DNA of 64,000 bases from the NCBI RefSeq assembly GCF_001898575.1, contig NZ_MKUD01000009.1, positions 186,001 through 250,000 on the forward strand, given 5' to 3'. Below the pieces are notes generated by a model. The model saw nothing but the letters and a program-made list of their open reading frames with translations. It made no database searches and was not told the DNA's origin. Below, in pieces: positions 1-64,000 of the stretch; positions within the stretch are counted from its first letter, which is position 1, and each line of letters opens with the position of its first letter. Both the position numbers and the translations under genes were made by a program. The DNA comes from Spirosoma sp. 48-14. Lineage in GTDB: Bacteria; Bacteroidota; Bacteroidia; Cytophagales; Spirosomataceae.

Positions 1-754
1 TTAGTTTATGAGTTTTACCAGTCGCAATTATATAATCATCAGCCCGCTGATGTTGAAGCATAAGCCACATAGCTTCGACGTATTCAGGTGCCCAGCCCCA
101 ATCACGAGCAATATCTATATTTCCAAGTACTAATATTTCCTTACTTCCTTTGGCAATACGACAGGCACTGGCAACTATTTTCTGAGTTACAAATCGCTCT
201 GGACGAAGCGGAGATTCATGATTAAATAGAATACCAGTACATGCATCGAGCTGATAAGCTTCTCGATAATTAGCTACCTGCCAGAAAGCAGCCGCTTTAG
301 CTACTCCATATGGACTACGTGGTCTGAAAGGTGTATTTTCATCGGCTACTAAGCTCCCTGTATCCCCAAAACATTCACTCGAACCTGCATTGTAAAATTT
401 GATGGGCAGATTACTAAATCGAATTGCCTCTAAAATATTAAGTGTGCCAACGCTAATGCTTTCAAGAGTTTCAACAGGTTGCTCAAATGACAGCCCAACA
501 GAACTTTGACCAGCCAAGTTGTATATTTCATCTGGCCTTACTTTTAACAGCGTTTGCAGAACACTCCTAAAATCATTGATACTGACTGAGACAAGCTCTA
601 TTTCTTTTCTAATATTTAATCGGACAAGGTTGTGAAATGAAGCTATTTGCGCATCTCTCGACCCTCCATAAACCTGGTAACCCTTATTGAGTAATAGCTT
701 TGCCAGATAAGCCCCATCCTGACCAGATATACCACAGATTAAGGCCTTTTTCAT
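1..754 (-). CDS. gmd: GDP-mannose 4,6-dehydratase, C-terminus cut by window edge
   Basis: This enzyme converts GDP-D-mannose to GDP-4-keto-6-deoxy-D-mannose, a precursor of GDP-fucose and GDP-rhamnose for surface polysaccharides. It is a short-chain dehydrogenase/reductase of the extended type. Visible are the NADP-binding glycines 8-14 (GISGQDG), catalytic Ser125/Glu127 in AGSSE, the Tyr149-x3-Lys153 pair in SPYGVAK, and the family hallmark LFNHESP at 177-182. 251 residues are present; members usually have about 320-370, so the C-terminal part lies beyond base 1. The ATG at 754 overlaps the stop of the upstream wzz-like gene by four bases (ATGA), so the two are translationally coupled in a polysaccharide operon. 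The family call is safe. Confidence 0.93.
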   Translation of the reverse strand, partial: MKKALICGISGQDGAYLAKLLLNKGYQVYGGSRDAQIASFHNLVRLNIRKEIELVSVSINDFRSVLQTLLKVRPDEIYNLAGQSSVGLSFEQPVETLESISVGTLNILEAIRFSNLPIKFYNAGSSECFGDTGSLVADENTPFRPRSPYGVAKAAAFWQVANYREAYQLDACTGILFNHESPLRPERFVTQKIVASACRIAKGSKEILVLGNIDIARDWGWAPEYVEAMWLMLQHQRADDYIIATGKTHKL

Positions 755-1827
755 ACATTTCGAAAAATCTGATGTCTATTTTGAAATAAGATGATGATAA
801 GGGATAAAAAAATCCCGGCAAACATGAAGCCTAGCATAATTAATGTTCGGCCAGGCCCGCTCTTTTTCAGAGGGATAGTAGCAGGCTCTAATATCTTAAA
901 GACAGGCGTTTCTTCCTGAACTTTAATTTTAGCCTGTTCTAATTGTTTCGACAATTCACTATATACTGATTGTTCCAGTAAATAATCGGCTTGCAATCGC
1001 TGTTCATCAATTTTAGCTGTATTTAAATATAGGTTTCTGTTACGGTCTCGATAACTGGAAAGATTATATTCAGCAGCCTGATATCGACTTTTCGCTTCAT
1101 TGACACGTTGGGTTAGGAAAGTAACTTGCTTTCGCGCTTTTTCGGTTCTATAAGTTGTTACATAGTTGGCTAAATAATCTAACGACAAACCCGCAACTGT
1201 AGCTGCAACAACAGGATCAGGCTCAACGGCTGAAAGCGTTAATATTCCTGTTTTCCTATCATATAAAGCAGATACACTTGCATGCACTGCTTTAATCATA
1301 CTATCTTGCTTCTTGGTTAACTGAATAGCCTGAATAGAATTACCAGGATTGGTTTTAGTACCACTACTATTCTCTTCTGTATTAGAAAATAAGTTAAACA
1401 AATTAAACTTACTCTCATTTATTTGAAGCAGGAACTCTTGTAATGTTAACCGTTTCTGTAAATACTGAGAAAATACAGGTCGATTCAATACATCCAACGC
1501 AAATGGAATACTCTGTAATATATTTGGATACAGATCGGGTCTAACCGCATCAGACGAAGCCATATTGTCAAGACCAAGGCCAGCCAGTCCTACCAATGAG
1601 CCTAAACTACTTAGGCCTCCCGCTCCTTTTGCCTGAATTTCGGGCATGACCATTATTTGGGCTGTATATACATTCTGTTTTGAAAAAGCGTATACGCCAC
1701 CAAAAGCAAGCCCAATTAGAGCCCCAATCAGGACTTTTCGCCAGTTAGTTTTCAGAAAAAATAGTAAATCGCTTAACTTAATCTCTATTTCTCCCTGCTC
1801 CATGTTCGTTTCGGATAACTTTTGCAT
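751..1827 (-). CDS. Wzz/GumC-type polysaccharide co-polymerase without kinase domain
   Basis: An inner-membrane polysaccharide chain-length or export co-polymerase. An N-terminal membrane helix lies at about residues 31-49. A large periplasmic region with coiled-coil character in its second half follows, with a proline-rich PGPGR-type step before a C-terminal helix at about 329-348. No Walker motifs or Tyr-rich tail are present, so it is the PCP type without a fused tyrosine kinase. The open frame extends to a TTG at 1839, but the first ATG is at 1827, 15 bases after the stop of the SLBB exporter gene, and is preferred; another ATG is at 1803. It lies between the exporter and gmd in one minus-strand operon, which supports a role in exopolysaccharide or capsule assembly. 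Confidence 0.85.
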   Translation of the reverse strand: MQKLSETNMEQGEIEIKLSDLLFFLKTNWRKVLIGALIGLAFGGVYAFSKQNVYTAQIMVMPEIQAKGAGGLSSLGSLVGLAGLGLDNMASSDAVRPDLYPNILQSIPFALDVLNRPVFSQYLQKRLTLQEFLLQINESKFNLFNLFSNTEENSSGTKTNPGNSIQAIQLTKKQDSMIKAVHASVSALYDRKTGILTLSAVEPDPVVAATVAGLSLDYLANYVTTYRTEKARKQVTFLTQRVNEAKSRYQAAEYNLSSYRDRNRNLYLNTAKIDEQRLQADYLLEQSVYSELSKQLEQAKIKVQEETPVFKILEPATIPLKKSGPGRTLIMLGFMFAGIFLSLIIILFQNRHQIFRNV

Positions 1828-1842
1828 CGCTAATACCAAAAA

Positions 1843-4230
1843 CTAACGAAGAATTATATTAACTAATGCAATTGATACTGTAGTCAATAATGACAAAATA
1901 CCCAGTCGCTCTGCAACACTTAGTTTGTTGTTATCCAGCGGCTTAAAGGGAATGACTACGGTTGAACCAGGATACACTTTTGGTCGCGATGAAAAAAACA
2001 AAAAATGGTGCGTACGATCCTTACGACCATTTGGATAAACTATGTAGGCTTTACTTTTTCTAGCATTATCCGTAAACCCTCCTGCTTCACTAACATAGTC
2101 GCTAAACTCATAGGCCACTTTATAGCTTACGATCCCTGGGTTTAAAACAGCGCCCTGAACAGCAACAACCTCTTGTTGCTGAGGTATGTACAGGGAATCT
2201 CCATCTCTCACTAACAGATTTTCTTCTATTCCTGAACTCCTCAGTATTTCACTCAAATCATTACCGATGATATTTCCTTTCCGTTTGAATTGTGCTCCTG
2301 GTAAATAAGCTTGTGGCTTGAGTCCCCCTGCACGCTTAATCACATCACTAATTCGTTCTGCTCTACTAAAGATAGAGTAGTTGCCGGGTTGCATCACCTC
2401 TCCGTAAATATAAACTTGTTGCTGTGGTTCGTAGTTTGTCGATGTTCTTACATAGACAATATCAAATGGCCGTAGCCTGAACTCGGGCGAAGTGCCTTCC
2501 AAAGCAGTGATTTGTAGATTACGATCTATCGAAAAGCGGTGAATTTCTTGTAATGTTGTACTAATTCCAGCCGAATCCTGACGAATGCGCCGGGCCACTT
2601 CAATTAAATTGGGTTTAGCGCCTTCCTGAAAACCTCCTGCCTGCACAACCAAATCCGCTACACTCATATTCGAAACATATTCGACTGTGTCTGGCTTATT
2701 AACAGCACCTTCAATTGTGACATAATACGGTTCTCGCAAATCCCGGATAGATAAGACCGTTAAACTATCCTGCCGCATCAGCGGAATATCTGCTATTTCG
2801 CCACGCATCAGTTTGCCAAGGTCAAATGACAGATTTTCACGATCCATATCAGGTCGCTCCCGAATAATAGAGGCTCGATTCGTAAACGCGTCCTTGCGGA
2901 GCCCATCTGCCCGATTGATCAACTGGCGGACTGTTTCCAACCCTGGCTCGAGTGCATAATCACCAGGACGCATTACGGCACCGGCTACCTGGACTCGGTT
3001 TTCGTAACGCTCCAGAATTTTTCCAACCTCGTACTTATCCCCTTTCTGTGGAATGAAACTTTTAATCTGTTCTTCCGTAATCGTAACAATTCGTCGCTCA
3101 CGATTGGTATTACGCCGAAGCGTGATTGCTGCTCGGTAGGCGTCGTCGGCAAAACCACCGGCAAAACCTAAAAGCGTCTGGAGCGTTTCCCCTGGCAATA
3201 ATTCAAAAATAGCCGGACGACGTACTTGCCCCCCCAATTCAACACGCGTTTCGTAATCAGCTACCCGGATAACATCCTGGTCCCTTAACTGGATATTATC
3301 CCGCTGGTCGGCCCGCAGAATAAAATCGTACAAATCAATCGTACGAACAACGCGATTTCCACGAATGACGCTAATCTTACGAAATGATCCCGTTTCCGGA
3401 TTCGGTCCACCAGCTAAATAAAGGGCATTGAAGGCTGAACCAAGCGACGAAATCGTATAGGTACCTGGACGAACGACCTCACCAACCAATGTGACCCGAA
3501 TGCTGCGAATATTTGTCAGGGTCAAGTTCGCCGTCGTGTTACTACCTGGCGTCCCTAAACCCTGATAGCCTCCTTGCCGGAGTCGGGCGATTATACGTTG
3601 CTCAGCCTGCTCTATCGTCAAACCACTAACAAAGATAGGGGTCAGGTTAGGCACTTTCACCGTACCATCCGGGCTAACTTTCAAGAGAAACTCTCCTGTC
3701 GATGCTCCCGCAATGTCGATTCGGATTTCATCGTCAGGCCCAACTACATAATTGCGGGGCGTTGCAATACGCAAATTTGGTTCAAACGACAGATTGGCAT
3801 TTTCAAATAATGAGGCTCCAAATACACGTAATTTACGACTAGTATCTTTACGAGTTATCCATGAAGAATCGGGCCGACGGGAAAGATCGGAAGGTAGTGT
3901 CCGCCCCGTTGATTTGGCATCAGCCGATGTAAGGCTTAAAGGATTCGATGCTTTTGTACGAATAGCATCAATACGTTTCCGCATCTTTGCTATATCATCC
4001 AATGTATAGCCCTGCGACATAGCCGCCTGTTCAATTTGTGCTTCCGAAAGGCCACTAGCCTGCGCCCGACGATAAAAGCTTTCTACTTCATCATCCGTAA
4101 GCTGATCGACACGAGATCGGGGAGTTTGAGCGAATACATCATAAGATCCTGTCAGTAAAAATAGCAGGACAACAGCTTGGAACAGGTTAATACAATGGAG
4201 AAAACGTGACAATTTGTCCTTAGTATGCAT
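1843..4230 (-). CDS. Multi-SLBB polysaccharide export outer-membrane protein (Wza-like)
   Basis: A 795-residue secreted or outer-membrane polysaccharide export protein. A signal peptide covers about residues 1-35, with cleavage after DVFAQ. A Poly_export (Wza N-terminal) domain at about 160-245 contains VVGPDDEIRI. It is followed by at least five SLBB repeats with the RPG(T/D)Y-type signature (for example VVRPGTYTI, VMRPGDYAL, VMQPGNYSI). A hydrophobic stretch near the C-terminus (about 770-793) may be a membrane anchor. Escherichia coli Wza is about 380 residues; this long multi-SLBB form is common in Bacteroidota. It is first in a minus-strand operon with the Wzz-like gene and gmd. The cysteine acylation site of classical Wza is not visible. 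Confidence 0.9.
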   Translation of the reverse strand: MHTKDKLSRFLHCINLFQAVVLLFLLTGSYDVFAQTPRSRVDQLTDDEVESFYRRAQASGLSEAQIEQAAMSQGYTLDDIAKMRKRIDAIRTKASNPLSLTSADAKSTGRTLPSDLSRRPDSSWITRKDTSRKLRVFGASLFENANLSFEPNLRIATPRNYVVGPDDEIRIDIAGASTGEFLLKVSPDGTVKVPNLTPIFVSGLTIEQAEQRIIARLRQGGYQGLGTPGSNTTANLTLTNIRSIRVTLVGEVVRPGTYTISSLGSAFNALYLAGGPNPETGSFRKISVIRGNRVVRTIDLYDFILRADQRDNIQLRDQDVIRVADYETRVELGGQVRRPAIFELLPGETLQTLLGFAGGFADDAYRAAITLRRNTNRERRIVTITEEQIKSFIPQKGDKYEVGKILERYENRVQVAGAVMRPGDYALEPGLETVRQLINRADGLRKDAFTNRASIIRERPDMDRENLSFDLGKLMRGEIADIPLMRQDSLTVLSIRDLREPYYVTIEGAVNKPDTVEYVSNMSVADLVVQAGGFQEGAKPNLIEVARRIRQDSAGISTTLQEIHRFSIDRNLQITALEGTSPEFRLRPFDIVYVRTSTNYEPQQQVYIYGEVMQPGNYSIFSRAERISDVIKRAGGLKPQAYLPGAQFKRKGNIIGNDLSEILRSSGIEENLLVRDGDSLYIPQQQEVVAVQGAVLNPGIVSYKVAYEFSDYVSEAGGFTDNARKSKAYIVYPNGRKDRTHHFLFFSSRPKVYPGSTVVIPFKPLDNNKLSVAERLGILSLLTTVSIALVNIILR

Positions 4231-4262
4231 GAACGGTGGCTGTTGGGCCGAAAATTGAACTG

Positions 4263-4270
4263 CAAAAGTA
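4263..4270 (-). promoter_or_regulatory. -7 element upstream of polysaccharide operon
   Basis: On the minus strand this reads TACTTTTG, a perfect Bacteroidota TAnnTTTG -7 box, 33 bases before the exporter start. A TTTG sits further upstream but with only 12 bases of spacing, so no good -33 element is seen. Moderate support. Confidence 0.45.
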
Positions 4271-4331
4271 ATAGATTCCTTTCAAATCATCATTCCCTTA
4301 TAATAAGGTACCTGCGTGGAGTGGTCTTACC

Positions 4332-4361
4332 TTGTAGTCCCACTCTAATGCACTAAATTTG
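4332..4361 (+). promoter_or_regulatory. secA promoter (TTG-N19-TAAATTTG)
   Basis: A TTG at 4332-4334 is followed after 19 bases by TAAATTTG at 4354-4361, matching the Bacteroidota sigma-factor consensus in both sequence and spacing. Transcription would begin near 4368 and give a leader of about 85 bases that contains the inverted repeat at 4371-4450. Confidence 0.7.
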
Positions 4362-4370
4362 TAGAAAAAA

Positions 4371-4450
4371 AGCCGTCAGTTGATAGTCGTCAGTCTTTTA
4401 AATCACAGACTTATCTCCTATCGACTAACGGCTGGAGACTAACGACTAAC
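4371..4450. repeat. Imperfect palindrome of GACTAAC/AGTCGTC units in the secA leader
   Basis: The arm at 4371-4386 (AGCCGTCAGTTGATAG) pairs with 4418-4433 (CTATCGACTAACGGCT), and a second pairing joins AGTCGTCAGTCT with AGACTAACGACT at 4437-4448. The 7-base unit GACTAAC and its complement recur. It fills the gap up to four bases before the secA ATG, so the mRNA leader should fold. The same unit type is seen at 13549-13598 and around 26490-26635. Confidence 0.7.
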
Positions 4451-4453
4451 AAA

Positions 4454-7400
4454 ATGATTAACCTCATAGCGAAACTTTTCGGTACCAAATCCCAACGGGA
4501 CATTAAAGAACTGCTCCCTTACGTGGAAAAGGTAAATGCCGAATTTGCCCGGTTAAAAGATCTGTCCAATGATGAATTGCGGCAGGTTTCGGCATCTCTT
4601 AAAGCTCAGATTACCGACGAGTTAGCCGATATTGATAACCAGCTCTCCGAGCTTAAAGAACAGGCTGGTCATCCAGAAATCGACGTCAACGAAAAAGAAC
4701 AAATCTTCAATCGGATTGACAAACTCGAAGTTGAACGCAATACAGAACTGGAACGGGTTCTGCTCGACATTCTGCCCCGCGCTTTTGCGGTTGTGAAAGA
4801 AACGGCCCGGCGGTTCACCGAAAACGAACAACTTACCGTTACCGCCACCGATTTCGACCGTGAATTGGCCGCTCGGAAAAAAAGTGTAGTTATCGATGGT
4901 GAATTGGCGCACTGGGCCAATCGCTGGGATGCTGCCGGATCGCCCATCAAATGGGACATGGTTCATTATGATGTGCAAATTATTGGGGGCGTTGTTCTGC
5001 ACCAGGGTAAAATTGCTGAGATGGCTACGGGTGAAGGTAAAACCCTTGTGGCTACGTTCCCTGCTTTTTTGAATGGCCTGGCAGGCCAGGGCGTTCATAT
5101 TGTAACGGTCAACGATTACCTGGCCAAGCGTGACTCCGAATGGATGGGGCCTCTATTTGAATTTCATGGCCTACGCGTCGACTGTATTGATAAACACCAG
5201 CCGAACTCCGAGCAACGCAAGAAGGCGTACCTTGCTGATATTACATATGGTACGAACAATGAATTCGGCTTCGATTATCTGCGTGACAACATGGCTCGCG
5301 AAACCGGCGAACTGGTGCAACGGAAGCACCACTACGCTATGGTCGATGAAGTTGACTCCGTTCTGATCGATGATGCCCGAACACCATTGATCATCAGCGG
5401 CCCCGTTCCTCGTGGGGATGAGCAGGATTATATCGAACTAAAGCCTCGGGTAGCACGAGTTGTTGAAGCCCAACGGAAATTAGTATACGACTTCCTGAAT
5501 GATGCCAAACGGAAGATTGCCGCTGGTGATGAAAAAGAAGGGGGTTTGTCGCTGTTCCGCGCACACCGAGGCTTGCCCAAGCATAAGCCTCTGATCAAGT
5601 TTTTGAGTGAAACTGGGAATAAAGCGCTACTTCAGAAAACAGAAGCAATCTATCTGGCCGAAAATCAGAAGTTGATGCCGGAAGCTGATGCCCCCCTTTA
5701 TTTTACCATCGACGAGCGGCATAACAGCATTGATCTTACTGAAAAAGGGATTGACTACATCACGGGTTCGGGCGAAGATCCCAACTTCTTTATCCTTCCC
5801 GACCTATCAATTGATCTGAACACAATTGATAAAGATGGTGAATTCTCAGAGCAGGAAAAACTTCTTCATAAAGAAGCCGTCATTCGCGATTACTCCGTTA
5901 AAACCCAGCGCATTAATACCGTAAACCAGCTTCTGAAAGCATATTGTCTGTTCGAACGAGACACTGAATACGTCATTATGGACGGTAAGGTTAAAATCGT
6001 TGATGAACAGACAGGGCGGATCATGGAAGGCCGTCGATGGTCGGACGGTTTGCACCAGGCCGTTGAAGCCAAAGAGAATGTTAAGGTAGAAGACGCTACT
6101 CAAACCTACGCTACTGTTACGCTTCAAAACTACTTCCGGATGTATCACAAACGGGCTGGTATGACGGGTACGGCCGAAACGGAAGCGTCTGAATTCTGGC
6201 AGATCTATAAAATGGATGTGGTTGTGATTCCAACTAACCGCGCCATTAGTCGGAAAGACGAAGAAGATAAGGTGTATCGTTCGGTTCGGGAAAAATACAA
6301 TGCAGTTGTTGACGAAATTACCAGCCTGGTCGAAAAAGGTCGTCCGGTACTGGTGGGAACAACGTCGGTCGAAAACTCTGAATTACTAAGCCGCCTACTT
6401 ACGCTCCGCAAAATCCAACACCAGGTTCTGAACGCCAAGTACCACCAGCGCGAAGCCGAAATTGTTGCAACAGCAGGTTTGCCAGGTACGGTTACGATCG
6501 CTACTAACATGGCTGGTCGGGGTACTGATATCAAACTAACCCCCGAGTCGCGGTCTGCCGGTGGATTGGCTATTATTGGTACCGAACGCCATGAATCGCG
6601 TCGGGTCGACCGTCAGCTACGGGGTCGTTCTGGCCGTCAGGGCGATCCAGGTACCTCCCAGTTCTTTGTTTCGCTGGAAGATAGCCTGATGCGGTTGTTC
6701 GGCTCCGAACGGATTGCTAAAGTCATGGACCGCATGGGTCTGGAAGAAGGTGAAGTGATTCAGCACTCGATGATTACAAAGTCCATCGAACGAGCGCAGA
6801 AGAAAGTTGAAGAAAACAACTTCGGCATTCGGAAACGGCTGCTCGAATACGACGATGTGATGAACTATCAGCGGGAAGCTATTTACAAACGCCGTCGGAA
6901 CGCTCTGTTTGGCGACCGTTTGCCGCTGGATATTGCCAACACTATGTATGATGTAGTTGAGGAGGTAGTCAATAACTCCGAAGGCAATTATGAGGAGATT
7001 AAACTCCAATTATTGACTACGCTGGGCTTTTCGCCAGATTTAAGTAGTGAAGAGTTTAATCGTCTGAAGAAACCGGAGCTGACCCGGCGTTTATATGACG
7101 AGGCCGAAGCACATTATCAGGCCAAGAACCAGGCTATTGCCGAGAAGGCATTGCCCATTCTAACGCAAGTGCTAAACGAGCAGGGACATCAGATTAAGAA
7201 TATCGTTGTGCCATTCTCCGATGGAATCCATGAATTGACCGTTGTAGCCGATCTGCGTAAAGCCGTTGAATCAGGGGCTCGCGAAATCGTGACCGAAATG
7301 GAGAAAGCAGTCACGTTATCGATTATTGACCAGGAATGGAAAGAACACCTCCGCGAAATGGATGACCTTAAGCAATCGGTACAGAACGCCGTATTCGAAC

Positions 7401-7849
7401 AGAAAGACCCCTTGCTGGTCTATAAGTTTGAGTCTGTAGAGCTGTTCAAGCGATTCCTGAACAAGGTCAATTTTGATACCATCAGTTTCCTGACCAAAGC
7501 CGATATTCCAGCCCAGGAGCCAGAAGAAGTGCAGCAGGAAATCCGTCAGGCTCCGGCCCAGCGAAAGCCACAGCCGCAGCCTAAACTGCAAACAAATGCG
7601 GAGGACTTCACCGACGATCACCTGGCTACAGGCCCTGAGGAGTATGCTCGTCGGATGGCCGAAAATGATGCGATGGGGGCCGGGGCTCCACCTATGCCTG
7701 CCCAACGCCAGGCCCCACTACGGGTAGCTAAGCTTGACCGGAACGCTCGCGTCAATGTACAATATGCAGATGGGTCAGTAAAACGTGATGTCAAGTTCAA
7801 AACGGTTGAAAATGATGTGGTTAGTGGCAAAGCCATGCTCATCGACTAA
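4454..7849 (+). CDS. secA: Preprotein translocase ATPase SecA
   Basis: The motor ATPase of the Sec pathway, driving unfolded preproteins through SecYEG at the inner membrane. Walker A is GEGKT at 193-197 and the DEAD-type Walker B is DEVD at 298-301. The second nucleotide-binding fold with [10 protein letters not shown] and the [11 protein letters not shown] motif follow, then the helical scaffold/wing region. At 1131 residues it is longer than E. coli SecA (901) because of insertions typical of Bacteroidota. The tail is Pro/Gln-rich (about 1015-1075) and ends in a short conserved block rather than the Cys-rich zinc-binding SEC-C motif, so SecB-type zinc docking is not expected. It is monocistronic, with its own promoter and a strong terminator. 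Confidence 0.97.
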
Positions 7850-7861
7850 ACTAGTCTGAAC

Positions 7862-7918
7862 TCAGACAGTAAAAATGCCCGCCGAACAGATGGTTCAGCG
7901 GGCATTTTTACTGTCTGA
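7862..7918 (+). terminator. Terminator after secA
   Basis: A perfect 21-bp inverted repeat (arms 7862-7882 and 7898-7918) with a 15-base loop is followed by six T residues. Its position 13 bases after the secA stop fits an intrinsic terminator. Confidence 0.85.
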
Positions 7919-8007
7919 TTTTTTAAGTTATTCATCTCTTTCGGCACACTTTATGGATAGGCAGTTAACAGGCACTTTCCGGTAAACAGAATCGTTATTA
8001 GTACAGC

Positions 8008-9090
8008 ATGCGTTACATCTTTTTTGCCCTGCTTTTTGCTGGACTCTTGTCGTTTTCCCCACAGGCCGATCCAATCAGACTTCACGCTGAATCACTGCCG
8101 CTGGTCCCAAAAGAATTTTATATTGCCAAAGTAATTGACCAACGATCAGACCGGGGGCCGATTGCCCGTTTGGCGCTGAACCTGAATCAGCCGCCCTTGC
8201 CGGTCGATCTGGAAGGAGGTCTCGTAGGTAGCTTTCAATCCTTTATTAATCAAAGCCTTAAGCAAAACAAAGCCCTGCGCCCCATTGGTCTGAGCGTGCG
8301 TGAGTGTAAAGTCATCGAAACAGCTAGTGGCAGTCGGGTCAATGGTCAATTATCGTTCGATGTCGATTTTGAATTGCTCGGAAAGGACGATAACGGGGCA
8401 GAAACGCACACGCATCTGATGGACTACCGGGGGGGGACTAAATACATACGTCCCTTGGGCCAGACAGCCGTTATTGAGTCGTCAATTCGACAGACGCTGG
8501 TTGCTGCACTTCGCCGGTTCAACGAATACATGAATCGGGAGAGCAATCAGAATGAGAAATTGGCGAAAACGCTGCGGGTTAACTTCATTGATGATACGCG
8601 TATTACCAACGATGATACTGTCCTTTATAATCCTACGCGTAAGTTAACCTGGGCCGACTTTAAAGCCGAGCCCCGTAAGGGTAGCCACTATGCAGCCGAA
8701 GTCTTTACCAGCTTTTCGTATGAAGGCAAAAGTTCGGTCAAGGACGGGATCATTAGCCTGAATCTGGCCGCCAAAGCCTATATGCTGAAAACCTCATCGT
8801 GGGGCCGCGCCGATGCTCGTAATGCCTATTCGCTCAACCATGAACAACGCCATTTCGACATTACCAAAATCATTGTGGAGCGATTCAAACGCAAGCTGGT
8901 GGCCGATAGCCTGACGCTGGAAGATTACAATAGCATTGCCCAATACAAGTTTATCGAGTCGTTCAGGGAATTAAATAAGATGCAGACCCAGTACGACGAC
9001 GAAACCAACCATAGCATTAACCAGGCTGCCCAGGAGCGCTGGAACCAGAAGATTGATGCCGAATTGCGCAGTCTGGGTGTGATCAAATGA
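8008..9090 (+). CDS. Secreted DUF922-type putative zinc protease
   Basis: A 360-residue exported protein. A signal peptide occupies about residues 1-20. The C-terminal half carries the DUF922 pattern: LTWADFKA at about 214-221, then NHEQRHFDIT with an HExxH zinc-site motif at 278-282. DUF922 members are annotated as predicted secreted zinc-dependent proteases, but their activity is not established. The N-terminal 170 residues are a separate domain of unknown function. The stop overlaps the ATG of the downstream glycosyltransferase by four bases, so the pair is co-translated although no functional link is obvious. Confidence 0.72.
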   Translation: MRYIFFALLFAGLLSFSPQADPIRLHAESLPLVPKEFYIAKVIDQRSDRGPIARLALNLNQPPLPVDLEGGLVGSFQSFINQSLKQNKALRPIGLSVRECKVIETASGSRVNGQLSFDVDFELLGKDDNGAETHTHLMDYRGGTKYIRPLGQTAVIESSIRQTLVAALRRFNEYMNRESNQNEKLAKTLRVNFIDDTRITNDDTVLYNPTRKLTWADFKAEPRKGSHYAAEVFTSFSYEGKSSVKDGIISLNLAAKAYMLKTSSWGRADARNAYSLNHEQRHFDITKIIVERFKRKLVADSLTLEDYNSIAQYKFIESFRELNKMQTQYDDETNHSINQAAQERWNQKIDAELRSLGVIK

Positions 9091-10208
9091 AGACAATCCG
9101 TGTATTTCACGTCAGTACAGCCCATCCGGCTCAAGACCCGAGAATTGTTTTCAAGCAATGCCCTACCCTAGCCGAACAGTATGAGGTGTATTGTGCTCTC
9201 CCCCACGCAGACTCTGCCTGTTCTGAAAGCATCCACTTTATCCGTTTGCCTTATTTTCGACGGGTTATCTGGCGAGCTTTATTTACCAGTCCTTATGCCC
9301 TTATCCGAGGTTTATGGCTTCGTCCGCAACTCGTGCATGTGTACGTACCCGAATTTCTGCCATTTGCTTTTGTCTTCCAGCTTTTGGGCGCTAACGTGAT
9401 TTACGAAGTACAGGAAAATCTGTATAAGAAAATGTACGTTAAAACCCTAAATCGTGGGCGTTTACTGGAAAAAGCCTTTTATAAAATTGACCAGTTTGCG
9501 CGTAAGCATTGCTATCTGATTTTCACGGAACATGCCTATCTGACTACGTACACGAGCTTGACCAAACCCTATGAGGTGATTTACAACTACCCATTACCTG
9601 GATTTCTGGAGCCGTTTCGAACGCCGTATTATCCTAGCCCGACCAAACCCTCTTTTTTCTACATTGGCTTACTTAGTTTCGAACGAGCTTTCGATACGCT
9701 GGTCGATGCATTGGCCCAACTGAAAGCGACCTACCCTGAATTTGTGGTGCATTTGTTTGGCAGTCGCACATTTACCGATGACGACCTGGCCAGACTGCCT
9801 CGTTTCAACGAAGTGAAAGCAAATCTGCGCTTTTATGGCTATACTGATCAACGAGAAGCCTTTCGATATGCAGCCGGTGCAACGGCTGGCCTGGCTTTAC
9901 TGAAACCCGTTGGTGATTACCCCGATTCCTATACAACCAAATTGTTTGAGTACATGGCGCTGGGACTGCCCGTCATTACCTCCGATTTCCCGCTTTATAA
10001 ACAAGTCGTAGAACAACACCAATGTGGATTTTGCGTGTCGCCAAATAATCCAGCGGAAATCGCCGATGCCCTTAGGTATTTGATCGAGCATCCTAAGGAA
10101 GCTCTGGCGATGGGACTACGAGGATACGAAGCTGTCAAGAAGCACTATACCTGGACAACGGAGGCCAGAAAGCTACTTAGCTTTTATGAACGGGTACTTA
10201 ACTCGTAG
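9087..10208 (+). CDS. GT4-family glycosyltransferase
   Basis: A 373-residue GT-B fold glycosyltransferase that probably transfers a sugar from a nucleotide-sugar to a glycan or lipid acceptor on the cytoplasmic face. The C-terminal donor-binding domain shows FEYMALGLPVI with the preceding KLFEYMA glutamate typical of GT4, and VKKHYTW near the end. The N-terminal domain contains HVYVPEFLPFAF. It starts inside the stop of the DUF922 gene (ATGA overlap). Donor and acceptor cannot be told from sequence. Confidence 0.82.
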   Translation: MKTIRVFHVSTAHPAQDPRIVFKQCPTLAEQYEVYCALPHADSACSESIHFIRLPYFRRVIWRALFTSPYALIRGLWLRPQLVHVYVPEFLPFAFVFQLLGANVIYEVQENLYKKMYVKTLNRGRLLEKAFYKIDQFARKHCYLIFTEHAYLTTYTSLTKPYEVIYNYPLPGFLEPFRTPYYPSPTKPSFFYIGLLSFERAFDTLVDALAQLKATYPEFVVHLFGSRTFTDDDLARLPRFNEVKANLRFYGYTDQREAFRYAAGATAGLALLKPVGDYPDSYTTKLFEYMALGLPVITSDFPLYKQVVEQHQCGFCVSPNNPAEIADALRYLIEHPKEALAMGLRGYEAVKKHYTWTTEARKLLSFYERVLNS

Positions 10209-10354
10209 CCATAGAGCTATATTATGCAATTTAACAGGATATATCAAATACTTTATGGTATTGTTCCAATGTGTAATACTACGTTTTCCCGGAAGGATTT
10301 AACTTTAGACGTTAATTAAGGGTTATCTTCGTATAGCCCAACTTATTTGGCCTG

Positions 10355-11293
10355 ATGTATATACATGCAGTAAGCCATTACCTTCCAACGGAGGTAGTTG
10401 GCAATGAACACTTTACCCAGCTCAATGGCTTGTCCAGCGACTGGATTATTGAACGTACCGGAATTAAGGAGCGACGCAAAGCTGCTCCCGGTGAGAATAC
10501 CAATACCATGACCATCGAAGTCGTAAAACGGCTTCAGGAAAAAACCGACCTCTCGACCATCGATTTAATTGTAGGTGCTACTTATACACCATACGATACC
10601 ATCGTTTCACTCGCTCACGAAGCTCAGCATTATCTGGGCATTGCCGATATTCCGGTTATTTCGGTTTCCACAGCCTGTTCCTCGTTGCTCAATGCCATTG
10701 AAGTTGTTGAAGGCTACTTTGCGCTGAACAAAGCAACGCGTGCATTGGTCATTGTAGCAGAGCATAACACACTCTACTACAACGAGCAGGATACGATCTC
10801 GGGGCATTTATGGGGCGATGGTGCGGCTGCTTTATTAATTACTAAAGAGCGACAAAGCGAGGACGATTTCTCAATTAAAGCTTTATTGACAGGCGGAGCT
10901 GCCCATACGCCCAAAGCGACTACTGGTGTGATGATGCGACCTGCCGATGGCGGTGTTACGATGCCTCACGGACGCGATGTCTTTATCAATGCCTGTCAGT
11001 ATATGCCCAAAGCCAGTCTACAGGTGCTGGAGCGTTGCGGACTTACCCTCGCCGATGTCGATTATATACTGCCCCACCAGGCGAATCTGCGTATTTCCCG
11101 TAACGTGATGAATACGCTTGGCTTACCCGAAGAGAAATTAATTTCGAATATTCAGCATTATGGCAACACAGGTTGTGCTGGTTGTGCAATAGCTCTTTCC
11201 GAACAGTGGGATATGTTCAAAAAGGGCCAGCATATCGTCATCACCGTATTCGGCGGAGGTTACTCCTACGGTGCCATGCTGGTAGAAGTGTAA
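10355..11293 (+). CDS. 3-oxoacyl-ACP synthase III family protein
   Basis: A 312-residue thiolase-fold condensing enzyme of the FabH type, which joins an acyl-CoA to malonyl-ACP. All three catalytic residues are present: Cys108 in STACSS, His241 in LPHQAN and Asn271 in HYGNTG. The FabH signature TGIKER lies at 35-40. It is not beside other fatty-acid genes, so it may be a specialised KAS III rather than the housekeeping FabH. Its 146-base upstream gap has no clear -33/-7 pair. It is convergent with the DsbD-like gene across a 35-bp palindrome. Confidence 0.85.
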   Translation: MYIHAVSHYLPTEVVGNEHFTQLNGLSSDWIIERTGIKERRKAAPGENTNTMTIEVVKRLQEKTDLSTIDLIVGATYTPYDTIVSLAHEAQHYLGIADIPVISVSTACSSLLNAIEVVEGYFALNKATRALVIVAEHNTLYYNEQDTISGHLWGDGAAALLITKERQSEDDFSIKALLTGGAAHTPKATTGVMMRPADGGVTMPHGRDVFINACQYMPKASLQVLERCGLTLADVDYILPHQANLRISRNVMNTLGLPEEKLISNIQHYGNTGCAGCAIALSEQWDMFKKGQHIVITVFGGGYSYGAMLVEV

Positions 11294-11376
11294 TGTAACG
11301 TAGGCAGAAGCCCGCGAAGCTGTAGAGGTTACCTAGTTATCCTACAGCTTCGCGGGCTTCTGCCTACGTTACATTA
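11291..11376. repeat. 35-bp perfect palindrome between convergent genes (GTAACG family)
   Basis: The arms 11291-11325 and 11342-11376 are perfectly complementary over 35 bases with a 16-base centre. The left arm begins with the TAA stop of the KAS III gene and the right arm ends two bases before the stop of the opposite gene. It can end transcription in both directions. The core GTAACGTAGGCAGAAGCCCG is nearly shared with the palindrome at 49927-50000. Confidence 0.9.
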
Positions 11377-11378
11377 CA

Positions 11379-13478
11379 TTAAAACTTCGCTTTTCCCGAA
11401 TCCAGAAACGCGACAAAGTTGGCCACGTCGCGGTCATAATTCTTAGGCGGTACCAGCAACTTACCTTCGCTATTGACCAGGCAGTAATGCGGTTGCGCGT
11501 TGTTGTTGTACTTTATAATCTGTAGATCGGCGTTTTGGGAGCCAATCGTCTTCTTCACTTTCTGGTCATAAGTCGACGTGTACCACTCCGATTCAGGCAG
11601 TTCGGTCTTGTCGTCTACGTAAAGGGCCAGCATCACAAAATCATTTTGTAATCGTGACAAAACGGCCGGGTCCGACCAGACGCGCGCTTCCATTTCACGA
11701 CAGTTGACGCAACCATGCCCGGTGAAGTCGATAAAGACGGGCTTATTCACCTTTTTGGCATACGCCAAAGCCTGCTTATAGTCGAAGAACCCCTGCAAGC
11801 CGTGTGGTAGATGGAAAAGATCGGCGTATTTAACATTCTCCGTAATACCAGCCCCTGTTGGGCCACTCACCGCTGTTCGCTGCCCATGCAGATTAAAGTC
11901 CTGAGAGGTTTCTGGAGGTAAGTAACCCGAAAGCGCTTTCAAGGGCGCCCCCCACAAACCTGGAATCATATAAACTACAAATGAGAAGGTTACAATTGCT
12001 AACAGCAGTTTCTGAACGCTAATGACTTTCACTTCGCTATCGTGCGGCAGTCGAAGTTTACCAAGGAAATAAAACCCGATCAGTGAGAAAATTACAACCC
12101 AGATAGATAGGAATACTTCTCGGTCCAGCAAATGCCAATGGTAAACCTGGTCGGCTACGCTCAGGAACTTAAGCGCCAGCGCAAGCTCCAGAAAGCCCAG
12201 AACTACCTTTACGGAATTGAGCCATCCACCCGAGCGGGGTAAGTTTTTGAGCCATTGCGGAAACGCAGCAAACAACGTAAACGGCACCGCAAACGCCGAC
12301 GAAAAAGCGGCCATGCCCAGAATTGGTTTTACAACCTCACCGCCTGCCGACGCTACCAGCAGACTACCCACAATTGGGCCCGTACAGGAGAATGAAACCA
12401 GCACCAGGGTAAAGGCCATAAAGAAAACGCCCAGAATACCGCCCTGCTCCGACTTTGCATCCGACGCATTGATCAGCGAGTTCGGTAATACAATCTCAAA
12501 CAAGCCCAGAAACGAGAGGCCAAAAATGAAGAAGATGGCAAAGAATAATACATTCGGTATCCAATGCGTACTAACAAAATTAGCAAACGCCGGACCATTG
12601 AATCGGGATACCACCGTACCTACCAACACGTAAATGCCAACAATAAACACACCATAAAGCAGTGCTTTCCACTGCCCCCCCTTTTGGTTGGTAAAGAAGC
12701 TAACCGTAGCCGGAATGATGGGAAATACGCAGGGAGTCAGCAAGGCTACTAAACCCGACAGAAAAGCCGCCAACAGAAAACCACCTAACGATTCGCTGGC
12801 TGCCGATTTCGGCTCGGTCAATGAAACCTCTGCTTTGGGAGCCAGATCCGTGGTGGTCTGATCCAGTTGCTTTGACGCTTCCGCTACCATTGTCGTCGAT
12901 GCAGGGGCACTAGCCACAGCAACCGTCTCGGTCGTTGGCGTAGTAGCTACTGAGGTTGCTTTAGGTGTTTCGGCTACTGCTGTCGTTGTACTCGTGGGGC
13001 TGGCTGTGACCTGTATGCCTGTGAACGAAAAATTATCATCGCCCGGAATGCATTGGCCGTCTTTATCGGTACAGGATTGAAAACTGACTGTCCCCTCAAT
13101 AACGGGCTTTTCGGCTAAAATCTTCACCCGTTGCGAAAATTGGGCCACACCATGCATCACGTACGTATCGCCTTCAAATACTTCTTCGTACTTGGTTTCG
13201 ACCTTACTGATTGGTTTTACTTTCCCAACCAACTCATAGGTTTTGTTCGGAGTAAACTTAAACTCTGTTGGTAGAGGCCCTTCAATTTTAGGGTTTACAT
13301 CGGACGAATAAATGTGGAAGCCGTCTTTGATCGCTGCCGAGAATCGAAGCTCAACAACGTCGCCTATTTTGGCCGATGACTTCGTGGCTTTATAGCTCCA
13401 GGTGACTGGCTTAAGTAATTGAGCAAATGTTGCCAGGGGAAGCAGGAGCCCCACCACAAGCGTAAGAATAGATTTCAT
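11379..13478 (-). CDS. DsbD-type thiol:disulfide interchange protein
   Basis: A 699-residue membrane reductase that passes electrons from cytoplasmic thioredoxin to periplasmic thiols. After a signal peptide (1-20) comes an N-terminal DsbD alpha-like domain, then a Ala/Thr/Val-rich linker at about 155-220. The central CcdA-like domain of about eight helices has conserved cysteines in LTPCVFP and SFSCTGP. A C-terminal thioredoxin-like domain has CVNC at 590-593. The open frame extends to 13538, but that extension overlaps a -7 promoter box, so the ATG at 13478, which begins a normal signal peptide, is used. Confidence 0.9.
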   Translation of the reverse strand: MKSILTLVVGLLLPLATFAQLLKPVTWSYKATKSSAKIGDVVELRFSAAIKDGFHIYSSDVNPKIEGPLPTEFKFTPNKTYELVGKVKPISKVETKYEEVFEGDTYVMHGVAQFSQRVKILAEKPVIEGTVSFQSCTDKDGQCIPGDDNFSFTGIQVTASPTSTTTAVAETPKATSVATTPTTETVAVASAPASTTMVAEASKQLDQTTTDLAPKAEVSLTEPKSAASESLGGFLLAAFLSGLVALLTPCVFPIIPATVSFFTNQKGGQWKALLYGVFIVGIYVLVGTVVSRFNGPAFANFVSTHWIPNVLFFAIFFIFGLSFLGLFEIVLPNSLINASDAKSEQGGILGVFFMAFTLVLVSFSCTGPIVGSLLVASAGGEVVKPILGMAAFSSAFAVPFTLFAAFPQWLKNLPRSGGWLNSVKVVLGFLELALALKFLSVADQVYHWHLLDREVFLSIWVVIFSLIGFYFLGKLRLPHDSEVKVISVQKLLLAIVTFSFVVYMIPGLWGAPLKALSGYLPPETSQDFNLHGQRTAVSGPTGAGITENVKYADLFHLPHGLQGFFDYKQALAYAKKVNKPVFIDFTGHGCVNCREMEARVWSDPAVLSRLQNDFVMLALYVDDKTELPESEWYTSTYDQKVKKTIGSQNADLQIIKYNNNAQPHYCLVNSEGKLLVPPKNYDRDVANFVAFLDSGKAKF

Positions 13479-13523
13479 ACCACTCCGGGTAAATAATGGT
13501 TCTGTTTTAGAACAGAAATACTG

Positions 13524-13531
13524 CAAAAATA
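13524..13531 (-). promoter_or_regulatory. -7 element for DsbD-like gene
   Basis: The minus strand reads TATTTTTG, a match to TAnnTTTG, placed about 46 bases before the chosen ATG at 13478. No TTG is seen at the expected -33 spacing. Confidence 0.4.
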
Positions 13532-13548
13532 TTTCCATTAAATAAGAA

Positions 13549-13598
13549 TAGTCGTTAATCGACGGTGATTTTGCTCATTTCACCTCGACTAACGACTA
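13549..13598. repeat. 20-bp palindrome of GACTAAC units
   Basis: Arm 13549-13568 (TAGTCGTTAATCGACGGTGA) pairs with 13580-13598 with about one mismatch and one bulge. It shares the GACTAACGACTA unit with the secA leader repeat. It lies in the gap between the PhyH-like gene and the DsbD-like gene, both on the minus strand. Confidence 0.7.
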
Positions 13599-13623
13599 GT
13601 AAGTAGTCTGAATCGCTTGTACG

Positions 13624-14493
13624 TTACCGACTATAAAGTACAGGATTCAATTCATCCTGAGGCTGGCTCCCAACTGGTAAACCTGCCAGCCAAGTAATAT
13701 GATCGGCTATCTGATATTGATTTCGCGGCTGGCTAATGATCTGATCTTTATCCATATAAATCATGGTCATTACCTTACGAGGGCGATCTGACAGATTAGG
13801 ACCAGCCCGGTGAAATGTCCAGCCAGCATGGTAACTAACCTCACCCAGCTCAAAGGGTGTATCGTTCATACTGAAATTCTGGCGTTGTAGTTCGTCGGCC
13901 AGAATCGTCTCACTTTCGTCACTGATTTCAATATCACGCCCAATTTCAACGTGCTGACTTCCTTCGGCAAAGGCAAGCGGTCCCATTTCCATAGGCGTCT
14001 CCTGAAACGGAATCCAGACAGTAACCGTTTTTGGCGATGCCAACGGCCAGTAAAATTGATCGGCATGCCAGGGCGTAATACCACCCGAAGGTTCCTTATA
14101 CAAAGCCTGGTCATGATAAAGTCGTACCCCATCTACTTCCATCAGGTCTGCGGCTATTTTGGCTAATCGCTTCGAAAAAACGAACTCTTTAGCCTGTTCA
14201 TCTTCCCGCCAGAGATTCATGATTTGCAAAAACGCCCGCTCATAGGTCGTACGCTCTTCCATAGGTTTAATGAGTGTATTGAGCCGAAAAACTAAATCGG
14301 TTATGATCGTCCCATAATAGTCCAGCACAACCGGGCTTAGTACATTTTTCAGCTTTACATACCCATTTTTCCGGTAAAATTCGATGGCTTCCGGGCCAAT
14401 CGTATACGGTTCATCAAGTTGACTCAGCAAGAGAGATTTGTCTGCCAGCGCTTCCATAGGTTTAGCGAAAAATAGATTAGACTCATAAGACAA
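13624..14493 (-). CDS. Phytanoyl-CoA dioxygenase (PhyH) family protein
   Basis: A 289-residue Fe(II)/2-oxoglutarate-dependent dioxygenase of the PhyH type. The iron ligands appear in WHADQFYWPL (His-x-Asp) and in TFHRAGPN (distal His), with the downstream RPRKVMTMIY arginine in the place expected for 2-oxoglutarate binding. The substrate cannot be deduced; relatives act on acyl-CoAs, small metabolites and natural products. It follows the small lipoprotein gene on the same strand, but a terminator lies between them. Confidence 0.82.
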   Translation of the reverse strand: MSYESNLFFAKPMEALADKSLLLSQLDEPYTIGPEAIEFYRKNGYVKLKNVLSPVVLDYYGTIITDLVFRLNTLIKPMEERTTYERAFLQIMNLWREDEQAKEFVFSKRLAKIAADLMEVDGVRLYHDQALYKEPSGGITPWHADQFYWPLASPKTVTVWIPFQETPMEMGPLAFAEGSQHVEIGRDIEISDESETILADELQRQNFSMNDTPFELGEVSYHAGWTFHRAGPNLSDRPRKVMTMIYMDKDQIISQPRNQYQIADHITWLAGLPVGSQPQDELNPVLYSR

Positions 14494-14552
14494 AATAGAG
14501 CCCCGTCTACCATTCAGAAAATCCGTTTTGCTGCCTATAACCAGTCAAAACA

Positions 14553-14587
14553 AAACTTCCCGAAAGATTGGGCCTTTCGGGAAGTTT
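14553..14587 (-). terminator. Terminator after the small lipoprotein gene
   Basis: A 14-bp perfect stem (14553-14566 with 14574-14587) with a 7-base loop, followed on the minus strand by TTTTGTTTT. It sits 28 bases beyond the stop of the gene ending at 14615. Confidence 0.75.
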
Positions 14588-14614
14588 AACTCAGACATTA
14601 TCATCAATCACTAC

Positions 14615-14911
14615 TTATTGCCAATGACCTTCTACCCAAACTGGGCCACGACGGGTTTGTTGCCAATGCCCCGGCGACCAGGCCGTATACCGTCCGGGAG
14701 CTGGCCGATACGAGCCCCCTACCCAGCGGTAATCCCGCCCCCGACGTACATAGTGACCTGGAACCCAAACGTGGCGGGCCGAAGGTGGTGGAGGAATCCG
14801 TTCGACACGTGCAGCCGGAGGTCCCTGTACGGTGGTGGTAGCCGTACAGGCCGACACCAGTGCCATACACACAAAACTGACTACTGCCAATACATTTCTT
14901 TTCGTTTTCAT
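14615..14911 (-). CDS. Small lipoprotein with Y/W-x-G-H-W repeats
   Basis: A 98-residue lipoprotein. The signal peptide ends in the lipobox LVSAC with Cys22 as the lipidation site. The mature part has short tandem repeats of the kind WVPGHYV, WVGGSYR, WSPGHWQ and WVEGHWQ, typical of the YXWGXW repeat family found in many Gram-negative envelope proteins. The function is unknown. An overlapping 88-residue frame on the same strand (14604-14870) lacks these features and was not accepted. Confidence 0.78.
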   Translation of the reverse strand: MKTKRNVLAVVSFVCMALVSACTATTTVQGPPAARVERIPPPPSARHVWVPGHYVRRGRDYRWVGGSYRPAPGRYTAWSPGHWQQTRRGPVWVEGHWQ

Positions 14912-15109
14912 AGCGTTAAATACTTGAATTATATAACATTACACTACCAATGAAAACCAACTATATAGTGTTTGTACTCGTTGTTCTTTTTAATCAGATT
15001 ATAAGTTGGCTAAAAGGTTTAATCAACAACAAAACTCGTCCTTTGAATCGCCCAAGCGGTTTTGTTGGTTTTGTCAGGAAATTCTTCCTTTTTTCACCAT
15101 TTTCCGCCG

Positions 15110-15117
15110 TACCTTTG
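15110..15117 (+). promoter_or_regulatory. -7 element upstream of glyA
   Basis: TACCTTTG matches the Bacteroidota -7 box TAnnTTTG. No TTG occurs about 20 bases upstream, so only half of the promoter is recognisable. The 298-base gap from 14912 otherwise shows no gene; a short frame at 14950-15210 would overlap this promoter and was rejected. Confidence 0.5.
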
Positions 15118-15209
15118 CACTATAACTATCTGGCTGTTCGCACATTTACAACTATTGACTTTATTAGATCGAACCAGCAGATAACCAACACAATAAATCG
15201 CTCATTCTG

Positions 15210-16499
15210 ATGACAACCGCTACCACCACCCGCGATACGCAGGTGTTTGATCTGATTGCGAAAGAACAGCACCGGCAGGAATCGGGTATTGAATTGATTG
15301 CTTCTGAAAACTTTGTGTCGCCCGCCGTGATGGAAGCGGCTGGAAGCGTTCTCACCAATAAATACGCCGAAGGCTTGCCCGGTAAACGGTATTATGGCGG
15401 TTGCGAAGTAGTTGACCAGATTGAGCAAATCGCTATTGATCGGGCAAAAGAACTGTTCGGTGCTACCTGGGTAAACGTGCAGCCACACTCGGGCGCGAAC
15501 GCTAACACCGCTGTGTTTCTGGCTTGTTTGCAACCCGGCGATACCATCCTGGGTTTCAACCTTTCGCACGGTGGTCACCTTACCCACGGTTCACCCGTAA
15601 ATATTTCTGGTAAATACTTCCGGCCAACATTCTACGGTGTGGAGCAGGAAACCGGCGTCATTAACTACGACGTCGTAGAAGAAACAGCCAAGCGTGAACG
15701 TCCCAAAGTTCTGATCTGTGGTGCGTCGGCGTATAGTCGCGACTGGGATTATGCCCGCCTACGTGCCATTGCCGACGAAGTTGGCGCTTTGTTGCTGGCT
15801 GATGTTTCGCACCCTGCCGGCCTGATTGCCAAGGGATTATTAAACGATCCACTCGCTCATGCACACATCGTAACGACTACGACGCACAAAACCTTACGGG
15901 GCACACGTGGCGGCATTATTATGATGCGGAATGATTTCGAGAATCCATTTGGTATTAAAACACCGAAAGGCGAAACCCGTCTAATGTCCTCACTGCTCGA
16001 TTCAGGTGTATTCCCAGGTACGCAGGGTGGTCCACTGGAACACATTATTGCGGCCAAAGCCGTTGCTTTCGGTGAAGCGTTGAGCGACGATTTCTACGAT
16101 TATGCTGTTCAGGTAAAAGCCAATGCGCAGGCAATGGCAGCCGCTTTCCTGAGCCGAGGGTATCAAATCATTTCGGGCGGCACCGACAATCACTTGATGT
16201 TGATCGACTTACGTTCGAAAGGACTAACCGGAAAACTGGCCGAAAATACACTGATCAAAGCCGATATTACAATCAACAAAAACATGGTTCCGTTCGATGA
16301 TAAATCGCCGATGGTTACGTCGGGGATGCGCGTCGGAACGGCAGCTATGACCACACGCGGCCTGAAAGAATCGGACATGGAGCAAATTGTCGTATATATC
16401 GACAAAGTGCTGATGAACCACGATAACGATTCGGTTCTAGCTACCGTTAAAGAAGAAATCAACGAGTGGATGAAAGCATTTCCGCTCTATAAAAGTTAA
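15210..16499 (+). CDS. glyA: Serine hydroxymethyltransferase
   Basis: A cytoplasmic PLP enzyme that interconverts serine and glycine and makes 5,10-methylene-tetrahydrofolate. The PLP lysine is Lys227 in [10 protein letters not shown], and Asp198 in ADVSHPAG would contact the pyridine nitrogen. The N-terminal [11 protein letters not shown] and [13 protein letters not shown] blocks are diagnostic. At 429 residues it has the usual length for the family. It is followed by an 8-base-unit palindrome and then tatC on the same strand. Confidence 0.97.
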
Positions 16500-16501
16500 T
16501 T

Positions 16502-16586
16502 GTGAATGATTGAATGATAGAATTAGTTAATACCTGCTTATGTGTTAATTAATTCTATCATTCAATCATTCAATCATTCGCAATTA
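16502..16586. repeat. Palindrome of AATGATTG octamer units between glyA and tatC
   Basis: Arms 16505-16525 and 16550-16570 are perfectly complementary over 21 bases. The arms consist of 8-base units (AATGATTG, AATGATAG and complements), and the right arm carries one extra copy. The repeat occupies the gap from three bases after the glyA stop to six bases before the tatC start. Confidence 0.85.
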
Positions 16587-16591
16587 CAACA

Positions 16592-17449
16592 ATGCCACTC
16601 GACCAACTGACTGACGAAGAGATTGATTCTGAAGGTAAAGAGATGTCCTTTCTGGACCATCTGGAAGAACTGCGCTGGCACATTATCCGCTCGGCCGCAG
16701 CCATTCTGGTATTTACGATTACGGCCTTCATTTTCATCGACGATATTTTTGAATATGTGCTGCTGGGCCCTGCCAAAACGGACTTCTGGACGTATCGACA
16801 GATGTGCAAACTGGCTGATATTACGGGCTATGCCGATTTGTGCGTTAAAAGTCTGACGTTTAAACTACAGGCGCTGGGCTTATCGGATCAGTTTACGATG
16901 TCACTCACCTCGTCGTTTTTTGTTGGGTTAAGCTTTACCTTTCCTTATGCCTTCTGGGAACTGTGGCGCTTTATAAAACCTGGTCTTCGCCCGGTTGAGA
17001 GACGCGCTGCGCGAGGAGCCGTTTTTTATGTATCGTTACTGTTCGCTCTTGGCGTACTGTTTGGCTATTTTATCGTATCTCCGCTGGCAATCAACTTCTT
17101 AGTCAACTATACGCTATCGAGTAAGATTGAGAACAACATCGACATTACGTCCTATATCTCGGTTATTGTGACGCTGGCGTTGGGTTGCGGACTCATCTTC
17201 CAGATGCCGATTATTGCCTTTGTGCTGTCGAAAGTTGGTGTTCTGACACCTGCTTTCATGCGCGAATACCGCAAGCATGCCTGGATTGTCATTCTGGTCG
17301 TAGCGGGGGTTATTACTCCCTCGCCCGATATTTACAGTCAGGTGCTGGTTGCCTTACCGCTTGCCCTTCTTTATGAGATAAGTATTGTGGTTTCGGGAAG
17401 AGTCCAGCGTATGCGCGAAGAAGACCGGAAGGAGTTAATGAATTCGTAA
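16592..17449 (+). CDS. tatC: Twin-arginine translocase subunit TatC
   Basis: The receptor subunit of the Tat system, which exports folded proteins carrying an RR signal. 285 residues with about six membrane helices. The N-terminal MSFLDHLEELRWHI block is the diagnostic TatC motif, and FxxGLxPVERR in the first cytoplasmic loop matches the signal-peptide binding region. No tatA is adjacent. A likely Tat substrate is encoded at 29514. A terminator follows at 17466. Confidence 0.95.
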   Translation: MPLDQLTDEEIDSEGKEMSFLDHLEELRWHIIRSAAAILVFTITAFIFIDDIFEYVLLGPAKTDFWTYRQMCKLADITGYADLCVKSLTFKLQALGLSDQFTMSLTSSFFVGLSFTFPYAFWELWRFIKPGLRPVERRAARGAVFYVSLLFALGVLFGYFIVSPLAINFLVNYTLSSKIENNIDITSYISVIVTLALGCGLIFQMPIIAFVLSKVGVLTPAFMREYRKHAWIVILVVAGVITPSPDIYSQVLVALPLALLYEISIVVSGRVQRMREEDRKELMNS

Positions 17450-17465
17450 ATAAAGCGCCTTAACC

Positions 17466-17493
17466 AAAAGCCCTTTCTGCGGAGAGGGCTTTT
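17466..17493 (+). terminator. Terminator after tatC
   Basis: The stem AAAAGCCCT / AGGGCTTTT, extended inwards by imperfect pairs, is followed by a T-rich tract. It begins 16 bases after the tatC stop. Confidence 0.75.
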
Positions 17494-17524
17494 TTGCTTT
17501 GCCAACCTACCAGAAGAATAAACT

Positions 17525-17746
17525 ATGCCCCAATACGATTTCCGGAAATATCATTACCGCTCTATCAACGCGGCCACTGATGCCGAACGAGCGGCCATCA
17601 ATCAGGAATTGAAAGAGTTGTATGCGTCTTTACCTGAAGATGAAAAAGAAGATTTTAATCGACAATTACAGACTTTCCTGGCTAAAGAAATGGGCCGATT
17701 GAAAACCGATTACGAGTCCGTCAAAGGAAGCCTGGGCGATAATTGA
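17525..17746 (+). CDS. Small charged protein of unknown function
   Basis: A 73-residue soluble protein, rich in Glu, Lys and Asp and predicted to be mostly helical, with no signal peptide, membrane segment or Cys. It is preceded by the tatC terminator, so it likely has its own promoter. I do not recognise the family. Codon use is like its neighbours and the frame has a normal ATG start, which favours a real gene. Confidence 0.6.
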   Translation: MPQYDFRKYHYRSINAATDAERAAINQELKELYASLPEDEKEDFNRQLQTFLAKEMGRLKTDYESVKGSLGDN

Positions 17747-17773
17747 TAGATATAGCTGTCCAGAATACAGCTA

Positions 17774-19120
17774 TCAAATCATACCCCTTGCCTTCAGTTC
17801 CAGGTACTTATTGACCGTGTTAGCTGTCAGGTTTTGCGGAGCGGTCAGAATCGTCTGAATACCATATTGGCTAAGCTCTTTTACGATCTGACGTTTCTCA
17901 AAGGCAAACTTTTCGCCAATGGTTTTGAGGTAAATATCTTCCGTATCCGCAGCCGATTCGGTAAGTAAAGCGCGTAGCTCGGTGTTTTCAAAGAAGATGA
18001 CCAGCAACAGATGATCTTTAGCCAACCGACGCAGGTAGGGCAATTGCCGATGCATGCCACTTACGGTCTCAAAGTTGGTAAATAGCAGCAACAGACTCCG
18101 CTGGCGAATGTGCGTCCGAACACTTGCATATAGGTTTTCGTAATCGGTTTCCAGAAAGCGGGTCTTCTGCCGATACAGTAATTCCAGAATTTTCAGCATC
18201 TGTCCCGACCGACGGTCAGCAGGCAAAAGCTGGCCGATATGGTCGGAAAACGTCAGAATACCAGCTCGATCCTGCTTCATAAGGGCGATATTGCTCAATA
18301 CCAGGCTGGCATTGATCGCATAGTCGAGTAGTGTTAACCCGTCAAACGGCGACTGCATCACCCGACCTTTATCAATCAGGCAATAAATCGGCTGCGACCG
18401 CTCATCCTGAAAAGCATTGATCATCAGCGATGTGCCTTGGGAGTCACTCCGACGAGAGGTAGCTTTCCAGTTGATGGTCCGCACATCGTCGCCGGTTGTA
18501 TAAGGACGTACCTGTTCAAACTCCATGCTGTGGCCAATTCGTCGGATTCGCTTCACGCCCACTTCGGTCAGGCGATTGGTAGCGGCCAGGAGTTCATACT
18601 GCCGCATCTGCAAAAACGACGGATACACGGCGACCATTCTACCCTGTTCAAACTGATACCGCCGTTTCAATAAACCCAGTGGCGACATTACAAACACATT
18701 GACGGCTCCAAAACTATACTCGCCCCGACGGGTGGGGCGGAGTTCGTAACGAATCGCCTGCGTCTCGCGTGGGTTCAATCGAGCCATAAACAACACATCA
18801 CGTCGTTGGAACTGGAACGGAATTTCATCGATCACCTCTACATCCGCCCGGAATGTATAGCGATTTTCGAGGTAAATCGTCAACGGATTCTCATCGCCAT
18901 TTGATAAACGGTCGGGCAGTTCACGGCGGGCAAAAAAGGCCGCTTTCTGCCGAAACAACAGCCCTGCATCGATTGCTATTAATAAGATAAAGACAGCAAA
19001 AACGACCTGCATCAATGGAAACAGAATTGGAAACGCGTAAGCCGCTACAAACAATAAAACAATCGCAATCAAGCTAAACCACAAGCGGTTGGCGATAAAC
19101 AGGGCGCGGATGGATTTCAT
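17774..19120 (-). CDS. DUF58 domain protein of the MoxR cluster
   Basis: A 448-residue membrane-anchored protein with two N-terminal membrane helices (about 13-30 and 32-52). The DUF58 signature is RPYTTGDDVRTINWKATSR at about 206-224, followed by a von Willebrand A-like fold (PIYCLIDKGRVM). DUF58 proteins are regular partners of MoxR AAA+ ATPases, which are thought to act as metal-insertion or maturation chaperones. It is the last gene of the minus-strand cluster 17774-26489. Its ATG overlaps the remnant TGA of a decayed DUF1016 gene. Confidence 0.88.
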   Translation of the reverse strand: MKSIRALFIANRLWFSLIAIVLLFVAAYAFPILFPLMQVVFAVFILLIAIDAGLLFRQKAAFFARRELPDRLSNGDENPLTIYLENRYTFRADVEVIDEIPFQFQRRDVLFMARLNPRETQAIRYELRPTRRGEYSFGAVNVFVMSPLGLLKRRYQFEQGRMVAVYPSFLQMRQYELLAATNRLTEVGVKRIRRIGHSMEFEQVRPYTTGDDVRTINWKATSRRSDSQGTSLMINAFQDERSQPIYCLIDKGRVMQSPFDGLTLLDYAINASLVLSNIALMKQDRAGILTFSDHIGQLLPADRRSGQMLKILELLYRQKTRFLETDYENLYASVRTHIRQRSLLLLFTNFETVSGMHRQLPYLRRLAKDHLLLVIFFENTELRALLTESAADTEDIYLKTIGEKFAFEKRQIVKELSQYGIQTILTAPQNLTANTVNKYLELKARGMI

Positions 19121-19541
19121 TTTATTCGGCGGTTTTGTTGCAGTAACTGTTTATCACGTTCTATTTCGGCCATTAATTTCTCTACGGTAGATAAAACAGT
19201 TTGTATTTCGAGGCAAACAACTGTTGGGTTCCATTCAGAACATGACTCCAACTTAATTCGTCATACACTGCGTGACGAATTGGAAAAGCCTGATAAACAA
19301 GCCGCGTGTATTTTAGATTCGTCTCCGTAAATCCCTTTCCAAAACCCTGAGTCAGCCATTCGGCGAGGTACTTAAGCAGGCAACTTCCGTATTCGGCCTG
19401 ACTGTTGCCCCTTTGTTCTTCTTCAACAATGAGCTGGCCAATGTGCCAATATGCTTCAACCATACCGACATTAACGACACGATACGCTTTCTGGCAGCCC
19501 TCTTCCAGAACGGTTTTTATTTGCTCGTAAAACGTAGTCAT
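19117..19541 (-). pseudogene. Decayed DUF1016 (YhcG-like) nuclease gene, internally deleted
   Basis: The first 95 or so residues are a good DUF1016 N-terminal domain (EAYWHIGQLIVEEEQRG, LAEWLTQGFGKGF, ELSWSH). Then the sequence jumps to the block LFASKYKL, normally found near the extreme C-terminus, and stops at 19182. After a frameshift the original tail can still be read (TVEKLMAEIERDKQLL) to a TGA at 19117 that overlaps the ATG of the DUF58 gene. The PD-(D/E)XK nuclease domain between them is absent. Intact members have about 330-380 residues. I infer an internal deletion of roughly 200 codons plus a small frameshift. A 119-residue product could still be made, but not a nuclease. Confidence 0.75.
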
Positions 19542-19547
19542 AAAAAG

Positions 19548-20357
19548 TTACGGTTTTAGTTGCCGAACGGCTTCGTCAATTTCTGGCTCGTAAACCGGGT
19601 TAAAGTCATCTTCCTGATAATCGCCCGTTCGTTCGGCACGAAGGGCCTTAAAGAAAAACGATGCATCCTGGAAAGCGGTTCGGGCTTCGGCAATCCGATT
19701 GAGTTGTAGCAAGGCTCGGCCACGATGATAATAGACGAGGGCACTACGGGGAAAATTCTTAGTAGCCTTTTCCAGATCGACCAATGCCTTTTCTGCCTGA
19801 TTGGTAGCGATATAACTAACCGCCCGGCTCACGAAATGCTTGTAGTTAACCCATTCGGCACCGTGCTTTTCGGCTAAAGGATCGATGGCTTTCGAAAATT
19901 GCTCGATGGCTTTTTCCTGATTACCCTGACTTCGGTACGCCAAGCCTCGCAAATAGCTGACTGGGTTATACCCTATAATGTCATCGAAATTCGGCGTCAA
20001 CGCATCGTACGCATCGAAGTGAGCCAGCGCACGGGGGTAGTCCCGCAACTGCGCCAGGTAAAGCTCACCGACGGTGCCGTGTTCTTTGGGGTAAAGTGCC
20101 GTTGTTTTTTCGAGCCAGACGATGGCTTGTTCATAGTCACCTCGCCACACGTAATTGAACGCCCGAAAACGATAGTTCTGCGCACTAGCCGATAAAGTGT
20201 CCAACCGAAGCCGTTCCCGTCGTTCCCGGAAGAAGAATTGGGGAGGCACAGTCCGATTAGCAGCCAGCATCGAAGAGAATGATTGAAGGAATCGTTCGCC
20301 ATCCTGCGCCCAACTTATCAGCGGTGATAGCAGAAAGAAAAGCCATCGTCCTTTCAT
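19548..20357 (-). CDS. Secreted TPR protein of the MoxR cluster
   Basis: A 269-residue protein with a signal peptide (1-17, ending in ISWAQ) and about four tetratricopeptide repeats (for example GDYEQAIVWLEKTTALYP, GNQEKAIEQFSKAID, AEKALVDLEKATKNFP). TPR proteins are frequent members of MoxR operons (compare the BatB/BatC/BatE proteins) and probably serve as periplasmic scaffolds. Its ATG overlaps the stop of the upstream 378-residue gene (ATGA). Confidence 0.82.
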   Translation of the reverse strand: MKGRWLFFLLSPLISWAQDGERFLQSFSSMLAANRTVPPQFFFRERRERLRLDTLSASAQNYRFRAFNYVWRGDYEQAIVWLEKTTALYPKEHGTVGELYLAQLRDYPRALAHFDAYDALTPNFDDIIGYNPVSYLRGLAYRSQGNQEKAIEQFSKAIDPLAEKHGAEWVNYKHFVSRAVSYIATNQAEKALVDLEKATKNFPRSALVYYHRGRALLQLNRIAEARTAFQDASFFFKALRAERTGDYQEDDFNPVYEPEIDEAVRQLKP

Positions 20358-21490
20358 GGCAATAATTCAGTTATACGCCCTTCTTTAAGCCGAAATGTAA
20401 GCGAAACCCACAGATCCAGCGGCCAGTCGCCAGGGCGCTCAGGTTCCCGAAGCGATGCATCAGTAGCCACATAATTCTGACAAATTGCAATTAGTTGGCT
20501 AGTAATTTGAGGAGCGAATGATTTAGGGCAATAGTCTTCACCAAAGCTGTTGAGGGTTATAGCCCCTTTTTCACCTTCGCAGTTGACGGCAAACTGAATC
20601 TGTATTAAACCGGTTTCGCTTTCCCGTTGAACGGGTTGATACTGTTTCGTCACAAAGGCAAGTAGGTCGTATCGTTTCTGTCCATGCGTTAACGAACGCT
20701 CATACCAGGTAGGGCGGAAACAATTGCCACAAGCCTGAAAACCACTGGGGCGGCAGGAATCGCCAGGGAATAGTTTTCTGACGAACGTAAACCGTTCAGT
20801 AGATACAGCCCGTCCGTTCCAGCCAATCGCTTCTAGCTCATTAGGCTGTAGCGAGCGGAGTTGCCAAAGTGGTTTATACCCTCTGAACCGATTGTACTGA
20901 TTACCCCGAATGACGATGAATACCGATTTACCAAACCGAGCCAATCGCCAGAAGTGGGCCGTTCGCTGCTTCGTTGTGCGGTTTTCAAGGCTCACTTTTC
21001 CATTGGCATAAAAGGCCATGACCAGGCTATCTGACTGCCAGACTCGCCCACTTAATTGTTGGTAAGCTCGAGTCGAATCAACGGGAATATCAGTAAACCG
21101 CCGAAGCACCATCGGATAGTTTTTACCTATTCGCAGCAGATCGTTCTGTACGGTCACCAGTTTGGGAGCAAAGTGAACGGTATCGAACCGTACAATTTCT
21201 CCATGAATAGCCCAACTCGACACCTGCTCCTGCGCCGATCCATCAACCATTCCCAAGTGATATATACTATCGGCATCCAGCCGGATATAGTTGGGTAATG
21301 GGCAAACAAAATCAATGTCCTGTTCGGTATGGACGCCTATCCAGATTCCTACTAGCTGTTCGTAGGTAGGCGTAGGTACCTGAGCATAAGCATGCACAAT
21401 GAATAATGGATAATGAGCAATGACTACCAATAGGCAGAGCAATCGACTTTGCCATTCCCTTTTATTCATTATCCGTTGTGCCTTGTTCAT
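20354..21490 (-). CDS. Secreted protein of unknown function in the MoxR cluster
   Basis: A 378-residue exported protein with a signal peptide ending near HAYAQ at about residue 36. The C-terminal 100 residues (GLIQIQFAVNCEGEKGAI and following) loosely resemble a TonB C-terminal-like fold. Four cysteines lie in CRPSGFQACGNC. The rest is unrecognised. The DNA for the N-terminus is an imperfect inverted repeat of TAATGGA-like units: residues about 1-10 (MNKAQRIMNK) and 23-33 (VIAHYPLFIVH) are read from opposite arms, so part of the signal peptide seems to derive from a repeat. Spacing to moxR is three bases. Confidence 0.65.
   Translation of the reverse strand: MNKAQRIMNKREWQSRLLCLLVVIAHYPLFIVHAYAQVPTPTYEQLVGIWIGVHTEQDIDFVCPLPNYIRLDADSIYHLGMVDGSAQEQVSSWAIHGEIVRFDTVHFAPKLVTVQNDLLRIGKNYPMVLRRFTDIPVDSTRAYQQLSGRVWQSDSLVMAFYANGKVSLENRTTKQRTAHFWRLARFGKSVFIVIRGNQYNRFRGYKPLWQLRSLQPNELEAIGWNGRAVSTERFTFVRKLFPGDSCRPSGFQACGNCFRPTWYERSLTHGQKRYDLLAFVTKQYQPVQRESETGLIQIQFAVNCEGEKGAITLNSFGEDYCPKSFAPQITSQLIAICQNYVATDASLREPERPGDWPLDLWVSLTFRLKEGRITELLP
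21399..21490. repeat. Imperfect inverted repeat inside a signal-peptide coding region
   Basis: The plus-strand arm with AATGAATAATGGATAATGAG (from about 21399) is partly complementary to TTCATTATCCGTTGTGCC (about 21464-21481). The 7-base unit TAATGGA/TAATGAG recurs. Pairing is interrupted, so this is weaker than the other palindromes, but it follows the same pattern of tandem units in opposed orientation at a gene boundary. Confidence 0.45.
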
Positions 21491-21493
21491 TTA

Positions 21494-22468
21494 TCAACGC
21501 GGTACTTCAATTTTTTGCACTAACTGAGCAACCACTTCATCGGCTGTACCGCCTTCCATTTCGCGTTCGGGAGTCAGCAGTACGCGGTGGCGCAATACCG
21601 GTGCGGCCAGCTCCTGTACATCTTCGGGCGTAATAAAATCGCGTCCTCGTAAGGTAGCCAGCGCTTTAGCACTATTTAGCAACGCTACAGAAGCGCGAGG
21701 AGAGGCTCCCAGGTACAATGATTTGTTGGCACGTGTAGCCTGCACAATCTGCGCGATATAATTGAACAATTTGTCTTCAACATGCACCTGATGCACCTGG
21801 CTGCGTAGAGTTGCCAGTTGATCGGCCGTTAAAACAGCGCTGACGGCATCGATGGCCGCAGCCAGATTCCGACGTTCGTGGTGCCCACGCAGAATATCGA
21901 CTTCTTCATTGACGGCCGGATAGCCAACTACGACTTTAAATAGAAAACGGTCGAGTTGGGCTTCGGGCAACCGATAGGTCCCTTCCTGCTCAATCGGGTT
22001 TTGTGTAGCCAGTACCATAAAGGGCTCATCGAGTGTGTAGGTAGTCCCATCGTTGGTAACCTGCCTCTCTTCCATCACTTCAAACAAGGCTGCCTGGGTT
22101 TTGGCCGGAGCCCGGTTAATTTCATCGATCAGCACCAGGTTCGAAAAAATGGGACCATGCCGAAACGTAAAGTCGCCGGTTTTGGGCATAAAGACCGCTG
22201 TACCGATCACATCGGATGGCATTAGATCGGGCGTAAACTGAATACGACTGAAGCCCACCGACATGGTTTTGGCCAGCAGTTTAGCTGTTAAGGTTTTGGC
22301 TACGCCCGGAACGCCTTCAATCAGTACGTGTCCATCGGCCAGTAGGGCCGTCAGCAGTAAGTCAACCGTCTGATGTTGGCCAACAATTACTTTACTAACC
22401 TCGGCCCGGATGGCGTCAACGGCCGTTTTAAGAGGGGTTAGGTCTAAGCGAGAATCGAATGTTTCCAT
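21494..22468 (-). CDS. MoxR-family AAA+ ATPase
   Basis: A 324-residue cytoplasmic AAA+ chaperone-type ATPase. Walker A is GVPGVAKT at 52-59, Walker B is LIDEIN at 113-118, and sensor and arginine-finger regions follow (VLATQNPIEQEGTY, LPEAQLDRF). The C-terminal lid contains LYLGASPRAS. MoxR ATPases act with DUF58/VWA partners encoded beside them, as here, in maturing or regulating envelope complexes; their clients in Bacteroidota are mostly unknown. It is separated from the DUF4350 gene by a palindrome-filled gap. Confidence 0.95.
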   Translation of the reverse strand: METFDSRLDLTPLKTAVDAIRAEVSKVIVGQHQTVDLLLTALLADGHVLIEGVPGVAKTLTAKLLAKTMSVGFSRIQFTPDLMPSDVIGTAVFMPKTGDFTFRHGPIFSNLVLIDEINRAPAKTQAALFEVMEERQVTNDGTTYTLDEPFMVLATQNPIEQEGTYRLPEAQLDRFLFKVVVGYPAVNEEVDILRGHHERRNLAAAIDAVSAVLTADQLATLRSQVHQVHVEDKLFNYIAQIVQATRANKSLYLGASPRASVALLNSAKALATLRGRDFITPEDVQELAAPVLRHRVLLTPEREMEGGTADEVVAQLVQKIEVPR

Positions 22469-22477
22469 AGGATGTCT

Positions 22478-22618
22478 GAACCGCTCCGGCGGCCCGGCGG
22501 GATTTAACTGATTTTAAGATTAATCTGATTTTGTTTTTCGCTTCTCTGAAGCACTGAGATCACAAAATCCTGCAAATCCATGAATCAGCTAAATCCCGCC
22601 GGGCCGCCGGAGCGGTTC
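22478..22618. repeat. 29-bp GC-rich palindrome with GGGATTTAACTGATT arms
   Basis: Arms 22478-22506 and 22590-22618 match perfectly over 29 bases, with a further partly paired segment (ACTGATTTT against TGAATCAGC). The right arm lies within the 3' end of the DUF4350 gene and encodes its last residues (EPLRRPGGI) and stop codon. The AATCAGCTAAATCCCG segment is shared with the palindrome at 54710-54818. Confidence 0.88.
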
Positions 22619-23797
22619 TGATTGTTTAAATTTTTCTATTGCCCGGTTCAGGGTTAGCAAATCGAACTCAGAAAGTGAAATGCTCTTTTGTGCATTACGC
22701 AGGAGCATGACTAATTCCGACGTTTCGACTAATGAAACGCCACTTTTCCGGGCCAGGGCTTCTGTAAATTCTTTATCTAAACTAGTTGTATTGAGGCCAT
22801 ATCGCTCACGGATATCGGCTAGAAAATACTGAATTTTCTTCCGGGCCAGATTATCGTGGTCGCCCTGCTGAAAATACATCCGCCCTACCGTCTTCACAAA
22901 GTCGAGAGATGTATTTTGGGGCGCTTCTATCACCGGAATAATTCGTTGCTTACGTTTTCCAGCAAAGATGGCATAGGCTAACAACCCAATCAGAATGAGA
23001 TAATAGGCCCAGTTCAAGGCTGGTTGTGAGCGAATGTAGCGGAAAATCGACTGCTGGTCTTCATTAAAACGGCCTTGTTTCTGATACTCGTCCCAATACG
23101 TCTGTTGCGCAGGCAAATACGAAAACGCCTTAAACGCATAGTCGGCTGTCTTCGTATCGAGCACGTAATAGTTGGTAAAGGCAAGAGGTAAATTATGAAT
23201 GAAGAACGTTCCTTTACCAAACTGTACCCGGATAAAAACGGGTTCCTTGCGGGCATTACGTCCCAACACAATACTATTCTTCGGCTTCTTAATAACCAGA
23301 AAATTTCGTCCGTCGTCGTGAAAGAAATTATACCCGCCCGCTTTTTGCAGTTGCGGATTAACCAGATTCTGACGTAATGTCGTGTCGGCTTCATCCTGCT
23401 CTTTCAAATCTGCCTTAAACCCAAGCGTGTCGCCCAGCGATTCAGGTATCGTATAGGCCGAAATGAATACTGTATTGCCCCGTTTTACATAATCGAGCAG
23501 CCGCAATTGCTCGATACTGTCGGCCTTAAATTCCTGACAGATAAATACATAGTTGCTTCGACCGGAAAACTTACTTTCTCCCAGAAAATTATAAATAGGT
23601 AAGCGTACTGTTTGTAGAGACGATTGCGGCAGTGCATCGGGCAGTAATTCAAACAATGCCTGCGTCCCAAACGGAATTTTGTCGTCATTCTGGTAGGTTG
23701 GCGACCAATCAATCGGTTTTGGACGATAATACTCAAAGAGCATATATGCCAACACCGTAGTTAATAAAATCAGTAGGTATTTATTCGGTTTTCGCAA
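22589..23797 (-). CDS. DUF4350 domain membrane protein
   Basis: A 402-residue protein with an N-terminal membrane helix (about 6-22) and a second helix at about 262-278 (WAYYLILIGLLAYAIFAG). Between them is a periplasmic DUF4350 domain with the start pattern DDKIPFGTQALFELLPD. It is a usual companion of MoxR, DUF58 and DUF4129 genes. The last nine residues, EPLRRPGGI, are encoded by one arm of a palindrome and are probably not ancestral. It is seven bases downstream of the DUF4129 gene. Confidence 0.8.
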   Translation of the reverse strand: MRKPNKYLLILLTTVLAYMLFEYYRPKPIDWSPTYQNDDKIPFGTQALFELLPDALPQSSLQTVRLPIYNFLGESKFSGRSNYVFICQEFKADSIEQLRLLDYVKRGNTVFISAYTIPESLGDTLGFKADLKEQDEADTTLRQNLVNPQLQKAGGYNFFHDDGRNFLVIKKPKNSIVLGRNARKEPVFIRVQFGKGTFFIHNLPLAFTNYYVLDTKTADYAFKAFSYLPAQQTYWDEYQKQGRFNEDQQSIFRYIRSQPALNWAYYLILIGLLAYAIFAGKRKQRIIPVIEAPQNTSLDFVKTVGRMYFQQGDHDNLARKKIQYFLADIRERYGLNTTSLDKEFTEALARKSGVSLVETSELVMLLRNAQKSISLSEFDLLTLNRAIEKFKQSEPLRRPGGI

Positions 23798-23804
23798 GAT
23801 GTGG

Positions 23805-24635
23805 TTACGGTATAGGATTTATGGCTTTGGCCAATGGTGCCTGATTAAATTGGCGAAACTGATTTTGTATGGCCTGAAATCGCTGCTCGTCGACAGGAAA
23901 ATCACCATACCAGACAAATTCAAATTGTCGTGTCAGGGTTTCAAAATCTGGCTGTAAGGGCGAATTGATCAGCTCGGCTACATACTGCCGATTGGTTTTA
24001 TCAGGTTTATAGTGTACACGCCCGGCATCAGTTAATCGCTTTAGTGTTTGCAGATAGAGTAACCGGACGGCCAGCCGGAAATTTCGGGCAGCAGCAGCTT
24101 CGTCAATGGCCGTCTCGAAGTCGATTTCATGAATATTCTCCGCCAGATTTTCATAATCCAGCGCACCCGATTGTGCTTTTTTCGGAAAAAGAAAACCCAG
24201 TACCTCAGCTTTCATGAGCAGATAAATCACAAAACAGGCAATAGCCGCCAGAATCACATACTGCCAGACATTCTGATACGCTTTGCTGGAAAGGAACTGG
24301 GCCAACTTTCGAAACAGCCAGTTGAAAAAACGAGCAATTGGATTTTCGGGCGGTGGCGTATCGTTGCCATATTGATAATCGTGATCGGTTTGCAGATCGC
24401 GGAGGTGGTCAGCCTCCGGGTATCGTACGCGTATGGGCGAACGATCGTCGCGGGCACTCGTATTGGCTGTTCCTGAGATCGGTTTTTGCTGCCCATAGCT
24501 TATAATTGGACTGCTAGTCAGCCAAAAGAGTACGATCCCCAAAAGAAACCAGAGTCGGCCCGTCCGCGATGGCAATCGCCCCGACAAAATCCGAAAACTG
24601 AAAATCGAAAACCCCGAATTAATACGTTCCTTCAT
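23805..24635 (-). CDS. DUF4129 domain membrane protein
   Basis: A membrane protein with an N-terminal signal/anchor, a periplasmic stretch, one internal membrane helix (about residues 125-142) and a cytoplasmic C-terminal DUF4129 domain (AAARNFRLAVRLLYLQTLK, then YVAEL and FEFVWYGDFPVDE). DUF4129 domains occur at the C-terminus of transglutaminase-like proteins and in MoxR operons. The open frame extends to an ATG at 24677 (290 residues), which would overlap the upstream gene by 59 bases; the ATG at 24635, giving 276 residues and a 17-base overlap, is preferred but not proven. Confidence 0.78.
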   Translation of the reverse strand: MKERINSGFSIFSFRILSGRLPSRTGRLWFLLGIVLFWLTSSPIISYGQQKPISGTANTSARDDRSPIRVRYPEADHLRDLQTDHDYQYGNDTPPPENPIARFFNWLFRKLAQFLSSKAYQNVWQYVILAAIACFVIYLLMKAEVLGFLFPKKAQSGALDYENLAENIHEIDFETAIDEAAAARNFRLAVRLLYLQTLKRLTDAGRVHYKPDKTNRQYVAELINSPLQPDFETLTRQFEFVWYGDFPVDEQRFQAIQNQFRQFNQAPLAKAINPIP

Positions 24636-25548
24636 CCGATGCGCGAGGCTGGGTTGGGCTGGTACCAATTGAATCAATAGCCGACAGTAACCCTCGACCT
24701 TCCTGACGTTCTACCAGATTCGTATATTGAAAACCGATGGCTACATAAATTAAGGCCCGCAACAATGTACCGCCCACTGTTGCGATTACATTGCCCAATA
24801 TAAGCCAGAAACTAGTTATATTAGGCAGTAGTTTCATGCCCGTCAGAATACCAATAATGCCTGCGGGAACGGAAAAAATCATCCCAACGACTGCGGAAAT
24901 AATCCCCATTACAATAATCAACCCAAAGGTGGACCACCACTTATCCCGAATCAAGGCGAAACATCGGTTCCAGGTCTCCCCAAAATCCGTTCCTTCAAAC
25001 GTAGTAACGACCAGCCCCAGTGATAGAACAATACCTACGTAAACGCCCGGAATGACAAAAAACATAGTCGCTATAAATGAAATAATCGCGCTTAGGACGC
25101 TAATCAGGACACCTCGGCCGATGAGTGGCTGCATTTCCTCCCAAACCTCGGCAACACTAATATCAACCGTTCCGGTAAAACTCGTCGGCGCATTAGGCTG
25201 CGTCTTACGAGCATATACCTTCATATGGGCGTAGGTAGCCAGGCTGACGGCCAATATAGCTAACAGGCTAAACAGCATCGTAATCCAGAACGCCGGCGAA
25301 AAAAAACTTAGTGCTAAGGCATAACCAACAGCAAAAGGAGCACTCGAATCTCTACCAGCATCTTCCGCTGTTTTGCCCAGATCAAATATATTCGACTGCA
25401 TCACTCCCGAAGCGATTCCAGCCATTAAGGCAACGGGCCCAACAATGTACAAAAGTGATACCCCCAGGCTGCGAAAATTCTGGGTGATGTATTGAAAGGT
25501 AGTGTTGATTTTATCGCCAAAATCACGTTGTTGAAAAAGCTGAATCAT
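24619..25548 (-). CDS. Polytopic membrane protein of the MoxR/SpoIIM cluster
   Basis: A 309-residue inner-membrane protein with about six hydrophobic segments, Gly- and Ile-rich, for example ISVLSAIISFIATMFF and LIIVMGIISAVVGMIF. The N-terminus (LFQQRDFGDKINTTFQYI) is cytoplasmic and conserved-looking. I do not assign a named family with confidence. Its start overlaps the stop of the SpoIIM-like gene (ATGA) and its end overlaps the DUF4129 gene, so it is an integral part of this operon. Confidence 0.68.
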   Translation of the reverse strand: MIQLFQQRDFGDKINTTFQYITQNFRSLGVSLLYIVGPVALMAGIASGVMQSNIFDLGKTAEDAGRDSSAPFAVGYALALSFFSPAFWITMLFSLLAILAVSLATYAHMKVYARKTQPNAPTSFTGTVDISVAEVWEEMQPLIGRGVLISVLSAIISFIATMFFVIPGVYVGIVLSLGLVVTTFEGTDFGETWNRCFALIRDKWWSTFGLIIVMGIISAVVGMIFSVPAGIIGILTGMKLLPNITSFWLILGNVIATVGGTLLRALIYVAIGFQYTNLVERQEGRGLLSAIDSIGTSPTQPRASDEGTY

Positions 25549-26489
25549 GGTTGCAGTTTACGGTTTAGGTGAATCGGGTAATACACAAAATACCAGCCAA
25601 TGAAAGTAGCTGAAATAAGAATGATTCCGCCACTAACTACCGGAGGCAACGTCATACGGGTAATAAAGCTTTCCAGAAAGCCAGCCGTGATAAAAATGGG
25701 AACCAATCCAATGGCTATTTTAAGCCCTTGTTTGACTCCTCGCTTAAACGATTCCAGCCGCGAATACGTCCCCGGAAACAACAGGCTATTCCCGACCGTC
25801 AGTCCTGCACAACCCGCAATGACAATAGCCGAAATTTCGAGCGTACCGTGAATCCAGATTTTCAGAATCGAGTCGAGTAGCAGACCGCGTTCGTAAAAGA
25901 AATACTGAAACGACCCCAGCATCACCCCGTTATAAAACAGCATGGCGATGGTACCAAACGAGGCAAACAACCCGAAAATGAACGTGCGGAAAGCTACGAA
26001 AATGTTGTTCATCGTAATCTGAACAAACATTGTGGCCTGATCGCTGCTGTTATAAACGCCCAGCGGATCTCCCTTTTTGATATTCTCGAGCGTCATGTTT
26101 ACATATCCATCGCCCAGAATAAGCCGTACAAACGTATTATCGTGTGCCGCCGAAACCCAACCCAATACACACGCCACCAGAAAAATTGCAGCAGCCAGCG
26201 CCAGCATTCGATGCGACTGTCGAAATAAAAGCGGTAACTCGTATTGCCAGAACAGCCGAAACCGTCCCCGATCATCCCGCCGATTCTGCATCAGTCCCCG
26301 GTGCATTTGCCCGGCCAGCCCATTGAGGTATCGCGTTACGTTCGCGTTTGGGTAGAAGGTTCGGGCGTACGACAGATCATCCGTCAGTTCCACAAAACGG
26401 GCCGTCAGTTCATCAGGATCGCGGGTCGGGTTCTGTTCAATGTCGCGCCACTTGTCGGAGTTGCGTTTAACGAAAAGGGCTTCACGCAT
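25545..26489 (-). CDS. SpoIIM (stage II sporulation protein M)-like membrane protein
   Basis: A 314-residue integral membrane protein of the SpoIIM/COG1300 family. The N-terminal soluble part (REALFVKRNSDKWRDIE, LTDDLSYARTFYPNANV) and the five or so membrane helices with NIFVAFRTFIFGLFASFG and HGTLEISAIVIAGCAGL are typical. In organisms that do not sporulate this family is tied to MoxR/DUF58/RDD loci. First gene of the minus-strand operon, divergent from the RDD gene. Confidence 0.88.
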   Translation of the reverse strand: MREALFVKRNSDKWRDIEQNPTRDPDELTARFVELTDDLSYARTFYPNANVTRYLNGLAGQMHRGLMQNRRDDRGRFRLFWQYELPLLFRQSHRMLALAAAIFLVACVLGWVSAAHDNTFVRLILGDGYVNMTLENIKKGDPLGVYNSSDQATMFVQITMNNIFVAFRTFIFGLFASFGTIAMLFYNGVMLGSFQYFFYERGLLLDSILKIWIHGTLEISAIVIAGCAGLTVGNSLLFPGTYSRLESFKRGVKQGLKIAIGLVPIFITAGFLESFITRMTLPPVVSGGIILISATFIGWYFVYYPIHLNRKLQP

Positions 26490-26635
26490 AGGAAGTCGTC
26501 AGTCTGTAAGGTATCAGCAGGCTAGGAAAGGGTAAATTAGTGAAGTTCCCAATGGCGACCAAGTTGGGCATTCGTTTTCTATGAAAAACTTTTGACTAAA
26601 CCATCGTAACTTACGACTTTTGACAGACGACTTAT
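26490..26635. repeat. Intergenic region with AAGTCGTC / GACGACTT inverted repeats
   Basis: AAGTCGTCAGTCTGTAAG near 26491 pairs imperfectly with CTTACGACTTTTGACAGACGACTT near 26609-26632. This belongs to the same GACTAAC/AGTCGTC unit class as 4371-4450 and 13549-13598. It fills most of the 159-base gap between two divergent genes, where their promoters must also lie; no convincing -33/-7 pair was found. Confidence 0.5.
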
Positions 26636-26648
26636 TCATTTCTCCTGC

Positions 26649-27344
26649 ATGGCTGTTGCGATTCGCACCTCCCAAAACGTCCTTCTGGAATACGAACCGG
26701 CCAGCATTGGCGAGCGAATTCTGGCAGCGCTGATGGATTATCTGGTGATATTTGGCTGGCTTATCCTGACCGTTTTTTTGCCCACTTCGCTAGGTTATCA
26801 GATCAATAGCTTTTACAGCCTTTTCATTGCACTACCCGCCGTTTTTTACGACCTCCTGAGTGAGTGGTTACTCAATGGCCGCAGCATCGGCAAGCTCGCC
26901 ATGCGTATTCGGGTGGTTATGCTCGACGGATCACCGCCAGGAATCGGGGCTTACCTGATTCGGTGGCTGTTCCGAATTATTGAGTCGGGGGCGTTTTTAG
27001 GAGGCATTGTTCCCGTTATCACAATAGCCATCAACGGAAAAGGCCAACGCCTTGGCGACATAGCTGCCGGAACCACCGTTGTGCGGCTGAAACCCGCGGT
27101 TACGCTCGACGACGTCGTTATTAAACCCTTTACAGACAACTATATCGTGCAGTTTCCCGACGTCCGGCTGCTTTCCGATCACGACATCGCCATTGTGCGA
27201 AATGTAGTCCGGCAGGGTGATGAACCTCTTTTCCAACGTACTGCCGACAAGGTTAAAGCCGTTACTGGAATCCGTAGTGATTTAGGAAACCGAGAATTTC
27301 TGCTTACCGTTATCAATGACTATCAGTTTATTACGACACAGTAA
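26649..27344 (+). CDS. RDD family membrane protein
   Basis: A 231-residue protein with an RDD domain in the first 140 residues: three hydrophobic segments, the GERILAALMDYLVI start, LSEWLLNGRSIGKLAMRIRV, and LGDIAAGTTVV. The C-terminal 90 residues are a soluble tail. RDD proteins are paired with SpoIIM and MoxR genes in many genomes, and this one is divergent from that operon here. The TAA stop is formed by the GTAACG end of a palindrome. Function is unproven. Confidence 0.88.
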   Translation: MAVAIRTSQNVLLEYEPASIGERILAALMDYLVIFGWLILTVFLPTSLGYQINSFYSLFIALPAVFYDLLSEWLLNGRSIGKLAMRIRVVMLDGSPPGIGAYLIRWLFRIIESGAFLGGIVPVITIAINGKGQRLGDIAAGTTVVRLKPAVTLDDVVIKPFTDNYIVQFPDVRLLSDHDIAIVRNVVRQGDEPLFQRTADKVKAVTGIRSDLGNREFLLTVINDYQFITTQ

Positions 27345-27396
27345 CGCGGCTGGAAAGCCGCAAACTATTTAATAAACGGCTTTCCAGCCGCGTTAC
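27341..27396. repeat. 20-bp perfect palindrome (GTAACG family) between RDD and M20 genes
   Basis: Arms 27341-27360 and 27377-27396 (GTAACGCGGCTGGAAAGCCG and complement) are perfect. The repeat runs from the RDD stop codon, which it contains, to two bases before the M20 start. It shares its GTAACG...CGTTAC ends with the palindromes at 11291 and 49927. Confidence 0.9.
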
Positions 27397-27398
27397 CT

Positions 27399-28595
27399 AT
27401 GCTTGATTCAATTAAATCGCTCGCCCGTCAGTATGCGGCTGACATCGTTCAGACCCGCCGACATTTGCATGCCCATCCCGAACTATCTTTTCAGGAGCGC
27501 AACACAGCCCGATTCGTGGCCGACCAGTTGAAAGCCATTGGTATCACGCCCCAGGAAGGCGTTGCCGATACGGGCCTGGTTGCATTGATTGAAGGCACCA
27601 AAGGGTCGTCGGGCAGCGCAAGGGTCGTTGGTTTGCGGGCCGACATGGACGCTCTGCCCATCCATGAAGCCAATGATGTCCCATACAAATCGACGATCGA
27701 CGGGGTAATGCATGCCTGCGGCCACGATGTGCATACTGCCAGCTTGCTGGGTGTAGCGCGTATCCTGCATGTACTGCGTGACCAGTTCGATGGAACCGTT
27801 AAACTGGTTTTCCAGCCCGGTGAAGAGAAAGCACCTGGTGGGGCCTCGCTTATGATTAAAGAAGGCGTACTCGAAAATCCGGCTCCCATCAGCATGATTG
27901 GGCAACATGTAGCCCCCAATATTCCAGTAGGCAAAATCGGGTTCCGCGAAGGTATGTACATGGCCAGTACCGACGAATTATACCTGACCGTCCGGGGCAA
28001 AGGAGGCCATGCTGCCATGCCCGACAACCTTGTCGATCCCGTTCTGATTGCATCACATATCATTGTGGCCCTGCAGCAGGTCATTAGCCGAAACCGGCCA
28101 CCAGCCAGCCCATCCGTATTATCCTTTGGCCGATTCATCGCCGATGGCGTTACCAACGTGATTCCCAACGAAGTTACCATTCAGGGGACGTTCCGTTGCA
28201 TGAATGAAGAATGGCGGGCCGAAGGTAAACGACGCATGGTAAAATTGGCCCAGGGCATTGCCGAAGCCATGGGTGGCTCCTGCGAATTTGAAATTGTCCA
28301 CGGCTATCCTTACCTCAAAAACCACCCCGAACTGACCCGCCGAGTACGGGCCGAAGCCGTAACCTACATGGGTGCCGAAAATGTGGTCGATCTGGATTTG
28401 TGGATGGCTGGCGAAGATTTTGCGTTTTACTCACAAGTGGTCGACTCCTGCTTTTACCGACTCGGCACCCGTAACGAAGCACGGGGTATCATCTCTGGAG
28501 TCCACACGCCCACGTTCGACATCGACGAAGCGGCTCTCGAGACGGGTGCTGGGCTTATGAGCTGGCTAGCGGTTCAGGAATTGGCAACCCTATAA
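27399..28595 (+). CDS. M20-family amidohydrolase
   Basis: A 398-residue zinc-dependent amidohydrolase of the IAA-amino acid hydrolase / N-acyl-amino acid amidohydrolase type (M20D). The metal site is visible in GLRADMDALPI, MHACGHDVH and PGEEKAPGG, and the C-terminal MAGEDFAFY carries the last catalytic block. The internal dimerisation domain is the usual RGKGGHAAMP region. It is cytoplasmic, with no signal peptide. It likely removes acyl groups from amino acids or peptides; the exact substrate cannot be told. Confidence 0.9.
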   Translation: MLDSIKSLARQYAADIVQTRRHLHAHPELSFQERNTARFVADQLKAIGITPQEGVADTGLVALIEGTKGSSGSARVVGLRADMDALPIHEANDVPYKSTIDGVMHACGHDVHTASLLGVARILHVLRDQFDGTVKLVFQPGEEKAPGGASLMIKEGVLENPAPISMIGQHVAPNIPVGKIGFREGMYMASTDELYLTVRGKGGHAAMPDNLVDPVLIASHIIVALQQVISRNRPPASPSVLSFGRFIADGVTNVIPNEVTIQGTFRCMNEEWRAEGKRRMVKLAQGIAEAMGGSCEFEIVHGYPYLKNHPELTRRVRAEAVTYMGAENVVDLDLWMAGEDFAFYSQVVDSCFYRLGTRNEARGIISGVHTPTFDIDEAALETGAGLMSWLAVQELATL

Positions 28596-28658
28596 TTTCA
28601 TATTTGGAAATAAAATTTCGAATTATGAAATATTTTTCGCTCAAGAATTGTTAGTTAG

Positions 28659-28952
28659 ATGGTCATCATTACGAAAGGAATTTTAACTCGTTTCGGCCTT
28701 GAGCATCCTGATGTAGCCGAAGCCCTAAATAGCTGGTATGAGTTGGTGAATACGGCTGATTGGAGTAATTTGACCGACATACGCCAAACATTTAATTCAG
28801 TCGATTATGTTAAAAATGAGCGCTATGTATTCAATATAAAAGGGAATCAGTATCGAATTGTTGCTATGATATTTTTCAGTAAGCGAACTGTTTTCATTCG
28901 ATTTGTAGGCACCCACTCAGAGTATGACAAAATTGATTGTAGTACGATATGA
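28659..28952 (+). CDS. higB: HigB-type mRNA interferase toxin
   Basis: A 97-residue RelE-fold toxin of the HigB family (PF09907 type). Diagnostic are DIRQTFNSVDYV, YVFNIKGNQYRIV and the C-terminal FIRFVGTHSEYDKID. These toxins cleave mRNA on the ribosome. The stop overlaps the antitoxin start by four bases (ATGA), the toxin-first order typical of higBA. Confidence 0.9.
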   Translation: MVIITKGILTRFGLEHPDVAEALNSWYELVNTADWSNLTDIRQTFNSVDYVKNERYVFNIKGNQYRIVAMIFFSKRTVFIRFVGTHSEYDKIDCSTI

Positions 28953-29335
28953 AACCAATACGCAATCAGGAGGAATACAATTCTTTACTAACAGAAATTG
29001 AGAAGTATATCCAGAAAGTTACGGAGCACGGAAGCTTTGATAGCTTGACATCAGTAGAAGCCGATACACTACATCGGCTATCGGTACAGGTTGAAGCGTA
29101 TGAAAAGAGCATCCCGCTCATGCCAATTCGTACACCAGATACGTTGCCAGGAATGATCCATATCAAAATGGCGGAACGAAATATGAAACAAAAGGATATG
29201 GCAAAGCTTCTGGGAGTATCAACCGCCCGTTTGTCGGAGGTAATGAATGGGAAACGACGCATTACCATTGACTTAGCGAAAAAACTTTACGAGCGTTTAG
29301 ATATTAGCCCGGAGTTTATTTTGAAAATGGCGTAA
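28949..29335 (+). CDS. higA: HigA-type antitoxin with XRE helix-turn-helix
   Basis: A 128-residue antitoxin. The C-terminal half (about 68-128) is an XRE-type DNA-binding domain (KDMAKLLGVSTARLSEVMNGK). The N-terminal 65 residues form the toxin-binding part. It neutralises the HigB toxin encoded just upstream and probably represses the operon. The start overlaps the higB stop. Confidence 0.9.
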   Translation: MKPIRNQEEYNSLLTEIEKYIQKVTEHGSFDSLTSVEADTLHRLSVQVEAYEKSIPLMPIRTPDTLPGMIHIKMAERNMKQKDMAKLLGVSTARLSEVMNGKRRITIDLAKKLYERLDISPEFILKMA

Positions 29336-29513
29336 CCTGACAGGCCTAAAACTTCGGTTAACGCTACTGGACGAATTCCTGGCTCCATCCATCTGGGGAT
29401 AGACCTCATCACACCTGAAAACTCTATCCCTAAATAGCACAAACCATTCCTTGATTGTTATACATTTGTAATTCCTTAATACGTTCTACCTGAAAGTCTA
29501 ATTGCTATAACCT

Positions 29514-30152
29514 ATGAACAGAAGAGATGCCCTCATGCGGGTGGCCGCGCTGGCAGGCGTAACCATGTCGTTGCCAGCTCTGGCCGATACGCTTGAAGCC
29601 TCAGCCACTCGACGTGCCCTCACCGGCAAACCTGTCTTCTTTACGGCCGACCAGGACGCTACTGTCGCTGAACTGGCCGATACCATTATCCCGACCACCA
29701 AGACTCCGGGTGCCAAAGCGGCTAAAGTCAACGAAGTTATCGACGTGATTCTGAAGGACTGCTATAAACCCGATGATCAGCAACGTTTTGTCGAAGGATT
29801 AGCGCAAACCAACAAGTGGAGCCAGGAAGCGTACGGGAAAGCGTTTGTGCAACTCGATCCGGCACAACGCATTGAGATTGTAAAAAAACTCGAAGCTGAC
29901 GACAAAGCGCAGCGGGCCCAAATGGCTCCGGCTAAATCCGTTGCTAAAGTCGAAAACTCCCAGGCCGACCTCCAGATGCCTACCGCCAAAAAACGGTATA
30001 CGCCTTTCTATTCGATCCTGAAAGATTTGACCCTTACCGGCTATTTCACCTCCGAAATCGGCTGTACACAAGCATTGGAGTACGTGCCTGTTCCGGGCCG
30101 TTATGATGGCTGTATTACATTGAAGCCGGGCCAGAAAGCGTGGGCTATCTAA
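29514..30152 (+). CDS. Tat-exported gluconate 2-dehydrogenase subunit 3-like protein
   Basis: A 212-residue protein with a twin-arginine signal (MNRRDALMRVAALAG) ending near ALAD. The rest matches the gluconate 2-dehydrogenase subunit 3 family: TVAELADTIIPTTKTPGAKAAKV near the N-terminus and YFTSEIGCTQALEYVPVPGRY near the C-terminus. Such small subunits accompany GMC-family flavin subunits in periplasmic sugar dehydrogenases, and help the folded partner through Tat. The GMC gene follows at 30260. A TACATTTG -7-like box lies at 29461-29468. Confidence 0.88.
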   Translation: MNRRDALMRVAALAGVTMSLPALADTLEASATRRALTGKPVFFTADQDATVAELADTIIPTTKTPGAKAAKVNEVIDVILKDCYKPDDQQRFVEGLAQTNKWSQEAYGKAFVQLDPAQRIEIVKKLEADDKAQRAQMAPAKSVAKVENSQADLQMPTAKKRYTPFYSILKDLTLTGYFTSEIGCTQALEYVPVPGRYDGCITLKPGQKAWAI

Positions 30153-30162
30153 TTTTTAGTAT

Positions 30163-30250
30163 TAGGAGCGGGGAGTGAGGAGTGAGAATACTTCGCATGA
30201 TGAGATTGCGCCAGCTATGCTCACTCCTTACTCCTGACTCCTCACTCCTT
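30163..30250. repeat. Inverted repeat of GGAGTGA heptamers
   Basis: The left arm at 30163-30186 carries GGAGTGAGGAGTGAG and the right arm at about 30219-30250 carries four tandem ACTCCTN units. It lies between the subunit 3 gene and the GMC gene. A longer reading frame upstream of the GMC gene runs through it, but that N-terminus is repeat-derived and was not accepted. Confidence 0.8.
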
Positions 30251-30259
30251 AACAAAGAC

Positions 30260-31978
30260 ATGAATCTTAATATAGACGCAAAAAAAGATATGACCTACGA
30301 CGCAATCGTTGTAGGATCAGGCATTTCGGGGGGTTGGGCCTCTAAAGAGTTGACTCGATTAGGGTTAAAAGTCCTTATGCTGGAACGGGGCCGCGATGTA
30401 AAACACATTGAGGGCTACCCAACAGCCATGAACAATCCCTGGGATTTCCCGCACCGGGGCCGTATCACGACCCTAGCAGCTGAAGAATACTGGGCCAACA
30501 TGCGGACGGGCTACACAGCCAACGAAGAATGGCGGCATTTTTTCGAGAATGACAAAGAAAACCCATACCTCGAAAAACGGAAAGTCGACTGGATTCGTGG
30601 TTACCACGTAGGTGGTCGTTCGCTGATGTGGGGACGCCAGAGTTACCGTTGGAACAAAGAAGACTTCATGGCTAACGGCAAAGAGGGTATCGGTGTCGAC
30701 TGGCCCATCCGCTATGAAGATCTGGCTCCCTGGTACACACACGTCGAAACGTTTATCGGTGTTTCGGGTAATAAAGATGGTATTGACGTACTGCCCGATG
30801 GCAACTTCCTGCCCCCCATGCAACTCAATTGCCTTGAGCGGGAAGCCAAAAAGCGAATTGAAAAAGCGTTCCCCAAACGGCTTGTTACCATCGGTCGTAC
30901 GGCTCACCTGACCCAGCCCCAGAAATGGCATACCGATCTGGGCCGCGCTGCCTGTCAGTTCCGTAATCAGTGTATGCGGGGATGTCCTTACGGTGCTTAT
31001 TTCAGCACCCAGGCCGCTACCTTACCAGCAGCTATGAAAACGGGGCGGCTAACGCTCCGGCCTGACTCAATTGTATCGGAAGTCCTGTACGATGAGAAAA
31101 AAGGGAAAGCGACCGGCGTTCGGGTGATTGACCAGAATACCAAAGAAGTCCGTGAATATTATGCCCGGATTATCTTCCTGAATGCATCGGCATTTGCCAG
31201 TACATCCATTCTGATGAATTCCAAATCGCATCGTTTCCCGAATGGTATGGGTAATGACTCGGATCAGCTTGGCCGTAACATCATGGACCACCACCTGGCA
31301 GCAGGTGCGGCTGGTAGCTTTGAAGGCATGGAAGATCAATACTATTTCGGTCGTCGGGCCAATGGGGTCTATATCCCTCGGTACCGCAACTGGAATGGCG
31401 ATAAGCGCGATTACGTCCGTGGTTTTGGTTATCAAGGTGGCGCTGGCCGTGGCGGCTGGGGCCGTGGAAACGGGATGGAAGGTTTCGGAGCCGACTTCAA
31501 AGAAAGTCTGACCAAACCCGGCCCCTGGACAATGAGCCTGGGTGGTTTTGGCGAAATGATTGCCGATCCTAATAACCGCATGACGCTTTCGCCCGATCAG
31601 AAAGACAAATGGGGTTTACCCTTGATTGTTTTCGATGCCGCTTACGGCGAAAATGAGAAGAAGATGCGGATCGATATGATGAACGACGCAGCCGAAATGC
31701 TGGAAGCCGCTGGTTTTAAAAACGTGACGCCCTATAACGACACGACCAAGAATCCAGGTATTGGTATCCACGAAATGGGTACTGCACGCATGGGTCGTGA
31801 TCCTAAAACGTCGATCCTGAATGCGCACAACCAGATTCATACGGTCAAAAACGTATTCAATACAGACGGTGCCTGTATGACCTCCGCTTCGTGCGTGAAC
31901 CCTTCACTGACCTACATGGCACTGACAGCCCGCGCTGCCGATTTTGCCGTTAAGGAAATGAAGAAAGGCAATCTGTAA
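30260..31978 (+). CDS. GMC-family flavoprotein dehydrogenase
   Basis: A 572-residue flavoenzyme related to gluconate/sorbose dehydrogenase large subunits. The FAD-binding VVGSGISGGWASKEL follows the start, with the adenine-binding ERG at the end of beta-2. CRGCPYG-like cysteines (CQFRNQCMRGCPYGAY) and the C-terminal HEMGTARMG, then NPSLTYMALTARAA, are typical. It has no signal of its own, so it may be carried by the upstream Tat-signalled subunit. The frame is open back to 30182, but the upstream 26 codons lie in a heptamer palindrome; the ATG at 30260 places the FAD motif at a normal distance. Confidence 0.9.
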   Translation: MNLNIDAKKDMTYDAIVVGSGISGGWASKELTRLGLKVLMLERGRDVKHIEGYPTAMNNPWDFPHRGRITTLAAEEYWANMRTGYTANEEWRHFFENDKENPYLEKRKVDWIRGYHVGGRSLMWGRQSYRWNKEDFMANGKEGIGVDWPIRYEDLAPWYTHVETFIGVSGNKDGIDVLPDGNFLPPMQLNCLEREAKKRIEKAFPKRLVTIGRTAHLTQPQKWHTDLGRAACQFRNQCMRGCPYGAYFSTQAATLPAAMKTGRLTLRPDSIVSEVLYDEKKGKATGVRVIDQNTKEVREYYARIIFLNASAFASTSILMNSKSHRFPNGMGNDSDQLGRNIMDHHLAAGAAGSFEGMEDQYYFGRRANGVYIPRYRNWNGDKRDYVRGFGYQGGAGRGGWGRGNGMEGFGADFKESLTKPGPWTMSLGGFGEMIADPNNRMTLSPDQKDKWGLPLIVFDAAYGENEKKMRIDMMNDAAEMLEAAGFKNVTPYNDTTKNPGIGIHEMGTARMGRDPKTSILNAHNQIHTVKNVFNTDGACMTSASCVNPSLTYMALTARAADFAVKEMKKGNL

Positions 31979-31997
31979 GACTGTTTTCATATACGCT

Positions 31998-32028
31998 AAA
32001 GGCAGGAAGAACAAATCTTCCTGCCTTT
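31998..32028 (+). terminator. Terminator after the GMC gene
   Basis: A 13-bp stem (31998-32010 with 32016-32028) with a 5-base loop, followed by T residues, 20 bases after the stop codon. Confidence 0.85.
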
Positions 32029-32124
32029 TTTCATGAAGAAACGTACATTTTTCAATAAAAATTAAAACAACTCAGAATTAGTATAGTTATACCATAGAAT
32101 ATCAAGCAATAACAGAACTCAACG

Positions 32125-32646
32125 ATGAAAAAAGTAATGATAATGGGATGCATGCTGGTAGCCGGCATCGCCTTTAGTGCAACAGCACAAACGACCAATA
32201 CGACAACCAATTCCAACGCAGGAACAACCGGAACATTACCAACTACAGGAACCCGGACCAACTCGGGTACCTACCAGTCGCAACCGCCAACTGGAACCAC
32301 GAATTCAACAAATCCGGCAACTAATACGAACATGAGTACGTACCCTACTCAGCCAACAACGCCAACGACGGTGAATCCGCAGCCGACAACGGGTACCTAT
32401 CAAACGCAGCCGCAAACGGGTATCAATAACTCAACAACCGGAACAGGTACAACCTATGGTACTGGGACTGGGACGATGAATACGGGGACGACTAATACGG
32501 GTACAACAACGACAACCGATCCACAAAGTACAATGGGCACCACTGATCGGTTAAATAACGGGACCACAACTAACGGTTCAACTCGTACTCGTAGTAGCAC
32601 AAGTACATCGCCCTCAACGACGCGCCCCCGGTCAATGACCAACTAA
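32125..32646 (+). CDS. Secreted Thr/Asn/Gly-rich low-complexity protein
   Basis: A 173-residue protein with a clear signal peptide (cleavage after SATAQ, residue 22) and a mature part made almost only of Thr, Asn, Gly, Ser, Pro and Gln. Imperfect motifs recur, such as TGTYQSQPPTGT and TGTYQTQPQTG. It ends in a basic Ser/Thr/Arg segment. Such proteins may be disordered cell-surface material. No domain is recognised. The DNA is itself a tandem imperfect repeat, which may vary in length between strains. Confidence 0.7.
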   Translation: MKKVMIMGCMLVAGIAFSATAQTTNTTTNSNAGTTGTLPTTGTRTNSGTYQSQPPTGTTNSTNPATNTNMSTYPTQPTTPTTVNPQPTTGTYQTQPQTGINNSTTGTGTTYGTGTGTMNTGTTNTGTTTTTDPQSTMGTTDRLNNGTTTNGSTRTRSSTSTSPSTTRPRSMTN

Positions 32647-32716
32647 GTAACGAAGTCAGATTTATTAATATCGATTATCGGCCAAGCTCGGTAAATTGAT
32701 GACCGAAATAGAGTGA

Positions 32717-32750
32717 AGTAGGTAACTTTGTAAAGTTGCCTACTTTTTTT
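32717..32750 (+). terminator. Hairpin with T-tract touching the ABC ATPase start codon
   Basis: A near-perfect stem (AAGTAGGTAACTTT paired with AAAGTTGCCTACTT) is followed by a run of T residues that ends at 32750, and the ATG of the next gene begins at 32751. It looks like an intrinsic terminator for upstream transcription, yet it leaves no room for a leader. It could act as an attenuator or start-site control element. Confidence 0.7.
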
Positions 32751-34172
32751 ATGTCTCTTTCTGCCGAGTTGATTACGCTAAATGGCCTGACTGTCCGTCG
32801 AAGTGGCCAGCCTGTTTTAACCGATTTAACCTTTACACTCCGTCCGGGCGAATGCTGGGCTGTAGTAGGTCCAACGGGCAGTGGTAAAACTACATTTTTA
32901 CAGACGCTTGCCGGGCACTTTCATGCACCACCTGGCACACTCATACGCCAGGCGCGTACTGAATTCGTATCGTTCAAGGAAGAATCAAGCCGTTTTTCTT
33001 ACAGCAGTTATTTCTATCAACAACGTTACCAGGCTACCATGAGCGACGAAGGCACCGATGGTAGCTATTCATCGACCCCAACCTTACGTGACTTCTTACA
33101 ACTGACCGATACGGAGGAATCTACCAATCTGGTCGACCGCCTGGGATTATCTCCTTTGCTCAATCGATCGTTCATCAAGTTATCCAATGGCCAAACTCGT
33201 AAAGCTCGCATTGGCAAAGCCTTGCTTAAACACCCCTCCGTTCTGTTACTGGATAGCCCTTTTGTAGGTCTCGACTCCACTTTTCGCGCCGAATTGACCG
33301 ATTGGCTCGGCGAACTCATACACCACGGGCTAACGCTTATACTGGTTAAAGAACCAGATAACATTCCGGCCTTTGTAACGCATGTGGTTGTCTTGGAGAA
33401 AGGACGAATTGCCTGGTCTGGCCCCAAAGAAGCTTATCAATACAATCCGCCAGAGCCTCCATCGGTACCACCACCAGCCTTACAGGTCTCTGCTCCAGCA
33501 TCCGACTTTGATGAAGCTTTTCGCCTTTGTGATGTAACAGTCCGATATGGCGACACTATCATCCTCAATGGTATTGACTGGGCAGTTCGGACCGGTGAAC
33601 GCTGGGCGTTGTTTGGGCGGAACGGGGCTGGTAAATCGGTGCTACTTAGCCTGCTATATGGCGACCATCCGCAGGCTTATTCAAATGATGTACGCGTATT
33701 CGGCCGTCGACGCGGGAAGTCGGGCGAAAGCATCTGGGATGTGAAACGGCGCATTGGCTTTATTTCGCCCGAATTGCATCTTTATTTCCCTCAACACCTG
33801 ACTGCTCGTCAGGTAGCCCTCACCGGGCTGACCGATACACTTACCCCACCCAGCCAGGTTACGCCCGCTTCTGAAGCTGATTTATCGTCATTGTTTGATT
33901 ATTTCGGGCTGACCCAGTTGCTTCAGCGCTCGTTTGGCACATTGTCGGCAGGTGAGCAGCGATTGGTATTGCTGATTCGAGCCTTTTTAAAAAATGCCCC
34001 CGTTCTGCTTCTTGACGAGCCGTTTCAGGCTATCGACCATAGCCATGTGCAGTTAGCCAGACAGTTGATCGACAGCTTTACCAGTAAAACAATCCTATTC
34101 GTTACGCACGACCAATCCGAACTGCCGAGCAGCATCAATCAGGTCTTTTCTATTCGTGTTACTACTTCTTAA
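32751..34172 (+). CDS. Tandem-domain ABC ATPase (ModF-like)
   Basis: A 473-residue protein with two ABC ATPase domains and no membrane segment. Domain 1 has Walker A GPTGSGKTT and signature LSNGQ; domain 2 has Walker A GRNGAGKS and signature LSAGEQ, followed by Walker B LLLDEPFQ. This layout resembles ModF/PhrA-type fused ATPases. No permease or binding protein is adjacent, so the partner is unknown. The open frame starts five codons earlier at a TTG, but the ATG at 32751 is preferred. Confidence 0.82.
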   Translation: MSLSAELITLNGLTVRRSGQPVLTDLTFTLRPGECWAVVGPTGSGKTTFLQTLAGHFHAPPGTLIRQARTEFVSFKEESSRFSYSSYFYQQRYQATMSDEGTDGSYSSTPTLRDFLQLTDTEESTNLVDRLGLSPLLNRSFIKLSNGQTRKARIGKALLKHPSVLLLDSPFVGLDSTFRAELTDWLGELIHHGLTLILVKEPDNIPAFVTHVVVLEKGRIAWSGPKEAYQYNPPEPPSVPPPALQVSAPASDFDEAFRLCDVTVRYGDTIILNGIDWAVRTGERWALFGRNGAGKSVLLSLLYGDHPQAYSNDVRVFGRRRGKSGESIWDVKRRIGFISPELHLYFPQHLTARQVALTGLTDTLTPPSQVTPASEADLSSLFDYFGLTQLLQRSFGTLSAGEQRLVLLIRAFLKNAPVLLLDEPFQAIDHSHVQLARQLIDSFTSKTILFVTHDQSELPSSINQVFSIRVTTS

Positions 34173-34410
34173 AAATCAAATAAATCCTTTTAACGGCTTT
34201 TGGTATACATTTAATTAAACTTGTAGTCTTGTATAATCGTAAAGGTATCCTTTTGTAAACAAAAAGGCCTTTATGTTGGCATGGTTTATGAGGCACACCC
34301 CGACTATTTCCTTCAGGCATCGCAACTGACCATTCACTCAAAAAATTGACAGGGTAATCCCATAAATACCTCAACCAACCCGGTTCATTTACTAAAAAAA
34401 AGGGCTTGGC

Positions 34411-36603
34411 ATGAAATTCGTCCTATATCCTGTCAAGCAACGTATATTGATGAGGAAACGACTACTGTATATTTTTATCGAAAGGTATGGGTGGATGGTC
34501 GTCTGGCTACTTTCGTGGTCAAGCGTCATGGCGACGTCGAACACGCATATACCAGCCGATACCTGTCAGCACCCAGAGCCTCCCATAATCATAGGCTCTG
34601 CGAAAGCCATTTGTCGCAACGAAATTGTTTCATTAACCGCAACTGGCTGTTCGGGAACAGTTGTCTGGTCGAATGGCGACACAGGCTCGACAATCAGCGT
34701 CAAACCACAGCAGACAACAAAATATACGGCTATTTGCCGAGCAAAGCCAGGTTGCATCAGTTGTTTTGCCGACGTCTGGAAAATTACCGTCAATACACCA
34801 GAAGCCCCTACTGTAACTACCTCTTCAAAGATTGTGTGCCCCGGTCAACCTGTAACGTTAACGGCGGCCAATTGCGCTGGTACGGTTCATTGGGTCAGTC
34901 AGGACGGAACGGAACAAGCTGTGGGAAAAACCTGGGTAACAACTTTGCAAACGTCAACTGCTTTCAGGGCAACCTGCGAGCAAAACAATTGCATAAGCAA
35001 TCCATCCATTCCTCGCTCCATTGAGGTAGCGACTCCCCAAACGCCCGCCGTCTCTGCCGATAGGCGTGATATATGCGCAGGCCAGACGATCCGACTGACG
35101 GCTTCAGGCTGCCTCGGAACCGTTCGCTGGGCCGATGGAACCGAAGGACTGACCCGAACAATAACACCTTATTCATCAATTAGTTACCGGGCTGTCTGCC
35201 AAATTGGTTCATGCCAGAGTGACAGCTCTCAGGCCGTTTCGATAACCGTTCGATCGGCCAGCAACCCGCTCAACCTGCAAACCAATTTAACAAGTAACTG
35301 TCCGTTTCAAACCGTTGATCTGTCGAAAGCCATTATCAACAAAGACGTTTCGATACAACGGTATGAATTTCGAACCGGAGCCTCGCTACTTGCTCCGGCA
35401 GTACAATCGCCTGGAGCCGTGGGAGCCGGAACCTATTACCTATTTGGCCGAACAGCCGATGGGTGTTATACAGCGCCAATAGCCATCGTTGCCACTATCA
35501 AACCCTGCCAGAACGCGATACCTCCCTGCCTGAGCAACCCAGCTTTCGTAGCCATCCGACTCGACTCTCTCGATCCGGCAAAAGGCGTTGTTCGTTTAAC
35601 GGCACAGCTAGGAGGCTCGGCCACAAAACCCTCCTGGCAGAGTGACGGCGGGGGCTTATTTACCAGCACTGAAACCAACGCCCGCTATCTACTCTCTGAG
35701 GCCGACCGTCAGCGGGGAGCCACGTTGTTTACGGTGTCTATAGCCGACCCGGACGGTGATGGGCCCTGTGTAGGTGCATCGGCCCAAAAACTGGTGACGG
35801 CATCTTCACGCGAACTTGTGGGACTTAGCAAAAAAGTAGCGGAACCGATCTGGCTAACCGAAAACCAAAAACGTCTGGTTGAACTTACGTATCAACTCAC
35901 TGTTGCCAACCTTGGTAAGCAGACCCTGACAGGAATACAATTAGCGGATGATCTGGACGCAGCTTTTTCGGGAGCTGGTGCTCAGATTCGGTCGGTCAAC
36001 GTTCGCGTCGATAGCGGTCTGGTTGCAAACAAGAACTATACCGGGCTTGGTGCCGATACTATTTTAGTAACCGGAGGGACGTTAAAGGCAGGTGAACAGG
36101 CTCATGCGTGGCTGACGGTCCGATTGGATGTAAGTCAGGCCAACACCTTAACATTCACCAATAAAGCAATGGCTCAGGCCATCGATGCAACGGGCACCAT
36201 CTGCCGCGATCGGTCGACCAATGGCCTCGATACCGACCCTGACCAGAATGGTAATCCAACCGATAACGATGAACCAACCGTTATCACGCTGCATTCAGTG
36301 CAGGGCGAAGAATATTCGAGTGTTTTTATTCCAGAGGGTTTTTCGCCCAACGGCGACGGGATTAATGATCGATTCGTTATTCAGAATGTTCCTACAGGCG
36401 TAACCATACAGGTAGAGATTTACAACCGATGGGGGCATCTGGTTTATCAGACTATGAATTACAAAAATGACTGGGACGGCACATCCAATCAGGGAGTCAA
36501 AACAGCCGATAGTCGACAGGGGTTGCCAGATGGTACATACTATTACCAGATTCGACTCAGCGACGGACGCGAATTTGTTCGGTTCCTGACCTTAGTAAGA
36601 TAA
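34411..36603 (+). CDS. Large secreted protein with CHU_C (T9SS type B) C-terminal domain
   Basis: A 730-residue surface protein. After a signal peptide (about 1-43, or starting at the ATG at 34450) come three tandem Ig-like repeats of about 75-80 residues, each with four cysteines and the core ICxGQxxxLTAxGCxGTVxW. A further region of about 200 residues has a conserved-repeat (DUF11-like) domain around LTYQLTVANLGKQTLTGI. The C-terminal 90 residues (FIPEGFSPNGDGINDRF, YNRWGHLVY, WDGTSNQG, LPDGTYYYQIRL) are the gliding-motility-associated C-terminal domain, the sorting signal for type IX secretion type B. Probably an adhesin or matrix protein. A PorE-like gene follows. Confidence 0.88.
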   Translation: MKFVLYPVKQRILMRKRLLYIFIERYGWMVVWLLSWSSVMATSNTHIPADTCQHPEPPIIIGSAKAICRNEIVSLTATGCSGTVVWSNGDTGSTISVKPQQTTKYTAICRAKPGCISCFADVWKITVNTPEAPTVTTSSKIVCPGQPVTLTAANCAGTVHWVSQDGTEQAVGKTWVTTLQTSTAFRATCEQNNCISNPSIPRSIEVATPQTPAVSADRRDICAGQTIRLTASGCLGTVRWADGTEGLTRTITPYSSISYRAVCQIGSCQSDSSQAVSITVRSASNPLNLQTNLTSNCPFQTVDLSKAIINKDVSIQRYEFRTGASLLAPAVQSPGAVGAGTYYLFGRTADGCYTAPIAIVATIKPCQNAIPPCLSNPAFVAIRLDSLDPAKGVVRLTAQLGGSATKPSWQSDGGGLFTSTETNARYLLSEADRQRGATLFTVSIADPDGDGPCVGASAQKLVTASSRELVGLSKKVAEPIWLTENQKRLVELTYQLTVANLGKQTLTGIQLADDLDAAFSGAGAQIRSVNVRVDSGLVANKNYTGLGADTILVTGGTLKAGEQAHAWLTVRLDVSQANTLTFTNKAMAQAIDATGTICRDRSTNGLDTDPDQNGNPTDNDEPTVITLHSVQGEEYSSVFIPEGFSPNGDGINDRFVIQNVPTGVTIQVEIYNRWGHLVYQTMNYKNDWDGTSNQGVKTADSRQGLPDGTYYYQIRLSDGREFVRFLTLVR

Positions 36604-36679
36604 CTTTTGTAGCAATGATTTTTGGCCAATTTCGTTTTTCGTAGGGAGATCGTGTAGCTGGCCGTAGGGGGTAATACCA

Positions 36680-39130
36680 ATGAGTAACAAGTGGATCGTA
36701 TGGATCATAGGTGGGTTTCTGTGGCTAAGCAGTTTACAGGCTTGGGCACAGGTAGACTCGTTGCTGCAGCAGGCCGACCGTCTGCTCAGCTATAAGGCCT
36801 ATGGCCGAGCTATTGAAGCCTACTCGCAGCTCTTGAACGAGCAGGCCGATCAGCTCACGCCCACGCAAAAAATAACTGTACAAAGCCAGCTGGCTTCTGC
36901 CTACCGCCAGGTTGGTGATGGCGCAAAAGCTGAGCGCTTTTACCGGGAAGCCTTAACCGCTAACCCTGAGCCTAACCCCCAATTACTTCTGCTTTTTGCC
37001 CAGACGCTGGTCGGTAATGGTAAGTTCCAGGAAGGGCAGAAAATGTTTGAGCGCTATGAACAACTCAAAGACAAACAACCACCCCGCGCAGCTATAACGG
37101 CTTCGACGGCAGGCAGTTCTTCGGCAAGTCCTCGTAAAGAGCCAGTTAAGTACCGACTGGAGTTTCTGGATTTCAACACATCGGGAGAAGAGTTCAGCCC
37201 GGCCTATTACCAGGATGGCCTCGTCTATGTGGCCGGTAAAAAGGGAGGGTCTGCCATCGAAACCACAGGCAGTGGTGGTGGAGCAGGCTACCTGGATCTC
37301 TTTTATTTACCCAATCGGAATAACCTGAAGGTGAGCAGCATTCTCAATGCCGACGGCACTACCAGCCGCCCTGTCACTACACCTGCCCGAGATGACCGCT
37401 CCGCCGGAAGCTACAGCCGTCAAACACCGAATGATTCGCCGACTATACCCAATTTTGGCCAGGGCATCAACATTTCAGAAGGGCTGGGCTACGCAGCCAA
37501 TGCGAGTTCACAGAATGTTTCCAAACGCTTCAGCCAGACACTGAACACCAAATACCATGAAGGGCCAGCCACGTTCTCGCACGACGGCTCACAGATCATT
37601 TTTACCCGTAACAATTACAATAACGGTCGGGCCAGTAAGAGTTCGGAGGGGGTCAATAAGTTAAAACTGTACACGGCTGTTCAGGAAAATGGCGCCTGGA
37701 CTGACATTGTCGAACTGCCGTTCAATAGTGATGAATACTCGGTGGGGCATCCGACCCTGAATAAGAGCGACGAACTGCTCTATTTCTCTTCGGATATGCC
37801 CGGTGGTTTTGGCGGAACCGACCTGTATGTAACGCGCTTCCAGAACGGAAAATGGAGTCGGCCTGTCAATCTGGGCAGTACCATTAACTCGAAAGGAAAC
37901 GAATTATTTCCGTTTGCCGATGATGCTGGTAACCTCTACTTTGCTTCCGACGGCCGAAAGGGTTTGGGTGGACTGGATATTTATTATGCTACCTTAACCA
38001 ATGGAATAACCGTCCAGTCGATTGAACATCTGGATGCACCCATCAATTCGCCACAGGACGATTTTGGCCTCATCACCGACGCTAATCGGAAGGCGGGTTA
38101 TTTCAGTACAAACCGACGCGATGGTAGTGACGACATTTATCGGTTTGTCCGCGAAAGCTCTCTGTATGGATGCCGCGACCTGACCATCCGGTTATACGAT
38201 ACCTTTACTGACCAGCCTTTAGACAGCGTCAGTGTGCTGGTGAAGTCCAATGCAGATGGGCAACCCGACCAAACCCTGCTAAGTGACCAGAACGGCCTCG
38301 TTCGCATTTGCCTTCCCGGAAGTAATACATTTACCTTCAAAGCCAGCCGCGATGGGTATATCAACAGCACCGTTGGTTTCACAACTCGTTCATTAGTCGA
38401 TGATCAGCCCAGCCGACTGGAAATCGGTTTACTGAAGCCAACCGTTCCGATCGATACCATTTCAGAAGCGCAATCGACACCGGCCCCTGCCCTTACCCGA
38501 TCACGCATTCAGGGGACCGTTTTGGGCGACAATAACCGCAAGCCGCTCGCAGGGGTGAAAGTACGCCTTCGAAACGAATGTGATAATTCGATAAAAGAAT
38601 ACATAACCGGGGCCGACGGCCATTACTCGTTCGACATTAACGAGGGCTGCGATTATACGTTGATTGCCTCAAAGCCATCCTTTGGCACCAATACCAGTAA
38701 AATCAAAAAGATAGCCCCCAAGGCAAAGCCCAAGGAACTGTCGGCTGACCTGAAAATGCTGAGTGTGGGCGATGTGGTTACGATTGATAATATTTATTAC
38801 GATCTCGATCAGTTCAGCCTTCGTCCTGCTGCCATGCGCGAACTGGATAAAGTTGTGGCTACCATGCGCAAATACCCGTCGCTGATCATCGAAATCCGGT
38901 CGCATACCGACAGCCGGGGCGATGCGGAGCGAAATAAAGCTCTGTCGCTGGAACGAGCCAAACAGGTTGCAGATTACCTGGTTTCAAAAGGCATTAGCCG
39001 TCGGCGAATGGCCACCCTGGGCATGGGCGAATCGCAGTTAGTCAATAACTGCACCGACGGTGTGATCTGTACCGAAGCCGAACACCAGCGAAATCGCCGA
39101 ACCGAATTTAAAGTTGTCTCCATCAAGTAA
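36680..39130 (+). CDS. PorE-like TPR/PD40/carboxypeptidase-regulatory/OmpA protein
   Basis: An 816-residue envelope protein with the domain order TPR (about 25-135), PD40/WD40-like beta-propeller (about 160-490, with FSHDGSQIIFTRN and LYFSSDMPGGFGGTDLY), two carboxypeptidase-regulatory-like segments (about 500-690) and a C-terminal OmpA peptidoglycan-binding domain (about 700-816, with YYDLDQFSLRP and RSHTDSRGDAERN). This is the arrangement described for PorE of the type IX secretion system. Unlike a lipoprotein it has a standard signal peptide ending in AWAQ. It lies 76 bases after the CHU_C gene; a porP/sprF-type gene, often a third partner, is absent here. Confidence 0.88.
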   Translation: MSNKWIVWIIGGFLWLSSLQAWAQVDSLLQQADRLLSYKAYGRAIEAYSQLLNEQADQLTPTQKITVQSQLASAYRQVGDGAKAERFYREALTANPEPNPQLLLLFAQTLVGNGKFQEGQKMFERYEQLKDKQPPRAAITASTAGSSSASPRKEPVKYRLEFLDFNTSGEEFSPAYYQDGLVYVAGKKGGSAIETTGSGGGAGYLDLFYLPNRNNLKVSSILNADGTTSRPVTTPARDDRSAGSYSRQTPNDSPTIPNFGQGINISEGLGYAANASSQNVSKRFSQTLNTKYHEGPATFSHDGSQIIFTRNNYNNGRASKSSEGVNKLKLYTAVQENGAWTDIVELPFNSDEYSVGHPTLNKSDELLYFSSDMPGGFGGTDLYVTRFQNGKWSRPVNLGSTINSKGNELFPFADDAGNLYFASDGRKGLGGLDIYYATLTNGITVQSIEHLDAPINSPQDDFGLITDANRKAGYFSTNRRDGSDDIYRFVRESSLYGCRDLTIRLYDTFTDQPLDSVSVLVKSNADGQPDQTLLSDQNGLVRICLPGSNTFTFKASRDGYINSTVGFTTRSLVDDQPSRLEIGLLKPTVPIDTISEAQSTPAPALTRSRIQGTVLGDNNRKPLAGVKVRLRNECDNSIKEYITGADGHYSFDINEGCDYTLIASKPSFGTNTSKIKKIAPKAKPKELSADLKMLSVGDVVTIDNIYYDLDQFSLRPAAMRELDKVVATMRKYPSLIIEIRSHTDSRGDAERNKALSLERAKQVADYLVSKGISRRRMATLGMGESQLVNNCTDGVICTEAEHQRNRRTEFKVVSIK

Positions 39131-39191
39131 ATGATGAACTATAGCATCCTATTTTTACATCATCGTGTAAAAGCTTTAATTCATCCTTCAT

Positions 39192-39998
39192 TTGATTGCG
39201 TTTCCAACCTGTAAAATCAACATTGGCCTTCGGATCACCGAAAAACGACCGGATGGCTATCATAATCTACAATCCTGTTTTTATCCCGTAACCTGGGGGG
39301 ACATACTGGAAACTATTCCAGCTACCGATTTTAGATTCAGCAGCAGTGGCCTGCCTATTCCGGGTGATGGCCAAACTAATCTGTGCGTTCGGGCCTATAA
39401 CCTACTGAAAGCCGATTTCGACCTACCTCCTGTGTCCATGCATTTACATAAGATTGTGCCTATTGGAGCGGGTTTAGGTGGGGGCTCGGCCGATGCAGCC
39501 TTCACACTGAAATTGCTGAATGACCAGTTTGCCCTCGGCTTAGGCATCGCCCAGTTGGAGGATTATGCCCGGACGTTGGGAAGTGACTGTGCCTTTTTTG
39601 TTCAGAATCGCCCCCTGTATTGCCTGGAGAAAGGTGATGTTTTCTCAGAGATTTCGGTTGATCTGACAGGGTATTACATCCTGCTCGTTTACCCCAATCT
39701 GGCTATCTCAACGGCCGAAGCGTATGCAGGAGTTCGACCACATCAACCCGAACTGTCGTTGTTCGAACAGTTACAGGCGCCAATCGATAACTGGCGCAAT
39801 ACCATTCATAACGATTTCGAAGACAGCCTATTTCCCAGGTATCCACGTTTAGCCGACATTAAACAACAACTGTATGAGGAAGGGGCTGTTTATGCGAGCA
39901 TGAGCGGCTCTGGATCAACCGTATACGGCATCTTTAACGCGCCCATTACCACGCCAAACCAATTTCAGGCATACAGCGTTTGGTTAGGGAAATTATAA
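39192..39998 (+). CDS. ispE: 4-diphosphocytidyl-2-C-methyl-D-erythritol kinase, TTG start
   Basis: A GHMP-family kinase of the MEP isoprenoid pathway, phosphorylating CDP-methylerythritol. It has CKINIGL at the N-terminus with the catalytic lysine region, the ATP-binding PIGAGLGGGSADAAF, and ASMSGSGSTVYG near the end. 268 residues is the normal length. The frame has no ATG before residue 82. An in-frame TAA lies at 39177-39179, only four codons upstream of a TTG at 39192. Homologues begin MIxFPxxKIN, exactly matching translation from this TTG. A TTG start is therefore nearly forced. Confidence 0.93.
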   Translation: MIAFPTCKINIGLRITEKRPDGYHNLQSCFYPVTWGDILETIPATDFRFSSSGLPIPGDGQTNLCVRAYNLLKADFDLPPVSMHLHKIVPIGAGLGGGSADAAFTLKLLNDQFALGLGIAQLEDYARTLGSDCAFFVQNRPLYCLEKGDVFSEISVDLTGYYILLVYPNLAISTAEAYAGVRPHQPELSLFEQLQAPIDNWRNTIHNDFEDSLFPRYPRLADIKQQLYEEGAVYASMSGSGSTVYGIFNAPITTPNQFQAYSVWLGKL

Positions 39999-40052
39999 AT
40001 CCCTTCCAATCGTTATTCCATTAACGAGTCCCGATTAACAACCTCTGTTACT

Positions 40053-40661
40053 ATGAGCAACTTCGTGACCAAACGGCGTGAACCATCTCGTTTTATGGTC
40101 TGGCTGGGCATCGCCAGCAGTACGATGCTTTTTACCATGTTGCTGATTACCTATATCGTTCGTCAAACCGCATCAGACTGGGCTACCGTAAAACTACCCC
40201 TCGTCTTTTTGGTTAGTACCGGTGTTATCCTACTGAGCAGTTTAACACTTAACAATGCCAAACAGGCTTTCTGGCATGAACGATTTGGAAGTTACCGTAC
40301 CAATCTGGCCACTACACTCGGGCTTGGTATTCTGTTTATTCTCCTCCAGGGCTGGGGCTGGCGCGATCTGTTCAGGGCCGGCATTCACCTGGAAGGCAAC
40401 CCTGCCGGTAGCTTCATCTACATTATCTCCGGGCTGCATTTGCTGCATATCCTGGTTGGCCTGATCCTACTGGGGATAGTCCTGTGGGAAGCCTTACTCC
40501 GACGACCTTATGTCGATGCCTTTGTCTACAGTGTAAACCCACCCAATCGGCTCAAGCTCAAACTCATTGCTTTGTATTGGCATTTTGTTGATGTGCTCTG
40601 GCTGGGCCTATTCTTATTTTTACTTGTCCATCATGGCATCAACTGGGGGCTTCCCGTATAA
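40053..40661 (+). CDS. Cytochrome c oxidase subunit III family protein
   Basis: A 202-residue membrane protein with about five helices. YIISGLHLLHILVGLILLG and ALYWHFVDVLWLGLFLFLL are typical of heme-copper oxidase subunit III, with the conserved His and the WHFVDxxW motif. The length fits the short five-helix form (CyoC/CtaE type). No other oxidase subunit is adjacent, so it stands alone and may serve an oxidase encoded elsewhere. Confidence 0.88.
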   Translation: MSNFVTKRREPSRFMVWLGIASSTMLFTMLLITYIVRQTASDWATVKLPLVFLVSTGVILLSSLTLNNAKQAFWHERFGSYRTNLATTLGLGILFILLQGWGWRDLFRAGIHLEGNPAGSFIYIISGLHLLHILVGLILLGIVLWEALLRRPYVDAFVYSVNPPNRLKLKLIALYWHFVDVLWLGLFLFLLVHHGINWGLPV

Positions 40662-40797
40662 TAGTAGCTAATTGTAAGGCTTTATAGCGTTATTTGTAAG
40701 AGAATATGAATCAGAAAGTTGGTTCAGCTTTTGTAATCAACATCTGCCAATCGAAAAGTAAGTTTACTCAATTAATCGAGTTACGCATCTGAATTTC

Positions 40798-42774
40798 ATG
40801 AGAAAAATCGCTCTTTGGGCAGGTATTTGGGCATTATGTGTCTCTTCCTTCGCCCAAACGTCTCCTTCGTCAACCTCCACACCGGGTTCCAAATATGACC
40901 CACTGGCTCTATTTCATCCGTTGTTCAACATGCAGCCGGGCAACGATTATCGAACCGGAAGTGGTGCTCCTGGACCCAACTACTGGCAAAATCGCTCAGA
41001 TTACCAGATTAATGTTACACTCGATGATCAGCAGAATTCCATTACGGGCGAAGTAACGATCACGTATAAAAACAACTCGCCAGAGTCATGACGGTATTTG
41101 TGGCTCCAGCTGGACCAGAATGCGTTCAGCGACACCTCACGAGCCGCTAAAACGACCCCTGTTTCGGGGGGAAGATTTGGCAACCAGGGGTTTGCAGGTG
41201 GGTTAACGATCTCCAGTGTAAGCGTCGATCAGGGCAAAGGCAAGTTTTCGACCGTTCCTTATGTCATTACAGATACCCGCATGCAGGTTCGCCTGGCCGA
41301 GTCTGTAAAACCCAAAGGTGACGTTATAAAAGTAAAAATTGCCTACTCTTTTAAAATTCCGGAATACGGTTCGGACCGGATGGGGCAACTCAAGCGGAAA
41401 GATGGGATCATCTATGAAATCGCTCAGTGGTACCCGCGCATGTGCGTTTACGATGACATTGAAGGCTGGAACGTACTCCCTTACTTAGGCGCTGGTGAGT
41501 TCTACCTCGATTATGGCGATTATGAATACAGCATTACCGCTCCCTGGGATCATATCGTAGTTGGTTCCGGCGAACTACTGAATCCAAACGAAGTGCTGAC
41601 GGCCGAACAGCAAAAACGACTGGAACAGGCTCGCAAAAGTGACCAGACCGTAATTATCCGTGGAAAAGATGAAGTAACAAACGCTAACTCCCGCCCGAAA
41701 AAATCGGGTACACTTACCTGGAAATTTCGGTGTGAAAATAGCCGCGACGTAGCCTGGGCTTCGTCACGCGCGTTTGTCTGGGATGCTGCCAGAATTAATC
41801 TCCCCAGTGGTAAAACCGCTCTCGCCCAATCGGTTTACCCCAACGAAAGTGCGACCAATGATTCGTGGAACCGCTCGACCGAATATGTAAAAGGCTGCGT
41901 TGAGTTTTACTCAAAATACCTTTATGAGTTCAGCTACCCCGTCGCTACAAACGTAGCCGGTATTGTAGGTGGAATGGAGTATCCGGGCATCATCTTCTGC
42001 GACCACCGCGATAAGAAAGACGCGCTCTGGGGCGTTACCGACCACGAATTTGGGCATAACTGGTTCCCGATGATTGTGGGTAATAACGAACGAAAATTCC
42101 CCTGGATGGACGAAGGCTTCAATACTTTTATCAACGGGCTGTCGACGGCCAACTTCAACAAGGGCGAGTACAACCGCGAACGGGGCACCATGCATGACCT
42201 GGCTCCCGCACTGGCCTTCCCAACTGAACCGATTATGACCATCCCCGATGTTCAGCAGCCCAGAGCGTTAGGCATTTTGGCTTACTACAAGCCGGGTATC
42301 GGCCTGAAACTCCTGCGCGATGTCATTCTTGGCCCCGACCGTTTTGATTTTGCCTTCAAAAATTACGTGCAGCGCTGGGCGTTCAAACACCCAACTCCCT
42401 ATGATTTCTTCCGCAGTATCGAAGACGGTGCCGGTGAAGATCTGGGTTGGTTCTGGCGCGGCTTTTTCTACGAAACCTGGCGGCTCGATCAGAGTGTTAA
42501 AGACGTAAAATATGTGGATGGCAGCGCGGATAAAGGCTCGTTGATTACCATCGAAAACCTTGACAAAATGGCGATGCCCGCAACGATCGAGGTGACCGAA
42601 AGTAATGGCAAAAAAGGTCGAGTCAATTTACCAATCGAAGTCTGGCAACGCGGTGGTTCCTGGACGCTTAAATACAACTCGACATCGCCCATCAAAACCG
42701 TTGTGATTGACCCCGACGAAAAACTACCGGACATCAATCCCAAGAACAACACCTGGCGGGCCGAAGCGCAATAG
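40798..42774 (+). pseudogene. M1-family metallopeptidase interrupted by one in-frame TGA
   Basis: Translated as one frame this is a 658-codon secreted aminopeptidase-like protein: signal peptide (ending SSFAQ, about 1-20), the N-terminal M1 beta-domain, the zinc motif HEFGH at codons 416-420 and MDEGFNTF downstream. Codon 98 is TGA (41089-41091), between NNSPES and [10 protein letters not shown]; both sides are clearly the same conserved strand, and the frame is unchanged. No other disruption is seen in 560 following codons. It may be a fresh nonsense mutation, a sequencing error, or a read-through site (the next base is C, a leaky context). The product after the stop has no obvious start of its own. 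Confidence 0.85.
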
Positions 42775-42786
42775 CACTGATTAGGC

Positions 42787-42835
42787 TTCAATAAAAAAAG
42801 TCCTCGCTTTGGTAGCGAGGACTTTTTTTATTGAA
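42787..42835. terminator. Bidirectional terminator between M1 peptidase and desaturase
   Basis: A perfect 22-bp inverted repeat (42787-42808 with 42814-42835) with a 5-base loop and A/T tracts on both sides, downstream of both convergent genes. Confidence 0.88.
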
Positions 42836-42941
42836 GATAAGCCTGTTAAACCATTTGCCTGGAACCCATTTTTCAACTTATCTAAAATAGGCAAACAAGT
42901 TGGTTCATTGAACGCCTGCCCAGGTCAAACAAACACTAGGA

Positions 42942-43979
42942 TCAGGCAGCCGTTTTAGCGGGTCTGTTCAACGCTTGTGACTCGATCAGTTCCAAATCCG
43001 GTTTCGATTGATCGGCAACCGTAACACGACCGCGTTCTTTACGCACAATCCGGGAGTAAAGCGAAATCTCCTGATCGAACAGGAAACGGAAGAACAACCG
43101 AACGTACGACGTATGGTATTTCAGCGTATCGTAATACTCAGGAGCTGACTTTTTGATCTCAGGCAGTCTATTCCAGGGGATAGACGGAAAATCGTGGTGC
43201 TCGTTATGGAAGCCAACGTTCAGGTTCAAGCCGTTCAATTGGCCGTAGTAACTGTAGGTTTCCTGCTCAGGATCGAGCGTCAGGTAATGCTCCTGAATCC
43301 AGCGGGCGCCCAGTGGGTGTAGCCCAACCGAGAAGAACAAACAAAGCAGCAGAAAAGCCAGTGCTTTCCAGCCAAAGAAGAAGACAATTACAGCATCGAA
43401 CGCTATCTGTACGATAATATTGGCCGCTACCCATTTATCGATCACCGCGAGCTCGTGCATCCGAAGCGTACGAATGGCCTGGAAAATCGGAAAGAAAAGT
43501 AGCCAAAGCGCTTTACCAATGGAGTAATTGTTGATGAGTTTCGCTTCGTACCAATCGGGCAGATCGGCATCCAGTTCGTGTACACCCTGAAAGGCATGGT
43601 GTTTAATGTGAAAATTCTTGAACGACAAAGCCGTTGGTAATACCGTCGGCAGGTTCGCGAAAATAGCCGCCCAGGCATTGGCCCCTGGTTTGCGGAAAAT
43701 TAAATTGTGGGCCGCTTCGTGAATACAAACGAATAAGGTGTGCGCCGGAAACGCGCCAATAAACCAGGCAGCCGCCACAACAATCCACCATGACTGATCG
43801 CGTACCAGCCAGGCCATGCCCACCATCATGCTTACACAGCCCAGAATAACCCAGAACGTGGCAGGGTTTTTCTGACCGATTAACTGTTTGATTTCAGGAT
43901 GCGCTTTAAGAATTTGTCGGGTACGAATACGGTGCGGTTCAGTTGCGTTTGAACGAACAAAATCTGTGAATCTTGCCAT
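42942..43979 (-). CDS. Sphingolipid delta-4-desaturase (DEGS)-like enzyme
   Basis: A 345-residue membrane di-iron desaturase. Histidine boxes are HEAAH (87-91), HIKHH (124-128) and HNEHH (258-262). Beyond the boxes it has hallmarks of the eukaryotic dihydroceramide desaturase family: an N-terminal HRIRTRQILKAHPEIKQL, the ETYSYYGQLNGLNLNVGFHNEHHDFPSIP block, and APEYYDTLKYHTSYVRL before a SLYSRI-type tail. That family introduces the 4,5-trans double bond of ceramides. Bacteroidota often make dihydroceramides. The open frame extends to 44066, but the ATG at 43979 matches family N-termini. A role on sphingolipids is inferred, not shown. Confidence 0.8.
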   Translation of the reverse strand: MARFTDFVRSNATEPHRIRTRQILKAHPEIKQLIGQKNPATFWVILGCVSMMVGMAWLVRDQSWWIVVAAAWFIGAFPAHTLFVCIHEAAHNLIFRKPGANAWAAIFANLPTVLPTALSFKNFHIKHHAFQGVHELDADLPDWYEAKLINNYSIGKALWLLFFPIFQAIRTLRMHELAVIDKWVAANIIVQIAFDAVIVFFFGWKALAFLLLCLFFSVGLHPLGARWIQEHYLTLDPEQETYSYYGQLNGLNLNVGFHNEHHDFPSIPWNRLPEIKKSAPEYYDTLKYHTSYVRLFFRFLFDQEISLYSRIVRKERGRVTVADQSKPDLELIESQALNRPAKTAA

Positions 43980-44123
43980 AAATAAGGTGTCGCCAGAACA
44001 ACAATGGCCGTGCGAGCGGCTCAGTGAAAAAATAGACAGTAAAATTAACACAATCTTAGCAGGCAATCCTACTTAGCGAATGGAAAATTGCCTGATTTTA
44101 ATCAGATATTCCACCAAAATAAG

Positions 44124-44151
44124 AAAGGCGAAGCTGATTAGCTCCGCCTTT
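44124..44151 (-). terminator. Terminator after the outer-membrane beta-barrel gene
   Basis: An inverted repeat AAAGGCGAAGC / GCTCCGCCTTT with one mismatch and a short loop, followed on the minus strand by CTTATTTT. It lies 60 bases beyond the stop of the gene ending at 44212. Confidence 0.65.
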
Positions 44152-44211
44152 ACTGATTCAGGTTGATTCAACAAATTCGTATAGTGGGTGGGATGGTGAA
44201 TGGTGGACTGG

Positions 44212-44904
44212 TTAATAACCAATCGGGAATGAGTATCCGAGCGAAACCGCGACGCCACGGTTACGTACGTTGAGATTGACAACGGGAACCTGTATCTGAC
44301 GGGTAAATCCCTGCGTGTAGCGGCCTTCGAAGAAGAACTTTCCGGGACCCGCATCCATCGCCAGCCCTAGGCCACCCACTGCGCCGACGTCCCAGCGGCT
44401 GAGTGAACCGCCATAGTTAACATCGATATCGTAGGGTTGCGTCGTAAATAAGGCAGAAGCTCGTGTACGAATTCGCCCGTCAACAGCGTAACTTACCGAA
44501 GGACCAACAATCAGGTAGGGCTGAACTGCACCATCGGTCAGGTTGATTTTTGCCAGCAGCGGAATCTCCAGGTGTTGCGACTGGTAGGCGATGGTGGCCC
44601 CAATCGGCAGATTAAATCCGCCCAGATTTAAATCTACCCCTTCTTTGATGGCTACCCCTTTCTGAACATAGGCAAACTCGGGCCGAAACGATACGCGATC
44701 ACTCAGCGGAATATCCAGAAAGATAGCGCCAGTAGGGCCAACAGTGGGGTATAAATCGGGCAGTAAACTACCCATAAAATCGGGTTTAGAAGCAAACCCC
44801 CAGTTAGCACCGCCCCGAATTCCGACCTGAACCTGAGCAAAAGAAGATGGGATAACAATGAGGGTTAAGAGGGCAATGACACCGGCAAGCACAATTCGTT
44901 TCAT
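44212..44904 (-). CDS. Outer-membrane beta-barrel protein (porin family)
   Basis: A 230-residue protein with a signal peptide (about 1-23, ending SFAQ). The mature chain shows alternating hydrophobic strands, QVGIRGGANWGFASKP at the start, VSFRPEFAYVQKGV and YLIVGPSVSYAVDG inside, and a C-terminal GVAVSLGYSFPI, typical of PF13568-type eight-stranded barrels in Bacteroidota. The role is unknown. It is divergent from the acyltransferase gene. Confidence 0.82.
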   Translation of the reverse strand: MKRIVLAGVIALLTLIVIPSSFAQVQVGIRGGANWGFASKPDFMGSLLPDLYPTVGPTGAIFLDIPLSDRVSFRPEFAYVQKGVAIKEGVDLNLGGFNLPIGATIAYQSQHLEIPLLAKINLTDGAVQPYLIVGPSVSYAVDGRIRTRASALFTTQPYDIDVNYGGSLSRWDVGAVGGLGLAMDAGPGKFFFEGRYTQGFTRQIQVPVVNLNVRNRGVAVSLGYSFPIGY

Positions 44905-45122
44905 GGTTCTGAAGGGAAAAAAATGTAAGTAAAAATGGATAAACCTGAAGTTGATTGTGTAGAGCGTCGGCTATAGGCAGTGGTTGTTTTTTAAGTACTT
45001 TCATGGGTTAGAGAGCCGTAAACTGAAAAGGATTAATCCCATGCAAAAAAAATTTATTGTCAGCGATTTTAATGATTCATGACGTTAGTGGTATACTGCT
45101 AATCAGGGCGTTGTATTTTTTC

Positions 45123-45153
45123 TTGAAAACATTGCAGCATCCTTTTAACTTTA
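45123..45153 (+). promoter_or_regulatory. Likely promoter of the acyltransferase gene (TTG-N20-TAACTTTA)
   Basis: TTG at 45123-45125 is followed after 20 bases by TAACTTTA at 45146-45153, one base from TAnnTTTG. It lies 28 bases before the start at 45181. The rest of the 276-base divergent gap (44905-45180) shows no gene. Confidence 0.5.
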
Positions 45154-45180
45154 CTCGTTACCTATGACCCTATTACCGAA

Positions 45181-45993
45181 ATGAAATACGTCAAGCCAAC
45201 TAAATTCAGCTACCTACCGAAGTTTCTGATGCCGTTGGATATTCTTGGGCTATTTGACTGCGATCCGTTTGGCAGTTCGCTTCTGCTCAGGCGAATACTT
45301 ATTTGCATTGTAGGCTGGCTAACCTATGCCCGTTATACCGTAGTGAACCGCATACAGATTGAAGGCACCGAAAATCTGGAAAATCTGCCCATCAATAACG
45401 TCCTGTTTCTTTCCAACCATCAGACCTACTTCGCCGATGTCATCGCGTTCTTTCATATTTTCTGTGCTGTAAAATGGGGGTTTCAGAATACCATCGTTCC
45501 GCCCATGTATCTGTTTGGCCCCAGAGCGCGCCAGTATTATGTAGCCGCATCAGAAACCATGAAGAAGGGCTTCGTTCCGCGTGTTTTTTCGGCTATTGGT
45601 GCCTTAACCATCGAACGTTCCTGGCGGGCAGAAGGGCGAGAAGTTCAACGGAGCGTAGATACCTCTGCCAATGATAAAATCGCGAATGCGCTGGCTCACG
45701 GCTGGGTGGTTAGCTTTCCGCAGGGTACCACAACGCCCTACGCGCCCATTCGCAAAGGCACCGGCCACCTGATCAAAAACAATGAGCCTATCGTAATACC
45801 CGTTGTTATCAATGGTTTTCGTCGGGCATTCGACAAGAAGGGGCTACGTTTTAAAAAACGAAATACCTTGTTGACCGTCCAATTTAAACCGCCCCTTCCC
45901 TACAGCCCGGAAGATACCGTCGATGATCTTGTGGCCCGAGTCCGCCATGCCATTGAACAGGATGCCCCTGAATGGGCCCAGGAACAACGCTAA
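45181..45993 (+). CDS. PlsC-like lysophospholipid acyltransferase
   Basis: A 270-residue membrane-associated acyltransferase. LSNHQTYFADV at 78-87 is the catalytic block, but the spacing is His80-x5-Asp86 rather than the usual HX4D. FPQGTTTP takes the place of the FPEGTRS block, with IPVVINGFRRAF after it. It probably acylates lysophosphatidate or another lipid. It is near the desaturase gene but transcribed divergently. Strong family resemblance; exact substrate unknown. Confidence 0.8.
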   Translation: MKYVKPTKFSYLPKFLMPLDILGLFDCDPFGSSLLLRRILICIVGWLTYARYTVVNRIQIEGTENLENLPINNVLFLSNHQTYFADVIAFFHIFCAVKWGFQNTIVPPMYLFGPRARQYYVAASETMKKGFVPRVFSAIGALTIERSWRAEGREVQRSVDTSANDKIANALAHGWVVSFPQGTTTPYAPIRKGTGHLIKNNEPIVIPVVINGFRRAFDKKGLRFKKRNTLLTVQFKPPLPYSPEDTVDDLVARVRHAIEQDAPEWAQEQR

Positions 45994-46080
45994 GTTACGC
46001 GGACAGACATCCTGTCTGCATAGTTGAGTACAACTTAGCTTAATAATACCTCGGACAAGATGTCCATATTACCCCGACCT
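45989..46080. repeat. Imperfect inverted repeat with GTTACGCGGACA / GGACAAGATGTCC
   Basis: The segment after the acyltransferase stop contains GGACAGACATCCTGTCTGC, a short palindrome, and a second one CGGACAAGATGTCC near 46053, which pair loosely with one another. It begins with GTTACGCGG and fills most of the gap up to the next start at 46085. Confidence 0.55.
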
Positions 46081-46084
46081 AACT

Positions 46085-48376
46085 ATGAAATCGTTCCTAT
46101 TACCAGCTCTTTTTGTTTCGCTCATTATCATCGCATTTGGTTGTAATAAAACATCTACAACCACTTCTAAAAGCGATTTTACCAGAGTTGTGCTGGATAC
46201 CAACCCGCCTATTGAACCGCTATCGCCCGAAGCGAGTATGGCAAAAATTCAGCTACCCCCAGGATTTCATGTCGAACTGGTCGCCAGTGAGCCTATGGTT
46301 CAAGAGCCCGTCGCAATTGCCTGGGATGGTAACGGACGCATGTATGTAGCCGAAATGAACACCTACATGAAAGACGCCAATGGCACAGGTGAATATGCAC
46401 CTACCAGTCGGATCAAACGGTTGGAGGATACAGATGGCGATGGGAAAATGGATAAGTCGACCGTTTTCATCGATAGTCTTGTTTTACCCAGGACCATCCT
46501 GCCTGTAGGTGATCAATTGCTGGTCGGTATTACCAATATTCAGCACATCTGGAGTTATCGGGATACAAATGGTGATGGGAAAGCCGACGAGAAAAAAATC
46601 GTTTTCCGAAACGACGTCATCGACTCCCGGAATCTGGAGCATCAGAATGGTGGCCTGATCTGGAATCTGGACAACTGGATTTATCCCACCCGCGACAACC
46701 TCCGGTACAAATACAAAGCCGGAAAACTCATTGCCGATACGCTGGTCGACAACATGATTGGCCAGTGGGGTATGACGACGGACAATTACGGTCGCCTGTT
46801 TTATTCCGAAGCCGGACCAGGGCTACCAGCTGTACAGATTCAGCAAAACCCGGCGTATGGGGCATTAAACTTTGCCGATCAATATACCGAAGATTTCACC
46901 AAACCCTGGCCTATTATTGGGAATGTGGATGCCCAGGGTGGTCGGGAAGCCCTCCGAAAAGAAGATAATACGCTGAACAAATACACGGCCGGTTGCGGGC
47001 AATCCATTTTCCGGGGCGACCGACTGCCCACCGATATGCAGGGCGATTACTTCATTCCGGAACCTGTCGGCCGGATCATCAAGCGAGGAAAAGTTGTTAA
47101 CCGCAACGGCAAAATCTATATCGAAGACGCCTATAAACAGAAAGACTGGCTGGCATCGGCCGATATGAATTTCCGACCCATCAACACCTACACGGGTCCC
47201 GATGGTTGCTTCTACATAGTGGATATGTATCACGGCATTATCCAGGAAAGCGAGTGGACCAAGCCGGGTTCGTATCTGGGCAAAGTCATTCAGGATAAAG
47301 GGCTTTATAAAAATCGGGGGATGGGCCGAATTTATCGCATAGTCCATGACGACTTCAAACGCGACACCCAAAAGCCTACTCTACTCGATGAGCCAAGTAG
47401 TAAACTGGTAACCTATCTGGATCATCCAAACGGCTGGTGGCGCGATAACGCCCAACTGCTTCTGGTTGTCAGAAATGATCAATCGGTTGTGCCAGCGTTA
47501 CAACAAATCGCCACCGGACAGAAGGCATTCTTAGCTAAGGACCCAAGCGCCCTGGCCCGCATCCACGCCCTCTGGACTCTTGAAGGACTCGAAGCCATCG
47601 ACAAGCCTACGCTGTTCAAAGCATTGACGGATACCGACGCGCAGGTTCGTAAAGCAGCCGTTTGGGTCAGTGAAGTTTATTTGACGAAGAAAGACCCAGA
47701 GGTGATTGAAAAACTGGCCGCCATGACCAGCGACCCAAGCCCCGACGTTCGTATCCAACTGGCTCTGTCGCTTCGGAGCCATTCGACTCCTCGTACAAAG
47801 GCGCTGGTGACCCAACTCCTGGCCGATAACCCTCAGAACGAACTGATGCAGTTCTCGTACAAGACCTTTACAGAAGCACAGAAAATGCTGCTGGCCGAAC
47901 AGGAGCGTACCCGCAACCTAAGCCCTGCCGACCGGGCGCTGGTCACAAATGGCGCTACTATTTTCAAGCAACTATGTGCCACCTGTCACGGTCCCGACGG
48001 TAAAGGCATCGTAGTAGCCGGAAGTACCCAGATGCCAGCCCCTCCACTGGTGGGTTCACCACGGGTAAAAGGCGACAAAACGCTGGTTATCCAATTATTG
48101 CTCAATGGTATGAAAGGGCCGCTGGATGGCAAGACCTACCGGGATATAATGCCATCGATGGGTAGCAACGACGATAAATGGATTGCATCGGTGCTAAGTT
48201 ATATTCGGAATAGCGGTAAACTGGGGAATAAAGCCTCTGTGGTAACACCCAAAGAAGTGGCCGAGGTACGTGCCACAACGCCCGTCATTGCCGGCGGTAT
48301 GACTCAGCAGGAGTTGGAAATATTTAAGTTGGGCCGGGCCGAGCGGACAAACTGGAGCAAACCCGAAACGAAATAA
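46085..48376 (+). CDS. PVC-type heme-binding lipoprotein dehydrogenase with cytochrome c
   Basis: A 763-residue lipoprotein (lipobox AFGC, Cys20). An N-terminal propeller-like dehydrogenase domain begins PPGFHVELVASEP and contains EDTDGDGKMDKSTVF and RDTNGDGKADEKKIVF, as in the PVC-type membrane-bound dehydrogenase family. HEAT-like repeats lie at about 470-600. A C-terminal cytochrome c domain has CATCH at 631-635 and a Met ligand candidate in IMPSMG. Likely oxidises a sugar or similar substrate in the periplasm. It starts a three-gene group with the FGE-fold and DUF1080 genes. Confidence 0.85.
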   Translation: MKSFLLPALFVSLIIIAFGCNKTSTTTSKSDFTRVVLDTNPPIEPLSPEASMAKIQLPPGFHVELVASEPMVQEPVAIAWDGNGRMYVAEMNTYMKDANGTGEYAPTSRIKRLEDTDGDGKMDKSTVFIDSLVLPRTILPVGDQLLVGITNIQHIWSYRDTNGDGKADEKKIVFRNDVIDSRNLEHQNGGLIWNLDNWIYPTRDNLRYKYKAGKLIADTLVDNMIGQWGMTTDNYGRLFYSEAGPGLPAVQIQQNPAYGALNFADQYTEDFTKPWPIIGNVDAQGGREALRKEDNTLNKYTAGCGQSIFRGDRLPTDMQGDYFIPEPVGRIIKRGKVVNRNGKIYIEDAYKQKDWLASADMNFRPINTYTGPDGCFYIVDMYHGIIQESEWTKPGSYLGKVIQDKGLYKNRGMGRIYRIVHDDFKRDTQKPTLLDEPSSKLVTYLDHPNGWWRDNAQLLLVVRNDQSVVPALQQIATGQKAFLAKDPSALARIHALWTLEGLEAIDKPTLFKALTDTDAQVRKAAVWVSEVYLTKKDPEVIEKLAAMTSDPSPDVRIQLALSLRSHSTPRTKALVTQLLADNPQNELMQFSYKTFTEAQKMLLAEQERTRNLSPADRALVTNGATIFKQLCATCHGPDGKGIVVAGSTQMPAPPLVGSPRVKGDKTLVIQLLLNGMKGPLDGKTYRDIMPSMGSNDDKWIASVLSYIRNSGKLGNKASVVTPKEVAEVRATTPVIAGGMTQQELEIFKLGRAERTNWSKPETK

Positions 48377-48394
48377 CCATCGTCACAGATTACT

Positions 48395-49222
48395 ATGAAG
48401 ATACTCATTATCAGTGGCATCCTTATTGGCCTTACGGCTCGGCTGGCCGCTCAACCCACTACCTTTACCAATACTATCGGCATGGATTTCGTGCGCATCC
48501 AGCCGGGGAGCATGGTCGTTGGTCGATTTCAGCCACCTTATCCCAGTCCGCCCCAATCAGAGGAAACGGCTAAAAAAAGCGGGGTTCAATGGACGAAGGC
48601 CGACTATCAGCTTGCCGAGAATCTAGTTAAACAAGACGCCCGGCCAGGATTTGACGTCAAGATCAGTAAGCCGTTCTACATCGGCAAATTTGAAGTAACG
48701 CAGGGGCAGTGGAAGCGTGTTATGGGAACGAATCCATCCACATTCCAGGGCGATCGCGTCAAAGACGATGCCGATCAGCATCCAGTGGAACAGGTTAGCT
48801 GGCAGGATACGCAAAAATTTCTCACCAAACTAAACGCGCTCGACAAAGAGCACCACTACCGATTACCCACCGAATTCGAATGGGAATATGCCGCCCGTGC
48901 TGGAGCTGATGACGACATCTCCTGGAAAGCAATCTGGGCATCAGCGCAGATGGGTTCACCCACGACGGCTAAAGTAGGCCAGAAAACGCCCAACGCCTGG
49001 GGTTTATACGATACACTAGGTAACGTTTGGGAATGGGTACAGGACTACTACAATGGAAAAACCTTTGCCGATCCAACCCCTACGCGTTCAGGTACGCAAC
49101 ACGTTCTGAAAGGAGCCTCATTTGTCGGTGATGTAAAAAATGCTACCTATATGACCCACGCTGCCGGCCCCGGTAATGGCTGGGATGTTGGTTTCCGGGT
49201 TGTCATGGAAGCAAAGCAATAA
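48395..49222 (+). CDS. FGE-sulfatase (SUMF1) fold protein without cysteines
   Basis: A 275-residue secreted protein (signal peptide about 1-19, ending LAAQ) with the formylglycine-generating-enzyme fold: MDFVRIQPGSMVVG, YIGKFEVTQGQWKRVMG, PVEQVSWQDTQKF, YRLPTEFEWEYAARAG, GLYDTLGNVWEWVQD and a final VGFRVV. True FGEs use a Cys pair near the C-terminus. This protein has no cysteine at all, and the position after LKGASF is GDVKNA. It is thus unlikely to be an active FGE. It lies 18 bases after the cytochrome gene and shortly before a DUF1080 gene, so a carbohydrate-related or structural role is possible. Confidence 0.85.
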   Translation: MKILIISGILIGLTARLAAQPTTFTNTIGMDFVRIQPGSMVVGRFQPPYPSPPQSEETAKKSGVQWTKADYQLAENLVKQDARPGFDVKISKPFYIGKFEVTQGQWKRVMGTNPSTFQGDRVKDDADQHPVEQVSWQDTQKFLTKLNALDKEHHYRLPTEFEWEYAARAGADDDISWKAIWASAQMGSPTTAKVGQKTPNAWGLYDTLGNVWEWVQDYYNGKTFADPTPTRSGTQHVLKGASFVGDVKNATYMTHAAGPGNGWDVGFRVVMEAKQ

Positions 49223-49235
49223 TCTCACGTTCATC

Positions 49236-49931
49236 ATGCGCTTGCAAACAATAACGCTCATTCTCTGCCTCTCATTGGCCGTTTGTCTGGCACACGCCCA
49301 GATCGGAAAAGTCCCGGCTGGCTTCACCCCTATTTTCAACGGGAAAGATCTGAAAGGATGGCATACCAGTCGGACATCGCATCAGGGCACAACGGGTAAT
49401 TTTTACGTCGAAAATGGGGTTATCACCCTCAAACAATATCCATATGGCCAGGGTGGTATCTTGCTGACCGACAAAAAGTATGGCAACTATGAACTGTATC
49501 TGGAAGCCAAAATTGATTCGTTCTGCAATGGTGGTATCTTCCTTCGGTCAACGGAAAGTGGCATGGCCTATCAGGTTGAACTGGCGACTCCCGGCGGACT
49601 GGGCGATCTGTTGGGCGAACGAATGAGCGTCAGCAAAGGGGCTCAGGCTACCAACATTAGTAGAGTCTGGAAAGCAGGTGGCTGGAACTCGTTTCGTATT
49701 CGAATGGAGGGTGCCATTCCCCGCATTCGATTGTGGGTCAACGACGAGCTTATGTGGGATGTGACCGAACCCAAAAATGATTTTATTGCCGACGCTACAA
49801 CAGGCATGATTGGCCTGCAATCGCACTGGTCTGCGGTGTATTCGGCAGCCGCCGAAGCGTTTAACATGGCGGGTTCCTGGAAACCCGGTGCTGCTCACCG
49901 CTTTCGCAACATCGCAATTAAAGAACTGTAA
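49236..49931 (+). CDS. DUF1080 (3-keto-disaccharide hydrolase) family protein
   Basis: A 231-residue secreted protein with signal peptide (about 1-21, ending AHAQ) and a lectin-like DUF1080 fold: GFTPIFNGKDLKGWH, GGILLTDKKYGNYELYLEAKI, GIFLRST and an ending HRFRNIAIKEL. Family members hydrolyse 3-keto-glycosides in the periplasm. The frame extends upstream to 49176 within the preceding gene, but the ATG at 49236 starts a proper signal peptide. The stop codon lies inside a palindrome. Confidence 0.85.
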   Translation: MRLQTITLILCLSLAVCLAHAQIGKVPAGFTPIFNGKDLKGWHTSRTSHQGTTGNFYVENGVITLKQYPYGQGGILLTDKKYGNYELYLEAKIDSFCNGGIFLRSTESGMAYQVELATPGGLGDLLGERMSVSKGAQATNISRVWKAGGWNSFRIRMEGAIPRIRLWVNDELMWDVTEPKNDFIADATTGMIGLQSHWSAVYSAAAEAFNMAGSWKPGAAHRFRNIAIKEL

Positions 49932-50000
49932 CTGTAACGTGGGCGGAAGCCCGCGAGTTAAAAGAATTACTCGCGGGCTTCCGCCCACGTTACAGTTACA
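49927..50000. repeat. 32-bp perfect palindrome with the stop codons of two convergent genes
   Basis: Arms 49927-49958 and 49969-50000 are perfect over 32 bases with a 10-base loop. The TAA of the DUF1080 gene (49929-49931) and the TAA of the PiT gene (49996-49998 on the other strand) are in the two arms. The core GTAACGTGGGCGGAAGCCCG differs from that at 11295 by two transitions. Confidence 0.92.
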
Positions 50001-51417
50001 GCAACCAGCGGAAGAAAATATATAATGAAAAAGATAGCAGAACCGACACAGGCAGCGTAAGTACCCAGGCCAGCGCAATATTCCGGATGGTATCGGCCTG
50101 TAAGTTTTTAACCCCTTTGCTGGCCACCATGCTCCCGGCAATCCCCGACGACAGCACATGGGTAGTACTAACCGGGAGTTTCAGCCAGGAAGCAAATCCG
50201 ATCATACTGGCGGCCACTAATTCGGCCGAAGCCCCCTGCGCATAGGTCAGGTGTTGTTTACCGATTTTCTCCCCTACCGTCACCACAATCCGTCGCCAGC
50301 CGATCATCGTTCCTAAACCCAGCGACAAGGCAATCATCAGAATAACCCAGAAAGGCGCATAGTCTGTAAACCGACGCAATCCACTTTCCTCGCCCAAACT
50401 CTTGTTCAGTACCGACATCTGAGCCGCGCTGACGTTAGCTCCTTCGTCGGCGGTAATCTTTTTCATGTTGCTATTAATCAGCAATAAGTCTTTCCGTACG
50501 TCCAGCCGCTTTTCATTCGGAATCTTATTATCGACCAACGGTCCATTGATGAGCTTGCTCAGCTCAGCCAATTCCGACCGGGTTTCAACCAGCCGTTCAC
50601 GGTTGGCAGGCGAAAGCTGGCTGGAATCCAGGGTAGCAATTGTCTGCTCAATGCCGGTGATATTGGTTTGCATCAGCCGTGGATCAAGCTCCGATTTTAT
50701 GGCAAAATGATAAGGTACAATGCCAATCAGAATCAGCATAATCAAGCCTACGCCTTTCTGACCATCGTTGCTACCGTGAAAGAAACTCACCAGCGAACAC
50801 GTCAGAATCAGGACACCTCGAATCCAGGAAGGTGGTTCGGTATTTTTCTTTGGCTCTTTAAAAAGCTGATCTTTAACATCCTGCGACACAGATCGGCGCA
50901 AAACGAACATCAGCACAATAGCCAAACTGAAACCGAGTAATGGAGAAAGCAGCAGCGCTTCGCCCGTCTCGATCGCTTTATCCCAGTTGACAGCAGCACC
51001 GGTTTTATTTTCAGGGAGCGTAGAAAACGCTAAGCCAACACCCAGAATTGAGCCAATCAGCGTATGCGAGCTGGAACTGGGAATACCAAAATACCAGGTC
51101 CCAAGGTTCCAGATAATAGCACTCAGCAGCAGCGCCAGTACCATAGCCACACTATGATACACATTCTGATCGACCAGCAACTCGACGGGCAACAGGTTAA
51201 CAATACCCATCGCTACACCAATACCGCCCAGCAACACACCCGTGAAATTGCAAATCCCGGACCACACGACCGCAACGGTCGGTTTTAGGGAATTGGTGTA
51301 AATAACCGTAGCAACGGCGTTGGCAGTATCGTGGAAACCATTGACAAATTCGAAGGCACAAGCAGCAAATAAGCTGATAAAAAGGAGGATAAAAACATCC
51401 GTTTCTAATCCAAACAT
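49996..51417 (-). CDS. pit: PiT-family inorganic phosphate transporter
   Basis: A 473-residue inner-membrane transporter with about ten helices. The PiT signature GFHDTANAVAT lies near residue 27 and a second repeat with SLVSFFHGSNDGQKGVG in the middle. A long cytoplasmic loop with coiled-coil character (about 235-340) separates the halves. It probably carries Pi with H+ or Na+. The frame extends to 51477, but that ATG lies in a TACTTTTG -7 box, so the ATG at 51417 is used. Confidence 0.9.
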   Translation of the reverse strand: MFGLETDVFILLFISLFAACAFEFVNGFHDTANAVATVIYTNSLKPTVAVVWSGICNFTGVLLGGIGVAMGIVNLLPVELLVDQNVYHSVAMVLALLLSAIIWNLGTWYFGIPSSSSHTLIGSILGVGLAFSTLPENKTGAAVNWDKAIETGEALLLSPLLGFSLAIVLMFVLRRSVSQDVKDQLFKEPKKNTEPPSWIRGVLILTCSLVSFFHGSNDGQKGVGLIMLILIGIVPYHFAIKSELDPRLMQTNITGIEQTIATLDSSQLSPANRERLVETRSELAELSKLINGPLVDNKIPNEKRLDVRKDLLLINSNMKKITADEGANVSAAQMSVLNKSLGEESGLRRFTDYAPFWVILMIALSLGLGTMIGWRRIVVTVGEKIGKQHLTYAQGASAELVAASMIGFASWLKLPVSTTHVLSSGIAGSMVASKGVKNLQADTIRNIALAWVLTLPVSVLLSFSLYIFFRWLL

Positions 51418-51474
51418 AAATGGAGTATCTTCAGTAAGTAGGCTAACAGTGGGTCCGTAAGCCAATGATTGCCA

Positions 51475-51482
51475 CAAAAGTA
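51475..51482 (-). promoter_or_regulatory. -7 element for the PiT gene
   Basis: The minus strand reads TACTTTTG, a perfect TAnnTTTG. A TTG lies 17 bases upstream (51500-51502), slightly shorter than usual spacing. It supports the start at 51417. Confidence 0.5.
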
Positions 51483-51517
51483 CGTCAAACTGTCCAGAGC
51501 AATGTTAACAAATTGTT

Positions 51518-51639
51518 AAGTAGAGACGCCGTATATGAAGTCTCATGTGTGTCGGCCAGTCTATCCAACTCAACAGTAAATCACTCCACAAACCAACAAA
51601 CCATCCGGTCATGAGACGCGAAGTATCGCGTCTCTACTT
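51518..51639. repeat. Palindrome of the AAGTAGAGACGCG type with the rlmN stop codon
   Basis: Arms 51518-51547 and 51610-51639 share AAGTAGAGACGC and CTCATG ends with some internal mismatches, around a 62-base centre. The TAG stop of rlmN is formed by the AAGTAGAGACGCG end. Repeats beginning GTAGAGACGCG are known to me from cyanobacteria and some Bacteroidota as short interspersed repeats. Confidence 0.75.
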
Positions 51640-52677
51640 TTTACCGGCCAATTGGCCGCAGGCGGCATCAATATCTTTCCCCCGGCTTCGGCGGACATTG
51701 ACCGTTACGCCTTTGGTATCCAAAAAGCCAGCAAACTTATCCAGCGTTTTTGGGTCCGTATTTTTGAAATTGGCTTCGGCAATTGGGTTGTATTCAATGA
51801 TGTTCACTTTGGCAGGCACTCGTTTCGTGAACTTCCAAAGCTCGGTTGCATCCTGAATTGTATCGTTGAAGTTATAGAAGAGGATGTATTCGAATGTGAT
51901 ACGGGTGCCGGTTTTTTTGTAGAAATAACTCAATGCATCGCCCAAAGCCTGTAAGGTGTTGCTTTCATTAATGGGCATAATCTGGTCTCGCTTCTGATCA
52001 TTAGCCGCGTGTAATGAGAGCGCCAGATTGAACTTTACTGCATCATCGCCCAGTTGTCGAATCATTTTGGCAATCCCAGCCGTCGATACCGTAATTCGTT
52101 TGGGCGACATGCCCAGACCGTCAGGCGATGTAATGCGATCAACCGATTCCAGTACGTTTTTGTAGTTGAGCAATGGTTCGCCCATACCCATATACACGAT
52201 GTTCGAAAGCGGAACATCATAGTTCTCTTTGGCCTGTCGGTCAATCGCCACCACCTGGTCGTAGATTTCGGCCGCATCCAGATTGCGTTTGCGATCCATA
52301 TAACCCGTTGCGCAGAACTTACACGTCAGCGAACACCCTACCTGACTCGATACGCAGGCTGTCATCCGGTCCACGTCATCGTTGCGAAGAGCCGGAATCA
52401 GTACACCCTCAACCAGATTGCCATCGAACAACCGAAACGATGACTTAATTGTACCGTCGCTGCTACGTTGCTCCTGATCGACCGTAAGCGGCCGGATTTC
52501 AAAGTGCGTTTTCAGCAACTCCCGCATCGGTAGCGACAGGTTTGTCATTTGATCAAACGACAATACCGATTTCTTCCAAAGCCATTCCTGAATCTGTTTG
52601 GCCCGAAATCCCTGCTCACCGTGTTGTGTCAGCCAGTCCTTAAGTTGAATCGTTGTTAGTTTGCGGATGTCCTGCAT
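51634..52677 (-). CDS. rlmN: 23S rRNA (adenine-2503-C2)-methyltransferase RlmN
   Basis: A radical-SAM methyltransferase that methylates A2503 of 23S rRNA and A37 of some tRNAs. The cluster-binding CxxxCxxC is Cys115, Cys119 and Cys122 (GCSLTCKFCATG), and the second catalytic cysteine is in DIDAACGQLAG near the C-terminus (about 340). At 347 residues it has normal length. The stop TAG falls within the adjacent palindrome. An octamer-type repeat separates it from the downstream-facing CvpA gene. Confidence 0.96.
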   Translation of the reverse strand: MQDIRKLTTIQLKDWLTQHGEQGFRAKQIQEWLWKKSVLSFDQMTNLSLPMRELLKTHFEIRPLTVDQEQRSSDGTIKSSFRLFDGNLVEGVLIPALRNDDVDRMTACVSSQVGCSLTCKFCATGYMDRKRNLDAAEIYDQVVAIDRQAKENYDVPLSNIVYMGMGEPLLNYKNVLESVDRITSPDGLGMSPKRITVSTAGIAKMIRQLGDDAVKFNLALSLHAANDQKRDQIMPINESNTLQALGDALSYFYKKTGTRITFEYILFYNFNDTIQDATELWKFTKRVPAKVNIIEYNPIAEANFKNTDPKTLDKFAGFLDTKGVTVNVRRSRGKDIDAACGQLAGKK

Positions 52678-52682
52678 TTTTC

Positions 52683-52766
52683 AAAGAGTGAAAGAGCGAA
52701 AGAGTGAAAGAGTGAAAGAGCGGAGCAGAATAACCACTCTTTCACTCTTTCGCTCTTTCACTCTTT
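52683..52766. repeat. Inverted repeat of AAAGAGYG octamers between CvpA and rlmN
   Basis: The left arm (52683-52720) has about five tandem AAAGAGTG/AAAGAGCG units, and the right arm (52737-52766) has the complementary units. It extends into the 3' end of the CvpA gene, whose last residues KSERAKE and stop TGA are read from it. Three other copies of this family lie in the next 10 kb. Confidence 0.9.
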
Positions 52767-53290
52767 ATGTTTTCAGCTCGCCATTTTTTCCCGGCTTCCA
52801 GGCCTTTGGGTACCCAGACAGCGGCTTTGTACATCACTTTGGGGGCAATGGGCCGTACATAGGGATATAGAAAGGCGTTTTCGGTATAACGCGGGGGTAT
52901 GACGACGTTCATATAGCTGAACAACCAAAGGATAACACTAATTCCAAACACCCAGGTAAAAAGCCCTATGGTTGCTCCGGCTACGCTGTCGAATGTGCCG
53001 AGTAAGGTGTATTTCAGTGAGCGACGAAGCGCGAGGCCCAACTGATTGACCATCAATACCGTCGGAAAGAATATAACCGAGAAGCCCAGCAAGGGCAGTA
53101 CTTTTCGGGCGAGTTCGCGGCTGATGTATGGACTCAGCAGGTCAATACCGAATGCCAGAAATTTAAGCCCAACAATCATAGCTACCACAAAGGCTATGAT
53201 GGCCACAATTTCGACCAGCAACCCTTTGCGGTACCCATTAAAAGCCCCCCAGGCAAGGGGGATAAACATGAATAAGTCGAGCGAGTTCAA
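52742..53290 (-). CDS. CvpA family membrane protein
   Basis: A CvpA/colicin V production-type membrane protein of about 182 residues with four helices. From a TTG at 53290 it reads as M/L-NSLDLFMFIPLAWG then NGYRKGLLVEIVAII, matching family members that begin M-N-x-(L/I)-D. The open frame has an ATG at 53347, but the extra residues (SLFRHSLFRSL) are translated from an octamer repeat, so the TTG start is favoured; the first internal ATG is seven codons later. The C-terminal KSERAKE is also repeat-derived. Function: membrane maintenance, exact role unknown. Confidence 0.75.
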   Translation of the reverse strand: MNSLDLFMFIPLAWGAFNGYRKGLLVEIVAIIAFVVAMIVGLKFLAFGIDLLSPYISRELARKVLPLLGFSVIFFPTVLMVNQLGLALRRSLKYTLLGTFDSVAGATIGLFTWVFGISVILWLFSYMNVVIPPRYTENAFLYPYVRPIAPKVMYKAAVWVPKGLEAGKKWRAENIKSERAKE

Positions 53291-53372
53291 AGAGCGAAAG
53301 AGTGAATGGCGAAAGAGCGAAAAAGTCTGCGCGATTAATTCGCTCATTCACTCTCTCGCTCTTTCGCTCTTT
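53288..53372. repeat. Inverted repeat of AAAGAGYG octamers between CvpA and yqeY
   Basis: Left arm 53288-53325 and right arm about 53341-53372 consist of AAAGAGCG/AAAGAGTG-type units and complements. The CvpA start codon and the TAA of the yqeY-like gene (53371-53373) lie at its ends, so the whole gap is repeat. Confidence 0.88.
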
Positions 53373-53820
53373 AAGAAAGAAGTTGCTTCACCATGGCCGA
53401 AATGGCTTTCCCATCAGCCTGACCGGCAAGCTCTTTGGTCGCTACGCCCATCACTTTACCCATATCCGACGGGGCCGATGCTCCTACGCGAGCCATGATT
53501 GCCTGAAGCTTTTCTTTCAACTCATCTTCCGACAATTGTTTGGGCAGATAATGCTCGATAACGGCAATTTCGGCTTCTTCAACGGCCAGCAGATCAGCGC
53601 GATTTTGCTGCCGGTAAATATCGGCGGAATCCTTACGCTGTTTTACGGCCTTCGTTAAAATGCGGGTTTCTTCTTCGGGTTTAAGACCTCCGGTTTGGCC
53701 TTCTTTGGTTTCTTCGAGCAAAATCATTGACTTTACGGCCCGCAACGCACGAAGTTTATCCTGATCCTTGGCCAGCATGGCCTGCTTAATATCGGCGTCA
53801 ATTTGTTGTTTCAGCGACAT
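53371..53820 (-). CDS. GatB/YqeY domain protein
   Basis: A 149-residue cytoplasmic protein of the YqeY family, related to the C-terminal tail domain of GatB. The start SLKQQIDADIKQAMLAKD, then KLRALRAVKSMIL and the C-terminal MGKVMGVATKELAGQADGK are typical. The domain may bind tRNA, but free-standing YqeY has no firm function. The stop is TAA within an octamer repeat and a -7 box lies upstream. Confidence 0.9.
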   Translation of the reverse strand: MSLKQQIDADIKQAMLAKDQDKLRALRAVKSMILLEETKEGQTGGLKPEEETRILTKAVKQRKDSADIYRQQNRADLLAVEEAEIAVIEHYLPKQLSEDELKEKLQAIMARVGASAPSDMGKVMGVATKELAGQADGKAISAMVKQLLS

Positions 53821-53823
53821 AAT

Positions 53824-53972
53824 TAAAGAGCGAAAGAGTGAATGAGTGAAAGAGCGAACATGCTGAACTGAACCTTCACTTGATTGGCAAAGTTACAAAT
53901 TTGTAATTCGTATTTCGCTCCGCTTCGGCAGACCGATTTCGCTCTTTCGCTCATTCACTCTTTCGCTCTTTA
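53824..53972. repeat. 35-bp inverted repeat of AAAGAGYG octamers between divergent yqeY and pdxJ
   Basis: Arms 53824-53858 and 53938-53972 match over 35 bases with one mismatch. The region between the arms contains a minus-strand TAACTTTG (53888-53895), a -7 box for the yqeY-like gene. The repeat ends abut the starts of both genes (53820 and 53979). Confidence 0.9.
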
Positions 53973-53978
53973 CTAAAT

Positions 53979-54722
53979 ATGACTCGCTTATCCGTCAATA
54001 TCAACAAAATAGCTACGCTGCGGAATGCCCGTGGAGGCAATAACCCAGATCTGGTTCAGGTTGCTCTCGATTGCGAACGCTTTGGGGGCCAGGGCATTAC
54101 CGTTCATCCTCGGCCCGACGAACGACATATACGATATCAGGATGTGCTGGATCTGAAAGAGGTGGTGACGACTGAATTTAACATCGAAGGGAATCCCGAC
54201 GGCCGTTTTGTCGAGTTAGTCAAACGTGTAAAACCCCATCAGGTAACGCTTGTACCCGATGCGCCGGATGCGATCACATCAAACGCAGGCTGGGACACCA
54301 TCCGCTATGCCGACCACCTTCGCCAATTAATCGCCATTTTTAAAGAAGATAACATTCGTGTCTCCATTTTTGTGGATGCTGACGAGCGCATGGTCGAAGG
54401 GGCCAAAGCCGTTGGTACAGACCGAATTGAATTGTATACTGAACCGTATGCGGCCCACTACGCCGAAAATCGGGAAGCAGCCATTGCTCCTTTTATTAAA
54501 GCTGCTCAACGAGCCAATGAACTGGGACTGGGCCTCAATGCGGGGCACGATTTAAGTCTGGAAAACCTCCGTTATTTCAACGAACACATTCCCGGATTGC
54601 TGGAAGTTTCGATCGGTCATGCGCTGATCTGCGACGCTCTGTATTATGGCCTTGAAAATACGATCCAGATGTATCGTCGCTGTCTTTCTTCTGATCAGAT
54701 CGCCGAAACGACCGGGATTTAG
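53979..54722 (+). CDS. pdxJ: Pyridoxine 5'-phosphate synthase
   Basis: Catalyses the last step of the DXP-dependent vitamin B6 pathway, joining 3-amino-2-oxopropyl phosphate and DXP. A TIM barrel of 247 residues. [18 protein letters not shown] at the N-terminus, [12 protein letters not shown], and [12 protein letters not shown] near the end are diagnostic. The stop TAG lies inside a palindrome arm, so the last residues TTGI are partly repeat-encoded. Followed by mnmH. Confidence 0.96.
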
Positions 54723-54818
54723 CTGATTTTGGATTTACAGGATTCAGGATTTCATTATCAGTTTCCTAATTTTTCAAACAGAATCAGCTTTAATCCAAAA
54801 ATCAGCTAAATCCCGGTC
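54710..54818. repeat. 26-bp palindrome spanning the whole pdxJ-mnmH gap
   Basis: Arms 54710-54735 (GACCGGGATTTAGCTGATTT and on) and 54791-54818 match except for one extra A. The pdxJ TAG lies in the left arm and the mnmH ATG begins the base after the right arm. The CAGCTAAATCCCG core is shared with 22478-22618. Confidence 0.92.
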
Positions 54819-55868
54819 ATGGTTTATCAACTTTCTGTTGACGATTTTTTAGAGAAGGCGCAACGGCTCCCGGTTATCGATGTGCGCTCACCAGCTGAGT
54901 ACGAACATGCTCACATTCCTGGGGCAGTTAGTATCCCTTTGTTCGATAACGGCGAACGGGCGCAGGTAGGCACCAAATATAAGCATGCCGGAAAAGATGC
55001 CGCCGTGTTGCTGGGCCTTACGATGGTAGGGCCAAAGCTGGCTGATTTCGTTGTACAATCTAAAAAACTTAATCCTGCCGCTAAAGAAGTACTGGTCCAT
55101 TGCTGGCGGGGTGGTATGCGGAGCGGTTCGTTTGCCTGGTTGCTCGATACAGCTGGTATTAGGGCGTCGACGCTCGTGGGTGGCTATAAAGCTTACCGAA
55201 ATGCTGTGCTGTCGTCGTTTGGTCAGCCGCTCAATCTGCTTATTCTGGGTGGCAAAACGGGGAGTGGTAAAACGGACATCCTGAAAGAACTAGCCCGGCA
55301 GGATGAACAAATCATTGACCTGGAAGCTCTGGCCAACCACAAAGGCTCATCGTATGGCGCTATCGGGCAGCATCCTCAACCGAGTAATGAGCAGTTCGAA
55401 AACCTCATTTTCAGGCAACTAAGCACATTAGACACATCGCGTCGTATTTGGCTGGAAGATGAAAGCCGCAGTCTGGGAAGTTGTTTTATCCCATTACTGC
55501 TCTGGCAGCAAATGCAACAGGCTACTACCGTTTTTGTCGATGTTCCGAAAGACAGACGTATCCATCGACTGGTCACTGAATATACGGGTATTGATCATAA
55601 TCTGTTGGTGCAGGCAACCGAGCGAATTAAAAAACGGCTGGGCGGCAAAGCCACACAGGACGCACTTGATGCGCTTATCCGACAAGATTATGCCACCGTG
55701 GCAGATTTAACGCTGGCTTATTATGACAAGGCCTATACACACGCACTGGCTCAACGCGACCCGGCAAATGTTCATTCACTAGAAATGGATGAAGATAATC
55801 CGGTTAAGACAGCTCAACAGCTTATCCAGTGGGCCAATGGTCAACCTGCCAGGGGTGTTTTGCGGTAA
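54819..55868 (+). CDS. mnmH: tRNA 2-selenouridine synthase
   Basis: Also called SelU or YbbB. It replaces sulfur by selenium at the wobble 2-thiouridine of some tRNAs, using selenophosphate and a geranylated intermediate. A rhodanese domain occupies about residues 1-130, with active-site Cys95 in VHCWRGGMRSGS. A P-loop domain follows, with Walker A GGKTGSGKT at 144-152. 349 residues is normal. Its presence implies selenium use if selD is encoded elsewhere. The 3' end overlaps the convergent Uma2 gene by 28 bases. Confidence 0.95.
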   Translation: MVYQLSVDDFLEKAQRLPVIDVRSPAEYEHAHIPGAVSIPLFDNGERAQVGTKYKHAGKDAAVLLGLTMVGPKLADFVVQSKKLNPAAKEVLVHCWRGGMRSGSFAWLLDTAGIRASTLVGGYKAYRNAVLSSFGQPLNLLILGGKTGSGKTDILKELARQDEQIIDLEALANHKGSSYGAIGQHPQPSNEQFENLIFRQLSTLDTSRRIWLEDESRSLGSCFIPLLLWQQMQQATTVFVDVPKDRRIHRLVTEYTGIDHNLLVQATERIKKRLGGKATQDALDALIRQDYATVADLTLAYYDKAYTHALAQRDPANVHSLEMDEDNPVKTAQQLIQWANGQPARGVLR

Positions 55869-56482
55869 ATAGTGCGTAGAGGTAATTCCAACTGCCCCAG
55901 ACGTACTACATCATCAATCAATCTATAGTCGGCGTCGAACCACTCGGTAGGCTTTTCGGCGCGTGAATAAATACGAACAAACAACTCTTCCTGGCTAACG
56001 AATAGAATGTGTTTCAGTGAGGGGATAAGTCGATACTGATCCAATTTGTCCGACTGGTCGTAAGCTTTGGTGCTTTTGGAAAGTACCTCAACCACAATTT
56101 CCGGATTTTTGATACGCACTTTCGACACGTTTCCACTGGGAAGAACCACATAGTCCGAAGGCCCTTTAATCACTGACAGATCAGCATTGAACTCGGCTTT
56201 CCCTTCTTCAACACAGATTTTCACATTACTGCCCAACACGCGATAATCAGGTTGATCATCAAGAAGAATAGTAAATAACGTAATCAGTTGGGCAACCAAC
56301 TGTTCGTGTATATCAGTGGCCTGACTCATAGAAATAAGTTCACCGTACAAGTACTCAATGGCATAAGGAACTACGTCGGCCAGTTCCAGATATTCCTCCC
56401 AGGTGGCCGGAACACGAATGACTTCCGGCGCTTCGTCGCGCTCTAATAGCGTCATCGGAATTTTAGGGGCAACCGCTTCCAT
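55841..56482 (-). CDS. Uma2-family (DUF820) putative restriction-endonuclease-fold protein
   Basis: A 213-residue protein with the Uma2 fold: TWEEYLELADVVPYAIEYLYGELI, DLSVIKGPSDYVVL, and IVVEVLSKSTKAYDQSDKLDQY. The Asp/Glu-x-Lys type residues are in place of the PD-(D/E)XK catalytic core, but members often have no proven activity. The longer ATG at 56533 would overlap the lipoprotein gene, so 56482 is preferred. It ends inside mnmH by 28 bases, an antisense overlap. Confidence 0.85.
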   Translation of the reverse strand: MEAVAPKIPMTLLERDEAPEVIRVPATWEEYLELADVVPYAIEYLYGELISMSQATDIHEQLVAQLITLFTILLDDQPDYRVLGSNVKICVEEGKAEFNADLSVIKGPSDYVVLPSGNVSKVRIKNPEIVVEVLSKSTKAYDQSDKLDQYRLIPSLKHILFVSQEELFVRIYSRAEKPTEWFDADYRLIDDVVRLGQLELPLRTIYRKTPLAG

Positions 56483-56513
56483 AGCAAGAGGAGATGAGTT
56501 CTTGTAAATATAC

Positions 56514-57095
56514 TTATTTTTTAATTGAGGCACCCATTCGCCGGATTACTTCACGCTTCTGAAAACCAATGTGCCACACCGCAAACGGTACGTCCTGTTT
56601 ACCAAAACAGGACTCGCAGATGGGGCTATCGGCAGGCACAGCCAGGTTGTACACAAACGAGGTATCCGACGTTTTCTGAATATTTGAAACAGGAGCTAGT
56701 TTCTGTTTGGCATTATAGAAATAAGCCGACAGAATCTCGCGCTCTTTCGCACTGATGTCTTTATCCTGAATATCGGCTGGCCCTAATAAGCGGATGTCCA
56801 GCACATAGCGTTCCGCAATCGCTTTGGTCCGGGGCATGTTTTTCAATTGACACAGTCTGGTTCGTTCGGCAGGGTCGGTTGTTTTCTGAAGCGCTGTAGT
56901 CAACTCTTTTTGTATGGTTGCACTTACTTTACCACCCAGATTATCAATCGTTTCAACCAGGTCGGCATCCGTAACCCGTTTAATTTTTGAATCGGCCATT
57001 TCCTGCTTCAACTCATTGGTATACTGCACTCGCTCAGGATTACAGGACAATAAAAAACTGATTGATAAACCCGATAAAACAACGATGCGAAACAT
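56514..57095 (-). CDS. Lipoprotein of unknown function with C-terminal CxxC
   Basis: A 193-residue protein with a lipoprotein signal (lipobox FLLSC). The mature part is charged, with VTDADLVETIDNLGGKV near the N-terminus and CESCFGKQDVPFAVWHIGF near the C-terminus. The CxxC pair and the FGKQ context hint at a redox or metal function, but I do not recognise the family. ATG at 57116 is possible; the later ATG at 57095 gives a better signal peptide. Confidence 0.65.
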   Translation of the reverse strand: MFRIVVLSGLSISFLLSCNPERVQYTNELKQEMADSKIKRVTDADLVETIDNLGGKVSATIQKELTTALQKTTDPAERTRLCQLKNMPRTKAIAERYVLDIRLLGPADIQDKDISAKEREILSAYFYNAKQKLAPVSNIQKTSDTSFVYNLAVPADSPICESCFGKQDVPFAVWHIGFQKREVIRRMGASIKK

Positions 57096-57215
57096 GGTCA
57101 GAACGTACTTAAGCATTACATTTTCATTGTATTAGCACAACATACCTCTACTCGGCTTGGTTGCATACCATCAAAATAAGCCCAACTGCCGGAACGCCAG
57201 ACCACCGGATTTTTG

Positions 57216-57223
57216 TAACTTTG
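57216..57223 (+). promoter_or_regulatory. -7 element upstream of prfA
   Basis: TAACTTTG is a perfect TAnnTTTG about 64 bases before the prfA start at 57287. No -33 TTG at the right spacing. It lies inside an extended reading frame, which argues against the longer 399-residue version of prfA. Confidence 0.5.
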
Positions 57224-57286
57224 TTTTTTATCCATTTGTCTTATTCGTTGCCATTCTTAATTAGATGGCAAGTAAAGGTATATATT

Positions 57287-58360
57287 ATGCTCGAACAGCT
57301 GGAAGCCATTCGCGAACGCTTCGATGAAGTATCTCAGCAAATTGTACAGCCCGAAGTAGTTTCGGACCAGAAACGCTTCATGAAGCTGAGTAAAGAGTAC
57401 AAAGATTTAGAAAAAATCGTCGTGCAGTACAAAGCGTACACCCAACTGCTCGAAGAAATTGAGAACGCCAAACAGATCATCTCCACGGAAAAGGACGAAG
57501 ATTTCCGCGAATTGGCGAAAGCTGAACTGGACGAACTACTACCCCGCCGGGAAACGATGGAGGAAACACTCAAGGAGATGTTGATGCCGAAAGATCCCAA
57601 CGATAGCAAAAATGTCATTCTTGAAATTCGGGGAGGCACTGGTGGCGATGAAGCCGCGATCTTTGCGGGTGATCTGTTCCGAATGTACCAGCGCTTCTGC
57701 GAAAAAATGGGCTGGCGTATGTCGTTGGTCGATTTTACAGAAGGCACGTCGGGTGGTTATAAAGAAATTGTGACCGAAATCGAGGGCGAAGATGTGTACG
57801 GTAAGCTAAAATTCGAGTCGGGTGTTCACCGGGTTCAGCGCGTACCAGCCACAGAAACACAGGGCCGCATTCATACGTCAGCGGCTAGTGTAGCCGTACT
57901 GCCCGAAGCCGAAGAGGTCGATGTGGAACTGAACATGAACGACATCCGTAAAGATACTTTCTGTTCGTCGGGAGCGGGTGGACAGTCGGTAAACACGACC
58001 TATTCAGCCGTTCGACTTACGCACATTCCCACAGGGCTGGTTGTCCAATGCCAGGATGAGCGCTCCCAGTTAAAGAACTTCGACAAAGCCCTGACGGTGT
58101 TGCGGTCACGGCTTTACGAGATCGAGTTGCAAAAACACAACGACGCCATTGCCTCGCAACGGAAAACGATGGTAGGTAGTGGCGACCGCTCTGATAAGAT
58201 TCGTACCTACAACTACCCTCAGAGCCGTGTAACGGACCACCGCATTGGTATGACGGTTTATAACCTTCCATCGGTCATGGATGGTGATATTGGCGATTTC
58301 ATCGAGCAGCTCCGCATCGCCGAAAACGCCGAACGACTCAAAGAAGGCGCTGCGGCATAA
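57287..58360 (+). CDS. prfA: Peptide chain release factor 1
   Basis: Release factor that ends translation at UAA and UAG. The GGQ motif (SGAGGQSVN) contacts the peptidyl-transferase centre, and the PAT anticodon-like tripeptide (RVPATE) marks RF1 rather than RF2. 357 residues is the normal size. The frame is open back to 57161, but the ATG at 57287 gives the standard MLEQLEAIRERFDEV start and the upstream part contains a promoter box. A strong palindrome follows the stop. Confidence 0.96.
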   Translation: MLEQLEAIRERFDEVSQQIVQPEVVSDQKRFMKLSKEYKDLEKIVVQYKAYTQLLEEIENAKQIISTEKDEDFRELAKAELDELLPRRETMEETLKEMLMPKDPNDSKNVILEIRGGTGGDEAAIFAGDLFRMYQRFCEKMGWRMSLVDFTEGTSGGYKEIVTEIEGEDVYGKLKFESGVHRVQRVPATETQGRIHTSAASVAVLPEAEEVDVELNMNDIRKDTFCSSGAGGQSVNTTYSAVRLTHIPTGLVVQCQDERSQLKNFDKALTVLRSRLYEIELQKHNDAIASQRKTMVGSGDRSDKIRTYNYPQSRVTDHRIGMTVYNLPSVMDGDIGDFIEQLRIAENAERLKEGAAA

Positions 58361-58369
58361 GCTACCGAA

Positions 58370-58460
58370 TAAAATGAGAATCCCCCCGATGGGTTCATTT
58401 CTTTATAGAAAACCATAATATCTATAAAGAGATAAACCCATCGGGGGGATTCTCATTTTA
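58370..58460. repeat. 26-bp perfect palindrome between convergent prfA and gtrA genes
   Basis: Arms 58370-58395 and 58435-58460 (core GAATCCCCCCGATGGGTT) match perfectly, with further pairing of CTTTATAG (58401-58408) with CTATAAAG (58422-58429) inside. It is likely a bidirectional terminator but is longer than needed. Confidence 0.9.
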
Positions 58461-58479
58461 TCGAACGCTGCGCTATTAG

Positions 58480-58968
58480 TTACAGATTCAATAAGCTTTT
58501 CAGCCGTTCATAAAAACCTGTGTTCCGAAACGTAAACTGCTTGTGCAACACATAATTGCTAATAAAACTCAACCCCATACCAATAATCTGAGCTACTAGT
58601 TTATTCACATTTACTTCTTTTACCGAAAACGGAATCAGTACGGTTAGCGGCTCAAAATTATTGACCGAAAAATCATATAGAAAAGAGGCAACATATACTG
58701 TAATCAGGCAGGAGATAATCGAAACAAGTGTAAACTTAATGGCCTCCCGATTGGTCTGGGCCGAATTCCGGGCATTGAACGCAAACAATTTGGTCAGTAG
58801 AAAACCCACGAAAAAGGCGACAACATACCCAATCAACAAAGCCTCCCGGTAACTAATCTGAAACCACTCCTGCAATAAACTACCGGCAATCAACTGTAAC
58901 GAAGCACCAATAGCGGCAACAATAAAATAAGCCAGTACATCCCGGCGGTTAAAAAGATCATTTGACAT
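58480..58968 (-). CDS. GtrA family membrane protein
   Basis: A 162-residue membrane protein with four helices of the GtrA type, thought to help flip lipid-linked sugars. DVLAYFIVAAIGASLQLIAGSLL at the start, VAFFVGFLLTKLFAFNARN and QIIGMGLSFISNYVLHKQFTF are characteristic. The frame is open to 59088, but this would cross the sdh terminator; the ATG at 58968 gives the normal family N-terminus. Linked glycosyltransferases are absent here. Confidence 0.85.
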   Translation of the reverse strand: MSNDLFNRRDVLAYFIVAAIGASLQLIAGSLLQEWFQISYREALLIGYVVAFFVGFLLTKLFAFNARNSAQTNREAIKFTLVSIISCLITVYVASFLYDFSVNNFEPLTVLIPFSVKEVNVNKLVAQIIGMGLSFISNYVLHKQFTFRNTGFYERLKSLLNL

Positions 58969-59053
58969 GTATTCTTTGAACAAACAAGTGACAAAACAAA
59001 GGCTTTTTAAGTAGGCCTCATTGTTCCGTTCACTTTTACGAAAATGACAACTT

Positions 59054-59095
59054 AAAAAAAATCCGGCCCTTCCCCATCGAGAAAGCACCGGATTT
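59054..59095 (-). terminator. Terminator after the sdh operon
   Basis: The stem AAATCCGG (59059-59066) / CCGGATTT (59088-59095) is followed on the minus strand by a run of T residues. It lies 20 bases beyond the sdhB stop. Confidence 0.8.
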
Positions 59096-59114
59096 ATCGA
59101 GATCGATAATCAAA

Positions 59115-59873
59115 TTAACCCTGAACGTTATCAGAGGTCAGTTTAGCCCCTAGATACTCGCGGTTCAGCCGGGCAATATGGTCAAGCGAAATAGACTTCG
59201 GACACTCCACTGAGCAAGCCCCCGTAAACGAACAGGCTCCAAACCCTTCGGCATCCATTTGAGCAACCATCCGCTCGGCCCGTTCTTTATGTTCGGCCTT
59301 ACCTTGTGGCAAAATAGCCAGTTGCGATACTTTCGCTGATACAAACAGCATAGCTGACGCATTTTTACAAGCCGCTACGCAAGCGCCACAACCGATACAG
59401 GCAGCCGCATCCATCGCTTCATCGGCAATGCTACGCGGAATCAGGATTTCGTTGGCGTCAGGCGCTGAACCCGTATTGACGGAAACATATCCGCCAGCCT
59501 GAATGATTCGGTCGAAAGCCAGTCGATCTACCATCAGGTCTTTAATAACGGGGAAAGCCCGCGCCCGCCAGGGCTCTACCACAATGGTATCGCCATCATT
59601 GAACGAACGCATGTGCAACTGGCAGGTAGTGGCTCCTGTTTGTGGGCCGTGGGGCCGTCCATTGATGTACATCGAGCACATACCACAGATTCCTTCCCGA
59701 CAGTCGTGATCGAACACAACAGGCTCTTCACCTTTGCGAGTCAGCGAGTCGTTCAGTACGTCGAACATCTCCAGGAACGACATATCTTCCGATACGTTAT
59801 CCAGTTGATATTCGACCAGTTTACCGGGTGTATTACTATTTTTTTGTCTCCAGACTTTGAGTGTAATTTTCAT
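59115..59873 (-). CDS. sdhB: Succinate dehydrogenase iron-sulfur subunit
   Basis: Transfers electrons from the flavoprotein to the membrane quinone site. [2Fe-2S] ligands Cys58, Cys63, Cys66 and Cys84; [4Fe-4S]/[3Fe-4S] ligands in [11 protein letters not shown] (159-169) and Cys214, Cys220, Cys224 region. 252 residues. Last gene of the sdhCAB operon in Bacteroidota order. Confidence 0.96.
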
Positions 59874-59953
59874 TGTCGATGGGTTTTCGGCTTATGGCAT
59901 TCTGTTTACGATGAACATCAGCCATCGTAAACAGAATACTATAAACCCAGCAT

Positions 59954-61891
59954 TTATTTATAACTACGCTGTGTCAGTTTTACGTTTTCAAATACCAGTG
60001 GTTCCTTATTCAGAATTTCAGGCTTACCTTCACCCTGATATTCCCAGGCAGCCACGTAGGCATAGTTTTCGTCGTCGCGAAGGGCTTCACCATCGGGGGT
60101 TTGGTATTCCTCGCGGAAGTGCCCGCCACACGATTCATTCCGGTTCAACGCATCATCGACCATCAGTTCGCCCAGTTCGATAAAGTCGGCAACGCGACCA
60201 GCCTGTTCGAGCGCCTGATTCATTTCATCGGCATCACCCAGCACTTTGGCATTTGTCCAGAACTCTTTCCGTAGCGCCTGAATTTTTTCTTTAGCAATTT
60301 TCAACCCTTCAGCCGTACGCGCCATACCGCAGTATTCCCACATGATATGGCCAAGTTCCTTATGCAAATCGTCGACTGGGCGACTACCTTTGAGCGACAG
60401 GAAGTGGTTAATCTGGTCCTGAATTTTCTTTTCAGCCTCTTTGAAAGCCGGAGCGTCGACAGGGATTTTATCACCTGGGCCAATTGTAGCCAGATAATCG
60501 CCGATGGTATACGGAATAACGAAATAGCCGTCGGCCAGCCCCTGCATCAGCGCCGAAGCACCTAGCCGGTTAGCGCCGTGGTCGGAGAAGTTGGCTTCAC
60601 CTAACGCATACAGACCGGGGATGGTCGTCATCAGGTTATAATCGACCCACAAGCCGCCCATGGTGTAGTGAACAGCCGGATAAATCATCATCGGTGTTTC
60701 GTAAGGGTTCTCACCGGTGATTTTCTCATACATTTCGAAGAGGTTGCCATACTTGGCCTCGATGGTTTTATGGCCATCGCGCTTGATCGCATCGGCAAAA
60801 TCCAGATACACGGCCAACCCTGTCTTCGATACGCCACGGCCTTCATCGCACATATTTTTCGCGTTCCGAGAAGCCACGTCACGGGGTACGAGGTTACCGA
60901 ACGATGGGTATCGACGCTCCAGGAAGTAGTCGCGCTTATCCTCGGGCAGGTCTGTTGGTTTCAGCTGGCCTTTCCGAATCTTTTCAGCGTCTTCGACCGT
61001 TTTGGGAACCCAAACACGCCCGTCGTTCCGAAGTGATTCGGACATCAGCGTGAGCTTGGACTGGTAGTGGCCCGATACAGGAATACAGGTCGGGTGAATT
61101 TGCGTAAAACAGGGGTTGCCAAACAGAGCGCCTTTTTTGTGTGCACGCCAGGCAGCTGTTACGTTAGACCCCATCGCATTAGTCGACAGGTAGAACACGT
61201 TACCGTATCCACCCGTACAAAGCAGAACAGCATGTCCTGCGTGCGATTCAATTTTGCCGGTTACCAGGTTGCGTACCACAATACCCCGCGCTTTGCCTCC
61301 TTCCACAACGAGGTCGAGCATTTCTGTACGGGTATAAAGTTTTACTTTCCCGTTAGCAACCTGACGACTCAGCGCCGAATAGGCGCCTAACAGTAGTTGC
61401 TGCCCCGTCTGACCGCGTGCGTAGAAGGTTCGGGATACCTGAGCGCCCCCAAATGAACGGTTTGCCAGCACCCCGCCGTACTCGCGGGCAAACGGTACAC
61501 CCTGAGCCACACATTGGTCAATGATATTGACACTTACTTCGGCCAGTCGGTGAACGTTTCCTTCACGAGCGCGGTAATCTCCCCCTTTGATGGTATCGTA
61601 GAACAACCGGAAAACACTGTCGCCGTCGTTTTGGTAATTTTTAGCAGCGTTAATCCCTCCCTGTGCTGCAATCGAGTGCGCCCGACGTGGGCTGTCCTGG
61701 AAGCAGAACGCTTTTACATTATACCCTAACTCAGCTAGCGAAGCGGCAGCTGATGCTCCCGCCAAACCTGTACCAACTACAATGATATCGTATTTCCGCT
61801 TGTTAGCCGGGTTAACCAGTTTCAGCGAAAACTTATGCCGTGCCCATTTCTCGGCTAAAGGGCCTTCGGGGATTTTAGATTCCAGTTTCAT
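59954..61891 (-). CDS. sdhA: Succinate dehydrogenase flavoprotein subunit
   Basis: Oxidises succinate to fumarate in the TCA cycle, or the reverse. The N-terminal FAD fold has [27 protein letters not shown] carries the histidine that binds FAD covalently; substrate residues are in the MGGLWVDY and [13 protein letters not shown] region. 645 residues, longer than E. coli SdhA (588), as in the Bacteroidota/B-type enzyme. It lies between sdhC and sdhB, separated from sdhC by an octamer repeat. Confidence 0.97.
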
Positions 61892-61893
61892 GC

Positions 61894-62025
61894 TTTAAAG
61901 AGCGAAAGACTGAAAGAGCGAAAGAGCGAAATCGGACCGCCGAAGCAGAGTAATCCGCAATTAAAGAAGTGAATTTCTGACGCTGGTCATTCGTCATTCA
62001 CTCTTTCGCTCTTTCACTCTTTAAA
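61894..62025. repeat. Inverted repeat of AAAGAGYG octamers inside the sdh operon
   Basis: Left arm 61894-61930 and right arm 61995-62025 are complementary arrays of AAAGAGCG/AAAGACTG/AAAGAGTG units. The sdhC stop TAA (62021-62023) lies in the right arm and the sdhA start is three bases from the left arm. It would form a hairpin in the sdhCAB mRNA. Confidence 0.9.
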
Positions 62026-62716
62026 TTATATTGTGAACCTGTAAATACACATAAATTGGCATGGCTGCGAAAGCCGCCGGAATGATAATGGCAAAAAAGT
62101 ACTTACCCAAAAACTCAATGACTGGGGTGTATTTTTTATGCCGGATACCCAAGGTCTGGAATCCACTCTGGAAACCATGCCACAGGTGATAGCCAATAGC
62201 CACCATGCAGATTACATAAAGCACAACGTACCATAACTCACCAAACGCTACCTGCACTACCGCATACAAATCCTTATACTCCTTTCCATCATATTCCGCC
62301 ATAGGCACTGATCCGAAATGCATTTCGTACCAGAATGTCCGCATGTGAATAACAATGAACAGCAGCAAAATGGTCCCCAGAATACCCATATTTCGCGAAG
62401 CCCAGTCGCTGTTTGCTTCAGGCTTGCTATAGGCATATTTGATGGGGCGAGACGCCTGATTATGACGCGTCAGGACAAAAGCCATCAGCGCATGAACCAG
62501 AATCGACGTGTAGAGGAGGTAGGAGATGGTGATAATAAGCGGGTTATGGGTCATGAAGTAGGTATACTCATTGAAAGCCCGACCGCCATCGCCTTTAAAC
62601 AACTGGAGATTTCCAGCCATATGTACAATCAGAAATGAACTTAGAAACAGTCCCGTCAGCGACATGATAACCTTTCGACCGAGGGAGCTGGATAGCGTTT
62701 GTGTTACCCAAGCCAT
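62021..62716 (-). CDS. sdhC: Succinate dehydrogenase cytochrome b558 subunit
   Basis: A 231-residue membrane anchor with five helices that binds heme b and quinone. LSSSLGRKVIMSLTGLFLSSFLIVHMAGNLQLF at the start and YHLWHGFQSGFQTLG near the end are typical of the Bacteroidota B-type (SdhC/FrdC) subunit, with several candidate axial His residues. First gene of sdhCAB. Confidence 0.93.
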   Translation of the reverse strand: MAWVTQTLSSSLGRKVIMSLTGLFLSSFLIVHMAGNLQLFKGDGGRAFNEYTYFMTHNPLIITISYLLYTSILVHALMAFVLTRHNQASRPIKYAYSKPEANSDWASRNMGILGTILLLFIVIHMRTFWYEMHFGSVPMAEYDGKEYKDLYAVVQVAFGELWYVVLYVICMVAIGYHLWHGFQSGFQTLGIRHKKYTPVIEFLGKYFFAIIIPAAFAAMPIYVYLQVHNII

Positions 62717-62780
62717 AGGATGAACGACACGAAAAATTTAGTGGTAAACAATTGAAAAAAAGCCGGTTTGAATGGCGCAT

Positions 62781-62811
62781 CAAAACTAAGCCACAAACCC
62801 GATGGAAACAA
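62781..62811 (-). promoter_or_regulatory. sdhCAB promoter (TTG-N20-TAGTTTTG)
   Basis: On the minus strand TTG at 62811-62809 is followed after 20 bases by TAGTTTTG at 62788-62781, a perfect -33/-7 pair. Transcription would start near 62774, about 58 bases before the sdhC ATG. Confidence 0.72.
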
Positions 62812-62963
62812 GTTAAAGCCCTTTTCTAAACAGTTTTATGGTTTATTTACAGCCGATATAAATTAGTCGAAATCAGCGACTGACCTGCTCAACACTACGT
62901 TGTAGTTAGTTGTTAGGTAAGTTGGCACATTTCTGCGCAAACAACCAGCAAACGTGGCTTTGT

Positions 62964-62995
62964 TTTGAACATCGCTACTTATCACTCTATTTTTG
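62964..62995 (+). promoter_or_regulatory. fabD promoter (TTTG-N20-TATTTTTG)
   Basis: TTTG at 62964-62967 is followed after 20 bases by TATTTTTG at 62988-62995. Transcription would start near 63002, about 64 bases before the fabD ATG. The remainder of the 62717-63065 gap holds only this and the sdh promoter, plus a remnant ATTCTTTCGCTCTTTAC octamer-like sequence just before the start. Confidence 0.75.
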
Positions 62996-63065
62996 TGGTC
63001 GTTCGCTACGGTATAGCCCGCTCTGTACCGTTCAATTTTACTTTATCATTCTTTCGCTCTTTACA

Positions 63066-63941
63066 ATGAAAGCATACGTTTTTCCCGGCCAGGGTTCTCA
63101 GTTTCGGGGTATGGGACAGGACCTCTACCAGGCTTCTGAAACGGCCCGCCAATTGTTCGATCAGGCCAATGAGGTACTGGGCTACAACCTCACCAGCATC
63201 ATGTTTGAAGGTTCTGACGACGAACTAAAACAAACTATTTATACCCAGCCTGCTGTTTTTGTCCATGGCGTAATACTGGCCCTGACAACCGATTCATTCG
63301 CTCCTGACATGGTAGCGGGTCACTCGCTGGGCGAGCTATCGGCGCTTACGGCTGCCGGGGTGCTATCATTTGCCGATGGTTTAAGTCTGGCATCGGTCCG
63401 TGCTACAGCCATGCAGCGAGCCTGTGATCTGGCACCGTCAACGATGGCCGCAGTACTGGGTCTGGCCGATTCAGTCATTGAACGTGTGTGCGCTGAAATT
63501 ACCGAAGAAATTGTGGTACCTGCCAACTATAACTGTCCGGGCCAGGTTGTGATTTCGGGCAGCGTAGCCGGTATTCAACTAGCCGAAGAGCGGCTAAAGG
63601 CTGCTGGTGCAAAACGTGTTGTTCCGCTGGCGGTAAGTGGCGCCTTTCACTCTCCCTTCATGGAGCCTGCCCGAACCGAATTTGCCGAGGCCGTGGAACG
63701 AATGACCTTCCATACGCCCCGTTGCCCGGTTTATCAGAACGTCAATGCCCAGGCAGTTACCGACCCGGCCGAAATCAAAGCTAACCTCATTGCCCAACTC
63801 ACGTCGCCGGTTCGCTGGACCCAGTCTGTTGAACGGATGGTGGCGGATGGTGCTACTGAGTTTTTCGAGTGCGGACCGGGTAAGGTTCTGCAAGGCCTGG
63901 TCAAAAAGATTAGTCCAGCCGTACCTGTAGCGGGTATTTAA
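63066..63941 (+). CDS. fabD: Malonyl-CoA:ACP transacylase
   Basis: Loads malonyl groups onto acyl carrier protein for fatty-acid synthesis. YVFPGQGSQ at the N-terminus, the nucleophile Ser87 in GHSLGE, and the catalytic His in VSGAFHSPFM near 196. 291 residues is standard. The frame is open back to 62910 but the promoter lies in that extension, so the ATG at 63066 is used. Confidence 0.96.
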   Translation: MKAYVFPGQGSQFRGMGQDLYQASETARQLFDQANEVLGYNLTSIMFEGSDDELKQTIYTQPAVFVHGVILALTTDSFAPDMVAGHSLGELSALTAAGVLSFADGLSLASVRATAMQRACDLAPSTMAAVLGLADSVIERVCAEITEEIVVPANYNCPGQVVISGSVAGIQLAEERLKAAGAKRVVPLAVSGAFHSPFMEPARTEFAEAVERMTFHTPRCPVYQNVNAQAVTDPAEIKANLIAQLTSPVRWTQSVERMVADGATEFFECGPGKVLQGLVKKISPAVPVAGI

Positions 63942-63964
63942 GCGAGCTAGCCAACTGTAAATCA

Positions 63965-64000
63965 ATGCTGAAGCGTTTTTTTACACAAAATGGCTACTTT
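63965..64000 (+). CDS. Possible start of a next gene, cut by window edge
   Basis: An ATG 24 bases after the fabD stop begins an open frame, MLKRFFTQNGYF, that runs to the end of the window. Only twelve codons are visible, so neither the reality nor the identity of the gene can be judged. Confidence 0.3.
   Translation, partial: MLKRFFTQNGYF

Follow-up and report, generated by a model that had tools for sequence, protein, structure and literature searches.

Dispersed hairpin families past stop codons in Spirosoma, with arms that are likely kept alike by template switching

Intergenic gaps in Spirosoma hold dispersed families of non-coding hairpins, mostly just past stop codons, whose two arms are probably kept identical by template switching during replication, with one arm copied onto the other. 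In a 64,000-nucleotide stretch of Spirosoma sp. 48-14 (the window) and in related genomes, these palindromes, about half of them in families, follow stop codons, change in both arms jointly, have inverted loops at some sites, and carry a 16-bp block that is either mirrored or one-armed. The case for arm copying is built on comparison between species rather than on mutations observed directly.

Inverted repeats were scored without gaps (match +1, mismatch −2). Fifteen in the window scored at least 14, compared with none in 20 dinucleotide shuffles, the highest of which reached 13 (Table 1). The preliminary description had listed 12 gaps filled almost wholly by palindromes, and 11 of them contain a repeat scoring at least 14. 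In the twelfth, 30163–30250, the repeat at 30172–30234 scores 13, and with 15-nt flanks it folds at −44.4 kcal/mol. Five cases described as weaker are within the shuffle range and near chance, with scores of 11 (4371), 11 (13549), 9 (26490), and 12 (51518) and no repeat of at least 9 at 45989. In a 464-kb sample of the same genome, with genes called by a custom script, 65 repeats scored at least 16; 3 were in called coding sequence and 62 in gaps, where the repeat indeed fills much of the space (median 74% of the gap; at least 60% in 37 of the 62). The window's 14 repeats scoring at least 16 occupy nine same-strand, four convergent, and one divergent context. Four repeats had not been listed before (7862–7918, 14553–14587, 42786–42836, and 59892–59944); the first three are ordinary-looking hairpins, two of them with T-runs. 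No Rfam family matched within the window at gathering thresholds.

Table 1. Palindromes and associated blocks in the window, with their counterparts in two relatives (G001 and G015).
Feature	Positions	Strand	Setting and score	Relatives
Hairpin then TTTTTT, ordinary terminator shape	7862..7918	+	After secA; score 23, next bases TTTTTTAA	
Palindrome F4 (GTAACG..GGAAGCCCGCG)	11289..11378		Convergent gap, 37-bp stem; score 37	G001, both arms changed together; G015, lost
Palindrome, octamer family F1b (GAATGATT)n	16503..16572		Between SHMT and tatC; score 25	G001, (AAAGAGYG)n hairpin
Palindrome F3 (GGGATTTAnnTGATT)	22478..22618		Same-strand gap, 36-bp arms; score 33	Aligned with G001 and G015
16-bp block CGCTCCGGCGGCCCGG, left arm	22482..22497		Exact 16-mer	Absent from G001 and G015
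16-bp block, mirror copy, right arm	22599..22614		Exact 16-mer	Absent from G001 and G015
Palindrome F4	27341..27396		Same-strand gap; score 20	Similar in G001
Palindrome F2 (GGAGYGAG)	30172..30234		Same-strand gap; score 13	
A-tract/T-tract hairpin, ordinary bidirectional terminator shape	42786..42836		Convergent gap; score 23, arm CTTCAATAAAAAAAGTCCTCGCT	
Palindrome F4	49926..50001		Convergent gap; score 33	Two compensated pairs vs G001; unrelated 24-bp stem in G015
Palindrome F1a (AAAGAGYG)n	52683..52766		rlmN/cvpA same-strand gap; score 32	G015, (GAATGATT)n hairpin
Palindrome F1a	53289..53364		cvpA/yqeY same-strand gap; score 17	
Palindrome F1a, 79-nt loop	53824..53972		Divergent yqeY/pdxJ gap; score 32	G001, same arms; G015, score 15
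Palindrome F3	54710..54818		After pdxJ; score 21	
Palindrome F5 (CCCCGATGGGG)	58369..58461		Convergent gap; score 35	Seven compensated pairs vs G001
Shorter palindrome, no family label	59892..59944		Same-strand gap; score 16	
Palindrome F1a	61905..62022		Same-strand gap; score 20	G001, (GAATGATT)n type

The palindromes had been taken for many unrelated sequences, but 11 of the 14 window repeats scoring at least 16 fall in recurring word families (F1, as F1a and F1b, F3, F4, and F5; the lower-scoring repeat at 30172 represents F2; Table 1). Across the wider Spirosoma DNA, 138 of 297 repeats carry a family label, the labels being regular expressions devised for this analysis; the 159 left as "other" include at least one further dispersed family (GTCATNCCGACG..). 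F1 hairpins occur in 28 of 36 Spirosoma genomes, with 0 to 125 matches per genome, and in a phylum sample of 296 genomes matches came from two, both Spirosoma. A 25-mer arm is common to Spirosoma and a genus of another family. Because many arms are family members, an earlier suggestion of non-autonomous elements is supported to the extent that the sequences are dispersed families. Transposase-moved hairpins resembling REP or MITE elements, with orthologous differences arising as insertions and losses, would fit this dispersal, the patchy copy number, the 25-mer shared with another genus, and presence/absence differences between sister species. Each F1a copy, however, has its own C/T pattern, common to its two arms: the arms of one copy agree at 112 of 138 positions, fully so in 26 of 46 copies, compared with an agreement of 0.51 between different copies. 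Moreover, 14 presence/absence alignments judged by eye gave no clear precise empty site with target duplication, and a search limited to Y1 transposases returned six matches (Y1_Tnp) in the genome. As the main explanation, mobility is rather improbable; transposition accounts for spread but not for joint arm change within a long-standing hairpin, and may therefore hold as well.

Placement relative to genes is strongly biased. Repeats scoring at least 16 were found in 99 of 202 convergent, 174 of 786 same-strand, and 19 of 273 divergent gaps, and same-strand repeats lie closer to the upstream stop in 64 of 73 gaps with room; these counts, like the same-strand mismatch counts below, include further stretches from seven genomes that overlap by ~31 kb, which enters a small number of repeats twice. 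It had been argued that occurrence in convergent, divergent, and same-strand gaps alike speaks against a role at RNA 3′ ends. That argument is weak, given that the repeats strongly avoid divergent gaps and, in same-strand gaps, lie right behind the stop codon. Placement of stem-loops after stop codons has already been described for bacteria (PMC1590033, in excerpt). The preference for convergent gaps, the few bases after the stop, and this published pattern would all suit transcription terminators or stabilizers of mRNA 3′ ends, in which selection for RNA pairing changes both arms. Several features nevertheless make that account unlikely. In the window's genome, TTTT occurs in just 10 of 75 hairpin tails, so that only a minority has the U-tract of an intrinsic terminator (in the window, the hairpins at 7862 and 42786). 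Eleven of 41 same-strand hairpins end no more than 10 nt before the following start, which leaves little promoter room. Paired 16-bp blocks and inverted loops, discussed below, also count against it. Rho is present, which is neutral for this reading.

Mismatch types separate these stems further from ordinary terminators. In same-strand gaps, sense-strand mismatches comprise 72 G-U, 68 A-C, and 71 transversion types in 4,743 pairs, so G-U is not favored over A-C. In contrast, terminators with a U-tract from almost identical DNA stretches gave 59 G-U, 11 A-C, and 9 transversion mismatches in 79 hairpins (p 2e-6), those at other loci gave 50, 8, and 34 in 92 hairpins, and those of E. coli gave 5, 0, and 0 in 14 hairpins. 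The controls span all gene contexts in nearly, not exactly, the same stretches and use a +1/−1 score with the T-run trimmed, since the T-run itself could bias an untrimmed control. Base composition, checked in three genomes, does not explain the contrast. F1a arms in same-strand context repeat the balance (T-G 8, C-A 8). Running against this balance, convergent and divergent sites, whose strand is arbitrary and which include few independent sites, show G-U over A-C by 12 to 2 (F1a, 10 to 0).

The central evidence is joint change of the two arms between species. We compared the window's genome (G000) with its relatives G001 and G015, species rather than strains, keeping homologous hairpins with arms at least 70% identical and a stem score of at least 14 in the relative. 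Between G000 and G001, 30 such hairpins hold 37 compensated pairs, with 4.2 expected if arms changed independently; between G001 and G015, 33 hairpins hold 46, with 7.7 expected. This 6- to 9-fold excess points to homogenization of arms, and about half of the compensated pairs, being of transversion type, have no G-U intermediate (20 of 37 and 21 of 46). At site 38, a 7-nt indel is found in both arms. Because the species share orthologous sites, these tests are not fully independent. The other changed pairs, nearly all one-sided, are more numerous than the compensated ones (64 vs 37 and 145 vs 46), so arms do drift apart.

At orthologous junctions, the relative often has either no hairpin or one that differs in both arms, and not the same ordinary terminator preserved. 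A wholly different palindrome occupied the junction in 7/33, 7/22, and 16/36 kept hairpins, and G000 sites without a similar hairpin in the relative had an unrelated one in 7 of 15 (G001) and 7 of 26 (G015). The idea of junctions that retain a palindrome but exchange its sequence is weakened, as these frequencies roughly match general occupancy (19–50% of same-strand and convergent gaps). Arm copying alone does not account for such replacements.

Loops provide a second signature. Orthologous loops were inverted in 3 of 24, 2 of 15, and 4 of 23 cases, against chance expectations of 0.48, 0.14, and 0.27, several of them being weak matches; this is the spacer inversion associated with template-switched repeats. 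The majority of orientable loops are not inverted (16, 6, and 5 in direct orientation). Sites 26 and 27 are neighbors from a single family, and one copy could have converted the other. Invertible switches (invertons) are known in Bacteroidota, and phase-variable, site-specific DNA inversion would flip loops as seen at some sites. Spacers here are short, however (in the window's genome the median loop is 16 nt), the arms vary from one family to the next, and flipping a loop would not alter both arms in step, which together make this reading highly improbable.

The 16-bp block serves as a further marker. At 22478–22618 it is found in both arms and in neither G001 nor G015, the rest of the junction being nearly unchanged relative to G001; the pair is derived, in one step or more. 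Twenty block pairs were fetched for having two close, opposite copies among the matches listed; all 20 occupy mirrored stem positions, in other palindrome families too, and 17 remain palindromic (score at least 18) after block removal. Among a hand-picked sample of 20 single blocks from the matches listed, 3 lie clearly within one arm of a stem. One-armed blocks break the stem at L282, L290, and L291, and removing 16 bp raises the score from 12 to 18, 14 to 22, and 15 to 19, each value being the best of 15 length and offset trials. Recombination between palindromes might deliver a block pair in a single piece, and blocks now in one arm could have lost their partner through decay. DNA-level selection, for example through a cruciform-binding nucleoid protein, could also keep arms symmetric without an RNA-strand signature and, if strong, as for a protein-bound cruciform, yield joint changes without G-U preference. 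Yet families differ widely in the sequence and length of their arms and in the loop, and the 16-bp block would still have to be inserted twice in matching form or copied across; we regard such selection as very unlikely to be the cause.

Template switching, raised in the preliminary description, is thus well supported as the keeper of arm match by joint arm changes, inverted loops, paired and one-armed blocks, and the absence of G-U preference. A DNA polymerase meeting the hairpin would take the other arm as template and then return; any substitution, indel, or inserted block confined to one arm would thereby be erased or doubled. The 3′-end bias would mainly reflect tolerance by selection, since hairpins there leave promoters and 5′ leaders intact. 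Some may also block or protect RNA 3′ ends, a role that we expect to come second in hairpins lacking a U-tract. Family spread and the first entry of the block into an arm are beyond the reach of this account. Loss of SbcCD was considered as a cause of palindrome tolerance and set aside: sbcD scores above the cut-off in 26 of the 36 genomes of the genus, and there is no simple link, because the window's genome has sbcD and the equally palindrome-rich G001 is without a match.

The template-switch mechanism itself is already known. In excerpts of the published work (PMC8794818, PMC8604942), its footprints in quasipalindromes include joint arm changes, loop inversion, and stem-half insertions, features seen in Spirosoma as well. 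Those cases concern RNA genes and yeast coding genes and mostly few-base events, whereas the Spirosoma arms are 20–45 bp long, intergenic, and genus-wide, and a 16-bp block occurs in paired copies, one per arm. Bacterial intergenic stem-loops, as excerpted (PMC1590033; families in PMC2267715), likewise favor convergent over divergent gaps and lie near stop codons, but the Spirosoma stems are much longer and nearly perfect, with few U-tracts and no G-U signature. REP elements and their RAYT proteins (PMC3733652, PMC12306157, also in excerpt) offer repeated extragenic palindromes, some close to stops; unlike these, each F1 copy has arms of its own, made of short repeated words, and several families coexist per genome. 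Intrinsic terminators share the location, and two window hairpins have their classic shape, but the long palindromes mostly lack both a U-run and a G-U preference. No description of these Spirosoma palindromes was found in the literature covered, partly as excerpts and with subscription articles and preprints outside its scope.

It has long been asked whether compensatory changes in hairpins come from two separate mutations that pass through G-U or from a single copying event. Extrapolated from the sampled density (65 repeats scoring at least 16 per 464 kb), the genome would carry roughly a thousand stems of this kind. One genus sets stems without a G-U signature beside ordinary terminators that have it, together with a 16-bp marker in one or both arms, and arm copying thus becomes directly testable in an environmental genus. 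The findings also warn that covariation by itself is no proof of functional RNA structure. More tentatively, and with somewhat less than even confidence, arm writing may be continuing genome-wide in Spirosoma: sequence entering one hairpin arm, the 16-bp block included, would be copied to the mirror position, palindromes would persist while their sequence turns over completely, and the block may itself be a tiny mobile module spreading through arms.

Palindromes had been described as filling gene borders in the window, and they do exceed chance expectation: scoring ungapped inverted repeats at +1 per match and -2 per mismatch yielded 15 repeats of at least 14, versus none in 20 dinucleotide shuffles. 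Per 100 kb, repeats scoring at least 16 number 15.5 in Spirosoma (1.9 Mb), 5.4 in other loci (1.3 Mb, mostly Bacteroidota by title), and 1.0 in E. coli (200 kb). Loci from Fibrivirga and Larkinella are also rich, with 5 and 7 repeats of at least 14 in 20.7 kb. The preliminary description regarded the palindromes as many unrelated sequences; instead, 11 of 14 in the window fall into recurring families, as do 138 of 297 overall. The window's genome contains 326 copies of the 16-mer AAAGAGYGAAAGAGYG and none of its reversed control. A hairpin form of this 16-mer was retrieved from 28 of the 36 genomes sampled for Spirosoma, the genus of the window's genome, with up to 125 matches per genome (nested ones included), and a similar pattern from 0 of 294 non-Spirosoma genomes of the phylum sample. 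Among 296 genomes searched, the arm TTGTCATTCCGACG.. was found in two Spirosoma genomes and in nine belonging to a single genus of a different family. The 25-base hairpin arm TTGTCATTCCGACGAAGGAGGAATC is thus shared across family limits within the phylum, by Spirosoma and that kind of outside genus (G018 and G253, for example). Short words including GGCTGACGCAT and CCATCCGGCAG, read in one direction or the other, recur in the loops of hairpins from arm families F1 and F2.

Recurrent arm sequences and copies of the 16-bp block
Feature	Sequence	Location	Positions	Match
Block	CGCTCCGGCGGCCCGG	left arm of 22478-22618	22482-22497	exact 16-mer
Mirror copy of block	CGCTCCGGCGGCCCGG	right arm of 22478-22618	22599-22614	exact 16-mer
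Recurrent arm	GAATGATT octamers			
Recurrent arm	GGAGYGAG			
Recurrent arm	GGGATTTA..TGATTT			
Recurrent arm	GTAACGCGGG..CCCGC			
Recurrent arm	CCCCGATGGGG			
Recurrent arm	CACAGAG			
Recurrent arm	AATGAATAATG			

Across four sets of Spirosoma DNA, repeats scoring at least 16 occupy 99/202 convergent, 174/786 same-strand, and 19/273 divergent gaps of at least 40 nt. Same-strand gaps leaving more than 40 nt hold the repeat closer to the upstream stop in 64 of 73 cases, and in the window's genome the median distance to the stop is 3 nt and that to the following start 20 nt. Copies of the octamer families F1a and F1b (n = 75) are mostly same-strand (64; 8 divergent, 2 convergent, 1 unassigned). 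T-runs are rare in the hairpin tails of the window's genome (TTTT in 10/75, TTT in 32/75). The longest cvpA ORF (52742-53347) extends into a palindrome (region 53270-53347); the likely start is near 53269. A broken tatC-like stretch with stops lies at G000:C2:156352-156748, and the intact tatC of the same genome at window positions 16592-17449.

For 65 repeats scoring at least 16 in the window's genome (G000), orthologous sites were sought in two related species. In G001, 42 were found (27 of at least 16, 7 scoring 9-15, 8 without a repeat); in G015, 41 were found (18, 11, and 12, respectively). Pairs with both bases changed numbered 37 among 771 in alignable hairpins between G000 and G001, against 4.2 expected under independence, and 46 among 824 between G001 and G015, against 7.7. 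About half are types without a possible G-U passage. Other changed pairs outnumber these compensated ones (64 vs 37 and 145 vs 46). Loops were inverted in 3/24, 2/15, and 4/23 cases across three comparisons, with chance expectation below 0.5 in each; 16, 6, and 5 were direct and the remainder ambiguous. At one site (26), identical 32-bp arms enclose a loop of reversed orientation. One F4 hairpin is present twice within a distance of about 700 bp (218241 and 218979 of joined G000:C1:100001-500000), and the loops of the two copies are mutually reverse-complementary.

Both block copies of repeat 22478-22618 are absent from the same junction in G001 and G015, and outside the block this junction, including the 69-nt loop, is nearly identical to that of G001. 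The block's exact 15-mer core occurs in 29/36 Spirosoma genomes and the 16-mer in 34/150 genomes and 11/36 genera of the family. Among the matches listed, 20 pairs of neighboring copies in opposite orientation were inspected, together with a hand-picked sample of 20 single copies. All 20 pairs occupy mirrored stem positions, within GTCAT-type arms (10, one of which has just a short stem match beside the block), octamers (3), CACAGAG (1), GGGATT (1), or other arms (3); two have almost nothing besides the block. Once the block was removed in silico, 17/20 remained palindromes of at least 18. It is implausible that, in one stem after another, two separate insertions would have struck mirrored points; entry into one arm followed by copying to the other is the simpler account. 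Three singles carry the block in one arm only, and omitting the 16 bp raises their stem scores (L282, 12 to 18; L290, 14 to 22; L291, 15 to 19). The gain is marginal, at 1-2, for L277, L283, and L285; a mismatched partner block is present in L279, L280, and L289, and the other 11 singles showed no clear stem gain. Copies of the block were also located no more than about 80 bases from the end of a contig (G017:C10:44-59, G017:C11:44-59, G346:C28:1-16, G346:C35:53-68), as if the block perhaps also bordered longer repeats. Separately, sbcD is frequently found about 1 kb or less from the end of a contig (G000:C39:391, G015:C50:838, G027:C20:326, G033:C9:192, and others); the complete chromosome of G001 yielded no sbcD match.

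Sense-strand mismatches in same-strand gaps (4743 pairs) comprise 72 G-U, 68 A-C, and 71 transversions, whereas U-tract hairpins, the ordinary terminators used as a control (n = 79, nearly the same DNA, T-run trimmed), gave 59, 11, and 9. Base composition is not the cause of this difference, since G-U shares expected from composition in three genomes were 0.50 and 0.56 for G-U:A-C counts of 37:33 and 36:7. In family F1a, the C/T pattern of an arm agrees with its own partner arm at 112/138 positions and with other copies at chance level; F1a arms in same-strand context have eight T-G and eight C-A mismatches. However, convergent and divergent sites run contrary (G-U 12 vs A-C 2; 10 vs 0 for F1a), although these are few and their strand is arbitrary.

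Template switching between inverted-repeat arms is known as a process that homogenizes arms and inverts spacers (PMC8604942), and it has been put forward as maintaining RNA hairpins (PMC8794818). We infer that arm-to-arm template switching operates on the dispersed hairpin families of Spirosoma. A role of the palindromes at RNA 3' ends is possible. The families would persist mainly where little harm results, that is, after stop codons.
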